Origin: Tribonema minus
Lineage: Eukaryota > Sar > Xanthophyceae > Tribonematales > Tribonemataceae
NCBI GenBank assembly: GCA_017506865.1
Contig: JAFCMP010000542.1
Location: 1-64,000 of the forward strand
Length of the DNA stretch: 64,000 nt
Reading direction: 5' to 3'
Shown here: one piece after another, positions 1-64,000 of the stretch
How the letters are laid out: each line of letters starts with the position of its first letter
Position numbering within the stretch: the stretch's first letter is position 1
The notes under the pieces: model-generated
Database searches by the model: none
What the model saw: the letters and a program-made list of their open reading frames with translations, nothing else
Told to the model about the DNA's origin: nothing
Position numbers and translations under genes: made by a program

Positions 1-735
1 CATCGCCGGAGCCTTGGCACTGGGCGGCCCGAGTACTAGTAGCAGCAGCAGCTGCAGCATCAACCACTGCTGCTGCAGTTTTGCTGTGAACATAAAGTTG
101 TGTGGTCTTCGTCGCATCACCTCAAGTCGGTTGTGGATGCATGCCAAGGTCTCGCACTTTGTGAGAATTCTCAAGCGCTTGTGCTGAGCAATGTGCTGGC
201 AAATATGCCAACGGCATTGCTATGTATACATATGCCGAAGTCTGTGCGGCGCCTGCTGTGACACCTGTTAACTGTGCCATGATGTCATTGATGGCCAACA
301 GTACTCTGGAAGGGTGTAGACTATGGTGCTCATCTGGAACAGCAAAATATCGGATCAGGAAAAAGGCTGACTTTGGCAGGACGAACATGGTCAGGCCAGA
401 GCCTTATCTCTGCCAGTGGGCGGCGGGCAGCAGCGGCAGCAGCAGCAGCAGCAGCAGCTGCAGCATCAATTACTGCTGACGGAGCTTTGCTGTGAGCATA
501 CATGTGTGTGGTCTCCGTTGCATCACTCAAGTCGGTCGTGCATGCCAAGGTCTCGCTCATGTGCTGAGCAATGTGCCGGCAAATATGCCCCTAAACATGT
601 TCATGCATGCTGGCCAGCTGTGTCACCTGCCATTGATGGCCATCTTGAAGAGTGGTCCTGGACGGTGTAATGGTGCCCATCTTAAACGGCAAAAAACGGA
701 TGACCAACATGCAAAAGGCTGATTGCCAATCAGTA
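1..735. repeat. Diverged tandem duplication, about 395 bp per unit
   Basis: Two related units are visible. Both begin with a GGAGCCTT/AGAGCCTT...GTGGGCGGC segment (near 6 and 401), followed by a CAG-rich run, a CTGCAGCATCAA block, and a block with TGCCAAGGTCTCGC (near 148 and 544). Spacing is about 395 bp. Substitutions and indels are frequent, so the duplication is old. I see no gene in it; open frames here are short and driven by the CAG run. The transposon at 746 sits at its right edge. Confidence 0.7.
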
Positions 736-745
736 TTGGACGATC
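736..745. repeat. Target-site duplication, left copy
   Basis: TTGGACGATC directly precedes the left terminal inverted repeat and is repeated exactly at 11711-11720 after the right one. A 10-bp direct repeat is within the 8-11 bp range known for Mutator-like elements. Confidence 0.92.
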
Positions 746-896
746 CGGATCCCATATTTGGGCCAGCCTGGCCCAATTAACTATTTGGGCCAGGGGGGTT
801 GAACACCCCCCAGCAAGTGCACATTTGAAGTGTGCGTGTTCGCAGCAGTCGCCCTTGCAGTTCTGGCGCTACGCACAGTGCGGAGGCCGTGTTGAC
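746..896 (+). repeat. Left terminal inverted repeat, 151 bp
   Basis: Matches the reverse complement of 11560-11710 except for two adjacent-region substitutions near 858-860. It contains internal palindromes: GGCCAGCCTGGCC near 761-773, and a stem of GGGGGGT with ACCCCCC around TGAAC near 795-813. Such structure may help transposase binding, but that is inference. Confidence 0.93.
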
Positions 897-1338
897 CGAG
901 TAAGCAGCTAAGACAGCAATCAGTGGGCTTGGTGACGCACAGATGGAGGGCTCGCCTCCGGCGAGCTCAGCTGCAACCGCTGGAGATGTCGAGGTGACTA
1001 TGAAGCAACTGCCAAATTTCATTCATAACTTGCCATCTGCAGCGGTAGACCAATGTCCATGAGGGAGTCAGGTTCATGTTCCAAGCCATTTTGACATCGG
1101 CCTTGTAAGCTTCACAGCTTGAGTGGACCAGTCGCACTGCACATGTTGCGTACTCAACACTCAAAGACACACACCAACGGACAGCAGCGCTACCGCGGGC
1201 ATGGCCAGTTTGGCTCAAGTTTGACTGTACTGTTAGCTCTCGCACTGCATGGCCACTGCGTTTTCTGAGTGCACGGCACAGCTCGACCTTAGATAGCAGA
1301 TCGTGTCAAGCTGATCGCATTGTGCCCTGTTCGTTTGC
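897..1338 (+). promoter_or_regulatory. Leader between left TIR and transposase start
   Basis: These 442 bp lie between the inverted repeat and the first transposase ATG. They must hold the promoter and 5' untranslated region if the gene is transcribed from the left end. No TATA box or other specific motif stands out; the call rests only on position. Confidence 0.35.
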
Positions 1339-4300
1339 ATGCAGTTCGGTGCTGAGCTTCAGGGGAGGCTGTTTGGGTCACCAAACGAAGCTTTGGAGGT
1401 CGTGCAGATGCAAGCTTCCACTGCTGGTTTTAAGGTGTACCTGAAGAAAAAAAACAGCTCGCTATACTGGCTAGTCTGCCATTGTGCAGGTGCCCCTCCT
1501 CAGAAGGCCTCTGCACTGAAGCCCGATGCTGCACCACGGACAGTGGTAAATCAGTGCATCAAATGCAACTGCAGCTGGCGTGCAGTTCTAAAGCCTCACA
1601 TGCCATCAGCGCGTCAGCCTCTTGCTGCGATCACTGATAGCCTGGAGCATACGGTCACTGCCACACCAGTGCCATGGACTCTGATCAGTGTCCCCTCGTC
1701 ATTCAGCGAGGGTCACAACCATGCAATGGCTGTGAAGCAGCTACCTCGGCCTGATGGCATCGGCCGCATCATTGCCAAGAGCGAGCTCACAGCAGAAATC
1801 TTAGCTGATGTCAGGAGCTGGTGCGTGGCGCCCAGCATGTGTGGAAAGATGCTGCGACAAACTGTCCTCGCTCACCACTTCGGCGGGGACCTGAAGGCTG
1901 TCTTCGATGAGCAGGCAATCAATCAGCTCAACAATGTAGCGGCGGCTGTCAGGGCGAAGCTTGCATTCGTTGCTGGCGACAGCAAAGAGTTCATTGCTGA
2001 GCTCAACAATGTGGTGGCGACAGGAGGGTATGCTGCTCATGACCTTTCGGAGGACAGCACGTTTAAGCGAGCATTCTGGGCCACACGCGAGCAGGTGGAG
2101 CTGGCCATGGAGTTTGGTCTGGATGTCATTCAACAGGTGACCCACAGTCGCTGAGCTCGCTTACTGCACGTAAGTTTGCTTTTGCCACAACTGTCGGTCG
2201 GTCTGCACTGAGGTGACAAAGGGTGATGCATGCAAAGCACGCAGTTGTCAGCTATCAGTGTGTGTGCTGAGGCCGGCCAACGCTTCCGTAGTGAGTGAAC
2301 GTGCAGTCACAAACCTGTCAATGTGCCATCCTTGCGTCCTTGGGGTATATTTTTGCATTTAGGTCAGCTTGCAGGCTTTGTCATGATTGTGTCGTCGTGC
2401 CAATGCCTCAACTGCCGCTGGAGTGATCACTGTTGCATTTTCTGAAGCACCACTAATCTGAATCGTCTCTGTTGTCCACTTGCTTGGGTGTTTCACAGGA
2501 CTGCACATTTGGCACAAACAAGTATGGCCTGCCGCTCAGCATTATCATTGGCGTGAACGGCGAGAGCAAGTGAGTCATGTCGCTGTTGCAGGAATGTCTG
2601 ATGGTGATGAAGTACTGTATGCGCGAATGCATGGTTCTGATATGCGTATACCGTATACTGTCATGCTAATGGCTTCTATGCTATTGATTGCTGAGCATGT
2701 ATCAGTCAAGTTTAAATCACAGCGGGCCATGAAACACAGATGTCTGACTCAGACTGTGCGAATCTCTCTGCAATATGTGCAGGACAAGACTGTTCTGCCA
2801 GGCAGTGTTGGATGGAGAGGGCACTGAAGAGTTCACGTGGTTCTTCGACCATTATGTGAAAATGGTGGACGGGCGATTCCCTCGAGTGTGCTTCACAGAC
2901 AGGTATGAAGGCTTGCAGCATATCCTGTTTCTGCAAGAGTATCCTGTTTAACAAAACTGATATACATGTTGGTTATTAAATACTATAGCATATACATATA
3001 CGCCAACTCAAGTATCCTACCCGCTCTATATGCGTTATAAAGACGGCAGTTTAGCCATTGTGGCATGCGGCATACGGCGTACATGTCATGATCCTTTCTC
3101 ACTAAGCAACAAGGTTTGCTTTCAGCTTGATTTCAGGGACATGAGCGAACAGCTGAAGGTAGTCACCCAGACATATGTACATAAACTGTTGTTGAGCAGC
3201 TGCCACCATCGGCCCGCACGTGCTTGCAGTGTTATGCTTGTGGTTGTGGTGTCATCAAATGCACAACTGCCTGCTGTCTGCAATAGCGCTACACTGCTGA
3301 ACGAGAAATTGAAAGAAGTTGAAGTTCAGGTATCACCTACGTGGTATGTACGAAGAAGAAGCGAGGCTCTTAGTCATCCCTTGCACAGCCGTATATGTAC
3401 GGTGCTATACGCTAGCGCACATCCCTTATCCTGTTACACATGGCATCACTGTCAGGCTGGTGACCCAATCTTATCCTTACTTGTGTTATTGTGCAGAGAT
3501 GCAGCTGCAGAGGCGGCCATGGAGTTGTCATGGCCGGGAACGGTGCACCTGATCTGCGAGTGGCATTTCATCAAGAACGTGAAGGAGAAGTTGAAATCAA
3601 GACTGGGGACTGCATGGAAGGCAAGTGCAACCCCGACGCCACGGAAGTTGACTGTCAAATGTATGTCTACAGCTGTTGGAAATTAGTAGCATGGCCCTTG
3701 TTTGCATGTGTAGAGCACCTAGCCATGAGTGCATGCCCCTTGTTTGCATGTGTAGAGCACCTAGCCATGAGTGCATCACGTGAACAAAAATGACGTTGAC
3801 AGGAACAATCTGATTGCAATGTTGTCAGCCAGCATTGCTGTGCATCCCTATCTTGGCAAGCGAACTTCCGTGGCATTTTTTTTAGTCATCCGCCGCCAAA
3901 TGCACGTTGTGAGACATTGCATGTCAGGCTTGCACAAGTCTTTGGTGTTGAGCGCTGGCTAATCTGCAGTGATCATGATGGTATTTTTCCAGAATGTGCC
4001 AGCTGACACCCAAAGGTGACAAAAATGACGTTGACAGGAACAATCTGATCGCAATGTTGTCAGCCAGCATTGCTGTGCATCCCTATCTTGGCAAGCCAAC
4101 TTCCGTGGCATTTTTTTTAGTCATCCGCTGCCAAATGCACGTTGTGAGACATTGCATGTCAGGCTTGCACAAGTCTTTGGTGTTGAGCGCTGGCTAGTCT
4201 GCAGTGATCAAGATGGTATTTTTCCAGAATGTGCCAGCTGACACCCAAAGGTGACATGTATGAAGCAACCATGATCTTCGTGCACTGCGTGTTCTGCGCC

Positions 4301-7300
4301 ATCTTAAACAGTGATGCTGCAACTCGCATACTCAGCCAGGGAAGTGCTGGGCAGCTGAATCACGTGCACAATGTTTTAACTCAAAAACAATTGATCTGAC
4401 AGAATGCGCATATAGGGTTGCAAAGTGCAGAGATGTGCTTGATACACTTACATCAGCTTGATAATGTGCGCGATTTACTAGGGTTTGCCTGGCAACAAGC
4501 AGCGATGGCAGAAAAATGTACTACTACAAGAGAAGTGAGAGCCTCATGTACTGTTTGTACCTTCCTGTATTTCATGTGCTTATTGGCCTGTGGACATGGC
4601 CAGGCTCGTCCGTGTATGCTAATGTTTATGCCAAGCATATCCATCACCGGTACTGTCCATTCTTGTTGACTGACAGGACTTCAAGCGGCATCTGCGGCTG
4701 GCGTCCAGAGCGCCCACAGAGCGCTGCTTCGAATCAGCGTGGCAAGCAATGCACCATTGCCTTGCACACGCTGGAAAAGCTGAGGCCGAGGTGGTGACAT
4801 ACCTCAACCGGACCATCTACGCAATCCGCAGGCGGTGGGCTTTCTGTTTCCGGCTTGGCATCCTCACCCTCGGCATCAACTCTACCCAGCGCTGCGAGGG
4901 CTACTTTGCCAAGCTGAAGGCAGAGCTGGAGAAAATGGGCACGCTGTGCTCCCTCACCACTTCCATCAGCCGCATCACTGCAAGATACAGCGCGGAAGAC
5001 CAGCTATACATGGAGGCCAGCACCCGCGCATTGGACGTGGCTGTGAAGAGCATCGATGCAGGGCTGCGCAGCATCTACGGGGCATTGCTGGAGGTAGCGA
5101 AGCATCATGGCACTTTGCATTGCCTGAAGCACATCGCCCAGGAGGTGGTCGCTGCAGCGCGGTATCATGTGGCGGTTGCGGATGAAGGTCTCAATTCCAG
5201 TCCAGGTACGTTTTCTTGCGAAGTTCATCATGCACATGTAGCACACGCACCTGGTGACCTTACCGTACCGCTGTTGAATAATGACTTACTGCCCCCCCAT
5301 TCTAGACGCCCCCTCTCTTTGTGTGAGACCACGGGCTTCATTGCAAAGTCATAGCCCCCCTTTTGCCAAACGGCGACAACACCCACCTACAGAAATGTCG
5401 ACAACAGCAACAGTGCTGCAGCAAATATTGCTGTTCCCATTATAGTACTGCATGTCCATGTGCCAAGCAAGTCGAGTACACTAAAGCCAGTAAGGTAACG
5501 GCATCCTCGATACCCTCAGCCTTTCTTATGCCCCTGCCCCCCCTCCCTCTCGACCCACTCGCCTGCCTCCTGGTTTATTCGGCTTGCCAATCTTGGACCT
5601 CTGCCCCCCCCCCCCCCCCCCCCCCCCCCTGGTAAATGCCCCGGCCCCCCCCCCCTCAAAGGGGTGCTGTCAGACTCGCCTGACTGAGGGATCATGATCA
5701 TCCGATGTAATTTAGTATATGCATACCCTGTATGAGTCCGTGCACTGCCGAATGAAGGCTAATGTCCACCAGTTCTTCAGCTTCATGTCCTCAGTGGTAC
5801 ACGTTTCCACTGCTGAGCTGGACTTGAAGTTCGATTGCATGCATTTTTCTCACCCCCTCTCACCTGTTCAGCCCGCTGCAACCAACACCAGAGCCTCGTT
5901 GAGACGCCGCACCTGCCTTCTTCTCAATCTTCAGGTTGTCTGCCTGTGCAGCCCTGTACAATCAACGTGAGGTTCTCAATGAGGCGCCGTGCACTGCGGA
6001 CTGCTGGGTGGTGGCAGCCCTGATGCGAGAGTCACCTGCACTTTCTTCTCATGTCTGGACGCATTCAAGCCCTTTCTAAAGCACCCTCTGACTTGATGCG
6101 CGTGTGTTGCTGCTTTCAGGACCAACCCCGGAGGACGACCCTGACGCAACATTAGATGACAATGATAGTCGGAGGGCAAGTGAGGGCATGTTGCAAGCGA
6201 TCACGCGCAGCGCCCCAGTGTTTGCAAATCAGGAGTGGTTTGCAGCGACGGCTACTTCAGGGTGCTCGCAGCACTCGGTGGTGGTGGCGGCCTCAGGCGC
6301 TGCCCTGTGCAGCTGCCTGAACCCCATACGGACAGGCATGCTCTGCCGTCACATCATCGCTTGCCTGCCGCGAGTGACAGTCATCCCCGCTGGGGGGGTG
6401 GCAGAGGCGGCGGGGCCGGCGGCGGGGGAGGGACAGGGGGTGGGGGGGACAGCGGATAGCGAGCAGGGCTCTGGAGAATGCGCAGCTGGCACCGCCGCTG
6501 CCGATACAAGCGGTGCGGCGTCAGCAGCTCCGGCGTACGGCATGTTCGACGTGACGCTGCGCATGCGCAAGGGCGAGGGCCTCGGCGTCAAGCTCAAATT
6601 CGGCAACCGCATGGTCGTCGTACAAGCGTTCACGCGCGCGGAGGACGGTGGCATGCTTGCTGCCGAGGCATCAGAGCTTGTAGCCATTGGCGACATCATC
6701 ACTGCCATAGATGGTTGCACTCTGCAAGGGCTGCCGCAGAGCACAGCAGAGCGGGTGCTCAAGGCTGCTCGCAAAGCAAGCCCTATGCAGAACACACTTA
6801 CTCTGCGGAATGGTAAGGAGGGGGGGGGTGGGGCGGGCACAAGTGCGCAGCAAATGGTGGCTGATGTACCTCTTCCATCAAATCCTGCAGCGCCTGGCCG
6901 GCCACAATGCTTACGTGTCGCCATTGCAGCTGCCAATGCTGTATTCCGCAACACCAACCCTAGGTGGCTGCGTCCTTCCTCAGCCCAGGCAGCAGCTTGC
7001 GTCACCACTAGTGCTGGTCAGCAGGTAGCACTGGCCAAAGTGTTGGCTCTTGCTGCAATGCACTATGCTGCTGGCACAGATGTCACTCAACACGCATTCG
7101 ACGGTGATTGGGCAGGGGCAGCAGCATTAGATGAGCCATTGCAGACTAATGTTGAGAAGGCTCATGCTGAGGTATGGGCAATTGCCAAGACCATTGTCGC
7201 AGACGCTAAGTCATTGCCACCACAGCAGGCAGTAGACAAAATGAGGTATCTGGCTGAGGTAATGCGCGACATGGTTGCTGGCAATGTCCATGACCCTTTT

Positions 7301-7384
7301 GTCAGGAAACGGCGTACGCAGAACACGGTGGGAAAACGCATTAAGGGCAGCACAGGCGGAGCCCGCAAGAAGCCCAAATCGTAG
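1339..7384 (+). CDS. MULE transposase with C-terminal PDZ-like domain, six exons
   Basis: Exons are 1339-2136, 2499-2569, 2783-2902, 3497-3620, 4677-5205 and 6120-7384; phases agree at every join and give 968 residues. Residues 43-130 form a FAR1-type zinc cluster (C47, C49, C73, C76, C78, then H126/H128 in EGHNHA). The DDE core starts with DCTFGTNKYGLPL (D267), then CFTDRD (D329), the CEWHFIKN motif (C350, H353), and TQRCE (E445) as likely third acid. A SWIM finger follows: C611, C613, C623, H625. Residues about 688-778 look like a PDZ domain (GLGVKL, a VVVQAF strand, GDIITAIDG, TLTLR). The tail (944-968) is basic, a probable nuclear signal. The intron after exon 4 uses a GC donor (AAG|GCAAGT). 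The role is cut-and-paste transposition in the nucleus. The PDZ extension is not part of the MULE architecture I know. Confidence 0.9.
3690..3773. repeat. Two 42-bp tandem units in transposase intron 4
   Basis: A unit starting CATGGCCCTTG/CATGCCCCTTG and ending GCCATGAGTG occurs twice head to tail. It lies within the GC-AG intron (3621-4676) and is not exon-derived. Confidence 0.85.
3784..4255. repeat. Two tandem units of 235 bp in transposase intron 4
   Basis: TGACGTTGACAGGAACAATC starts at 3791 and again at 4026, and the rest of the unit is repeated with few substitutions. The duplication accounts for about half of the 1,056-bp intron. Translations of it are short open frames without meaning. 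Confidence 0.88.
5604..5629. repeat. C26 homopolymer in transposase intron 5
   Basis: A run of 26 C lies in the intron 5206-6119, with a second C run near 5646-5656. In the right-hand copy the run has the same length but one substituted base, a useful marker that the copies are distinct loci and not an assembly echo. Confidence 0.9.
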
Positions 7385-10300
7385 ACATCAGCAGCCAGTT
7401 GTGATGCCTAATGTGTGTTTAAATCACAAGATTATTCATGATGCATGTTGAAGTTCTACTGCTCCTGCTTTCGGCGTTCAGATCACACATCCTGACAACT
7501 TTATGCATGTACAAAAGTAAGCCGCTTGCAAGCATACATTGCGTTGTCATCTGCTGTGTAAGGTCAGCCTTGTCCTGCATTAGTGAAAACTAAAGCCGCT
7601 CTGCTATTGTGACCGTGCTGCGGTGAGCCGCTTCACCTACTCTTGTAATGCAGATAATGACATGTCATGCTAGTACTTGTAAAGCAGAGTATGTATGCTT
7701 GTCTAGTGCTGTTGTTGCAACACGACATAACAGTGCATGGCATCTTGAGCGACGGATGATGACTTCACGAGCCAAGTGTTGTCAAGCTGGCTCTGCCAGA
7801 GCCACCTGATGTCGAATTCTGACAAAGTCATCTACCTTTATAATTTTTGCATACAGACCTGGATTGCAATTCCATGGCATGTGCTTGCCAGCTATATGGC
7901 ATGTCTTTTGACATCAGGTTCACGAGGACAACTCCAAGGTGCGTGCATGTACATGTGCCTGATGTACTGTTGATGCTTCACCACTGACAGGACCACAACT
8001 CAAACATGATGCATGCATGCATGTGTGTTCACACTAAGGTCATGCGCGTAGGATCACAGCACCAACTGTAATGCGAGAAATACTGAAAGATGATCGAATC
8101 AGGTGTAGCAGAGCACCCGTTCTCCAAACAACCTGCTGAACGGGCATGCACCCTCTCTTGCAGCCGCCTGTGCGTGTATGTGATGTTGGCCTCACAGTTT
8201 GAAACCGGTCAAGTGTGTCGCAAATTGAAATGGTAACACAAACTAATACTCAACACGGGGACGCACAACTCAGAAATGCATTTGTGCAGAAAAGAAAAGA
8301 AAGAGGGGCATTGATGAGGTGCCTGTTGTAAAAAACGGTGTGCCTTGACATAACAGTGCGTGTGTACACATCTGGGCGCAATGCGCAAATCCGCTGTGCT
8401 GTAATCGCACGTTGCAGGTGGTATAAGTACTTGGGCGGATGGTTGCCTGGCACCATGCAGAATATGCAGCTGCAAAACACGCCATCTTGCTGCTGGAATC
8501 TCCACGACATCTGCGACGTCAGATAGAGATAACATCGATCAGGTAATTTGCTAAATGATCATGGTTCCTGCTTGCAGCACACGAATACTGATAATGCTAC
8601 GAACCTGAAACACTCTAAAATCAGGCTGTGTGCTGGTGCTCGTATGGAAAGGACGCAGTTTGTGCCTGCAGCGTACTTGTACCACCTTCACTAGCACAGA
8701 CCGCAGAGGTTCAGGACTTGTGCATCAGTCACAGAAAAACATCTCATCCGCAGCATACTCACATCAGGGGCCAGTGATGCCCTCTTCGCAAGCAGCGGCC
8801 ATGCATGCACGCACCTCATGCTAACTAGATCAACAGCAGCAGTTGAATAGCCTGATCATTTCAACAGCATGAATTTGATGGTCAGGACAAGGCATCGATT
8901 GCAATGCATATATCATGACAGCAACTACTGCTGAATCATAACCCTTGCAGTTGAGCTGTATTGATGGGCATAGCATAATGCTTATCCACCCTGCACTTCT
9001 GCAGGTGCATAAATCAAGCTCACCATTTGCAATGATGCCTTCAGCATGCGCAACATAAGCAACACCTGCCAGTGTTTATAATACACACAGGACAAAGGCT
9101 CCGGATAACTAACTTTGCAAGCAACATGAGCAGTTTCAAAACCACCTGCCTGTCTTGGAGCCAAGCATATAGCCAGGCCTGCTCGCTGCAAGTGGCGCAC
9201 ACCAGCTGCTTGGTACTAGGGCGATTTGACAGTTCGTGAGGGTGCCTGCAGCTGTGCCTCGCTTGGAGCCGATCTCAGATGGTGGGCCTGCATAAGATTG
9301 CAATAGGATGGCCGTGAGGTGATAATGCGAACATGTTTTGAACACTGCATTGAGAACGCTATTGTGTTGTAAGACATTTAACAGTGCAACAAGTTCTTGA
9401 GTAGCGTATAGTGATTGCATTTGCCTGAGTCGCAAATGTTGCTCGTTGCGCCGCTGCGATGTGTGGACAAGTCCAGTTATCCATTTGTGTTCATGCTGAC
9501 GACAGCAATTTCAGCTGCCTGCAAGCATTTCACCATCTTCCAGCATTCCTTGACACTAGGCACAGTATACTACCACAACACATGATGGTCATTGTCACTT
9601 TCTTCGACGTTGGTTAACATCAATGCACATTGGAACATTTCAAGCATTTCACCTCAACGGGCATGCGCATTCAGCTTAGGATTGACTGAGGCAGGTGGGA
9701 ATGTTTGACCGTCTCCAGCATGCGCAATCCTGTCAAACCCAACGGTCTCCGTGCAAATCAGTGGTCCTTCATCTTTCTATTGCTCGGGAGCGTGTCCAAT
9801 CACATCAACATGCACATGCATGACGCCACAACTCAGCCGCTCTGGCCTGCATTGATACATTTGAATTTTGCAGTATCTCTGGCACTTTTCAGCTTTGTCT
9901 TCACGTGTGGGATACGCTTTCCAAAAAATCGTTTGTTGCTGTACCCCTAAATAACGACACGTGGTGTAGACTTGTACTAGATAATTGCCTTACGGTATGG
10001 TAGACCGCGTTGACGGTAGTGACTGAACACATTAACAGTGGAACCATAACATTTAGTGGAACCATAACATGCAGTAAACGGAAGGTGCGTGTGTAAGCTG
10101 TCTCAATCACACTCTTCAACAGATAGCATCAGAACATCTGCCATGTGCCACCTTGAATGAGCACATGTGGTCGTCAGAATATTGCACTGAAGTCGAAAAA
10201 AACCATGCGTTCCTATACTTATTTTGGCCCGCGCTTTCACTCTATTGTTGTACCGTATCCAGTGACCGTTGCGCTGCTACTGCTGCGACTCCTGCAGAGC

Positions 10301-11255
10301 AACTGCTAGTGCGCTTGGCATGCACTTGCGGGCGACTAAGGCCAGGAGCATATGGGAATTGCGCAGCAACCACAAAAAAACCTGCATGTAGCATGCTAAC
10401 ATCAGCAGCAGCACGCACCAGCGGCTGCGTTTCAATTGCTGCTGTTGCTGCTGCTGCTGGTGGTGAGCCGATGCTTGCATCATTGCCTCCTTGTCTGCTT
10501 GACGTGGTAAACCAACTCTGTTTGGAGCCTGGTTCAATGCAATGTTGCGCGAACGGAGAGGTATTCACACAGCGCCTCAGTAAAGCACACAAGCGAAAAA
10601 AGCCAGTTTGAGAGCCTTTAGTATACCGCTTTACCTGATCACTACACAACGCCGCTGTAATGCCGTTGGAGCGCTTTCGCCATTGCAACCAGTCTCCATG
10701 CCGCCATTGGCCTCCATTCGCCGCCCGCGCCTGTCTACAAAGTCCTTCTACTGCCTGTGAGACTGGGGCTGTCGCAGCAGCGGCCTCCCTTTGCCGCCAG
10801 CGCCTGCCACAGAGCCAGCCCTCCTACTGCCTGTTAGTTCTGGCGCTCACGTAGCAGCAGCAGCGAGGCGGCAGTGCTGAATGAATGGATGACGTGGCTC
10901 TGAGGCCTCAACATTGAATGGGTGAGGCTGGCCCATATGCGGGATCCAACAAGTATGGGACAAGCACTCGCGCCGTGCACAAGCAGTAGCTCAGTCTCAA
11001 GTCATATCAAGGCAAGAGCCACAAAGCCTACAGCCTACAGGTCAGGTGCACATATGCTGCAGTTGTAAGCAGCTTTGAGCAACCACAGCTGCGTCACTGG
11101 CAGTGGTAAAGCAGCAACACACGAACGGCAAGCGCAACCTGAGCACAGCAGCCTGCTGCAGAAAGCTATCGTCGCCCTACAATGTCGCCAGCGATAATAA
11201 CCATAGCCACTGGTCTCGCAGTTGTGGCAGTAATAGCAGCACCGCCAGCAGCAAT

Positions 11256-11296
<41 letters not shown>

Positions 11297-11559
11297 TGAG
11301 TGCTTGCTCTTTGTGCTGACTGCCAAATCTGGTTGCTGCTGCCGTGTATGCCGGTGCAGATTTCTACATGTGGACTGAAATACTCCAAATTCTTGCAAAC
11401 CAAGCACTGCATTCGCCACAGCATAGACAGCGCACGAAGGATAAGAGCAACAGTTGCAGACTTTCGCTTCGAAACACTTGCCTATGACAGCTGCCCGCAC
11501 CAGCCACGCCATTGCATCGCCAGACCACAGACCGCTGGTGTTTTACAACAGAATGAGCC
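7385..11559. other. Unexplained 4.2-kb interior of the transposon
   Basis: This stretch follows the transposase stop and runs to the right TIR. I recognise no gene in it. The longest plus-strand frame is 10153-10611 (152 residues, cysteine-containing, ending in the basic KAHKRKKPV); a similar-sized minus-strand frame overlaps it (10242-10688). A 75-80-bp unit is imperfectly tandem at 10700-10860. At 10926-10951 a degenerate copy of the element end occurs (GGCTGGCCCATATGCGGGATCC). Options are captured host DNA, an eroded second gene, or structural subterminal DNA. Near identity of the two copies prevents any coding test by divergence. Confidence 0.6.
11266..11292. repeat. CAG/CTG microsatellite near right end of element
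   Basis: A (CAG)n run of about nine units preceded by interrupted AGC/AAC triplets. The same run is present in the inverted copy at about 57139-57166. Polyserine and polycysteine frames across it are artefacts of the repeat. Confidence 0.9.
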
Positions 11560-11710
11560 GTCAACACGGCCTCCGCACTGTGCGTAGCGCCAGAAACGCA
11601 AGGGCGACTGCTGCGAACACGCACACTTCAAATGTGCACTTGCTGGGGGGTGTTCAACCCCCCTGGCCCAAATAGTTAATTGGGCCAGGCTGGCCCAAAT
11701 ATGGGATCCG
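11560..11710 (-). repeat. Right terminal inverted repeat, 151 bp
   Basis: Reverse complement of 746-896, ending in CCCAAATATGGGATCCG at 11710. The outermost 100 bases are identical to the left repeat. Confidence 0.93.
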
Positions 11711-11720
11711 TTGGACGATC
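11711..11720. repeat. Target-site duplication, right copy
   Basis: TTGGACGATC, identical to 736-745. Confidence 0.92.
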
Positions 11721-12209
11721 TGGGCTGGGTACGTTTTTGTGCCAGGGCCCAAGTAAGTAATACTGTAAATAGTGGCTGATTCGATCCAGCAGCGGTGCTG
11801 CAGCTGCGTCCATAGCAGGGGCCATTGACATTGATGCTGTGTGATCATTATGCTGTGATATTATAACACTCCTGTTGGCAGTCGTTGAATTACAGTGATG
11901 ATGGCCGAGGCGAGGGGACATGTTTTTCTGTGCAGGCTCGCATGTGCTTGCTAGAGATCTAGCGCTTGCAGTGGGGCAGTGCATTGAAGCAGTGCTAGAG
12001 CTAGAGACGCCGAAACCTACGACACTCACACACCAGCACACTGCAACTGCAGCGCGGCTAGAGTCAGCGAGGTTCTGGAAAGCGGTTACTTCTGTTCGGT
12101 GCGGTGGCTCATTGTGATTCGCTGGCAAAATATGAGCGCTGCCACCTCGACATGGCTTTTGCTTGAGACCTCACTTCCTCAGCCCCATCCCGTCCCAGCA
12201 GCTATCACC
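11721..12209. other. Intergenic, upstream of the plastid-targeted gene
   Basis: No gene recognised. The 65-residue frame at 11920-12117 has no recognisable features. The region should contain the promoter of the gene starting at 12210, but I can point to no specific element. A GGGCCC-containing stretch at 11740-11760 weakly resembles the transposon end and may be an older insertion scar. Confidence 0.5.
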
Positions 12210-12812
12210 ATGAAGTTCCTCCTGGCCCTCGCTCTGGTCCTCAGCGTCGCCTCCGCGTTCGTGCCGGCGACTACTCCTGCGCGCTCCATGGCGCTGGTAA
12301 GTTCACGTCCAAATTGCTTTGATACATGACGTGCGTGTGCAGAGCAAGTGGACGCCCTGTAGGAGAATGAAGTGAGCAACATCTACAGCAACCATTGCAC
12401 AGAGCGCGTGCCATCTGGAGTCCACGCTCTCGTGTGCAACGACTACCTCAGCTGACGTACTAAGCTGGTCTAGCATGATCGTTGCTCAAGCAGCAGCACA
12501 GGCTTGCACCGTGTCTTAGCAGCAGCGAGCCATAGAGCTAGCGCGTTGAGTTGCTGCAGCGCAAACGCATCATGTGTTAGAGCACCACAGACGCGCGTGT
12601 TGGCAAAAAGCCTCCTTCCATCTCTGCGTGCTGATGTGTTCACCCTCTGCCCGCTGCAGTCCGCAGAGGAGAAGCACCGCGGCGTGGGCGGCATGGCCGA
12701 CACGCGCGACCCTGAGCCTGTCGACCACGAGGACCCCCGCAAGTCCATCTCTAAGGCCCCCACCTTCGAGGAATACATGAAGCAGAAGCAGGCGGAGGCG
12801 GCGCAGAAGTAA
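12210..12812 (+). CDS. Small plastid-targeted protein (79 residues), two exons
   Basis: Exons are 12210-12296 and 12660-12812, joined in phase 0. The start ATG lies in CACCATGAAG. Residues 1-16 form a hydrophobic signal peptide (KFLLALALVLSVASA) followed at once by FVP, so the ASA|FVP junction matches the ASAFAP motif of ochrophyte bipartite plastid targeting; a short Ser/Thr/Arg-containing transit segment follows. The mature part is acidic to neutral, carries GGMADTRDPEPVDHEDPRKS and ends in an EEYMKQKQAEAAQK helix. I believe similar small proteins with a DPRKSI...FEEY ending exist in other heterokont algae, but I know no function. The intron lacks exon-edge copies, unlike the larger genes. 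Confidence 0.82.
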
Positions 12813-14163
12813 GAAGCCGTGACCGCGCCCCCTCTCCGCGAGACACACCACTCGTCGCTGTGATGACACACCCAAGTAGCTGCCAACAGCAGCCCTAGTT
12901 CCATGTGCAGTCTCCCGCGCCTGCTGCTTACTGGGCAGACCTCAGGCTCTTGTTGCCTGTACAGGCCACACGATGAATTGCATACTCCATCACCCCCCAG
13001 CCCACTCCACTCTGACAGTGCAGTCATTCAATAGCAGGCATGATCGCCCCCTGCCTGCTGGCTGTTACTTGTGTCTGGGCCCTGCCCTTAGGGTTTTGTT
13101 TCTACTGTTTGCGCCAGCTAGATGTGCGATGACAATTAATTTTAAAAAAAAAGAATTTACACCGACCTTTTGAAAACTCGCACTTCTTGGCTGTGTGCTC
13201 GTTCAACGCAACTGCTAGTGCATGCACGATGCAATGCTGGCTTCCTCCTTGTCACCATTCTAACGCCAGCTTTTGAGCGTTGATTGGGCGTCGCTGCGCG
13301 GTGCAGTGTGCATTTCAACTTGAAGTCCTGGGTTTGCCATACCATGGATTTTGAATCGTGACGCCGCAGTGCATGCACAATGGTGCGTATCTCCCCTTTT
13401 TTGGAGGGTATGTTTGTCGTTAAAGAGGTGTGGCACGTGGGTGCATGCGGAAGCAAGCTTTAACTTGAAGCATTACCGGCTCTTCTGCAAGATCAGGCCC
13501 GCTTGAAGCGCATCAAATGGGAGCACTGAGGTAAGGGGGTTGAGCGTTGATGACAAGCACGCGCCAACGGCACTGCGCAGAAGCTAGTGTGGTATGTCTA
13601 CTGCGCATGCTGTGAGCTGGAGGTTGAATGTTGACTGTGATTCAGAGCAGTTGATGTACATATAAGAAGTTGTCGCTTATGGCAGATGCCCAACGTGCAC
13701 TTGTCTTCGTTTTAGCATAATACGCGAACAGTCGCAGATTGATGCACATGTGAAGCTTGCTACCAGAGTCTGTGGTGACCAAGTGTCGCAACCTGATGTA
13801 CTTTCACGGAGAATGTGTAGGTTTTCTCAGTTGTGGTTGCTGGATTCACTCATGCGCCAAATGCATCGAACTGAGCAATATACACTCATGTGCAGCAACT
13901 CGTCACCAGGTGATCCATGTGCGCGCTCTTGCAGAGGGCATTGATAGCACTGCAATCAACCGCTGAACATTGCACCTGACACAGCACAACAAGTCAATTG
14001 TTAGTTGTTTCGCATGCAAAACACAAGCATATAGGTGGGAGTCTCTGCCACTCCTGCAGGTCGAAGCGGGTGCCACCCCAGCAAGGTCAAGTCATGTGTC
14101 AAGTCAACGATATACTTTTGCATGTACTTCTAATAATTCTTGCTCAGGGAGCGAAAAATTTTG

Positions 14164-14244
14164 CATGTACTTCTATTCATTTCGCTTCGCAATGGGCGCG
14201 AAAAGCCCTCTCTTTGGATGTGCACTCAATGCAACATTCCTTGC
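14164..14244 (+). repeat. Dispersed repeat, copy A
   Basis: About 80 bp that recurs inverted at 34736-34823 with roughly 90% identity by eye. Shared core includes TCGCTTCGCAA, GGCGCGAAAAGCC and TCTTTGGATGTGCACTCAAT. No terminal repeats or coding content seen. It may be a fragment of a small non-autonomous element. Confidence 0.75.
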
Positions 14245-14786
14245 ATGTACATACAGGTCCACATTCTTCCATCATCTCCCCAGTGCGTTTTGCAGCCTTT
14301 TGGCAGCGGGCTTCACATTTCGTGACAAGGCGGCACGCAACAGACATTTGATGATGTAAACTTCATAAGACGCAACAAACCGCAGCCTCAGCTTCCTTGT
14401 GCACTTGCATGACGATGTTAATCCAGTGTGTAGCGTCCCAATGTAGACTGCTGTACATTGCGGTGGAATCTGCCGAGTGAATTCAAGGACTGCACTATTG
14501 GATCATGCATGCGTGAGCACTGTATGCTGTCACCTGCGTTACTTTGTAACCTAATATTGCATCTCAGGAGACATCAGAGGATGCTGGTGCCGTCGCACCC
14601 TAAACCTACTTGAGCATAGTGTGGGTCATGCAGCCAGCCGCCTTCTTGTATTGTGATGACTTGCGGAACCCTTGGCCATATGCTGGTAAAGTTCATGTTC
14701 TAGAGGGTCAGTACTCAATGCATCAAACAACTGTGTAGCAACACTGCTGTGCTGTGCTGCAGCACCGGTGTCCGAGCTGAAAGGGC

Positions 14787-14900
14787 GCAGTGCAAACTAG
14801 GATGCTACGTAGGGTTTACTCCTAGGATGCTATGTAGGAGTAAACCCTAGGAGCACATGGCACATTCAGCCTCCCTTGAAGCCTTTGTATTCACAAGTCG
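14787..14900 (+). repeat. Member of a second dispersed repeat family
   Basis: Shares GCAGTGCAAACTAGGATGCT, ACCCTAGGA and a GCCTCCCTTG...GCCTTT block with 32866-32945 and 36011-36098. The three copies have different internal insertions. No coding content. Confidence 0.6.
14810..14849. repeat. Perfect inverted repeat, 15-bp stem and 10-base loop
   Basis: TAGGGTTTACTCCTA at 14810-14824 is the reverse complement of TAGGAGTAAACCCTA at 14835-14849. It sits inside the dispersed repeat. Each arm contains the telomere-like CCCTA/TAGGG. Confidence 0.9.
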
Positions 14901-15564
14901 ATGAGTCCGGGTGGCTGTCAGGGAAATGGCGGTGTCAATTATGAAGGCAGTTGACCGCATAAGTACCGCACCCAGAGCTAGTGTAGTGGCTCACCACGTG
15001 CTGCTCAGCACCATGCGGCGACGCTGCACCAGAACCAGACTGTGTGCTTGTTTGCCCAAGTTTGCGGATTGCCTGCCGTCAGACTCACACGAATGTGGTT
15101 TTCGCAACTCTTTTTGAACAACAGCAGGGTGGTGCATCTCGTTTGTCCTCTGTTGAACTCAAACCCGACCAGCACTTGAACCCCCCCTGCACGCCCCCTA
15201 CTCTACTGAGGGAGAGTGGGGTGGAAGGACCGCTGTCCGAGTAAATGGTACACGCAGCCAGCCAGGCCGATAGTGGGAGGAGCTGCGGATGACGCTCATT
15301 GAGGGTGTAAGCCCAGTTCTGGCGTCGAAGTCCGAAATGTTTGCAAGGGGGGGACGTACCACGCCGCGACTGCGCCTTTCTGGCGCTTTACCTCGCATAT
15401 GCTGCAGTAGTCGCCGCGAAGAAAGCTCGTGCTTCGGCGCGATTATTTGCGTGGTGGCTATCGCTGACTGCGAAGTTCAGGGTTAAACTCACACTTGAAG
15501 TTTCGGAAAACTCAGTTTGCAAAACTGTTGAACAGAGCGAGTCCAGACCACTCCACCTGTCGCG

Positions 15565-16448
15565 ATGAAAGCAGGCCTAGTGCTGGTGACGGGGGCCTCT
15601 GGCTACATCGGCAGCAATGTGGTGCAGCTGCTGCTGCAGGAGGGGTACAGCGTGCGGGGCACCGTGCGATCCACCACTGGCCCCAAAGTCCAGCACTTGC
15701 TAGACATGGGCGAGAAACTGGAGCTCGTGGCTGCTGATCTCACAAAGGATGACGGTGAGCAAGCAGTTGTCTGATCTGCCATGGCTAGCAGCACTGTAGT
15801 AAAGCGGAATCTATGTGCAAGCGCAATGGAAAATGGGCTTGTTTGATGAGTCAGAGACAGCCTCGGAGACTGAAGCTTTCTAGTGCTTGCTTCAGGGTGT
15901 AGGACACCTGCGCAGGTTCGGAGCAGCTTCACCACTCCGACGCATGATCTGGCTAGTTTGCCAGCCTCAGCCTTCACGCAGGTGTTCTTGGACGTGATGA
16001 TTCACGTGCGGTAGCTGTATTCTGTTCGCGCCAGCAGCTGTAGCAAATTCTAGTAGCTCGTTGTACTGGCTGCAAGACGGCGCAGTGCGTGATGGAATTG
16101 CTGGGCCCATTCAATCCACCTTTTGATCTGCCATTTTTATGCCAGTGGCGTGGGGCAACCCCCGTGCTGACTGCTGTAGGGGGTTCTAGATACCCCTGAT
16201 GATGCCAGCAGCGCTCAACACCAGACACAGCGCTCAGCTACAGCACCAAGCACACATTTTTCCTGCCCGGCGCCTCAGTAGCACGACTTACGCCAATACT
16301 CTCACGCTGAGCTCTCCTACGCCTCTCCTACGCGTGAAAATCGTACACAAAAGTGCAAACAGCGTGCTACTGTACTGCATTGGTGACACGTTGGCACTCT
16401 TGCAACAACGCGCAGCTGCACCTCAACTTGAAGTTGAACGCGTGCTGA

Positions 16449-16486
<38 letters not shown>

Positions 16487-19400
16487 GCTGCTGCCGCCGT
16501 CGCTGCTGCTGCTGATCGCTGCCGCTGCTGCTGCAAACAGGCTGGGAGGACGCGGCGCGCGGCTGCGACTACTGCCTGCATGTCGCCTCGCCCTTCATCC
16601 TCAACGTCTCCGACGATGACGCAGACACCCTGATAAAACCGGCCGTGGACGGCACCCTCAGGGTCCTGGGCGCATGCGCCGCCGCCGGCACCATAAAACG
16701 CGTCGTGCTGACGTCGAGCATCGCTGCCATCATTGCGGGCTGGGAGCCGGAGGCCGGGAAAGAGCTGCAGGAGCCGGAGACGCACTGGTCGGTAGCGGAG
16801 AAGTGCGATGCGTACAGCAAGAGCAAGACGCTCGCGGAGAGGGCGGCGTGGGACTACGTGGAGCGGAAGGCGGCAGCGGGTGAGTTGAAGTTGAGGACTG
16901 TAGCGTAATGTGGAGCGGCCACTGAGTTAAAGTGGAGGGCCGTAGTGTAGCTGGGCTTAGCGTAGCGGAAAAAGGCGGCGGGTGAGTTGAAGTTGAGGGG
17001 CGTAGCGTAATTGTACAGCAAAAGGCGGTGGCAGGCGAGCTGAAGGCAATGACCGCAGCATCAATTTGATTAAGACTGGCTGTGGAGCGGAAGAAGGCGG
17101 CGGGTGAGTTGAAGTTGAAGACCGCGGCGTAATTGTGGAGCGAAACGGCGGCGGTTGAGTTGAAGTTGAGGCTGTAGTTTGTGGAGTGGAAGAAGGCGGC
17201 GGGTTTTTGAAGTTGAGGACCTCAGCGTAATTCGGATCAGCTGCGGACTGAAAGGCGGCGCGTGAGTTGAAGTTGAGGACCGCAGGGAAAAAAGGCGGTT
17301 CGTGAGTTGAAGTTGAGGACCGCAGCGTAAGCCTGATGCTTATCGGCTCTGGAGCGGAAGCAGGCGGCAGGTGAGCTAAAGCTGAGGACTGCAGCGCAAG
17401 ATCGATTTAGATTGGCATGTTTCATTTTTCGCTGCAGCAATTGCAGCTTGGATTCGGATATGTGTAGCGTTTCTCACACAACTTGAGATTCAGAACAGTC
17501 ACAGTAGGTACATGCGGGCGTCGAGCAGTGTGGCGAAACCCTGCTTCGTGCCGTGTGGCATGCACGGGGGACTCCAAATCAGACAATTGCAGTGGAAATC
17601 CTACGGTGCACGCCTGTTGTTTTGACGTACTCATACTAGCATACCCAAAGCTCTTGTGCTGGATCGATGGGGGCTTGAATTGCTGCCAGTACCACCGGCT
17701 CTGCGCTTTGAAGGCACACGCATCGCATTAATGGTGCAGTCGGGAAGCAGCCGCAGAAGTTGGTGCAATTGTGCTGAGCACTATATGATCCTCAAAATTC
17801 GCCAAGCAATTGGAGCCAGAAACTTGCGCATTACAAAGTATACTCATGCGCGCAGCTTCACTGGCCATGAGCAGCATGCACCACCAGCTGGTGTGAACTT
17901 TCTTCTGCAAGTTGCTATTGTTGGCACTCATCAAAATCTTGTGAATTTATGTCTTGTGAATTCATGGAATTCATTGGACGCACAACTGCCGTCGCCGTCC
18001 GTGAGTCACTTAGGTACTCTTCACGCCAGCGTGTTCACTGTACGTGTGGTGTGTACTGTACTAGCGCGAGCATGGGCGCTGTTCCTGTTCTTAAGTGCCG
18101 CTGGCAAACCAGGCCACGTTTAGGGTTGGGGTTAAGCGAGGGTTAGGTTGTCAGGCTGGCGCACATCCCCCATGGATTACCTGGTATTGCAGTTAAGGGT
18201 TAAAGTGCGGTTACGGTTACAGTTAGGGTTCCGGGTTAAGGGGGTTCAGGGTAGGGCGACAGGCATGCAGATTGGCCATTTGACATGCCCTTGCTCCCCG
18301 GGGGGGGGGGGGCAACTAGGCAAGAAAGCGTTCGATGGGGTCACCCTTGAACCCGGTCATCGCCCCGGCGGTCATCACCGACCTCAACTTTCAAGTTCTC
18401 CTGACCGCTCGTGCTCGTGTTTTGCATGCAGGCCAGACCGTCTTCGAGCTGGCCACCATTAACCCCGGCTTCGTCCCACACCTCTCACTCCAATTCAGAG
18501 TACCTCCACGTAGTTTGTCTGCCCTGCGAAGCATCTGTAACCGCTTTGCCGCTCGCCGGCTGCTTGCAGGCGAGAGCGTCTTTGAGCTGACCACCATCAA
18601 CCCCGGCTTCGTCATCGGCCCCGCGCTCAGCGCCAACGACGCCACCAGCTTTGACGTCGCGCGCAAGCTGCTCACGCGCGCGATGCCCGCTGTTCCGGCG
18701 CTCTCGCTCGTGATGGTCGACGTGCGCGACGTTGCGAGCGCGCACGTCGCCGCCATGACGAGCGCTGCTGCGGCAGGACAGCGCTTCGTCTGCGCGGCGG
18801 AGACGCGGTGGCTGCGCGATCTCGCGCTGAGCGTTGCCGCGCCTTTCAAGCCGCTGGGCTACAGGTGCGTTTCCCCGTGCATGTAGGGGTTCCGTGCAAG
18901 TAGGGTTAGGGTTGGTTCCAGGCGCTCACGGCTGGGTATTTCCGTGCAAGCAGGGCTTCTACGCTCTGCGTGCAAGCAGGGTTGGCTGCTCAATCTCGCA
19001 CTCAGCGTTGCTGCGCCGTTCAAGCCGCTGGGCTACAGGTGCGTCCCGCGTGCAAGTAGGGTTTGTAGGGTTTTGGGGCAACCGGTTTAGGGTTGCCGCG
19101 CCATTCAAGCCGCTGGGCTACAGGTGCGCCCCCCGCGTGCAAGTGGGGTTAGGGTTGGCTGCGTGACCTCGCGCTGAGCGTTGCCACGCCCTTCAGGCCG
19201 CTCGGCTACAGGTGCATCCCGTGTGTGTGCAAGCAGGGCTCCTGTGCAAGTAAGGTCAGGGTTAGATTTGGATACAGGTGCTGAGCGTTGCTGCCCCTTC
19301 AGGCCGCTGGGCTACAGGTGCGTCCCGTGTGTGTGCAACTTGCTGTAGGGCTTCTGGGGTTTATGTGCACGTAGGGTTAGGGTTGGATGTAAAATACAGG

Positions 19401-20861
19401 TGCTTAGCGCTGCTGCACCCTTCAAGCCGCTCGGCTACAGGTGCGTCTTGCGTGCAAGTCGGGGTAGGGTTGGCTGTGCGACCTCGCGCTGAGCGTTGCT
19501 GCGCCCTTCACAAGCCGTTCGGCTACAGGCAAGTAAAATTTCTACAGTCTTAGTGCAAGTAGGCGTAGGGTTAGATTTCTGTGATTATGGTGAACAGGGT
19601 TCGGGTTAGATGCAGAGTGTGGCTGCACCTTACAAGCCGCCTTTTTCTCACTGGCGAGACCGTATGCCTACATTCATGACCTTTGCAGGGGCACCTCAAT
19701 TTTTTTAAAGTAGAAAATATATAATGCAGGTGGCTGAGCGTTGCTGTGCCTCCGGCGAGCCCATCTGCCGAGAGGGGTGGGCAAAGCAGGGGCAGAATAG
19801 GCTTGCGCTTGCACGTTGGCAGGTGCAGTTAAAACACCTGCAGCAGTCTACTTCAGAAGTATACTTATGACTTCTGTGAAAACATGGTCCGAAAGTGTGA
19901 TGCAATGCCTTTATAGATTATTTGGGGTTAGGTTTCGTTTAGGGTTCGGCTGCTCCTGCAGCCTGCCTGCGCCCGGTTGAGAAACTACCTTGACAACCAT
20001 GAATGCATACCGTGTGTTGCCGATGTACTGCCAAAGTGTCACACCTTCTTGAGCCTGCGGGCCTCAAATACCTGTCACTCACCATCGCTGCCTGATTTCG
20101 TGCTGCACTATTGAAGTGCGTTGAGTGCGGAGAACACCAACAATGTGCTCAATATGAGCAGCTAAACAGCTGGCTCATCTGGGCATTGAATTCGCTCATC
20201 ATGCTGAGCCGTGCTGATTGGATCGTCACCTCTGCACGTTGCCACGTGCAGAAACTAGTTGCGTGTCTCATGTCATTGAAATATGTATGACCCCTACCCC
20301 TATTCCCCATTCCACTGCGATTGGCTGCCGCAGCTGTGCCTTGCAGCCCCTTTCAACAAATCAGCAGCTGCTCTCCACGTGCCCCCTTTCCTGCTGCGGC
20401 ACTGATTGTTGCTGACCCATGTAACATTTTCCTCTTTTTCCCCGCTGCAACGTGCAAGCAGAGTCCCCACGGCTCCGCTGCCGAAGCTGCTGCTGCGCAT
20501 CGCGGGTCTCTTCGACAAGTCGGTGCGTGGCCTCGTGTCTCAAGTCGACAAGCAGGTGTTCCTCGACAACTCCAAGTCCAGGACCGTTCTCGGCCTCGAG
20601 TACCGTTCCGTAGCGCAGTCCTTCCCCGACATGTGCCACAGCCTCATCCGGCTGGGCTATATCCCCAAGACAAAGCAGTACGCAGCGTGGGAGGCCGCCA
20701 GTGCTGCCGCCCCCGCTGCAAGCGCCGAAGCCGCTGCGCCTGCACCACCGGCTGTCGTCACTACAGCCATAGCTGCCAGCGCTGACGGCGGCGTGCCTGC
20801 AACTTCAACTGCTGACAGTGCTCAGCCTGCAGCAGCAGCAGCAGCAGCAGCGGAGCTCTGA
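15565..20861 (+). CDS. NADP-dependent reductase/epimerase, DFR-like extended SDR, four exons
   Basis: Exons 15565-15754, 16541-16879, 18570-18864 and 20462-20861 join in phase to give 407 residues. The Rossmann motif TGASGYIG is at residues 9-16, and RGTVR after the second strand suggests NADP(H). The catalytic residues are present: S122/S123 in VVLTSSIA and Y155/K159 in YSKSK. The later INPGFVIGP, VDVRDVASAH and the LDNSKS...LG motifs match dihydroflavonol-4-reductase, cinnamoyl-CoA reductase and related ketone/aldehyde reductases. It probably acts in the cytosol, since no targeting peptide is seen. The true substrate cannot be told from sequence. About 45 residues of Ala-rich tail follow the conserved fold. 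Introns 2 and 3 are packed with copies of the adjoining exon ends. Confidence 0.88.
16446..16516. repeat. CTG/GCC microsatellite in reductase intron 1
   Basis: A GCTGCT run of roughly 20 triplets with GCC interruptions, ending about 25 bases before the exon 2 acceptor. It probably doubles as part of the pyrimidine-rich acceptor region. Confidence 0.9.
16862..17400 (+). repeat. Minisatellite built from exon 2 end plus its donor (about 9-10 copies)
   Basis: The last bases of reductase exon 2 and the first intron bases (GGAGCGGAAGGCGGC, GGTGAGTTGAAGTTGAGG, then ACCGCAGCGTAA) are repeated down the intron near 16925, 16974, 17030, 17096, 17148, 17195, 17255, 17294 and 17362. Several copies keep GGTGAGTTGAAG, i.e. 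a strong donor consensus. The first copy is the real exon end at 16879. Confidence 0.85.
18195..18250. repeat. Degenerate telomere-like stretch
   Basis: Contains GTTAAGGGTTAAAG, TTACAGTTAGGGTT and GGGTTAAGGGGGTT, with another GGTTAGG cluster at 18119-18145. It lies in reductase intron 2. Confidence 0.6.
18421..18475 (+). repeat. Partial copy of reductase exon 3 start with acceptor
   Basis: GCATGCAG|GC then a sequence encoding QTVFELATINPGFV parallels the real exon 3 start at 18570 (ESVFELTTINPGFV). The copy stops after about 45 exon bases, so it is a decoy exon and not a full duplication. Confidence 0.88.
18832..19530 (+). repeat. Seven copies of reductase exon 3 end with donor
   Basis: The real exon end (GCCGCTGGGCTACAG|GTGCGT at 18864) is followed by six more copies of the GCGTTGC...TTCAAGCCGCTGGGCTACAGG block, near 19039, 19121, 19211, 19317, 19441 and 19528. 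Spacing is about 80-175 bp. Most keep ACAGGTGCG. The spacer carries GTGCAAGTAGGGTTAGGGTTGG, so telomere-like sequence is part of the amplified unit. Confidence 0.9.
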
Positions 20862-23454
20862 GGTCCGCCGTGAAATTGTCGTCAAGCTAGGGATTTGGGC
20901 AGTGTTCTGCCTGGTGCGCATTCCGCACTCCCGCGGCGCATGCTGTGAAATCTGTCCGCTGCTGCGAGTTGGCGGCCGCTGCTGATGCTCAGCGCTACTG
21001 CGGAAGTGTGCACGTTTTGGGCCATTCTCTGAGCCACAACACACGTGGGTTGCTTGGCGAATGCTTTTAAAAGCGCCATTTGAGATGCTTGGCGAATGCT
21101 TTCAAAAGCGCCATTTGAGATGTCGGTGTTATGTGCGCATGAACGCCTGGCGCATCAATCAGACTCACAAACCCACCCGCAAAAGAGCACCTTGAAGTTG
21201 CCTGACGGCAGAGGCAAACAAAGGCAGCGCTCGATGCTCCGCAGCGTCTGTTGGGGCACGCATGCCCATGCACGAGCCCTGGAATGCAGCAAGCAGTCTG
21301 CGTTAGGCACACTTGGAGCTGAGCTGGGGGTGCTGCAGTTTTGACCCGGCGGTGGCCGCTCTGATGACTGGCGAGTAGACCTTTTCCGCTGCTTTCAGGC
21401 TGCTGCGAGCGCCTGTGCAGCAACCCAAACCAAAGGCCCTGTGGGGTTTTGCGACCTTAAATATCAATGCAGGCATCGCATCTATTTTGGCGAAGGGCTC
21501 TTTATTCTGGTGTCTCGACCTTATGTGTTTCTTTGTGTGCAAAGTTGTTTTTCCTCTTCTCACTTGTGTATGCTACCTTGAAGTACTTAGCACATGCCTT
21601 AAGGCCATGCGCACTGCCCACTCTGCTGCCTGTCGTTCTCATGCTTGTAACAGTCGTGCGCAACCCAATTCATGTCGATACTCGCAGTGGAGGTGCATTA
21701 CGCTGTGCATGTTGAAGCCTGATAAACATGTTGTACTAATACACAACCACTTCCCAGGTGATTGATGGCGGCTGTGCTGTTCACTTTCGCGCTGAGCACT
21801 GGTAGTTCATGACGTCACAGTCGTATAAGTTGATTTTCATGTAATTGTTCAACTGCTTTTGTGCCAGAATAAGCAGGTTTGCACACGTGAGCTGTGTTGT
21901 GAGCATGCTACATACAGTGTCAACGAATCTGCTGCAGCCATGGCTTCCTGGTGACGCCATCGCAGCTCTAGACGACTCGTCAGCGGCGTGACAGTGTGTT
22001 GTAAGACAGACAGCCTGGCACGCTCAGGTGATGCTCAGTTGATGCTGCACAGGGCAGCTGCGTGCAGCCCCTGCTAAGTCTGCAGCAATCCACACTTGCA
22101 GCCAATGCCCTGTGGCCATCTGAGCACTGAGCTTGCGCTTCGACCACAGCCTCCCCAGCCACCTGCCCCAGCCATTTGGCAAGGAAACCATGGGGCAGCA
22201 GTACCATCAGCATCTGAAGAAATCAACGCTGAACATTTGACCTGGGCCCAATGCCAAGTGCGAAATTCTGCAAGCCACAGCATCCACTATCACAAAGCAT
22301 GCAGAAGGAAGAGGCATGCGTGAAGCGATTATGATGGTTACCGCAGCACTGGCAGGTCAAGTTCAGAGAGTACCAGATAGCAACATACGTCATGTAGGGG
22401 GCACAGACACAAAATCGCCTTGCAGGTGCAAGCAACAAGCGCTTGTCTGAGTCTGTACTTGCACGGAAGGAGGTCCCCATGGCTGAGCACCTCCGCCATC
22501 AGTGCGCATTCGGCAGGTGCCTGAGGCTGCGGCTGCCGGCCGCTCTGCTCGTGATACCACATCCTCAGTGTCACCAGTGCACTCAGGCCAGCTGACGACC
22601 TCTATGTACACTACAAGTTCACTAGCACGCGCAGAAAGCTCCCTGGTGGCCATGTCTCTCCTGTACGCTTTGTCAGTTAGTGCTGAGATGCAGGGTTGGC
22701 TGATGTGCAGCTGTGTTGGCACACTTTGGCGTAACTGCAGCCGATCAACTGTCCTCGTGCTGACAGAGGATTGTTGAGGTGGGTCCTCAATGTGTGGCGG
22801 GGATAAGTATCTGAGGCACTATATTGTGCGCACCATGCCAATTATAGGGCTTGCAGTTGAACTCCTTGGAGTTCTTGAGGATGATTCGTGCTGTGCGTCT
22901 CAGGCTGAGTGTCAGCAGCAACGCTCGCTGCAATAGCTCGCAGGCCTACCTAAACGACGATGCCGACACGCAATTTTCAACATCGTGTAGCCTGCTGCGC
23001 CGGCGTTTGGACCAGTTAAACCCATGCCGACCATGCCCATTGACCAGAGTCACAGGTCATGACCAACACACTAGCAAGCTCGCTCGATCCAGAATTTCGG
23101 TCGCATTTTTGAAGTTTGCAATTGGTTTGAAGTTTGTAGAGAACCGCCCCGCGCAGCCCTCGAAGGCAACCTCCGTGGAACGGCATCACTAAAGTGCAAG
23201 GTCTTCTTGCAGAGGCAGCGCCAACGGGCCAGATCGCTCTGTAGTTCGGACAAGGCCTGATCTCTCACTGCCTTACAAGAGAGGAATTTGCTGTGCTGCA
23301 GCGATTAGAAGGTGGCGCGGAGCCATAGCGCCAGGAACGCGCATCATCTATACTGAGCGAACGGGCCTAGCGGCCGGCAGTATGCGCCAGGATTAGTTTC
23401 CGCCAGAGGAAGTCCTTGTCGGTATCCACCGAGCCCTTGCGGCCCGAGCCTGTC
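20862..23454. other. Intergenic 2.6 kb, no gene recognised
   Basis: Contains a tandem 35-bp duplication at 21051-21120. Several open frames of 80-150 codons exist on both strands but none shows a domain, consistent codon bias or paired splice sites that I can defend. Confidence 0.5.
21051..21120. repeat. Two 35-bp tandem units
   Basis: TGCTTGGCGAATGCTTT(T/C) followed by AAAAGCGCCATTTGAGA is present twice in a row with a single difference. Confidence 0.92.
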
Positions 23455-23685
23455 ATGTACTATCACGCATCGCCCCGAAACACAGCGCTGCTGTTCACCG
23501 GCATCACGTCCGCTGTCATCGCGGTGATCGTCACGCTGGCGGTCTTGTCGGCGACGGGGTCACTGCAGCAAAACAACAATGGCGGGAGTGGAAATGCGCA
23601 GCAGCTCGCAGCGATGGTGGAAAGGGAGCTCGACAGGCGAGTGCCAGAATCAGTATTACCATACAATACATCCCTACTACTATAG
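23455..23685 (+). CDS. Possible membrane-anchored protein or exon (76 residues)
   Basis: From the ATG at 23455 the frame encodes a short N-terminus (MYYHASPRNTA), one clear transmembrane segment at about residues 11-34 (LLFTGITSAVIAVIVTLAVL) and a polar, Asn/Gly/Gln-rich tail with VERELDRRVPE. The frame is open upstream to a stop at 23368, so this could be an internal or first exon of a longer gene, with the true exon ending before 23685. I do not recognise the family. Coding status is uncertain. Confidence 0.35.
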   Translation: MYYHASPRNTALLFTGITSAVIAVIVTLAVLSATGSLQQNNNGGSGNAQQLAAMVERELDRRVPESVLPYNTSLLL

Positions 23686-25017
23686 CCTTTTGCAAATAGT
23701 CCAGCAGCAACAGCTCACGACGGCAGAAGTGGTGTCGGCACAAGGCGCTGCTTTGGCGGCTGAATTTATCGCGTAACTTCAAAACTGGAACGCAGTCAGG
23801 CCCGTGATGGCGACGTCAGCGCTTGTCGCCGCATCGCACTGTTGCAGGTGCCGCGGCCCTTGTCCGCCAGCGCCGAACCACCGGCCCCTCTGTAGACATA
23901 GTTATAGAAAAGCCCGATTTATCGTGTGCTCAGCCCATGCGGTCCAGGACATAATATACAACTTCAAAACCTACCTCTAGTGCATTTACTTTTGCTGAGC
24001 ATTGCACTCAAGGCTGCCTGCAGTCATGGCTTAGGTTGAGACCATTTAGACCGTAAGTTCCTCTCTTCAGAAAAACAAAAATACGTCAGCATGGCAACTA
24101 TGAAACTACCCTGCGCCGCTGAAACTGCGCCTTCAGGCCGTCTTTTATGGCAATCAAATCGGGCGCCCAGGATCGGGGCCCAAACACCCATTCTAAATCC
24201 ACGCCAGCTTCGAAGAAAAGTGACCCAGGTGGTGGACTTATGCTTCAAAAAGTGAGGCAAACAGAACGGCGCAAATCGGGCACGGACTCTTCAAGACGAA
24301 AAGGCGCAGAACTGCTGATGTTTGCATGGCGCAGGCTCAATGCGGCGATGCCCAATCCGTTTTGAATGGGACTTTTGTGCCTCATAAAAGACTGTCTCAG
24401 CAAGTTCAGCAAGCTTACTGTGCTTTCGTAGCGATGCTCAGTGTGCATTGTCATCTCAGAACTCAGCACTTGAAGCACATCTTGTGTCGTACGCAGGGTT
24501 GCTGTCACTCCCTTTTCAGAATAATTATATTTATTCTATTCTGTGTCACTGTGGCTATGTCTATAGTATTTTAGAGATTTTGTACTTGGTGGTATTAACT
24601 TCTAGCATCAGTCTACGACTTGTGACCGCTGTGCGACAGGTAACCCTAACCCTAACCCTGCTTGCAGTCTGACACTTTGCTGGTGTGCTGTATTGCCTTT
24701 CAGTGAATGCCAACGGTCAGGAAGTTCAAGTGTGCAGAAACTCATACTGCATCCCATGTGTAGAAGTGCATCATGCCTTTTACATACATCCGCCTGGTGA
24801 CTCTGTGGCAGGAGGCCTTCACATAGCCATGAACTAGTGCACGAACTTCAAGCAGAGGCCCAGTTGATGGGAGCCGGCGCCCTGCTTGAACTTCAAGCGC
24901 ATCATCAAGCGATGCCCGCAATGCGTTAATGCACACATGCACATACATTCAAAAGTATGATGTTATAAATACATACAGATTCCGCACTGTTTAACAAAGT
25001 AACAAACTGGCACGCTA
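23686..25017. other. Intergenic 1.3 kb, no gene recognised
   Basis: Holds a CCCTAA array at 24641-24659 and otherwise nothing I can assign. Short frames at 24147-24365 and 24326-24574 have no features. Confidence 0.5.
24641..24659 (-). repeat. Interstitial telomere-like repeat (CCCTAA)3
   Basis: TAACCCTAACCCTAACCCT, three uninterrupted units of the TTAGGG-type telomere repeat on the minus strand, located far from any chromosome end visible here. Confidence 0.85.
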
Positions 25018-25130
25018 TTCACAATCCCCCCACAGACGTGGGAGAACGTCCCTTATGGTCACTATACCGGATGAACTCGCAGAAATTGGCGCTGCGCCCA
25101 GGCATACTTCAAAGCACACATGCACATACA
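25018..25130 (+). repeat. Copy of UXS exon A start with acceptor
   Basis: CAATCCCCCCACAG|ACGTGGGAGAACGTCCC parallels the real site at 25196-25229, and the copy continues with a decayed version of the first codons (TGGTCACTATACCGGATGAACTCG). It also includes the preceding intron bases (ACATACATTC...CACGCTATT), so the unit is about 176 bp. Confidence 0.88.
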
Positions 25131-25229
25131 TTCCAAAGTGTGATGCTATACATATAGGTTCCGCATTGCGTAACAAACAAACTGGCACGCTATTTGCAAT
25201 TCCCCCACAGACGTGGAAGAACGTCCCTG

Positions 25230-28200
25230 ATGGTCACAATGCCGGACGAGCTTGTGGAAAATGGCGCCGCCCCCAAGCACCCCGCAGTGGCGCAGCTGCC
25301 GGAGTCGGAGAGGAAACGGATACTGGTGACGGGAGGCGCGGGGTTTGTGGGGTCGCATCTGGTCGATAGGCTCATGACCCAGGGGCATGAAGGTGAGAGA
25401 GTGGGGGGATTAGTGTCGAATAGAGTCATACTTTGAAGTACGAGCTGGGCTTCTGCTGCCAGAGTCGGAGAGGAAGCGGATACTGGTGACGGGGGGGGCG
25501 CGGGGCTTGTGGGGTCCAACTTGGTTGGTGGGCTAATGACGCAGGGGCATGAAGGTGAGACAGTGAGGGGGGAGCGGAGTTGAGTCGAGGCATAGAGTCA
25601 GTCGAGTCATAGAGTTGTATGAGCGGGTTTTGTGGGGTCGCATCTGGTGGACAGGCTCATGACCCAGGGGCATGAAGGTGAGACAGACAATTTAGAGTCT
25701 ATTCCTACAGGTAGCCAAGTCGAGTTGTGGAGTCATTTGCACTGGGTTTGTGTAAGTTCCCACTTGGTCGATACACGAATGGCGCAGGGCCATCAAGGTA
25801 CATTGGTATCGATGCACATCCGTGCGCAGTGGTGCACCAATGCGCAGTGATGCGCAGTGGCAGCCGGAACAGCGTCGTCAACACTTGTTGGCCGAACGTG
25901 GTTGATGAAACTCTGCAGCGGTGCAAACAGGTCAGGGTACTTCCGCACGATTGCCTGATCTACATATAGAAGTATACGCTGCCGCTCACACGCCTATGGC
26001 CACACACCAATTCGCGTCGCGCCAGCTGTGGCGTGCTTCACGCATGATGGTGCGTATGCTGCATAGAAGTAGCTCATAAGAAGTGATTGAGCACGCACTG
26101 GCTACATGGCTCCAATGGCTGAACTTGTGATGTCTGAATCCCAAGGACGGAGCAGTCCTTTTTCGTGTGCGGATGGAAAGATGCCAGACCTGCATTCCGG
26201 TGCGACAGCGGTTGACTGCTTTGAGGCGTCTCGTGTCTCGTGTCACAGTCATGCGGCACAAACGTGATGGTGTTATGAGCGGCAGCGTATACTTCATTTT
26301 GAAGTAGTGGTTGAAGTACAAGTACTTGAAGTACGGGTGCTTGAGCTTGGCCCCCTGCCCCCCCTTCCCCCGCCCCGCTGGCTTGGACCGCAACCAGCGG
26401 CAGCGGCAGCACTCAGCATTGTTGTTTTGTGCGTGGCACGCGCATTGTTAGTGCGTCATTGGATCTCCCATTGCTGCAATGATGCTGCAGGCAGCATGCG
26501 CCATACAACTTGTACTGTAGTATTTCAACCATATATTTGATGCGAATTGTGAAATGGGCGCAATGACCGTCCACAGTGCTCGTCACTCATGCGTACATAC
26601 CATCCCATAAGCAACTTTAACTCCGATGTGTATGGTAACAACGCAGTGTTGCCAATCTCTTTCTGGCGCAGTCATCGTTCTGGACCACATGTTCACCGGG
26701 CGCAAGCAACTTCAAGTCATGTAACTTCAACAACACCTCCATGTCGCATGATGCTAACGACGCGCTATGGTCGTGCTGCTGCTGGCGCAGTGATCGTTCT
26801 GGACAACATGTTCACCGGGCGCAAGCAACCTCAAGTCCCGCAATTGTAACAACGCCTTCATGTCGCGTGATGCTAACAATGCATCAACCAGCGTGCTGCT
26901 GCTGGCGCAGTGATCGGTCTGGACAACATGTTCACCAGGCGCAAGCACCTTAAAGTCCTGTAATTGTGACAACACCTCCTAATCGCATGATGCTGACAAC
27001 GCAATTTGGGTTTGCTCTTGCTGGCGCAGTGATCGTTCTGGACAACATGTTTACTGGGCGCAAGAAGAACGTTCAGCACTGGATCGGCCACCCCCACTTC
27101 CAGCTCATCATACACGATGTGGTTGAGCCCATTATGCTGGAAATAGACCAGGTATTGCCATGATAACAGACGCACTGCAATCAATGGGTATTGTAAAGCC
27201 GACAAGTTTACGCTGTGGGAATGTTGTGCATTTCAGTTTATATTTGTTTAGACTGTTGTTGGAAAGCGTCATTCTGAAGTTGAAAAGTCTCACAGAATGT
27301 GTCATGAGTCCAGCTACTAATCTAGTATACACGATTTGGTAGAGCCCATCATGCTCGAAATAGACCAGGTATGTATGTATCGGCACCCTTACTTCCAGCT
27401 CTTTGAACTTGATGCATTCATTAGGTATTCGTTCAAGTCAGTAATTGTGTGCAACTTCCACATCATTGTACACATGGTCATCATTTGATGGTACAACCGC
27501 CACTTGCGGCCGTTGCTGTTGAGAAAAAGATTAGTGTCTACTTCCAGCTCTGTGTTTGCGACATCATGATGGTAGAGTAGAGCCCTTCGTGCTTAGATCA
27601 CGGTACTATTACTCGCAGCTCAAGTACTGTGTAAAGCAATTTCATCTGCTAGTAATTGCATGCTTGTAGACTAGGCCTTGTGGCTAGATATCAGATACTC
27701 AAAAGAATAATTGTTTTGATCCATGTACATGCGTGCGATTCGGCATGATGATGGCCGCCGAGTCTCTTGTTGTGGTCTCACCGCCTCTAGCCGTGCGTTG
27801 AGACGCCGGCACACAGGTCCTTAGGCTGACGTGAGCCGATTGGATGTTGTCATTTGCTGTTGTACGTCTGCAACAACGCTGTGAGTTGCCATGGGCATGC
27901 ACGCAATTTGGCATGCTGATAGCTGTCGGGCCTCTTATTGCGTTCTCGCCGCCTCTACCTGCATTGAGACGCCGGCAGATTAGGTTTGGCATAGGTATTG
28001 GGGCTGATGTGAGCTGATTAGGGTTAGGGTTAGGGTTAGCATTACGGCAGATTACAGTGGTATGCATATACGCAGTCTATTGGATGTATGCATCTGGGAG
28101 CACGGCAGCATCAAGCCCTTCCTATTTTCCGGTCGTTGCCACGAATGTGGGACGAGGTACAGCAGTTTGTGCAGTGTACGTGCGAGATCAGCGTGTTTGT

Positions 28201-31200
28201 AATGATTGCCATCACATCAATTCAGAGGTGAGAGAGCTCCTTACTATTGCACGCGAATCCACCACCTGCATGTTTCACATCTCAAGTTGGAGTTGGCGCC
28301 CACGATCACCAACTGTGCTGCCATGCTTCCGCAAGCCGATCTGTGTGCCCTGCACCTCAAGGTTGAAGTTGTAACGCAAGTCCAACTTGACACTCGCATC
28401 ACGATCGTGCGCTGCCGTGCCTGTGCGCGCAGACCTACCACCTGGCGTGCCCGACACCTCAATTCGAAGTTGTAGCTCAAATTGAAAACGACTCTCACAT
28501 CACCAACGCGTGTTGCTGTGCCGCTGTGCGTGCAGATCTACCATCTGGCGTGCCCGGCGTCGCCGCCGCACTACCAGTACAACCCCATCAAGACCATCAA
28601 GACGTCCACGCAGGGCACGCTCAACATGCTGGGACTCGCCAAGCGCACCGGCGCGCGCATGCTGCTCACCAGCACAAGCGAGGTACGTTTGTATGATGCG
28701 TGAAAGCAATGATGCTCAACATGCGGGGGCTTGCGCTTGGTTGGTATGCAGTGTGAGCAACGAACTGTGGCGATGCTCAATATGCTGGGGCTCGCCAAGC
28801 GCACTGGCGCGCGCATGCTGCTCACCAGCACCAGCGAGGTATGTATGTATGTATGCTGTGTGAACAACGGAGGATGGTGGCGATGCTCGACATGCTGGGG
28901 ACTTGCCAAGCGCATCGGCGCGCGCAGCGAGGCAGGTAGGTAAACTGTGCACAGACAGAGCTGTGGCAGTTCTCACAGAGGAGAGTCACACCTGCACTTG
29001 ATGTACGACCAGCATCGGTGACGCTCCAATTGTGACGTGCTGAGGCGAGCGAAGAATTGCTGCTCTTCAACACCAGCGAACCTGAAGTGTCAACTTCGCT
29101 TTTTTGTTTCCACTTTGTTTGCCCTCCATCTTAAGTTTGGTAGACATCCCCAGGACACACCTCTTCGCAAGAGTGCCCCCTCCCCGCAGCTTTCTATGTT
29201 TCCCTCTGTCCGGCCTGAGGGCCGCCACCCCCCTTTCCCCTGTGCCGCTGCCATCACTGCTATCACGCCTCCACGTCCACGGAGCGTCGACATCAACAGA
29301 GCGTCAACCTCAACATGCCTTAGCCTCAACAGTGCGTCGACCTCGACACCTGCGCCGAAATTGCCGCCAATGATGCCTCGACGATGTCTTGGTTCCAAAT
29401 TGTGAATCGCCAATCCTCATCATGCCTCAACTTCAACATCTGTGTATCCACCTCAGCATGTGTGTGCGTCAACCTCAACTAGGCCTACGGCGACCCTGAG
29501 GAGCACCCGCAGCGCGAGACGTGGTGGGGGCACGTCTTGCCTCAATTTACCATTCTCATTTTGGTGCGTCAACCTCGACATATTGAACCTCAACATTTGG
29601 TTTCAACCTCAATCAGGTCTACGGCGACCCTGAGGAGCACCCGTAACACGAGACGTACTGGGGTCACGTCAATCATCATGCCTCAACGATTTCCCATTCT
29701 CAGTGGTGCGTCAACCTCAACATTTTTAACCTCAAACGCGTGTGTGTCAACGTCAACTAGGTCTACGGCGACCCCGAGGAGCACCCGCAACGCGAGACGT
29801 ATTGGGGACACGTCAATCAGCTGGGGCCGCGCGCGTGCTATGATGAGGGCAAACGCGTTGCGGAGACGATGATGTACGCGTATCACGCGCAGGGAGGGCT
29901 TGAAGTTCGTGTCGCACGCATCTTCAACACTTTCGGCCCGCGCATGCACCCCAACGACGGCCGCGTCGTCAGCAACTTCATCATCCAGGTGAGGGGGCAG
30001 CGTTAATGAATGAGTGAATGAGTGAATGGATGAAGTGGATTCATGCATGGATGATTGAAGGTGCGATGATGGCGAGTGCATTCAGAGGTCGTAAGGTACG
30101 TGTCCCGGGTGGCAGGCAGCCTTGAAGTTCATGTGGCCAACAGTTCAACTCATTCATGCCATGCGCGCGTACTCTCTAGACATGGGCACCCTGTCAGCAG
30201 TTTCAGCGTATTGATGAACGCTGCTGCGGTGGGGCGGAACACCGTTGTTGAAGTTACGCTTCACGCGCCCCTCGCACTTGACGCACTTGAAGTGCGCAAT
30301 GAACGATCAACTTCAACATATTCAGGCGTCGCCGGGCAGTCGTACTTTGCATGCGTGCTCAGCAGCTTCATCGTCCGTATGCTGCGCTGTGACATTGCAT
30401 CAGTGGTGTGGTCGATTCCTTGTACAGCAGTCGCCGAGCGCGGATGCGGCCGCGCATGTCCGTTGCGGTGACCCTGGCTTCACCTCTGTTGTGAGCAGGG
30501 CAGCGTCCCCTTCTGGGGTACCTGGACCGCACCTTGCAGGTGTTGGGCAGTGTTGCAGCCACGCTTGCGTGTACACGCACACACACCTTTGTCCGCTTGG
30601 TGCATCAATTTCAACAAATGTCCATGGATGTTAAGATGCGGCCGTGGAAATCAGGGTGTTCAATGGCTTGAGTGCAGGCGTTGAGCGGTGATGCGGTCAC
30701 GCGCGCGTGAACCCCCCCCCAGCCCCCCCCACCCCACCCCACTTCCCTGCTCACTAAACACTCATCTGTTGTGCGCTCGTGCTGCTGCGGTTCCTTGTCT
30801 TGCGTGCCGCAGGCTCTGCAGGGGAAGGACATGACCATATATGGCGACGGCAGTCAGACGCGGTCGTTCCAGTATGTGGATGACCTCGTGGATGGCCTCG
30901 TCATGCTCATGAACTCAAACTATCGTAAGTTGAAAGCCTGGTCGTGAGAAGCATCAGTACGCCGCTGCAGTGACGCCGGAATGGCAGCAGTGGTGTATGC
31001 ACCTGCACATTCTCTGCTGCGCTGCATGTGGAGTCGCAGCACGATTTGCTTGAAGTTGGCCTTGAAGTTGGCAATCCGCATCTGCCTTGGTTTGGTGCGC
31101 ACTGCAAGGCGGTATCTTACTGCATTCGTGTATGCAAGCCGTGGCTGCGAGTGCGCATGCTCGCGTGCGCTCACTATACGTGGTGATGCTCAACTTGGGG

Positions 31201-32168
31201 AAAATGCGTAGAAAATGTCTACTCATGTGGTCTCACTCTACAAATTTAATCAAGGTATCCCGGTGTCATTGCTCAAAGCCCATTCGAAAATATAAATGGC
31301 AGCACGTCAGTGACAAGGCAGTTGTACTTTTGCAGCTGATGAGTGCATGCTATGTAGTATTCTGTAATTCAAGAAGTCATTTCTGCAGCGATGCCTGTGC
31401 ATGTGCGGGCAGCATGGCAGCAGGTGGCACCACTGATGGATGACCGTACAATACCACAGTCAGCACGCACACTGAGGCTCGGTGCCTGACTCATTTCCCG
31501 TCTTTGGGTTCAAACCTTGCATGCTGTCCCTCAAGCACCGACATCCGATTCGGTCATGAATAGTATGCTTTTCCTGTTGTTGAGATTCTGCAGTCGCTCC
31601 CCACGCTGGTCGGAGAGAGTCATCCCTACAGCCAGATTTCTTGCAGATATGGGTCAGTAGGGCATGCTTCACATATAAAGTCGAACTTCACACGGTGCCC
31701 GACGGCACTGCGACGCTTCTCCACATGCATTGTTCACGTCCCAAACTTGCAATCATACTCATGTTCATTCACCTAAAACCACACTTCTTAACTTTTATTG
31801 CATACTGCTGCACTCCCTTCCCATCACTCCCCTCACCCCCCCCCCCCTCCCCCCCCCAAAAAAAAGACCTCCCCGTCAACATCGGCAACCCCGAGGAGTT
31901 CTCCGTGAAGCAGTTTGCCACGCTCATCAAGGACCTCACGGGCAGCGCCAGCCGCATCGCGCACCTGCCCGCAACGCAGGACGATCCGCACAAGCGCAAG
32001 CCCGACATTGCGCTTGCCAAGCGCGAGCTCGGCTGGGAGCCGCGCGTGCACGTGCATGATGGACTCGCGCACACGATCGCCTTCTTCAAGGGAGTCTTGA
32101 AGTCCGGCGAGATTGTGCCGACGGGCCCCAAGGCCGTGAAGCCGGGGTTCCAGCATGGCTCCCCCTGA
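25230..32168 (+). CDS. UXS: UDP-glucuronate decarboxylase (UDP-xylose synthase), six exons
   Basis: Exons 25230-25392, 27030-27151, 28536-28682, 29761-29988, 30813-30924 and 31867-32168 join in phase to give 357 residues. The enzyme oxidises and decarboxylates UDP-glucuronate to UDP-xylose using bound NAD+. TGGAGFVG is at 34-41, [10 protein letters not shown] at 57-66, the [20 protein letters not shown] block at 98-117, TSTSE at 140-144 and the catalytic Y171/K175 in [31 protein letters not shown] and [11 protein letters not shown] are also typical. The length and lack of a transmembrane anchor resemble soluble cytosolic isoforms. An AG acceptor at 25209-25210 suggests an untranslated first exon upstream; M4 is an alternative start. 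Exons A-D are flanked by duplicated edge copies. Confidence 0.95.
25441..25800 (+). repeat. Three copies of UXS exon A end with donor
   Basis: The end of exon A (GGGGTCGCATCTGGT...CAGGGGCATGAAG|GTGAG at 25392) recurs near 25553, 25678 and 25798. The first copy starts as far back as the GTCGGAGAGGAAGCGGATACTGG block; the third is degraded (GCGCAGGGCCATCAAGGTA). The first two retain GAAGGTGAGA. Confidence 0.88.
26660..26950 (+). repeat. Three copies of UXS exon B start with acceptor
   Basis: CTGGCGCAG|T(G/C)ATCGTTCTGGAC...ACATGTTCACCGGGCGCAAGCA is found at 26662, 26782 and 26901 ahead of the real exon at 27030, with spacing 115-120 bp. Each copy covers about 40 exon bases and then diverges. 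Confidence 0.92.
27325..27600 (+). repeat. Two or three copies of UXS exon B end
   Basis: TACACGATTTGGTAGAGCCCATCATGCTCGAAATAGACCAGGTATG near 27330-27372 clearly copies the exon B end with donor. A weaker copy (CTTCCAGCTC...GACATCATGATGGTAGAG...AGCCCTTCGTGCTTAGATCACGG) lies at 27541-27602. Confidence 0.8.
28018..28039 (+). repeat. Interstitial telomere-like repeat (TTAGGG)3
   Basis: TTAGGGTTAGGGTTAGGGTTA within UXS intron B-C. Confidence 0.88.
28240..28475 (+). repeat. Copies of UXS exon C start
   Basis: GCGCAG|ACCTACCACCTGGCGTGCCCGACACC at about 28428-28460 closely copies the exon C acceptor and first 27 bases. Two weaker copies precede it (near 28252 and 28335). All are followed by CTCAA-GTTGAAGTT type sequence, so the unit is about 90 bp. 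Confidence 0.75.
28705..28935 (+). repeat. Copies of UXS exon C end with donor
   Basis: The real end (GCTCACCAGCACAAGCGAG|GTACG at 28682) is copied almost perfectly at 28772-28839 (…CACCAGCACCAGCGAG|GTATG), truncated at 28883-28936 (ending GCGCGCAGCGAGGCAGGTAG), and as a fragment near 28711-28735. Confidence 0.88.
29479..29690 (+). repeat. Two copies of UXS exon D start with acceptor
   Basis: CTAG|GCCTACGGCGACCCTGAGGAGCACCCGC at 29481 and CAG|GTCTACGGCGACCCTGAGGAGCACCCGT at 29616 precede the real exon at 29761. Spacing is 135 and 145 bp. Each copy holds about 55 exon bases. Confidence 0.92.
30345..30385 (+). repeat. Degenerate copy of UXS exon D end
   Basis: CGTGCTCAGCAGCTTCATCGTCCGTATG resembles the exon D end and donor (CGTCGTCAGCAACTTCATCATCCAGGTG). 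The match is imperfect and the donor is GTATGC. Confidence 0.5.
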
Positions 32169-32865
32169 TGAACACCCTATTGCGCAGCGCAGCGATGACG
32201 GCCAGACGTCAAAAGTGCGCTTGTGTCGCGCGCGGAAATGAGGGCGTTGAGCACTGATGCAGGGGCACTCTCTCTCTGTGTGGCGGTGAGCGCGCGAGAC
32301 CGTGTGTGGAGCGCTGCCGCATGGGGGGTGCCCCTGGGGGGCGGATTGCAGCCCTGAGACTTGAGCGTGAGGTTACTTCAAGTTGCAGTTGCCGCGGCTG
32401 CCGCAGTCAGCGACACTGTGCCAATGTGCCGACAGGACGCGTGCACGATGGGTGGAAGTTGAAGTTCACCCGTGCAGCCCCGCGATGTCTTCTCAGCGCT
32501 AGAAAGCGACTTCAAGTTGCTGGCTATATCGCTGGAAATGGTGTGTTGGGGGAGGCTGACGAAGGGCACAGAGAGCGCTCGTGCTACAGAACTACCTACA
32601 GCAAGTTGTGGCACTGAATATGTGGGTCTGATGTGCCAGGCAGGTATGTTGGTCTTCTTTGCTGCATACCCCGATCAAGGGGGGGGGGGGTGCAGATTGC
32701 GTGGTCTGCCTCCGCCAGTAGAAGCCATGGTAGACCTGACTTTTGTTACACATTACTAATCTCTGGAATATGATCATTACCGGGATATGATAGTGTGCTT
32801 CGCTGTCGCTATCATCACTATGATTGCCATGGTAGTATACTAGTACTTCGAAGTACAAAAAATGA

Positions 32866-32945
32866 GTGCAGACTAGGTTGCTGCATAGCAAACCCTAGGA
32901 ACACACACGGGCTACCCGGCCTCCTGTTTGGCCCTGTTTATTATC
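32866..32945 (+). repeat. Member of second dispersed repeat family
   Basis: GAGTGCAGACTAGGTTGCTGCATA, AAACCCTAGGAACA and CGGCCTCCTGTTTGGCCCTG match blocks at 14787-14900 and 36011-36098. Confidence 0.6.
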
Positions 32946-33268
32946 TATGAATAAATGAACACAAGATCATGAGTACACGTTTTGCCCCCCCCGGGCCAGC
33001 TCGCCAACATCGAAAGGTGTGGCAGCGCCATGAAGTGGAGGGTGGGGGCTGCTTGTCTGGCGCGCCTAGCATGTTTCACCAGCCATGGTGCATCTGGCGC
33101 GCCGCAGCAGCACCTGCCACATTTCAGCCGCACATTTGGCGCCGCTTATCACACAGCACCAGCAGGCCAGAGGAGCATTACGTTCGAGCTCGCGGCATCG
33201 GCAAGGACATGGAAAGCTTTGCAGTTCGCCTCTCAAGCAGCACGAGCAGCTACTTCCCTCCCCTCACG

Positions 33269-34015
33269 CCACCCAAGGATACTATCTTCGGGCCTTTTGG
33301 CACCGTTGATTGTCATACCAATTGCTCTTCGAGCTGATCCGTGGCTGAAGCAGAAGGAGTGGGGCTCATGCAGCTGTGCGAAGCTGCTGCAGACCATGCC
33401 TGCTCGGCCGTCGCCAGGGCTCGTGCCTTTTCCGCCATGTGCCGACCAACCTGCGCTTGAAGTTCGCCACCAAGGACACTATACCGGGGCTTCACGGCAC
33501 CCTGGATTGTTGACCCTACTCCCATGGAGTGTTGTTCGTGTAGCGGCAAACCGCAGCTTCTGCTGGCACCTCTGGCCCCGACTGCTGCATCGGCGACTGT
33601 GGACATCGGGCCTGCGCTGCCTCCACCAGCACTTGCCGCCGTACACCGCATTTGCTGCCCCAGCACCTCACATCTGGACACTATCTTGGGACCTAGCGGT
33701 ACCCTTGATTGTTGTTACACACACTCTTTCAGAGTCTTGTCCGTGGGGAGGGTCAGCGATGCGGCGACGGCGCAGGCAGGTGGCGGCTTCGCCTGCTTGG
33801 TGGCCTACGCCGACGCAGCGACCGAGTGTCAAGCCTGCTGCCTGCTGCGGCAAGATCATCAACGCGAACACCAACACCTGCAACCACACCGTCGAAGACC
33901 GGAGCCTATCCGCCGCCGTCCCTGCCGCCGGCGATGGCGCACGCCTTCAACCCACAACCGACACAAGGACACTATCTTGGGGCCTCGCGGCACCCTTGAT
34001 TGTTAGTCATACAAC
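33269..34015 (+). repeat. Four-copy array with a conserved 45-bp core
   Basis: The core AAGGACACTATCTTGGGGCC...GGCACCCTTGATTGTT appears at about 33276, 33471, 33668 and 33966, with spacing of roughly 195-300 bp. Spacers share GC-rich GCCGCC/CTGCTGC content but align poorly. Confidence 0.75.
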
Positions 34016-34217
34016 TCTGCGGAGTGTTGTCCAAGGCATGTGGTTAGAGAGCGGCGCCTGTGCGCGGCGACGGGGCAGGCAGCGGCAGCTGCTTGGCGGG
34101 AGCGGCGCGGAGGAGCAGGAGCAGGAGGAAGGAGTTCGCAGCAGGGGTTCCAGTGTGCGGCCGGGGACACCGGGGGGGGTAACACTAGCAAATAGAAGGG
34201 CGGGTTTTAGTAGATAT

Positions 34218-34640
34218 GCTTGCTGGAGTGACAGCATCAGCCTTTGCAGCACCAGTGCCTGGCACTTAGTGATCCATGACCATTGTCCTCAGTTCTGGGC
34301 GCTGCTACCAGTAGCCCAGGCCTGCACAAAGCTGTTCACGGTTAGGACCATTTTGGCAGAGACACGGGAGGCCTCAAAGTGGGTCTGATCGTGTAGAGGC
34401 AGTAGCTTAGGCACTTTGGTGCAGCATGATAGTGGGGACCGATCGGGGTTTGGGTGGGGTTTGTTGGGGTTGGGTTGGACTCTTCGTAGCAACAGCATTG
34501 ATACCCTTAGCACCAGTGCCTGGTGCCCAGTTATCATTTTGCCTAGAGGCGTGATTCAGACGTGTCAGCATGGTCCTCAGTTCTGGGCGCTGTCAAAGGC
34601 GACCCAGGCCTGCATAAATCTTTTTCAAGACGGGACAAGT
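34218..34640 (+). repeat. Two-copy duplication of about 280 bp
   Basis: GACAGCATCAGCCTTTGCAGCACCAGTGCCTGG...CCTCAGTTCTGGGCGCTG...GCCCAGGCCTGCA at 34221-34345 recurs at 34490-34625 with many changes. The second copy has about 15 extra bases near 34545. Confidence 0.75.
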
Positions 34641-34735
34641 GTGCCTCACGGCTGGGCCACCCTAAGTAGGGTTTGGTTGTGGGGTGTTGGTGGTAGTGTG
34701 AAGAGGGGGAAGCCTGTTTGCGGTTGAGTCTCTCT

Positions 34736-34823
34736 TTGGAGAAGGAATGTTGCATTGAGTGCACATCCAAAGAGATGGCTTTTCGCGCCCCTTGCGAAGC
34801 GAAATTAATTAAAGTACATGAAT
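34736..34823 (-). repeat. Dispersed repeat, copy B (inverted relative to copy A)
   Basis: Reverse complement of 14164-14244 with about eight differences, including TTAATTAATTT in place of TTCTATTCATTT. Confidence 0.75.
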
Positions 34824-35263
34824 GACAAACTGCTAGCTCATGTGTTTGTGTATGGCGGCGAACAACACTGCACTTCCAGCGTTCCAAATGTAACGGTTTT
34901 TTTCAAGCGTTCGACTAACATGAATCGGATTCATCCTGCAGTCTACAGCACGGAGATTACATTATCAATCGCCGCCACGGGCTCTTGGCATGTGCAACTT
35001 AGTGCAGTAACGCACACAGCGCTACACACTACTAACTGCGAGCGCGACCATACACCGCTGCTGCTTGAAGGAGAGTGGAGCGCAGCGTTGGCTGCCCATC
35101 GTGATACATTCGACAGGCACAGGTGCTGCGGTGGCTGGGCCAGTGGCAAGAGCAGAGTGCACATATTGCTGCTGCTAACACACTTCGCAGAGGAGAGGGC
35201 CTCTGCACGAGAACATCTTCGAAGCCAAGATCGGGGCGGGGGCGCTACGGAGCGTGAGGCACC

Positions 35264-38200
35264 ATGGCGGACATGGGGGAAGTCATACTGGCCGCTGTTC
35301 TCAGCATGGGCAAGATCATTGTGGTGACATCTATAGGTGAGGCTCGGCCAGTTAACTTTATTTTGGCGTGTGCGCTCGTCACCTGCCGCTTCAAGGTCGT
35401 TCATACCCGGTCGGGCCAAGGCGAAGACCTGGCCAGAGATTGCTGCACTGCTGCACCACATTGTTGCTGCAAAACTCTACCATCTCTTTTGAGTACTGAA
35501 TCTTGCGTGCTTTTACATGTGGTTGTTACTGCTACAGGCGTGTTCTGTGCCACTCGACCAAAGGGAAACCCGCTCTTCGATGCCGAGCTGCTGCCTCGGC
35601 TGGGCCGTCTCTGCAACCTGGTCTTCCTGCCTGCCATGGTGAGCCGGCGCACTGCCATAAAGTAGACTCAAAATCATATTTATGTTACAAATAGGGGTCG
35701 GCAATGTGGTGCGGTGCCTTCAAAATGTCAGGGGGAGCCTGCGCATGTGCAGTTTGGAAACTTTGGATGCAGTACCTTCCTGCTGCAGTTCGTGAAGCAT
35801 AACTGCATCTCAGGGCTGCTTGAAAGCGTCTGTGCAGCTTTGCCTGCTAGTGCATGCCTCTGACGATGCCGCTGTTGCTCATTCTCTGTCTGAGCAAGAT
35901 TTTTCAGATATCTCTGCAGACTGGCAAAGCCTGGGTCTCATCTTGATGCACAATGGCACCATCCAAGGTTGTGACCCGTTTCCGGGTGTGCGAAGTGTGT
36001 AAAATAACAGCGCAGACTAGGCTGCTGCATACTATGAGTAGACTTCACGATTGCATTTGAGACCCGGCCTCCCTTGGGGCCTTTATACATACAGGTCCAC
36101 AAGTACAATTGTGTCTGGCGGTTGATGCTGGTGCAGCTCGTGACTGTCAAGTTGTGCAGCGGCAGCACAGCAGCAGTGGCAGCGCTCTCAGTGCTGAGCA
36201 TTGCACCCAAATTGTTTCTCAACAGTGTCAACAATGTCAGCTGGACAGCGTGCAATATCATGGGCAATCAAAAGCGTTGTACGTACCAGCACTTCTTGTG
36301 GCTTCTGCATTCGGTCGCTTTGCCAAAAGCCCATTTGGCGTGTCATGTTTGCACTGCAAGTGCGGCAAAGTGCCATGCCCACTTGAGTTATCGTCGAGAA
36401 AGAGAAGTAACGGCAATATGGTACCTAGACGATTTCAGCTGGCACTTGAGGTGCAACCTTCCACGAGGCGTCGGTTGTTGTTGAAACAATATCATGCGCT
36501 TTTTTTTTTTTTTTTTACAGTTACAGCACCTTTTGAAGTTACAGCACCAACGCTCCGAGCCCACTTGAAGTGCTGTTGTGCACAAGGCATCAGTCGCAAT
36601 GAAACGGGCAGCACCAGAGAGCTCAAGTAACAGTTGCATAGCATTCAAGGTGCCTGCTTCTGTGGGACTTCGATGATCAGGGGCTGCGCTTTGGGAAAAA
36701 GGGTAGTGTTAGGGCAGGCTCCATAAGCTTGTTTGAAATGTTGCAGTGCGTTCATGCCACTGCGCTCTTGCCTCTTGAGGCTGATTTACGCACACGAGCC
36801 TCAGACCTGGTACATTTTCGCTGACACTGTGGACTTGTTTATTGCGGTCGCAGGACCTGCAACTTGAAGTGTCGTGCTAGCTTTGTGCCACACCTTGCTA
36901 ACTTTTCGCCCAGCGTCACTTTTTGTAGGTCTAGCACCATATTAGGGATAGGGTTAGGGTGAGGGTCAGGTTTATGTTGCCTGGAGCATAGCTCAACAGT
37001 GCAGCGGCAGCGCAGCAGCGGCGGCAGCGCTCTCAGTGCTGAGCACTGCAACCACATTATATCTTTCCTTTCAAACAGTGGTGATGATTATGCTTCTACA
37101 TAATGTTTAACAAGCCACCACGTATGCCAATTGTGGCACGGCTCAGGTGTGCAAGAACGTGTGGAGCACGGACTGCAGCAATGGTGGTGGAATACCTACG
37201 CCTGCTGTTCACTCTCATCTAGCACCATTGTTGCAATTGTTTTGACCAACATATTTATGTATGCCGACTGTGGCACGGCTCAGGTCTGCAGCAGCATGGG
37301 CGGAGCGCTGACAGCGGCAATGCTGGTGGAATACCTACCCCTGCTGTTTGCTCTCGAATAGCACCATTGTTGCTAGTGTTATTACCAACACATTCATGAA
37401 TTTCATGTATGCCAATCGTGCCATGACACAGGTCTGCAGCAGCATGGGCGGAGCACTGACAGCGGCAATGCTGGTGGAATACCTACCCCTGCTATTTGCG
37501 GACTCGGCGCTGCGGTTACTCAGCTGGGCGGTGGCGGCGGCGGTGGAGAGGCTACTGCCTGTGGAGCCGCGCCTCTACAAGGCCGTAAAGGTGAGATGAC
37601 CAATCCCAAAATAGCTAGGATTAGATTAGGGTTAGGATTAGGGTTAGGGTTAGGATGAGGGTTAAGGTAAGTGGAGCGGCTGCTGCCTGTGGAGCCTCGC
37701 CTGTACAAGGGCGTAAAGGTGATGTTATGGCTGCTGTGGGTATGGGGGGTATGGGGGCTATGATGAGTGCTGCCTGCACAAGGAGGCCACACCTGTGGGT
37801 CTGGTGGGTATGTTGGGTATAGGGCATAGAGGGCATGAGGGCATGCAGCACGTTGTGTGTGGATGATCACGGGATGATCACAGTATGGAGGGTATGTTAG
37901 GTGTGCATAGTGCAGCACGTGTGTGAATGGTCATGGTACGGTGATTATGGGCGTGTGTTAGGGATGCAGCGCAAGCGTGGGAGTCGTGGAATTTGTAAAA
38001 TTATGTCTCGTGCACAATCGACAGTCCCACTCAGTACAGAAAGAGCATGTTTTTGTGATTAGGTCGGAGAGTGCACAACATGGCAATATATCAGCACAGC
38101 AGTGTGAGCCGGCTTGCACAGACCTCAGCTTTCTTGGGTCAGGTGATCATGTGTAGGAATAATGTAACGTGCAACAGTGCTCTCAGCTTGATGTTCAGCA

Positions 38201-41200
38201 ATGAGCAGGCTGTCATTCAGAGCAGCCCAGCACCTCAACTCACCCTGCTGCCGACCTCAACTCCAACTTCCAATTCTGACGCTACTCTGCGTGTGTGCCA
38301 TTTGGTCAGGGGTAGGGTCAGAGGCTAACTTAGCCCTATTGTGTCCCCCATCTAGACACCCCATGTGACCAGTTAACCACAGCTTCCATCAAATGCCTCA
38401 CACATCTTGTCACCACCTGGACAGCCTCTGTGAGTCAAATTGTGGCGTGCCTCCAGACCACCTGATGTCTTGAATGCTTGCCTCACACCGTTTTTGTTCT
38501 GTACCCTCCTCCGCAGTTTGCCATCCTGTTCACCAACGTGGGGACCATACCGCTGCTGTACCTGGACAGCCTGTGCGATCAGGCAGTCATCAATGCAGAG
38601 TTCGATGGCAGCGCTTCCCTGTGCTTTGAGTCAGGTAAGACAGTACACCAACAGTACACCAACAGTTTGAGAGTACACATGAGATAGTACACCAACAGTA
38701 CACAACAGTTTGTGGAAAGTCCCACTTTTGGTACAGTGGGCGCATGTTGGCAGTGGATACAAATCACTGATGCCTTGTGGCATTTGATTGTGGCGACAGA
38801 GGTACAGCACTGTTGAAATGTTCAATGGCAGCGCTTCGCTGTGCTTTGAGTCAGTTGAGCAATGACGCCAGCAGAGTGCTGCAGTTCTCTGGCCCGGCAT
38901 TTGAGCGCTCCTGCGTAGCACAGAACGAGTAAGCTGGCGGCCAATACAGGTTACGGATGCCTTGTAGTGTTCCATTGCAGTTTGAGGCCTGGCGTTTGAA
39001 AGCCCCAACGTAGCACAGTACGAGTAAGCTGGTGGTGGACATAAATGACAGATGCGCTGCAGCACGTAAATTATGGATGCAGTGGTGAACCACTATGAAA
39101 GCGTCATCGTGTACTTGCAACATCGCCGATGTAGCACGGTAGGCGCAAGTCGGCGGTCGACAAAGGTGACTGAAGCTCTGCCGCATGTGATGACGGGGAC
39201 AGAGGTGAACCATTGTGATTGTGACTAGGTACGTGATTGCTACTCGTTGTGGACACGCGCCTGCTGTGCTCGAGCTTGTGGCGTAATGTCCCCCCTACAA
39301 AGGCAGGGTACACAGACATTGGCCTGAGCCAGCTCGAGGTGTCAACCGGCCGTAATCATCAACCCATCCCTGCACCTGATCCTGACCCTAATCCTTTGCG
39401 TTCTGCTCTTGTGCCCTGTATGTCTCTCGCATCCTGTCGTTTACCGTCCTACAGGCACCAACATGATCTTCGTATACCTGATTACGTGGCACCTGTGGTT
39501 CTACTCATGGGGCTTCTTCAAGCTGGCGGAGGCAAATGAGCTGGACCACCCGCCGCCACCGGCGGTTGCGGGCAAGTCTACACTTCAACTTGAAGAGGGC
39601 GCCAGCCTTGGCATCAAGCCTGAGGACGCCATTCTAGGTACGCAAGCAATGCTCCCCGCCTCCACCCCCCGCATACAGTCATGCATTCTAGGTATCCAAG
39701 CAATGTTCTCCCCCCCCCTGCATACATGACTGTAACCACTGCATGCTTGCTACTTGTATGCATGAAACTCTGGTGCAGCAGAGGGCTCATTGCGTGCCAC
39801 TGTAGAATCCACATGCGTCACTGCGTACATAGCTGCTGAACCTAAAACAATCACGCACATTTCCGCTGCGACTGACCCACAAAAAAATATGCACATCTCT
39901 GCTGCGACAGAGGCACGTCAGGAGTCCAACGCCACCACGGACTCCTCCGAGCCAGTCGGCAACACTGAGGACGTCACACAGGGTCCCGCCTCATTGAACG
40001 ATGTGGAATCGACGGGCGTGCGTCGAAGGCTGCCGCGGTGGCTCACGCGACAGCAGAGCGGGCGCGACAGAGCGCTTTCAGAGCACAGCCAGAAGGTGGC
40101 CGTCATCATAGCCTCGCACGGCGCCAAGGTATGTAGGTATCTGTTCTGAAGATACTACGTGCATACCCAACAATGGCAACGTCTGATACGTGCATGCATA
40201 ACGTGGCATGTAGGCGAAGGCACTAGTAGGATGCATGGGGTACCTGTCAAGGTATGTAGGTATGTTTGCTGTAGGTACGTACATGGGTTTCCACCCCTCA
40301 AGCGGAAGTCAACTATGCCCACTGCGAGTGTCGCGCTGTCGCCGCATACCACGAGAGGAAGAGCGCAAGTAGCATACGGGGTTGGCGAGAGAGAGCCAGA
40401 AGGTGTCAACCGCACGCTGACCGTACGCCTAATCCCAGGGCATTTGCATAACAACTCAGGACGACAAGGCATGTGTGTGCACACCTGTTGCTGCAGTGCA
40501 CACTCAATGGATTTCAGCAAGCAAATCGCTCCTGTCAGCACGCGCCTGTCCTACTTGGGCACTGCAATGATGAAGGCTTATTCTGCCAACAGGGCTCCTA
40601 CGGTAGGGTGGGGTCAGGGTTAGTCCTACTGTAGTCCCTTGTGGCTGCCCACAGTCAACTCACAAATGGTGGGTACTTGTGACTGGCAGGACCAGCGCAA
40701 GCTTGTCGCCGCTAATCCTTGGGATAGGGATAGTGATACGGTTAGGCTTAGGAGTGAGGGTCAGGGATTAGGATTTGGGCCAGGATGGGTGTTAGGGCAG
40801 GTGTGACCTGGTTGCGTGCGGCGTCTTTTAGCGTTACTTTCCGCAATCTTCAGCACGCTCGAAGCAGGTGCTCTGCAGCCTCGGGCGCCGCTGTAGTGCT
40901 GCCAGCAGGTGTGTGTGCAGGCGCGATGAGCATCACCACCTCTTGCTGCCTTGGGCGCGGTAAGCATCACCACCACTGTGGCCGCCTTGCATGCCAAAGC
41001 TCCTCACTGACTCAATCATGCTTCAATAGCCGGTATCATCGTGCGGCAGAGGTACATGCAAGTAAGTAGATCTGGCAGTGGAAGTTAAGCCCCCTTTTGA
41101 ACCACCACAGTACACTTTTACATTACAAACCGCGCTATGTGTTGTATCTGCACTGCAGCAACTCGGCTGCCACCCAGCCATTCCCGTCCTGCCGGTGGCG

Positions 41201-44200
41201 GTGTTGGAGCGTGATGAGCATCACCACAGCTCTCCACTGCTGGCCTCGCCACGCCGCTCCTCGGACTACGTCAGCGACCACAACCAGAATTCAGGTATTT
41301 TTGCTTAGAGTTTTGATAATCGAAAATGATATAAAGTTCTTTCTGCTAGTACTGTACTACGTCAGCGGCTACAACCACAATTCAGGTACGACTCAGATAC
41401 ATGGTAGTCAGATGGAGGGTTCAGTACTCATAGACTTGTCGCAATGAAGGCCCAGAGAGAGACTGCGTGTCCCATGTACTCATACGATTTAGTCCTGTGC
41501 AGCAACCCAGTTTGCACTGCGCCCCAGAAGCTTGGACCCCAGTAGTTTTTGGAAGTGGCAGAAGTACCTGCTTGCTCGCCAGCGAATGCACTGTTGCTGT
41601 TTCCAAGTGTTGGTCGCTTGCGAATGCATACACCGCAGCATGCAGGCGGCGAAGCAACTGTCATTGCAGATACGGCTACCTCACTATGGCTTGGAAGCAA
41701 TGGTTGCCGATTTGAGTTTCTAAGTTTCATCTCCCATGCATTCCCGTATGCTGTGGCAGGCGCGGGTAACATCCTTATCCAGCGACCACCAGCGAACCCT
41801 AACCTCAACCTCAAGCCTTGCCCTAATCCTGGCGCTAAGACCAGCAGTGCCAGCACACACGCTCTCACTGTCAGTTCAATCCTCAACCACCGACCACCAT
41901 CATCTGTCTTTGCTCATGCCTCCGCCATGTGCCGCAGCAGGTGCAGACAGCATACATACCCCCCCCCCCCCCTCTCGCCTCATTACCCACAACCACCATC
42001 GGTTTTCAACCACCATCACCTGTCTTCCGCCATGCCTTGTCCGCGTGCCCCAGCAGGCTCGGACAGCGTACACCCTCCCCCCCCCATCACCTCCACAACC
42101 ACCACACCCATAGGTCCTCAACTGCCATCATGTACCTTCCCCCATGCCTCCCCCGCCCCCCCCCCCCCATCACCCACAGCCACCATGGGTATCTAATTGC
42201 CATTATCTGTCTTTGCTCCTGCCCCCTCCGTGTGCCGCAGCAGGCTCGGACAGTGTGCGTACCCCCCCCCACCCCCCATCACCCCCACAACTATCATACT
42301 ATGGTCCTTAACCTCCATCATCTGTCTTCCCCCATGCCTCCTCCGTGTGCCGCAGCGGGCTCGGACAGCGTACACACACCCCCCATCACCCCCGCCGCCC
42401 ACGGCCACCACGGCAGCCACGGCCACGTGCGCACGCCTAGCGCCCTCGCGCGCCTCATGCCGCACCACCTGCCGCTCGTGCACCTGCCGCACTTGAGCAT
42501 GCACGTCCACCTGCACATTCCGGACGTGCTGCCGGAGCTGCCCAAGCTCGGCGCGCAGCTCAAGCGCGCCGCCAGCACGCCCCCCAACATCGCGGTGAGT
42601 GCCTGACTCGGAGCGCTGCTGCAGGATGGTCGGTAGCATCGCTCTTATCAACTGTCATGTTGAAGATGTTGAGATCTCAGCACGCCGTGAGTGCACGCTG
42701 CACAATGTTGCAGTAAGCGCGTCTGCAGCAGCGCTCAAGCGCAGCTCAAGCGCGCCGCCAGCACGCCCCCCAACATTGCGGTGAGTGTTCAAGCAATTGT
42801 TTATCGCATGGCGCGTGTGTGGCAGCTCACTTGTGAACTGTAATGGTGAACACGTTGAAGTTCAAACAAGCTGTGAGTGCACGCCGCCCAATACTGCAGT
42901 TGGCACGTCTGCAGCAGCGCTCAGGCGCGCCGCGAGCACACCACCCAGCATCACGTCGCGAGTGTCCAAGCACTTCTGCGAGGTGTGTGTGTGTGTGTGT
43001 GTGGCAGCGCTCAGCTGCAAACTGCAATGTTGAAGTTCAAGCGAGTGCACGCCGCCCAGTATTGCAGTTAGCGCGTCCGCAGCAGCGCTCAAGCGCGCTG
43101 CGAGCCCGCCGCCCAGTCTCAATCAATAATTATAAGGCTATCAGCACTTACGAGCCCCCCCCTGCATGGCCTACATCAAATGGCTGCGGGTGGCGCTTGG
43201 CGTCATGAGACAGTCCCCCCCCCCCCCCCCTTCGATCATCATAGGAATATCATTATCACTGTCACTCTACATGCCCCAATGGCTGCAGGTGGCACTTGGC
43301 ATTAGGATAGGGCTCACCTCCCCCCCCCCCCCCCCTTCAATCATCATAGGAACAATAATCAACTGATCAGACCCCCCCTTTACACCCCAAACGTGCAGAC
43401 TGCAGGCGGCGCTTGGCGTCATCATAGGGCTCACCCCCCTTCCCCTTTGCAACCAAATCATGACAGCAATCAACTACTGACCAGACCCCCCTACGTGCCC
43501 CAAATGCTACGGCTGCAGGTGGCGCTCGGTGTCGTCACAGGGCTCACCGCCCCCTCTTCATTCAAAAAATAGAAACAATCACTAACCAGACCCCCCTACA
43601 TGCCCCCCAACGCATTAACTGCAGGTGGCTCTCGGTGTCATCATAGGGCTCATTCCCCCCCTCGCGAACGGCCTGTTCCACAACTCGCGGTCGCCGCTGC
43701 GGCCCATCGGTGCCGCCATGGTCACCGTTGGCCAGCCGTATGTGGCCATCGCGACGCTGCTTATGGCATCAAGGTACTTCAACTTGAAGAGCAGTACCTA
43801 AAGCATACATGTTGATTATTCACGCATGCTCATGGTTGTCGGGGCGGTTGCGTGAGGCGTATCCCGTCCCCCTATGGCAGCGCTCTGCTAGCAGCTCGAG
43901 TAATGGTGTGTGCTGCTCATGGCATCCAGGTACTTCAACTTGAACATCAGTCAGTATCTGAAAGCACACATGATGGCAATTGCGCACGCTCATGGTCGTC
44001 TGGGGGGCGGTTGCGTAAGGCCTTACCCTGACCCTGAGATGGCAACGCTAGCAGTTCGTGTGATGGTGCATGCTGCGCACGACTGGAGAGAGGCAGTAGA
44101 ACACGCGCGCTTGATGGGGGAAAAAATGTGCACAAGGACCATTCACTGGGTGACAGTTTGCCATTTTACGTACCTCTCTTTGGTGCAATCACTGGTTGAC

Positions 44201-46734
44201 AGTTTACCATCTACACAACTCTCTATGGTGGAGCTTAGTATAGGTACCTGTTGGTTGGTAAATATGTGTTGCTGCGCTTTGCAGGAGTACAATGATGTTT
44301 GACTACATAGTCTGTACTTGTGCAGCCCTCCTCATGGCTTCCAAGTACAAAGTTCAGCTTGAGATTCTAGAGCATACCTCTAAACATCACATCATACATG
44401 ATGATGTCTGCCGACTTGGTTGAAATGAGTGTGCTCGCAAGCGTATGCTTTGAGTAATAATCTACGGCCTTGTGATGTGGGCGCCACCTTCAGTCATGCT
44501 TTTCATATGCATGATTGCCACCTTCAACCCCACGATGTTTATATTTGACATTATGGTTGAACATTGACAACATTGGTGCAACCAACCGTGACTTACCCGT
44601 TGCCTGCAGTCCCTGAAACCAACAGTGCAAATGTCATCATACTCACTGTACCTATTTGGCATTTTTTGGTGCTGCTGCAGCCTTGCTCAGTCGCGGAAGA
44701 ACGCAGCCCTCCCAACGCCCACGGTTGTAGGAACCGAAGGTAAGCCTGCCTGATGCTGCAACAGCGCATGCTTGAGATATCGCAATTCAAGTACGCCCAA
44801 GATTGCTTGGCAAATGAAAGCAGCAATTGCAGCAAGAAAGAAATTGTCAAATGTGTCCTTGTTGCCAACTTGCAGCACACTGATGGGGGCGACTGTGCTC
44901 AGCAGTGTTGGCTTGTAAAATGCGGATTGTGACCATGTTTTGACACAGTGCTCATCTGCATGGGCGCGCGCTGAGCATCATCTTCGGTAGCCCGTGTCGC
45001 CAAACCCCAACCCTGAGACCTCCCCTCTCTGTGATCATCGGACCTCACGACTTTGCCTGAATAGCAATGCGATACTGCGTGCAGTGCTTAATCAGGAAAA
45101 AGGCACGCAGCTCCGCGTCGCTGAGGGGCTGGGTGCTCAGTGCTAGCTCACGTCAACAACGCTCAACAACCTCATGCGAATTTGCGCAGCATCACAGCAA
45201 CCCTCTGCTGCCATGAAACACACTCCCGCCGCCCCATTGCTGAGTAATGGGTGTCAGTGCTGCTGCTATGCGCCATGTTCCTCTGCTGAGCAGCGATGGA
45301 CTTTTCACCATGTACGCACCGTCCCCGTTGCTGAGCAGTGCCCAGCGAAATGTGGAAGCTAGTGCTGCTGCTATTAACCATGTTCCCTCTGTCACATTGC
45401 TGAGCATTGATGGACGCCGTGCAGCTCCACAGCGCTCAGCAAGACCAGGCTGCCATTCACCATGTTTCCGCCGTCACTTTGCTGAGCCTTGATGGACGCC
45501 ACAAGGGATGCGACTGCTCATCAATCATGCTTCCTCTGTCACTTTACTGAGCCGCAGGAGCAGGCTGTTATTAAAACCACGTTCTCTCCGTTACTTTGCT
45601 GAGCAGTGATGGACGCAGCGCAGCTCCACAACGCTCAGCAAGAGCAGGCGCGGCGCGAGAAGATAACGATGCTGGTCCTCGTCTTCTGCCCGCTGGTGGT
45701 GGTGCCCATGCTGGGCTTTGGCATCTTTGCGTTCCTGGACAACTACACGCCTATACTCAACAGCGCGACACCACTCATGAAGCTGCTCATCATCTTCCAG
45801 GTGAGATGGCAAGCATGGTTTGCCAGTGATATGCACTTCAATGGTGCTACTTCAATGTTGAGGTGAATGGTTGAGATGCTCAACAGCGCGAGCGCGACGC
45901 CCCTCATGAAACTGCTCATCATCTTCCAGGTGACTACTACTTCAATGTTGAGGTTGATGGTTGAGATCTTCAACAGCGCGACGCTGCTCATGAAGCTGCT
46001 CATCATCTTCCAGGTGAAGTCACATCTGCACTTTTCATTGCTACTTCAAAGTCGAGCACTTTAACAGTAATATTTCGATGTTGACGCTCATGAATGAGAT
46101 GATCAATAGCGCGACGCCGCTCATGAAGCTGCTCATCATCTTCCAGGTGAGATTGCAAGCGCGCTTTGCTACTGTTACTTCGATGTTCACTTTACCAGTA
46201 CTACTTCAATGTTAAGAGTCCTGGGTGAGACCCCTCAACAGCGCAACGCCGCCTATGAAATTCCGCTCATATTCCATGTGCCATTGCAACTGCACCTCAA
46301 CAGTACTGCTTCGTTGAGGCCTGTGTAAAGACAATTTCATGGTAAAGACTTCAATGTTGAGATTCATGGACCGGGACCCTGGAAAGTGCGATGCGCCTCA
46401 TGAAGCTGCTCGCCATTCTCCAGGTGAGACTGCTGCCTCAAAAGGGCAGTGCCCAGATATTCCGTACTTGATTCATTCTTGCCTGAGGGGCACAAAACCC
46501 TGCATCGTGTGACAAAGTGTCTCAACGCGCATTTACGTTAGCTTCACTTTTGAACTTTGCACCGCACACGTGCAGCTGGGCATGCCCTCGGGCCTCTCAG
46601 TCATCATCAGCCTGTCGCAGATGCACCTGCCGGCGATGGCCTCCTCCCTCGCGCGCATGTACATGTACCAGTACCTGTTGAGCATCATCACCCTCACCGT
46701 CCTGGCAGCGCTCACCATGGCCTACATCTACTGA
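35264..46734 (+). CDS. PIN/PILS-type membrane carrier (auxin efflux carrier family), twelve exons
   Basis: Exons 35264-35336, 35538-35638, 37432-37590, 38517-38634, 39455-39637, 39779-40128, 41159-41294, 42356-42594, 43625-43773, 44681-44739, 45607-45800 and 46576-46734 join in phase to give 639 residues. The ATG is in ACCATGG. N-terminal helices include RLCNLVFLPAMV and the family motif NVGTIPLLYLDSLC (second half-site), then a helix NMIFVYLITWHLWFYSWGFF. A long polar loop (about 176-453) follows, with clustered histidines (DEHHH near 346; HGHHGSHGH at 388-396; further HH, HVHLH). C-terminal helices carry VALGVIIGLIPPLANGLF, GQPYVAIATLLMAS, MLVLVFCPLVVVPMLGFGIF and the LGMPSGLSVIISLSQMH end typical of Mem_trans proteins. 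It likely exports or compartmentalises a small organic acid; auxin itself is not implied. Nearly every exon edge is duplicated in its intron. Confidence 0.87.
36011..36098 (+). repeat. Member of second dispersed repeat family
   Basis: GCGCAGACTAGGCTGCTGCATA...CCGGCCTCCCTTGGGGCCTTTATACATACAGG; related to 14787-14900 and 32866-32945. Inside carrier intron 2. Confidence 0.6.
36941..36970 (+). repeat. Degenerate telomere-like stretch
   Basis: ATTAGGGATAGGGTTAGGGTGAGGG in carrier intron 2. Confidence 0.7.
37137..37365 (+). repeat. Two copies of carrier exon 3 start with acceptor
   Basis: GGCTCAG|GTGTGCAAGAACG... at 37141 and GGCTCAG|GTCTGCAGCAGCATGGGCGGAGC at 37279 precede the real ACACAG|GTCTGCAGC at 37432. 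The second copy extends about 75 exon bases (to CCCCTGCTGTTTGC) and then hits a stop. All are preceded by ATGTATGCCAA(T/C). Confidence 0.9.
37621..37668 (+). repeat. Telomere-like array
   Basis: TTAGATTAGGGTTAGGATTAGGG and onward, seven mostly intact TTAGGG-like units just downstream of the exon 3 donor. Confidence 0.85.
37668..37730 (+). repeat. Copy of carrier exon 3 end
   Basis: GTGGAGCGGCTGCTGCCTGTGGAGCC(T/G)CGCCT...GGCGTAAAGGTGAT copies the last 55 bases of exon 3 and its donor. Confidence 0.9.
38805..38865 (+). repeat. Copy of carrier exon 4 end
   Basis: TTCAATGGCAGCGCTTCGCTGTGCTTTGAGTCAGTTGAG parallels the exon 4 end TTCGATGGCAGCGCTTCCCTGTGCTTTGAGTCAG|GTAAG; here the donor GT is shifted by a base change and the site looks dead. 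Confidence 0.85.
39640..39730 (+). repeat. Copy of carrier exon 5 donor region
   Basis: ATTCTAGGTATCCAAGCAATG at 39686 copies the real ATTCTAG|GTACGCAAGCAATG at 39631, followed in both by C-rich DNA and CATACA. Confidence 0.85.
40895..40990 (+). repeat. Copies of carrier exon 7 part
   Basis: GTGCAGGCGCGATGAGCATCACCACC and GGCGCGGTAAGCATCACCACCA resemble the exon 7 segment GGAGCGTGATGAGCATCACCACA. Edges are blurred. Confidence 0.55.
41345..41400 (+). repeat. Copy of carrier exon 7 end with donor
   Basis: TACTACGTCAGCGGCTACAACCACAATTCAG|GTACGA parallels GACTACGTCAGCGACCACAACCAGAATTCAG|GTATTT at 41294. The copy's donor is closer to consensus than the assumed real one, so use of either is possible. 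Confidence 0.85.
41910..42290 (+). repeat. Three copies of carrier exon 8 start with acceptor
   Basis: The block ATCTGTCTT...GCC(T/G)CCGTGTGCCGCAGC(A/G)GGCTCGGACAGCGTAC plus a C run occurs at about 41912, 42028 and 42206 ahead of the real acceptor at 42355. Spacing is about 115-180 bp. Between copies lie CCACCATC and long C tracts. Confidence 0.9.
42685..43120 (+). repeat. Copies of carrier exon 8 end with donor
   Basis: AGCTCAAGCGCGCCGCCAGCACGCCCCCCAACATTGCG|GTGAGTG at 42741-42787 is near perfect. Weaker copies are at 42690-42735, 42880-42975 and 43040-43120, each with GCAGCAGCGCTCA(A/G)GCGCGC. Confidence 0.87.
43180..43560 (+). repeat. Four copies of carrier exon 9 start with acceptor
   Basis: CTGCAG|GTGGCGCTTGGCGTCATCATAGGGCTCA-type blocks start near 43183, 43284, 43397 and 43512, before the real exon at 43625. 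Spacing is about 100-115 bp. After GGGCTCA the copies carry C runs of up to 17, where the real exon has ATTCCCCCCCTC. Confidence 0.92.
43900..44370 (+). repeat. Copies of carrier exon 9 end with donor
   Basis: GTGCTGCTCATGGCATCCAG|GTACTTCAACTTGAACATCAG at 43909-43949 copies the real end with its intron start. A weaker copy is at 44323-44360 (CCTCCTCATGGCTTCCAAGTACAAAGTTC). Confidence 0.85.
45225..45600 (+). repeat. At least five copies of carrier exon 11 start
   Basis: Blocks with TTGCTGAGCAGTGATGGACGC(A/C)GCGCAGCTCCACA and variants occur near 45235, 45285, 45328, 45395 and 45480, with CCATGTTCC(T/G)CTGTCAC between them, ahead of the real acceptor at 45606. Confidence 0.85.
45870..46435 (+). 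repeat. Five copies of carrier exon 11 end with donor
   Basis: AACAGCGCGACGCC(A/G)CTCATGAAGCTGCTCATCATCTTCCAG|GTGA recurs at about 45930, 46013, 46147, 46276 and 46420 (donor positions) after the real one at 45800. The first three and the last keep CAGGTGA; the fourth has decayed to CCATGTGCC. Confidence 0.93.
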
Positions 46735-48071
46735 GCATCACCACCGAGACAGAGAGTATCGCGAGCGCCTATTGCGACGGCACTGTTTGGGGCAGCATCA
46801 GCAGCGGGTATGTGTTGCGGGGGCAGCAAGCGCTGAGCACTGCGGCTGCAAGGCTGTCACAGTGCTCAGACAGCAGTGAAGCAGCAGTGCTCAGACCCTG
46901 AAGAGCAGCAGCAGCGTTCAAAGTGGGGATGGCATCCTGGTGCATTTCAAGGGCAGGGCAGCGGAGCCTGTCGCTGGGGCGGACGCGAACTTCAAGAGAC
47001 GGCGGCGGCGGCGGCGGCGGCGGCGGTGATTCAGCAGGGGGGTTGCCTGCGCCTTTGTGTTGCCATACATTGTGACAATTTCATTGTTTGGTGTGTGGCT
47101 CAAGAAGATGTGCATGTGTAGTATACGACGCGACGCCGAGCAGCTGCCGGCGCGGTCGCGCCAGTTGCAAGTTTTTCTACGCATGAGGTTTTCAGTCTCG
47201 GTGGTTGGCAGCGGAATCTGGCAAGCGATGATCACATACAGCCGGCTCTGAGGCCAAGTTTGTGGCTGCTCCGTTTTCAGGAGTTCAAACTCAGGGCGCG
47301 ACGAAAGATGGCGTTGTCCTCATGGACTTTTCATAAATGTATGTTGTCCGGCCCAGGCGCACCTGCGACAGTCACGTTGTGGCAGGTTGTGAGATCCTAT
47401 ACGTTACATGTCCCCACCCCCCCTAAGTTTCCGGCACATTGCAGTGCACAACACAAAACACAACGAGAGAACAATGCACAATGTTTTTTTGAGCTTTGCA
47501 TATGCATATGCATCATTATTGTGTGATGGTATCGTTTCGAGTGATGTTGCAAGCGCTCTTGTGTGGTTTGTATCATTGCTGCAACGCGCATTCTGTGCCA
47601 CCTATATATTGGGTATGCTTGGGAGTGTCTACATGCTTGATGTGCACTTGCAGCTTGAGATTGATATTTTGCTGATCAAGCCCCAACTTCGGGCGTCTGG
47701 CTGTTAAAATCACCTGTTGCTGGCAGACTGTGATTGTCCCCGCCACTCACAGTGAAATTTCCTGCGAGGCTGACTGCCAGCGTCACAAGCAACAACCACT
47801 GGGCTTTTTGCGCCTGAGCAAAAACAAGAACTAGCAGCAAGGCAAGTTCAAGTATGAAAAGTGAAACATATCAACTTCAATCCTCGACCTCAAACCGGTC
47901 CGGGACCCCGCTGGCGACGTTGGGTGGACAAATAAGCCGCATGACGGAGCTTTAGCCAAGTAGGTGACTTCCTCTGGCGGGCGATTCACGCCAGTCATCG
48001 TCGTGCTGGGGTGTGTGGCTTAACGCTCTTGTACCAGTGCCATCGGCTCCTTGCACTAGCTTGGCAGTGAG
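46735..48071. other. Intergenic 1.3 kb, no gene recognised
   Basis: Follows the carrier stop. A GGC microsatellite lies at 46999-47027. Frames such as 46557-46901 are shadows of exon 12 or of the triplet repeat. The last part should contain the promoter of the next gene, but no motif is evident. Confidence 0.5.
46999..47027. repeat. (CGG)n microsatellite
   Basis: Nine uninterrupted CGG triplets. Confidence 0.92.
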
Positions 48072-51000
48072 ATGAGTGCAGCTTGTACGGCGGCCATCGC
48101 TGCGGCCATCGCTGTGCTCGTCGCCGTGACCGCCGCAGCGGAGCTGAACGATGCGCGCAGCGGCTCATTTGTGTTTAGCCGCGTGCTAGCAGGTGAGCGT
48201 TGAACAGCGCACAGGAAACACGTTTTGTTGAAGTGATTGTGAATGATGAAGCACACCTGCGTTTTTGCAGTGCTTCTGCTTTGTAACAGAGACTCAAGCG
48301 TAGTCATCTGAAATATCAGGTTCAACATAGTTCGTCATTTGTGGAACTGTGCCGTTAGTGTTCGGCTCCGTTTTTGCGCTGCAAGCATGCCTCAGCTGTA
48401 CGGCATGTCAGGCAATCTTGTCACCATCATCATGGTGCCACCGAAGCATCATACGCATGAGATGGTCTTTTTCAAAGCTTCGCTTTCAATGCTGCACAGT
48501 ACTGGTGCTAGCATTGAATTCAAATTAGCAGCAGTTCAATACTGTGCACAAGCGGCCTGCACAGCGCATCAACAGATACCTTTCACGTCAATCTGTTGGC
48601 AGCCTTGCCCTACTGTAGCTCCTCGGTAGATATGCGCGAGGTCACTTGCTGAACCCATTGGTGAATTTCAATTTTCGATTCAATGTCAACAACATTGGGT
48701 TGCCTTGCCCTGCTGTAGCTTTTGGTATTGTGCACAAGGGCCAGCTCTTGAGGCCATCGGTTCTGCAACAACTTGGTCAATGTGATACTGCCACATGGAA
48801 ACACAGCAGTCAACCGCAGGTGCAAGTCTCCTCACTCGCTGTTGCATGGATTTTCTGCGAATTACATCCTGTAGGAACGGCTACCATAGGGTAGCTAAGT
48901 TGAAGTACGGGTCACCCTTTTTACACATCCATTGATTTATTGCGATTTATTATAGTCCGGATTATTTATGAGGCACCGTATGTTGCGACAAGAGTCTTTC
49001 CAACTTTCCTCAGTAATGCACAGTCATCACTGCCTTATCCATCATCTACCACAGATTCCAGGCAGCGCCTAGCTCTGGGTTTGTCTTCGAGTTAAATTAC
49101 TTGGTGGGACTCTTTTGCCTAACTTCCGACAATCCACCGCTGAACGCGTTGCAGCACGCACAAATATTGCGATTCACGCCGCCAGACGTATCATCGTCCA
49201 CGCCTTGGGTGACTGCATTGCGCACCTTGCAGCGTGACCGCGACCTCAGTTCCCCTCAGTCACCTGCGCTAATCAAAATTGCGTCCTCTACGCGGCACGG
49301 CGTCGTCGCTGCGGCTGAGCGCTGTGCAGCGCCGTGCAGCATTGCTCAACGTTGTGCAGCAGCGAGCAGTGCTGTTCAGCACCGCAGCGCGTCGCTGTCA
49401 CCGCAGCCTTTGCCACCTTGTCTCAATTGCTGAGCACCACTTCAATTGCACGTTGAAGTACGCTTGAAGTTCTTGAAGTACTTGTCGATTGAGCACCACA
49501 ACAAGGGGGTTACAGAAGTGCGTGCCAGCCGTTGGGTGCTATATTGCAGTCAGCGGTTTGCGAGGGCAGCATTTCTCGAGCGTTGCTTCCTCAGGTTCCT
49601 CATACTGTAGTTCTCCCACAGCAATCACCCTGAAAACATGTATTCACAATGTCTCAATCCCACACGCATGCGGCATAGCCCCGAGCAGCATCAAGCAGCA
49701 GCAGGAACTGCTTCAAGCGTACCGCAGGCCTGTATATATCATCAGTACTCACAAAGTTCAATTTCATCCTACCTGCAGCAGAGCGCCGTGCAGCATCTAG
49801 CAGCAGCAGAGGCTGCTACAAGTGCACCGCCGGCAGGTGTAAATTATCAGTACTCACAAAGTGCAATTCTCTGGCAGGTGTATATCATCAGTACTCACCA
49901 AGTTCAATCCTCCCATGCATGCAGCAGACCGCTGCGCAGCATCGAGCAGCAGCAGGGGCTGCTTCACGCGCACCGTCGGCATGAATATACATACCACTAT
50001 CATCAAATTGAAAACACACAAAGTTCATTTCCATCCTACATGCAGCAGAGCGCCGCGCAGCATCGAGCAGCAGCAGGGGCTGCTTCAAGCGCACCGCTAA
50101 ATAAATACTCACACAGTCCAATTCCTACCTACGTGCAGCAGCATCGAGCAGTGGCAGGGGCTGCTTCAAGCGCACCGCCGGCCGTGGCGTGGGCACAACA
50201 CTCAGTGCCTGCCCCGACTCTGCGCCGCACAACGAGGCGGGCCTCTGCTACAGCGCTTGCCCCGACGGTTACACGGGGGTGGGGCCGCTCTGCTTCCCGG
50301 GCTGCCCGGACGGGTTCACGGACATCGGCGCGTTCTGTGAGTGGCAAAACGTAACTGACGTAGCAGATTTGATTTTGCTTGCTGGCTTCCATGTATGGTT
50401 TGGTGTGGCCACAAGATGCCTTGCGTGTTGTGAGTGGCGAAACCGACGTAACTGACGCGGCAGATTGTATTTTGCCTGCTGCCTGCCACGAATGGGTTCG
50501 TGTGAGGTATGAGGCGCTTTCACCTGCATTGATCTTCTTTTGCAATGTTTTGGTGTGGAAGGCTGCAAGCCATACTTTCAAGGTAGCGGCTCAAGCTTTG
50601 AACGACAACTTTCTGAACATAAGTACGGCCTGGCACGCAGCAGCACAAATGAGAGTCCGAGTCACACTCTTAAGTGCCTCTGATTCAGTGGCTCGGAGTC
50701 TGTGGCGGTCTGCAACACTTCCCTGATGTGCAACTGTCAGTGCACACCTGTATGGTCACAGTCAATGACAAAACGCTCAAGCAGAATGATAGTGTCTGAG
50801 CTCGAACCCTACTCTCAAGTTCAAGTTGTGAGCGCTGACGCCCCGCCAACCCCCCCTCCCTCCCCTCCTCCCTCTGCCAGGCTTGTTTGTACTCTGTTCC
50901 CTCGTGCACGACGCTCACTGCAACTTCAACTTTAAGTTGAAGATGTGAGCCCGGACCCCCCCCCCCCACCCCACCCCCTCCTTCCCTCTACCAACCTCGT

Positions 51001-53328
51001 TTCTCTCTCTGTCTGCTTGTGCGCGACTCGCACTTCAACTTCAACTTTAAGTTGAAGATGTGAGCCTGGACCCCCACCCCCCCACCCCCCCCCCTCCTTC
51101 CCTCCACCAAGCTTGCTTGTCTCTCCGTTCGCTCGTGCGCGACGCTCACTGCCCGCTATCTCACACGCAACGCCGCCGCCGCCTCCGCTCCCCCCAGGCC
51201 AGAAGCCGCCGCCCTACGGCAGGGGCAGTGGCTACGCCTGGGACCCCTTCAAGGACGGCGTCAACTTGAACTTGGATGGCGCGGTTGAGCGCTGCAACAG
51301 CGACAGCGGCGGCGACGGCGCCTGCGAGACGTGCCTGGCCATGGCGTACCCCAAGTGCGCCCCCTCGTTTCAGGCGTTTGGCTGTAATATGTGTTCGCCA
51401 GAGTGTCCGGATGGGGGGGTTGACACCGGCAGTGGCTGCGCTAAGGACACGGTCAATCGCACGGTGTCTGCTATGGTGTGCGAGCCCGGGCAGGAGCAGG
51501 ACGGGTTGCTGTGCTATCCGCAGTGCGACGGCGGCAGCAGCGGCATTGGGCCGCTGTGCTGGCAGGTACGGTTTGTGACCGTTTCGGTAGTGTACATAGC
51601 GCAGGTGTTCCATTGCGGTCACAAATATGCATAGGACCACACGCTTGACATGAGCACAAGAGTTGCATACTTTGCATTTCTCACAAGGATTCCGCCCGTC
51701 AAGCGGGAGTAAAGACAGTACGATGTGTACATTTGTGTGCGCATGTCGCGTGCATGTGCGTGTGTGCCTGAAGCCTCCTAAAGATGGGTACTTGATGATG
51801 TCAGCTTGATGGCCCTCACTAGTCAAGTGCAGATGCCACAGAGGGAACGGACGGCTGGTTTTATATCATTGCAGCTTTGACTGATGTTCCATGCAAGCCT
51901 CTACAGTAGTACTATGCTGAGAGAGAGTTCTATAGTGCTAGCATCAGTGTTTGGTAAGTTACGTACGGTTCACTGACACCGGGTCGTGAAATCGCTGCAA
52001 CTGCAGGGGAGCTGTGAGAGTGACGCGGAACACTCCACAGACTGCGGCCCGTTCTGTGCACGTTCCTCAGAAGACTGCGCCTTCCTCACCGCAGAGCTGG
52101 CCAAGCTTGGCTGGGACACTACGCAGGTATGTAAGGCCGAACTGAAGCTGGCGTTGAAGTTGTTTCCACATGTGTACTATGATTACACAAGACTTGTATG
52201 CACCAGCAGCTTCAGCGCTTCTTTCTGGTTCTGCAGCAGTTGCAAAACTGCCATCCGCAGTCTGCAGCACGAGTCCCGTTCATGGCTTCTGAATGCAGGT
52301 TGCTACTCTCCTGCACAGTCCTGGAGCTTTCTTTAGCGCGTACCGAGGCTGCGCACTGATTTGGTACCTCGCACGTTGAGGCTGGATGCCTGCTGAGCGC
52401 TGCTGCACCTCATCTGAATCAACAATACCTACTGCTGCTGGCCCTGGACCGCAATCCTACAACGAACGCCTATGCTCTGAGACAGCTTGTGAGCGCGATC
52501 CGTAAACGTCGGTCACCCCTGCAAACTGGCTGTCCTAAATGCGCGGTCACCCCCTCCCTTTTACTACCATGAGGCTTAGGTTTAGGAGTTGTGCCTGTGC
52601 TGTGCCCCACAGTCGACATCACGCGCAGCACGACTAGACGGGGGAATTCAGTGCCCCGTGATCTACTGTATTTAGGGTTAGGGTTAGGCTTGGGGTTAGG
52701 GTTAGGGTTGTTCTGTGCTTCACAGTAAACATCCCGCGTCTGCGCAGCGCCTGCTACTTATGCCCGGCAGGCGCATCTGGGCGTCATTGGAACTGTTGCC
52801 ACGTCGACAGTGCCCAGCGGTGCAGTGCGCTGGAGGCATGATGTGACGAGGGAACTTACTGAGCCATTGACAGTCATCATCACGTCAGCAGTTGACAAGT
52901 GCAGCATGGGCTGTTGCATCACATGGAAATGCGGCTCCCAGCTGCTATGGTGGCATAAAAGGGGGTACCAGTACTTCTATGCTTCACTTCTCTGCTGATC
53001 CTTACCCACGTCTACCCGAATGCCGTCAGCATTAGATCATGCACGAAAGACGGGATTAGAGTTAGGGTTAAGATTAGAATGCTGTCACTCCACGCACGCT
53101 GCGCATCCCTCCCGCCTACATGACCATGCAGCCTCACGGTGTACGACTCGTTTTGCGTTACTCTGCCAGGCGGGCATATCGGGCGTCGCGTGCGCCGCCG
53201 CCTCCGCAGCAACGCTCGGCGCAGCGGCCATGTGCTGGGCCACTATCGGCGCAGGCGCAGCGGGCGACGTGGCTGGCGCCTGGCACTTCCTCATGGTCAC
53301 CATGGACGGCATGTGCGCCAGCGCATAG
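48072..53328 (+). CDS. Secreted cysteine-rich protein, five exons
   Basis: Exons 48072-48192, 50139-50336, 51198-51565, 52007-52126 and 53170-53328 join in phase to give 321 residues. Residues 1-22 look like a signal peptide (AIAVLVAVTAAAE). After RGCFKRTAGRG come repeated units of the form C-x3-C-x-D-G-(Y/F)-x-(G/D)-(V/I)-G-x-x-C (ACPDGYTGVGPLC, GCPDGFTDIGAFC, ECPDGGVDTGSGC, QCDGGSSGIGPLC) with a YGRGSGYAWD segment between. Exon 4 has CGPFCARSSEDC. The end is Ala/Gly-rich and hydrophobic (VACAAASAATLGAAAMC). Many cysteines suggest disulfide bonds outside the cell. I recall GLCY...GVGP.C repeat proteins of unknown role in stramenopiles, but assign no function. Exon 2 has a NAGNAG acceptor (50138 or 50141). 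Confidence 0.75.
49680..50138 (+). repeat. Four or more copies of cysteine-rich gene exon 2 start
   Basis: GCAGCATCGAGCAGCAGCAGGGGCTGCTTCAAGCGCACCG appears at about 49684, 49791, 49937 and 50057 ahead of the real exon at 50139, with spacing of about 80-145 bp. Spacers share TATCATCAGTACTCACAAAGTTCAAT. Confidence 0.9.
50337..50475 (+). repeat. Duplicated donor region of cysteine-rich exon 2
   Basis: The intron start GTGAGTGGCAAAACGTAACTGACGTAGCAGATTTGATTTTGC at 50337 is repeated as GTGAGTGGCGAAACCGACGTAACTGACGCGGCAGATTGTATTTTGC at 50430, about 93 bp on. Confidence 0.9.
50830..51180 (+). repeat. Two copies of the exon 3 acceptor region, 110-bp unit
   Basis: Units with CCC-rich tract, CCTCTGCCAGGCTTG/CTACCAACCTCG, CGTGCGCGAC(G)CTCACT and the palindrome CTTCAACTTTAAGTTGAAG end near 50945 and 51057; the third unit ends in the real acceptor at 51197. 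Confidence 0.85.
52672..52710 (+). repeat. Telomere-like array
   Basis: TTAGGGTTAGGGTTAGGCTTGG then GGTTAGGGTTAGGGTTG, about six units in the intron between exons 4 and 5 of the cysteine-rich gene. Confidence 0.87.
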
Positions 53329-54837
53329 CACGCTGAGCGATGACGCTGCCAACTTCAACAAACACATTCAACTTCAACAAACACATCAACTTCAAGTGCA
53401 TCAACACTTTGTTGGGAGGGCCTGGCCCTAAGTAGGGCTGCGCAAGCGGGGTCGGAGCGGAGTGCGTGCGATGCCGCGCTGCACATGCCGCATAGAGAGC
53501 GCATTGCCGTGCGCACCAGCGTGCAGCACGCGGTTGCGGGAGGTAACCTTTGTTGCCAAGACAGCACAGAGATTGTGTAGAAAAATTGCGTTCACGCTGC
53601 CAACAGGCGCTGCGACGCGCGCCACTGGATGGCAGCGCTCAGGGCATCTGCGCCTCTTGAGGCGCGGCTTGAGGGAGCGCTGTTCGGATGAAGATGCGGA
53701 AGGGAGCATCGCTTGCGCCGCTGCTCTACATCAGCACCCTCTTTGAAGTTCCACCTTACATTACAGCACAGCAGCTCAGCCATTACGTACCACAAAAATG
53801 GGGCACTTCAAGCGCAGTAGAAATGTCCCTTTGGGACCCGGTTTGTAAACCCCCCCCCCCCTCCCCCTCCCCCCCCCTCAAATCATCACGTCTGGATGAG
53901 CAAGAGGCAGGTGGGGGGGGAATGTGCGCATTTCTCGCTGGTGCGTCGAAGCGCCTACCTGTTGCCATTCCGGTCAGGGGCCAGCGGTTGATGTTCAATT
54001 GTACCAACCGCTTTAGGTTTTGCATTGTGCAATGTCACGTGTCGTGGGCCCTCCTTGTTTTTCTTGTGTCCAGTCTCACGTGTCGTTAGCCCTCCTTGCT
54101 TTGTTGTGCTCTCTCCTGCCGCGTTGTCGAACATTCAACGATGGACAGTCTGCTAAACACATGGTCGGACATTTCCCCGTGCCTGCGCCAACTGGTAGTG
54201 TGATACGGCATGATACCGGTATGGCATCTGATGCAAGTCTGCAAGATCAACACCGACGTCTGACTCAAACTGGTTGTGATGTGCATGCAGTGCCATGCTT
54301 GCAAAGCTGCTTCTGCGCTCTCACTGATAAGGCAAGCAAGTGCGAATCAGACAGCGCCGCCTGCTGCTGCTGTGTGTTTTTGTGGGGGCAGGTGTTACTA
54401 ATGACTTCTTTATTTCTAGCTGTGTCACTTGCCTACCCAATACTAGATGTACAACCTTGGTGTGGTGCTTGTTCAATGTCTTCTTGTCGGAAAAAACATG
54501 ATGTGCTACACAGCAACCTGTTGATGCACACAGCCCTAGGGACTGAGCACTGACCTTCACGTTCGAAAGTAGCAACTGGCAATATTGTTTGGCTTCAGTG
54601 CGTATGCGCACCGTTGCCAAGAACTTGTTCTGGAATAGTGCAGCACTGAGAGATTGCAGCTCCTGGCCAGTGGCCAACGTGGCCAGCTCGGCGACGTCGG
54701 TGAACTTCGCTGAAGTGGGAGAGTCACCACCCGCCGAACGCTGGTTATTGACATGATTGATGGGACACCGACGACACGACACTGCGACCTCACCTCACCT
54801 TGCCGACACAGCAATAACGACTTGCATCAAGTAAGCC
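53329..54837. other. Intergenic 1.5 kb, no gene recognised
   Basis: Includes TTCAACAAACACA tandem motifs at 53350-53400 and C runs at 53850-53877. The 177-codon frame at 54020-54553 has two hydrophobic stretches but no recognised domain and is not called. Promoter of the SET gene is expected near the right edge. Confidence 0.5.
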
Positions 54838-56777
54838 ATGACGTCCGGCGCTGACCCCATCGAGTGCCTGGGACGTGTGGAGCTGGCCCCTCATCCGCAG
54901 CTGGGCAGAGTGCTCAGGGCAACCAGGGCGATGGCTGCGGGAGACGTTGTGCTCCGCGAGAGGCCGCTGGTGGTCTATGCAGGCTACGCTGATCTGATGA
55001 GGCAGGTGAAGAGGATGCCAGCGGAGCGCATCGCCGAGCTGCTCGACCTCCTCGTGGACAAGAAGAGCGCCCCCCGCGCTCTCCAGCAGGCTCTCGCTGC
55101 GGCTGTTGAGGCGGTTTGGGAGGCAGGCGGCGGCATCGACATGGACATCGCTACCAGACTTGTGCTCCTAGGCTTCTCTCAAGGGCTGACTATGCCTGCC
55201 GCCTCTGTGCCCTACGGCGAAGTGGTGCCCGACCTCAGCTGCCTGCCGAATGAGTATCAAGAGAGGTAATCCTTCGACCCGGCACGCACTTGCTCTCTCA
55301 TGAGTCATGACGCACACTAGTACCTCACACAATCAATGCTACTGTGGAGAGGTTCATCAACATTTTGCAGACACAAGCCACAACGCAAACTTGATGACGA
55401 GCAGTGTTTGACGCATTAGCAGCTAATGTTGTTTCATGCACAAGCACCACCATCGTGATTGGTGCAACTCTACGAGGATACTTGGTGAATGCAACATCAC
55501 GGTGTGTCAGCATTGTAGAGCATGAAACAAAGGGCCTGGCTGCCGAATGCGAGTGGCACTACAGGCTGCCTTGCTTCTTCGAGACTTCGCTCGATGGTAT
55601 TGCACAAAAACTGCAACAAAAAATGATTCCGTGTGCGTGAATTGATGTTCTGAAGTACCGTGCATAAAAACTCTAGACCATCCGCTTCCGCGCAAACTTT
55701 TGTCATAGCGTGTTTGTGGTGTTTGGTACAGTTGCCTGTATTGCCAAACGCTTTGCCTCGGTTTCTGCTGAACATCATGGCATCATAGCGAACCAGGCGA
55801 TGCATGCTTCAAGGTTGAAGTTGAAGTAGCTGGAGGATCATCGGCCAGCCGAACGAGGCGCAGTGAATCTCATGTCTTTGCTAATGAACTTCAACTTTTG
55901 CCGCGCATGTCCTCCGATTACCGCTCAAGCACCTGTGCTTCGCGCGTCCCCGCTGCCGGCTCCCGCCAACAACAAGGCTGCTAATGCGCGACACTCAATA
56001 CCTCACAACAAGCACATCGCATCATCATCCGCCCTTGCTGATGTGTGCTGCTGTTGCTACCACTGCCGCTGCCGCCGCCGCCATCGCCGCCGCCGCCGCC
56101 GCTGCCGCCGCTGCCGCCGCTGCCGCCGCTGCCGCCGCTGCCGCCGCCGCCGCCGCCGCCGCTGCCGCCGCCGCCACTGCCGCCACCGCTGCTGCCACAG
56201 GCGCGGCTTCATGCGCCTGGCAGGTTTCACCGCGCCGTCGTGCGTGCCCAACTGCATGCGCAGCGCGAGCGCGACGCCGGGCTACATGACGCTCGTCGCG
56301 ACGCGCGCCATCGCCGCCGGCGACGCCGTCACGCGCGAGACCGTCAAGCTCTCCGTCACGACGCAGGCGCGTCTTGAGGAGATGCGGCTGTGGCACGGCT
56401 ACACATGCACGTGCGCGCGCTGCGCCGCGCCGGACCTCGGCTTCGGCCTGCCGTGCCCCGCCGCCGAGCGCTGCCGCGGCACGCTGGCGCCGCTGCTGCC
56501 CGCCTCCTCCGCGCGGCCCCCCGTCAACCTCGACGGCCGTGCGTACGCAGTGCTGGACGAGGGCGAGCTGACGTCGTGGACGTGGCAGTGCTCGCGCTGC
56601 GCGCTGCGGCTGTCCGGCCGCGCCGCGCTGCCGCGCCTGCCGCTGGTGACGGCGCTGTTGCGCCGCATGGAGGCGCTCGACGCCGCGATGCCGATGGGCG
56701 CCATGAGCGAGCCTCCACCCCGGATCCCATATTTGGGCCAGCCTGGCCCAATTAACTATTTGGGCCAGGGGGGTTGA
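54838..56777 (+). pseudogene. SET-domain gene interrupted by transposon copy 2
   Basis: Exon 1 (54838-55265) and exon 2 (56201-56720 before the break) join in phase. Exon 1 encodes GRVLRATRAMAAGDVVLRERPLVVY, the N-terminal SET strand pair. Exon 2 encodes a second GYMTLVATRAIAAGDAVTRE module, then the post-SET zinc motif YTCTCARC and further Cys pairs, resembling SMYD-type protein lysine methyltransferases. The NHSC motif expected for cofactor binding reads APSC in GFTAPSCVPNC, so activity is doubtful, or an exon is missed in the intron. At 56721 the element end begins; the frame continues 18 codons into the inverted repeat to a TGA at 56775-56777. The rest of the gene should lie beyond the element, outside the window. 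Confidence 0.8.
56065..56195. repeat. GCC/GCT microsatellite before SET exon 2
   Basis: GCCGCC and GCTGCCGCC repeats with a 9-bp higher-order period, ending just before the CCACAG acceptor at 56200. Frames across it encode only poly-Ala, poly-Pro or poly-Arg. Confidence 0.92.
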
Positions 56778-56871
56778 ACACCCCCCAGCAAGTGCACATT
56801 TGAAGTGTGCGTGTTCGCAGCAGTCGCCCTTGCGTTTCTGGCGCTACGCACAGTGCGGAGGCCGTGTTGAC
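56721..56871 (+). repeat. Terminal inverted repeat of copy 2
   Basis: Matches the right-end repeat of copy 1 (11560-11710), including the TTGCGTTTCTGG variant, confirming that it is the right end of the element, now facing left. Confidence 0.93.
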
Positions 56872-57134
56872 GGCTCATTCTGTTGTAAAACACCAGCGGT
56901 CTGTGGTCTGGCGATGCAATGGCGTGGCTGGTGCGGGCAGCTGTCATAGGCAAGTGTTTCGAAGCGAAAGTCTGCAACTGTTGCTCTTATCCTTCGTGCG
57001 CTGTCTATGCTGTGGCGAATGCAGTGCTTGGTTTGCAAGAATTTGGAGTATTTCAGTCAACATGTAGAAATCTGCACCGGCATACACGGCAGCAGCAACC
57101 AGATTTGGCAGTCAGCACAAAGAGCAAGCACTCA

Positions 57135-57175
<41 letters not shown>

Positions 57176-60100
57176 ATTGCTGCTGGCGGTGCTGCTATTA
57201 CTGCCACAACTGCGAGACCAGTGGCTATGGTTATTATCGCTGGCGACATTGTAGGGCGACGATAGCTTCCTGCAGCAGGCTGCTGTGCTCAGGTTGCGCT
57301 TGCCGTTCGTGTGTTGCTGCTTTACCACTGCCAGTGACGCAGCTGTGGTTGCTCAAAGCTGCTTACAACTGCAGCATATGTGCACCTGACCTGTAGGCTG
57401 TAGGCTTTGTGGCTCTTGCCTTGATATGACTTGAGACTGAGCTACTGCTTGTGCACGGCGCGAGTGCTTGTCCCATACTTGTTGGATCCCGCATATGGGC
57501 CAGCCTCACCCATTCAATGTTGAGGCCTCAGAGCCACGTCATCCATTCATTCAGCACTGCCGCCTCGCTGCTGCTGCTACGTGAGCGCCAGAACTAACAG
57601 GCAGTAGGAGGGCTGGCTCTGTGGCAGGCGCTGGCGGCAAAGGGAGGCCGCTGCTGCGACAGCCCCAGTCTCACAGGCAGTAGAAGGACTTTGTAGACAG
57701 GCGCGGGCGGCGAATGGAGGCCAATGGCGGCATGGAGACTGGTTGCAATGGCGAAAGCGCTCCAACGGCATTACAGCGGCGTTGTGTAGTGATCAGGTAA
57801 AGCGGTATACTAAAGGCTCTCAAACTGGCTTTTTTCGCTTGTGTGCTTTACTGAGGCGCTGTGTGAATACCTCTCCGTTCGCGCAACATTGCATTGAACC
57901 AGGCTCCAAACAGAGTTGGTTTACCACGTCAAGCAGACAAGGAGGCAATGATGCAAGCATCGGCTCACCACCAGCAGCAGCAGCAACAGCAGCAATTGAA
58001 ACGCAGCCGCTGGTGCGTGCTGCTGCTGATGTTAGCATGCTACATGCAGGTTTTTTTGTGGTTGCTGCGCAATTCCCATATGCTCCTGGCCTTAGTCGCC
58101 CGCAAGTGCATGCCAAGCGCACTAGCAGTTGCTCTGCAGGAGTCGCAGCAGTAGCAGCGCAACGGTCACTGGATACGGTACAACAATAGAGTGAAAGCGC
58201 GGGCCAAAATAAATATAGGAACGCATGGTTTTTTTCGACTTCAGTGCAATATTCTGACGACCACATGTGCTCATTCAAGGTGGCACATGGCAGATGTTCT
58301 GATGCTATCTGTTGAAGAGTGTGATTGAGACAGCTTACACACGCACCTTCCGTTTACTGCATGTTATGGTTCCACTAAATGTTATGGTTCCACTGTTAAT
58401 GTGTTCAGTCACTACCGTCAACGCGGTCTACCATACCGTAAGGCAATTATCTAGTACAAGTCTACACCACGTGTCGTTATTTAGGGGTACAGCAACAAAC
58501 GATTTTTTGGAAAGCGTATCCCACACGTGAAGACAAAGCTGAAAAGTGCCAGAGATACTGCAAAATTCAAATGTATCAATGCAGGCCAGAGCGGCTGAGT
58601 TGTGGCGTCATGCATGTGCATGTTGATGTGATTGGACACGCTCCCGAGCAATAGAAAGATGAAGGACCACTGATTTGCACGGAGACCGTTGGGTTTGACA
58701 GGATTGCGCATGCTGGAGACGGTCAAACATTCCCACCTGCCTCAGTCAATCCTAAGCTGAATGCGCATGCCCGTTGAGGTGAAATGCTTGAAATGTTCCA
58801 ATGTGCATTGATGTTAACCAACGTCGAAGAAAGTGACAATGACCATCATGTGTTGTGGTAGTATACTGTGCCTAGTGTCAAGGAATGCTGGAAGATGGTG
58901 AAATGCTTGCAGGCAGCTGAAATTGCTGTCGTCAGCATGAACACAAATGGATAACTGGACTTGTCCACACATCGCAGCGGCGCAACGAGCAACATTTGCG
59001 ACTCAGGCAAATGCAATCACTATACGCTACTCAAGAACTTGTTGCACTGTTAAATGTCTTACAACACAATAGCGTTCTCAATGCAGTGTTCAAAACATGT
59101 TCGCATTATCACCTCACGGCCATCCTATTGCAATCTTATGCAGGCCCACCATCTGAGATCGGCTCCAAGCGAGGCACAGCTGCAGGCACCCTCACGAACT
59201 GTCAAATCGCCCTAGTACCAAGCAGCTGGTGTGCGCCACTTGCAGCGAGCAGGCCTGGCTATATGCTTGGCTCCAAGACAGGCAGGTGGTTTTGAAACTG
59301 CTCATGTTGCTTGCAAAGTTAGTTATCCGGAGCCTTTGTCCTGTGTGTATTATAAACACTGGCAGGTGTTGCTTATGTTGCGCATGCTGAAGGCATCATT
59401 GCAAATGGTGAGCTTGATTTATGCACCTGCAGAAGTGCAGGGTGGATAAGCATTATGCTATGCCCATCAATACAGCTCAACTGCAAGGGTTATGATTCAG
59501 CAGTAGTTGCTGTCATGATATATGCATTGCAATCGATGCCTTGTCCTGACCATCAAATTCATGCTGTTGAAATGATCAGGCTATTCAACTGCTGCTGTTG
59601 ATCTAGTTAGCATGAGGTGCGTGCATGCATGGCCGCTGCTTGCGAAGAGGGCATCACTGGCCCCTGATGTGAGTATGCTGCGGATGAGATGTTTTTCTGT
59701 GACTGATGCACAAGTCCTGAACCTCTGCGGTCTGTGCTAGTGAAGGTGGTACAAGTACGCTGCAGGCACAAACTGCGTCCTTTCCATACGAGCACCAGCA
59801 CACAGCCTGATTTTAGAGTGTTTCAGGTTCGTAGCATTATCAGTATTCGTGTGCTGCAAGCAGGAACCATGATCATTTAGCAAATTACCTGATCGATGTT
59901 ATCTCTATCTGACGTCGCAGATGTCGTGGAGATTCCAGCAGCAAGATGGCGTGTTTTGCAGCTGCATATTCTGCATGGTGCCAGGCAACCATCCGCCCAA
60001 GTACTTATACCACCTGCAACGTGCGATTACAGCACAGCGGATTTGCGCATTGCGCCCAGATGTGTACACACGCACTGTTATGTCAAGGCACACCGTTTTT

Positions 60101-61045
60101 TACAACAGGCACCTCATCAATGCCCCTCTTTCTTTTCTTTTCTGCACAAATGCATTTCTGAGTTGTGCGTCCCCGTGTTGAGTATTAGTTTGTGTTACCA
60201 TTTCAATTTGCGACACACTTGACCGGTTTCAAACTGTGAGGCCAACATCACATACACGCACAGGCGGCTGCAAGAGAGGGTGCATGCCCGTTCAGCAGGT
60301 TGTTTGGAGAACGGGTGCTCTGCTACACCTGATTCGATCATCTTTCAGTATTTCTCGCATTACAGTTGGTGCTGTGATCCTACGCGCATGACCTTAGTGT
60401 GAACACACATGCATGCATGCATCATGTTTGAGTTGTGGTCCTGTCAGTGGTGAAGCATCAACAGTACATCAGGCACATGTACATGCACGCACCTTGGAGT
60501 TGTCCTCGTGAACCTGATGTCAAAAGACATGCCATATAGCTGGCAAGCACATGCCATGGAATTGCAATCCAGGTCTGTATGCAAAAATTATAAAGGTAGA
60601 TGACTTTGTCAGAATTCGACATCAGGTGGCTCTGGCAGAGCCAGCTTGACAACACTTGGCTCGTGAAGTCATCATCCGTCGCTCAAGATGCCATGCACTG
60701 TTATGTCGTGTTGCAACAACAGCACTAGACAAGCATACATACTCTGCTTTACAAGTACTAGCATGACATGTCATTATCTGCATTACAAGAGTAGGTGAAG
60801 CGGCTCACCGCAGCACGGTCACAATAGCAGAGCGGCTTTAGTTTTCACTATGCAGGACAAGGCTGACCTTACACAGCAGATGACAACGCAATGTATGCTT
60901 GCAAGCGGCTTACTTTTGTACATGCATAAAGTTGTCAGGATGTGTGATCTGAACGCCGAAAGCAGGAGCAGTAGAACTTCAACATGCATCATGAATAATC
61001 TTGTGATTTAAACACACATTAGGCATCACAACTGGCTGCTGATGT
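56872..61045. other. Unexplained interior of transposon copy 2
   Basis: Mirror of 7385-11559, with the same CAG run (57139-57166) and internal terminus-like sequence (57480-57505). No gene recognised. Confidence 0.6.
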
Positions 61046-63753
61046 CTACGATTTGGGCTTCTTGCGGGCTCCGCCTGTGCTGCCCTTAATGCGTTTTCCC
61101 ACCGTGTTCTGCGTACGCCGTTTCCTGACAAAAGGGTCATGGACATTGCCAGCAACCATGTCGCGCATTACCTCAGCCAGATACCTCATTTTGTCTACTG
61201 CCTGCTGTGGTGGCAATGACTTAGCGTCTGCGACAATGGTCTTGGCAATCGCCCATACCTCAGCATGAGCCTTCTCAACATTAGTCTGCAATGGCTCATC
61301 TAATGCTGCTGCCCCTGCCCAATCACCGTCGAATGCGTGTTGAGTGACATCTGTGCCAGCAGCATAGTGCATTGCAGCAAGAGCCAACACTTTGGCCAGT
61401 GCTACCTGCTGACCAGCACTAGTGGTGACGCAAGCTGCTGCCTGGGCTGAGGAAGGACGCAGCCACCTAGGGTTGGTGTTGCGGAATACAGCATTGGCAG
61501 CTGCAATGGCGACACGTAAGCATTGTGGCCGGCCAGGCGCTGCAGGATTTGATGGAAGAGGTACATCAGCCACCATTTGCTGCGCACTTGTGCCCGCCCC
61601 ACCCCCCCCCTCCTTACCATTCCGCAGAGTAAGTGTGTTCTGCATAGGGCTTGCTTTGCGAGCAGCCTTGAGCACCCGCTCTGCTGTGCTCTGCGGCAGC
61701 CCTTGCAGAGTGCAACCATCTATGGCAGTGATGATGTCGCCAATGGCTACAAGCTCTGATGCCTCGGCAGCAAGCATGCCACCGTCCTCCGCGCGCGTGA
61801 ACGCTTGTACGACGACCATGCGGTTGCCGAATTTGAGCTTGACGCCGAGGCCCTCGCCCTTGCGCATGCGCAGCGTCACGTCGAACATGCCGTACGCCGG
61901 AGCTGCTGACGCCGCACCGCTTGTATCGGCAGCGGCGGTGCCAGCTGCGCATTCTCCAGAGCCCTGCTCGCTATCCGCTGTCCCCCCCACCCCCTGTCCC
62001 TCCCCCGCCGCCGGCCCCGCCGCCTCTGCCACCCCCCCAGCGGGGATGACTGTCACTCGCGGCAGGCAAGCGATGATGTGACGGCAGAGCATGCCTGTCC
62101 GTATGGGGTTCAGGCAGGTGCACAGGGCAGCGCCTGAGGCCGCCACCACCACCGAGTGCTGCGAGCACCCTGAAGTAGCCGTCGCTGCAAACCACTCCTG
62201 ATTTGCAAACACTGGGGCGCTGCGCGTGATCGCTTGCAACATGCCCTCACTTGCCCTCCGACTATCATTGTCATCTAATGTTGCGTCAGGGTCGTCCTCC
62301 GGGGTTGGTCCTGAAAGCAGCAACACACGCGCATCAAGTCAGAGGGTGCTTTAGAAAGGGCTTGAATGCGTCCAGACATGAGAAGAAAGTGCAGGTGACT
62401 CTCGCATCAGGGCTGCCACCACCCAGCAGTCCGCAGTGCACGGCGCCTCATTGAGAACCTCACGTTGATTGTACAGGGCTGCACAGGCAGACAACCTGAA
62501 GATTGAGAAAAAGGCAGGTGCGGCGTCTCAACGAGGCTCTGGTGTTGGTTGCAGCGGGCTGAACAGGTGAGAGGGGGTGAGAAAAATGCATGCAATCGAA
62601 CTTCAAGTCCAGCTCAGCAGTGGAAACGTGTACCACTGAGGACATGAAGCTGAAGAACTGGTGGACATTAGCCTTCATTCGGCAGTGCACGGACTCATAC
62701 AGGGTATGCATATACTAAATTACATCGGATGATCATGATCCCTCAGTCAGGCGAGTCTGACAGCACCCCTTTGAGGGGGGGGGGGGCGGGGCATTTACCA
62801 GGGCGGGGGGGGGGGGGGGGGGGGGGCAGAGGTCCAAGATTGGCAAGCCGAATAAACCAGGAGGCAGGCGAGTGGGTCGAGAGGGAGGGGGGGCAGGGGC
62901 ATAAGAAAGGCTGAGGGTATCGAGGATGCCGTTACCTTGCTGGCTTTAGTGTACTCGACTTGCTTGGCACATGGACATGCAGTACTATAATGGGAACAGC
63001 AATATTTGCTGCAGCACTGTTGCTGTTGTCGACATTTCTGTAGGTGGGTGTTGTCGCCGTTTGGCAAAAGGGGGGCTATGACTTTGCAATGACGCCCGTG
63101 GTCTCGCACAAAGAGAGGGGGCGTCTAGAATGGGGGGGCAGTAAGTCATTATTCAACAGCGGTACGGTAAGGTCACCAGGTGCGTGTGCTACATGTGCAT
63201 GATGAACTTCGCAAGAAAACGTACCTGGACTGGAATTGAGACCTTCATCCGCAACCGCCACATGATACCGCGCTGCAGCGACCACCTCCTGGGCGATGTG
63301 CTTCAGGCAATGCAAAGTGCCATGATGCTTCGCTACCTCCAGCAATGCCCCGTAGATGCTGCGCAGCCCTGCATCGATGCCCTTCACAGCCACGTCCAAT
63401 GCGCGGGTGCTGGCCTCCATGTATAGCTGGTCTTCCGCGCTGTATCTTGCAGTGATGCGGCTGATGGAAGTGGTGAGGGAGCACAGCGTGCCCATTTTCT
63501 CCAGCTCTGCCTTCAGCTTGGCAAAGTAGCCCTCGCAGCGCTGGGTAGAGTTGATGCCGAGGGTGAGGATGCCAAGCCGGAAACAGAAAGCCCACCGCCT
63601 GCGGATTGCGTAGATGGTCCGGTTGAGGTATGTCACCACCTCGGCCTCAGCTTTTCCAGCGTGTGCAAGGCAATGGTGCATTGCTTGCCACGCTGATTCG
63701 AAGCAGCGCTCCGTGGGCGCTCTGGACGCCAGCCGCAGATGCCGCTTGAAGTC
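61046..63753 (-). CDS. MULE transposase of copy 2, exons 5 and 6 (5' part outside window)
   Basis: Exon 6 is 61046-62310 and exon 5 is 63225-63753, on the minus strand. Intron 4 runs off the window end. Both exons are open. Coding changes from copy 1 noticed by eye: Ser to Gly in AVK(S/G)IDAG of exon 5, Ser to Thr between the first two SWIM cysteines (CTC instead of CSC), which leaves the zinc ligands intact, and a silent-looking change near the start of exon 5. The PDZ-like domain is unchanged. Both copies may therefore make functional protein. Confidence 0.9.
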
Positions 63754-64000
63754 CTGTCAGTCAACAAGAATGGACAGTACCGGTGATGGATATGCTTGGC
63801 ATAAACATTAGCATACACGGACGAGCCTGGCCATGTCCACAGGCCAATAAGCACATGAAATACAGGAAGGTACAAACAGTACATGAGGCTCTCACTTCTC
63901 TTGTAGTAGTACATTTTTCTGCCATCGCTGCTTGTTGCCAGGCAAACCCTAGTAAATCGCGCACATTATCAAGCTGATGTAAGTGTATCAAGCACATCTC

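Follow-up and report, generated by a model that had tools for sequence, protein, structure and literature searches.

Background

In the RdRp gene of potato, a tandem duplication has been described that spans the boundary between an intron and an exon (Ma, Lan and Niu 2016, PMC4974935). The copies found here in Tribonema minus are similar, in that the duplicated stretch straddles a splice junction and brings splicing signals along, whereas the potato duplication is reported as a single case that gave rise to a new intron, and in T. minus many edges and genes are affected, often by several decayed copies, inside existing introns. An earlier reading made from the sequence alone (the sequence-only reading) had found no described class that fits exactly; given the potato case, this was too strong. 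The new introns of Daphnia are associated with direct repeats, attributed to staggered double-strand breaks (PMC4202315). In both systems direct repeats would be traces of local repair that happens again and again and makes introns longer, but in Daphnia repeats of 4-12 bp shared with the adjacent exon are reported to mark new introns, while the exon part of the copies here was mostly about 10-110 bp. The copies also resemble the decoy exons of intron retention (PMC12017769, PMC8706089), which are intronic lookalikes of exon edges with usable splice sites; the present copies, by contrast, stem from parts of exons of their own gene, and any regulatory role for them would be hypothetical.

Intron gain by AGGT duplication likewise starts from a local tandem duplication whose copies provide the splice signals. 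There a duplicated exon segment becomes a new intron, whereas here the copies hold exon/intron junctions within an intron; by eye, the inspected copies consisted of exon bases followed by intron bases and not by the next exon. Minisatellite-like intron repeats form head-to-tail arrays with units of approximately 100 bp, as was the case here, but most arrays in T. minus touched exon edges and contained exon sequence. As in tandem genomic duplication, the copies were local and direct, and the duplicated unit was contiguous with its intron flank. Among the matches listed for open-licence literature, no report of recurrent, edge-biased copies of exon edges in introns was found. What sets the copies apart from known cases is that they recur, are numerous, are anchored at donors as well as acceptors, and persist in existing introns.

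Copied exon edges in the UXS and reductase genes

The window, which is the whole stretch of 64,000 nt analysed at the start of one contig, was studied together with the genome (158.18 Mb in 554 contigs). BLAST self-comparison of the window revealed 77 direct and 0 inverted local repeat pairs (less than 3 kb apart). Two genes were identified by homology, one similar to DFR/cinnamoyl-CoA reductase (the reductase) and the other encoding UDP-glucuronate decarboxylase (UXS), the exons of the latter being placed by phmmer homology to human UXS1 (4gll) and then by GT/AG reading (Table 1).

Direct copies in the adjoining intron were found for 6 of the 10 internal exon edges of UXS (A donor, B acceptor, B donor, C acceptor, C donor and D acceptor) and for three edges of the reductase (exon 2 donor, exon 3 acceptor and exon 3 donor). 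Among the more than 20 edges in four genes that the sequence-only reading had counted, these nine edges in two genes were recovered; in the other two regions, which it had called carrier and cysteine-rich, arrays were present with no homolog to place edges, neither region giving a homolog in forward-frame Pfam searches and the carrier region (36-46 kb) likewise giving none in a PDB search. Its observation of several copies per edge held, for example, for the reductase exon 2 donor with approximately eight. At the reductase exon 3 donor, five of the six clear copies retained GCTACAG/GTGC and the sixth read GGCTACAG/GCAAGT; two weak copies were present besides these.

Table 1 Exons, intronic copies of exon edges and repeat arrays in the window
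Feature	Position	Strand	Evidence
Reductase (DFR/CCR-like) exon 2, start approximate, donor GCAGCGG/GTGAGT (bar after GCAGCGG)	16546..16879	+	phmmer; sequence
About 8 intronic copies of reductase exon 2 donor, with about 20 exon bases, GTGAGT and about 29 intron bases	16964..17399	+	sequence, BLAST
Intronic copy of GCAG and start of reductase exon 3, 88.7%	18423..18475	+	BLAST; sequence
Reductase exon 3, donor TACAG/GTGCGT (bar after TACAG)	18570..18864	+	sequence; frame joins exon 2
Six clear intronic copies of reductase exon 3 end and donor	18993..19529	+	sequence
UXS exon A, 3' part, donor AAG/GTGAGA (bar after AAG)	25302..25392	+	phmmer to human UXS1 4gll; splice-site reading
UXS exon A end with donor, copied twice in the intron, 25462-25570 (85%) and 25623-25686 (94%)	25462..25686	+	BLAST; whole-genome DNA search
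Intronic array (period 119 bp) of 3 copies of acceptor CAG with the opening ~35 bp of UXS exon B, continuous with exon B itself	26657..27064	+	TRF, BLAST, sequence reading
UXS exon B	27030..27151	+	phmmer; splice sites
Intronic copy of UXS exon B end and donor (GTATGT)	27327..27372	+	BLAST, 91% over 46 bp
Intronic copy of acceptor side and start (~22 bp) of UXS exon C	28345..28456	+	BLAST
UXS exon C	28536..28682	+	phmmer; splice sites
UXS exon C end, copied twice in the intron; AGCGAG/GTATGT (bar after AGCGAG) retained in the first copy	28775..28926	+	BLAST; sequence reading
Two intronic copies of acceptor AG and first ~59 bp of UXS exon D, in-frame TAA in one	29423..29680	+	BLAST; sequence reading
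UXS exon D; on the donor side, intron match weak (62%)	29761..29988	+	phmmer
UXS exon E; copies at neither edge	30813..30924	+	phmmer; edge copy search
UXS last exon, acceptor position approximate; without copies	31868..32168	+	phmmer; edge copy search
Carrier region, arrays of local direct repeats; no exon edges placed	37122..46433	.	TRF, BLAST
Cysteine-rich region, arrays of local direct repeats; no exon edges placed	49640..51152	.	TRF, BLAST

When the UXS exon A edge was searched against the 158 Mb, the best candidates scored comprised three places, the exon itself and two places in its own intron. This result for one edge argued against introner elements and, together with the lack of dispersed or inverted copies, against a retrocopy or transposon, in agreement with the earlier view of local copying without retrotransposition.

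Outside the two genes, a 7.28-kb sequence occurred as an inverted pair with 99.8% identity (4430-11710 and 56721-64000), and a MULE transposase domain (PF10551) was located at approximately 2784-2972, just left of the left copy; a large MULE has thus probably inserted twice in recent times, its copies flanking the genes of the window. Young tandem duplications near the MULE were detected by TRF at 3784-4256 and 3689-3776 (units of 235 bp and 42 bp, respectively, 97% matches), indicating that short tandem duplication occurs outside named genes too. The apparently non-genic region 32600-35800, possibly a degraded element, contained dispersed direct repeats (e.g. 33471-33511 and 33964-34004). Elsewhere in the genome, long arrays of GTAAGTGTAAGTG-type short repeats were observed at C90:851548-852869 and C179:225941-226947.

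Copied exon edges in independent genes

An independent gene set was obtained by whole-genome Pfam searches for CCT/Cpn60 (56 matches) and kinesins (132 matches), from which 21 regions were taken. Four truncated blocks, themselves copies, were removed by hand before introns were solved between profile-adjacent exon blocks and refined by splice sites and reading frame. Fifty introns were solved and one pair was left unsolved; 43 introns from 16 loci were kept at a score of at least 3.5 and 7 were dropped.

BLAST detected copies that cross the edge at 12 of 43 donors (at L044, position 4019, by a 21-bp match only) and at 15 of 43 acceptors, so that copying of both sides, as claimed for the window, applies to independent genes; 22 of the 43 introns and 11 of the 16 loci had at least one such copy. 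Queries restricted to exon bases (-60 to -8; UXS included) found copies at 30 of 96 edges versus 1 of 96 when reverse-complemented, which, together with the repeat pairs of the window, bears out the direct orientation reported earlier. These queries yielded 73 copies, in 66 of which the junction was placeable. Exon-edge copying is real and extends beyond the window.

The copies lay in the adjacent intron in direct orientation, with a typical period of about 90-270 bp. They contained the splice site together with exon sequence, mostly some 10-110 bases long (135 in a single alignment), and intron sequence next to the site. Their aligned identities ranged from 62% to 100%, mostly 66-90%. Since they covered one edge of the exon and showed little coding constraint, duplication of whole or mutually exclusive exons was rejected, and the earlier description of partial exons was confirmed. 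The intron flanks of real-copy pairs aligned at 0.63-0.72 versus 0.38-0.48 for random pairs, so the duplicated units include intron DNA, and several arrays aligned through whole periods. A cassette model, in which only the exon edge and splice site are copied, had been suggested by a drop in ungapped identity after +6 and was dropped in view of the homologous intron flanks in gap-aware alignments.

Inspection by eye of the Pfam results revealed nine truncated exon matches sharing one end with the parent exon, on the matching side, two of which were in loci of the intron test (L039 and L046). Four of the nine came from the CCT/Cpn60 search, two from the kinesin search and one from each of three further genome-wide Pfam searches. 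Overlapping matches without a common end also exist, e.g. C279 near 809 kb, C4 near 336 kb and C168 near 555 kb. Gene annotation is affected by the copies, which homology searches report as extra exon fragments.

Preference for exon edges

Recurrent tandem duplications that straddle exon edges, are tolerated and over-retained, and lengthen introns are a fairly probable explanation of these observations. Short stretches spanning an exon edge would be duplicated in tandem repeatedly, each copy arising by local tandem duplication, perhaps through slippage or microhomology-mediated repair. The duplication would be tolerated because splicing, presumably by exon definition, keeps the site on the exon body, and the extra copy would become intron. 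Edge copies may be over-retained partly because the exon-side copy can neither be lost nor diverge, with a further cause acting in addition; later rounds of duplication inside the array may add copies, and the net outcome would be longer introns loaded with decoy splice sites.

Local direct copies were scored in 60-bp windows against 300 bp on each side in the 43 introns (UXS left out). The rate was 0.42 at junctions (95% interval 0.31-0.54), 0.39 at 80-349 bp inside introns (0.31-0.47) and 0.14 at 500 bp or more from both edges (0.06-0.27; 10 introns), while reverse-complement copies occurred at 0.00-0.02 at score 18. The sequence-only reading had proposed intron-internal windows as controls for the exon edges; edges stood out against the deep windows but not against those at 80-349 bp, where the high rate is read here as edge-anchored arrays extending inwards. 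Exons were masked to remove the bias that exon conservation introduces into array detection, and 27 arrays remained, 12 of them from the two loci L046 and L055. Seventeen of the 27 abutted an exon edge within 22 bp, against 2.4 expected by random placement inside the intron or 6.4 with crossing allowed; 17 was reached in 0 of 100,000 placements.

A forward simulation with conserved exons, intron-only deletions and author-chosen parameters (400 introns per setting) was compared with the observed abutting, junction, inner and deep (at least 500 bp) rates, which were 0.63, 0.42, 0.39 and 0.14, respectively. The same four rates were 0.42, 0.19, 0.31 and 0.48 under uniform duplication; 0.53, 0.29, 0.33 and 0.44 with a 2-fold edge preference; 0.65, 0.35, 0.33 and 0.35 with 4-fold; 0.67, 0.36, 0.31 and 0.18 with 8-fold; and 0.82, 0.44, 0.34 and 0.12 with 20-fold. 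Among the preferences of 1, 2, 4, 8 and 20, that of about 8-fold was the best fit, being nearest to the observed rates. By abutting alone, P was 0.02 for the uniform model and 0.19 for 2-fold, whereas 20-fold overshot (P 0.013); a 2-fold preference is not firmly excluded. Uniform duplication simulated at a smaller scale gave abutting rates of 0.30 and 0.39.

A wider alternative combines an edge-directed process tied to splicing or transcription, which copies the edges, with selection that holds the copies as a decoy set, introns growing outward from the junctions; it is tentative and rather unlikely. Junction-targeted mutation by itself, in which the edge DNA of transcribed genes is broken and re-copied more often (by R-loops, transcription-replication conflict or splicing-coupled nicking), is also judged unlikely. 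The approximately 8-fold preference that best fits the four measured rates is consistent with it, and so are the ages of the arrays, taken as the identity of the noncoding part, down to a certain age: known edges were crossed by 10 of 62 arrays at an identity of at least 85% (2.7 expected, P 3e-4), by 6 of 43 at 88% or more (2.2 expected, P 0.02) and by 4 of 32 at 90% or more (1.7 expected, P 0.09). Among the youngest arrays (at least 92%), however, 0 of 19 crossed a known edge (0.9 expected; power was low, as only part of the exons were placed and some copy-copy pairs lay inside edge arrays), which speaks against mutational targeting and leaves a bias at birth unsupported. Four apparently non-genic stretches of the window had low copy rates (0.019, 0.000, 0.042 and 0.053) against 0.27-0.42 in introns at 20-499 bp from the nearest edge, as targeting to transcribed junctions would have it; yet this sample was approximately 12 kb with its status assumed, the fifth such stretch (32.6-35.8 kb, with dispersed repeats) reached 0.165, and a molecular signature of breaks was not identified.

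If tandem duplication were uniform and random, the edge pattern would be purely a matter of survivorship, exon-side copies neither diverging nor being deleted; this model is decidedly improbable. The neutral simulation of this model missed the edge pattern, its junction/inner ratio being 0.61 (0.19/0.31) versus an observed 95% interval of 0.88-1.31 and its deep-intron rate 0.48 versus 0.06-0.27. Points in its favour are the 235-bp unit present twice at 97% near the MULE, outside named genes, the absence of edge bias in the youngest arrays, and the P of just 0.02 given by abutting alone. The claim that copies at edges exceed what uniform duplication predicts was upheld both by the count of abutting arrays and by the simulation, though not among the youngest arrays.

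Decoy splice sites in the copies

GT or AG was retained in 55 of the 66 placed copies (25 of 32 donors kept GT, 30 of 34 acceptors AG) at positions outside the query, in accordance with the earlier remark that copies often keep these signals; depletion of GT/AG was thus not seen. In the exon-only-query set, this retention (0.81-0.91) was about that of the neighbouring exon-derived bases (0.74-0.97 per base), while in gap-aware alignments GT/AG was slightly above the neighbouring exon bases (0.93 vs 0.89 for real-copy pairs and 0.88-0.90 vs 0.79 for copy-copy pairs). Strong constraint on decoy GT/AG was rejected, retention being at most slightly above that of neighbouring exon-derived bases.

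Selection that keeps the copies as decoys, pairing or competing with the real site and thereby tuning splicing or intron retention, is regarded as doubtful and, taken alone, quite improbable. It would agree with the retention outside the query, with the slight GT/AG surplus in gap-aware alignments, with the slower change of exon-derived than of intron-derived parts of the copies (see below) and with the 18 of 32 decoy donors whose scores equalled or exceeded that of the real donor. Against it, GT/AG fared about as well as the adjacent exon-derived bases in the exon-only-query set, just 7 of 34 decoy acceptors equalled or exceeded the real acceptor in score, and mean decoy scores were well below those of real sites (donors 5.4 vs 10.0, acceptors 4.6 vs 9.3).

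The simplest inference from the sequence would be that the splice site on the exon body wins over the decoys, as under exon definition. High-scoring decoy donors set in a real exon context pose splice-site choice as a sharp problem, and the genome offers a natural test bed for exon definition.

Ageing of the copies

In real-copy pairs, the 50 exon bases beside the junction were 0.78-0.90 identical, GT/AG 0.93 and the intron flank (+6 to +50) 0.63-0.72; the corresponding values for copy-copy pairs were 0.72-0.83, 0.88-0.90 and 0.63-0.70. With exons masked and substitutions only, copy-copy identity was 0.848 in exon-derived columns versus 0.735 in intron-derived columns (41 overlapping alignments, 14 introns); as distances, exon-derived change was, by our own arithmetic, approximately half of intron-derived change. 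Arrays without this difference were L039 at 4711, the L055 acceptor at 5027 and UXS at 28682. Neutral donor-side arrays simulated through identical steps gave an exon-intron difference of -0.004 to +0.029, from which it follows that neutral decay alone does not explain the copies; pipeline bias as the source of the difference was unsupported by this donor-side simulation. The slower decay of exon-derived parts may reflect weak selection on the copies, or exon-like sequence may mutate less often.

Differences unique to the real exon numbered 1, 0 and 12 at codon positions 1, 2 and 3, whereas copy-copy differences were 0.186, 0.123 and 0.192, respectively. The changes at position 3 were absent from the copies, indicating that the exon evolved synonymously without passing its changes on, which speaks against ongoing gene conversion. 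A coding function of the copies was rejected for little sign of constraint, though codon position 2 differed least. Conversion from exon to copy, by which exon-derived parts would be preserved while intron parts diverge, would suit the exon end at 5027 in L055, where the copy matches 66 of 66 exon bases and 0.66 of the intron part; with 12 of 13 real-only differences at position 3 and the copies agreeing among themselves, it is very unlikely. An assembly artefact, for which nothing speaks beyond the general risk with tandem repeats, is scarcely credible for copies that have diverged (62% to 100% identity) and recur on independent contigs.

Intron growth and short words in the introns

The median intron length was 926 bp with arrays (22 introns) and 470 bp without (21), and array spans made up 11,345 of 34,958 intron bp, about a third, in the 43 introns. 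This agrees with the earlier proposal that the duplications lengthen introns; the same length relation appeared in the simulations and is thus expected under any duplication-driven growth. The origin and lengthening of introns is an old question, most intron sequence having no traceable source. Here most arrays touch an exon edge, and intron history is readable copy by copy.

Near-palindromic ACTTCAAC/GTTGAAGT words occurred in 48 introns at about 16-21 times the Markov expectation and were also present at 21-24.8 kb and 52-54.8 kb of the window. As a duplication motif they were set aside, being intron-enriched yet found outside genes too. Among 60 matches to related 8-mers, 21 were no farther than 60 bp from an exon edge and a single one was 60-120 bp away. 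Telomere-like GGGTTAGG was strongly overrepresented and strand-biased in the 48 introns (UXS and loci L039-L058), with 33 sense and 5 antisense occurrences against 0.3 expected.
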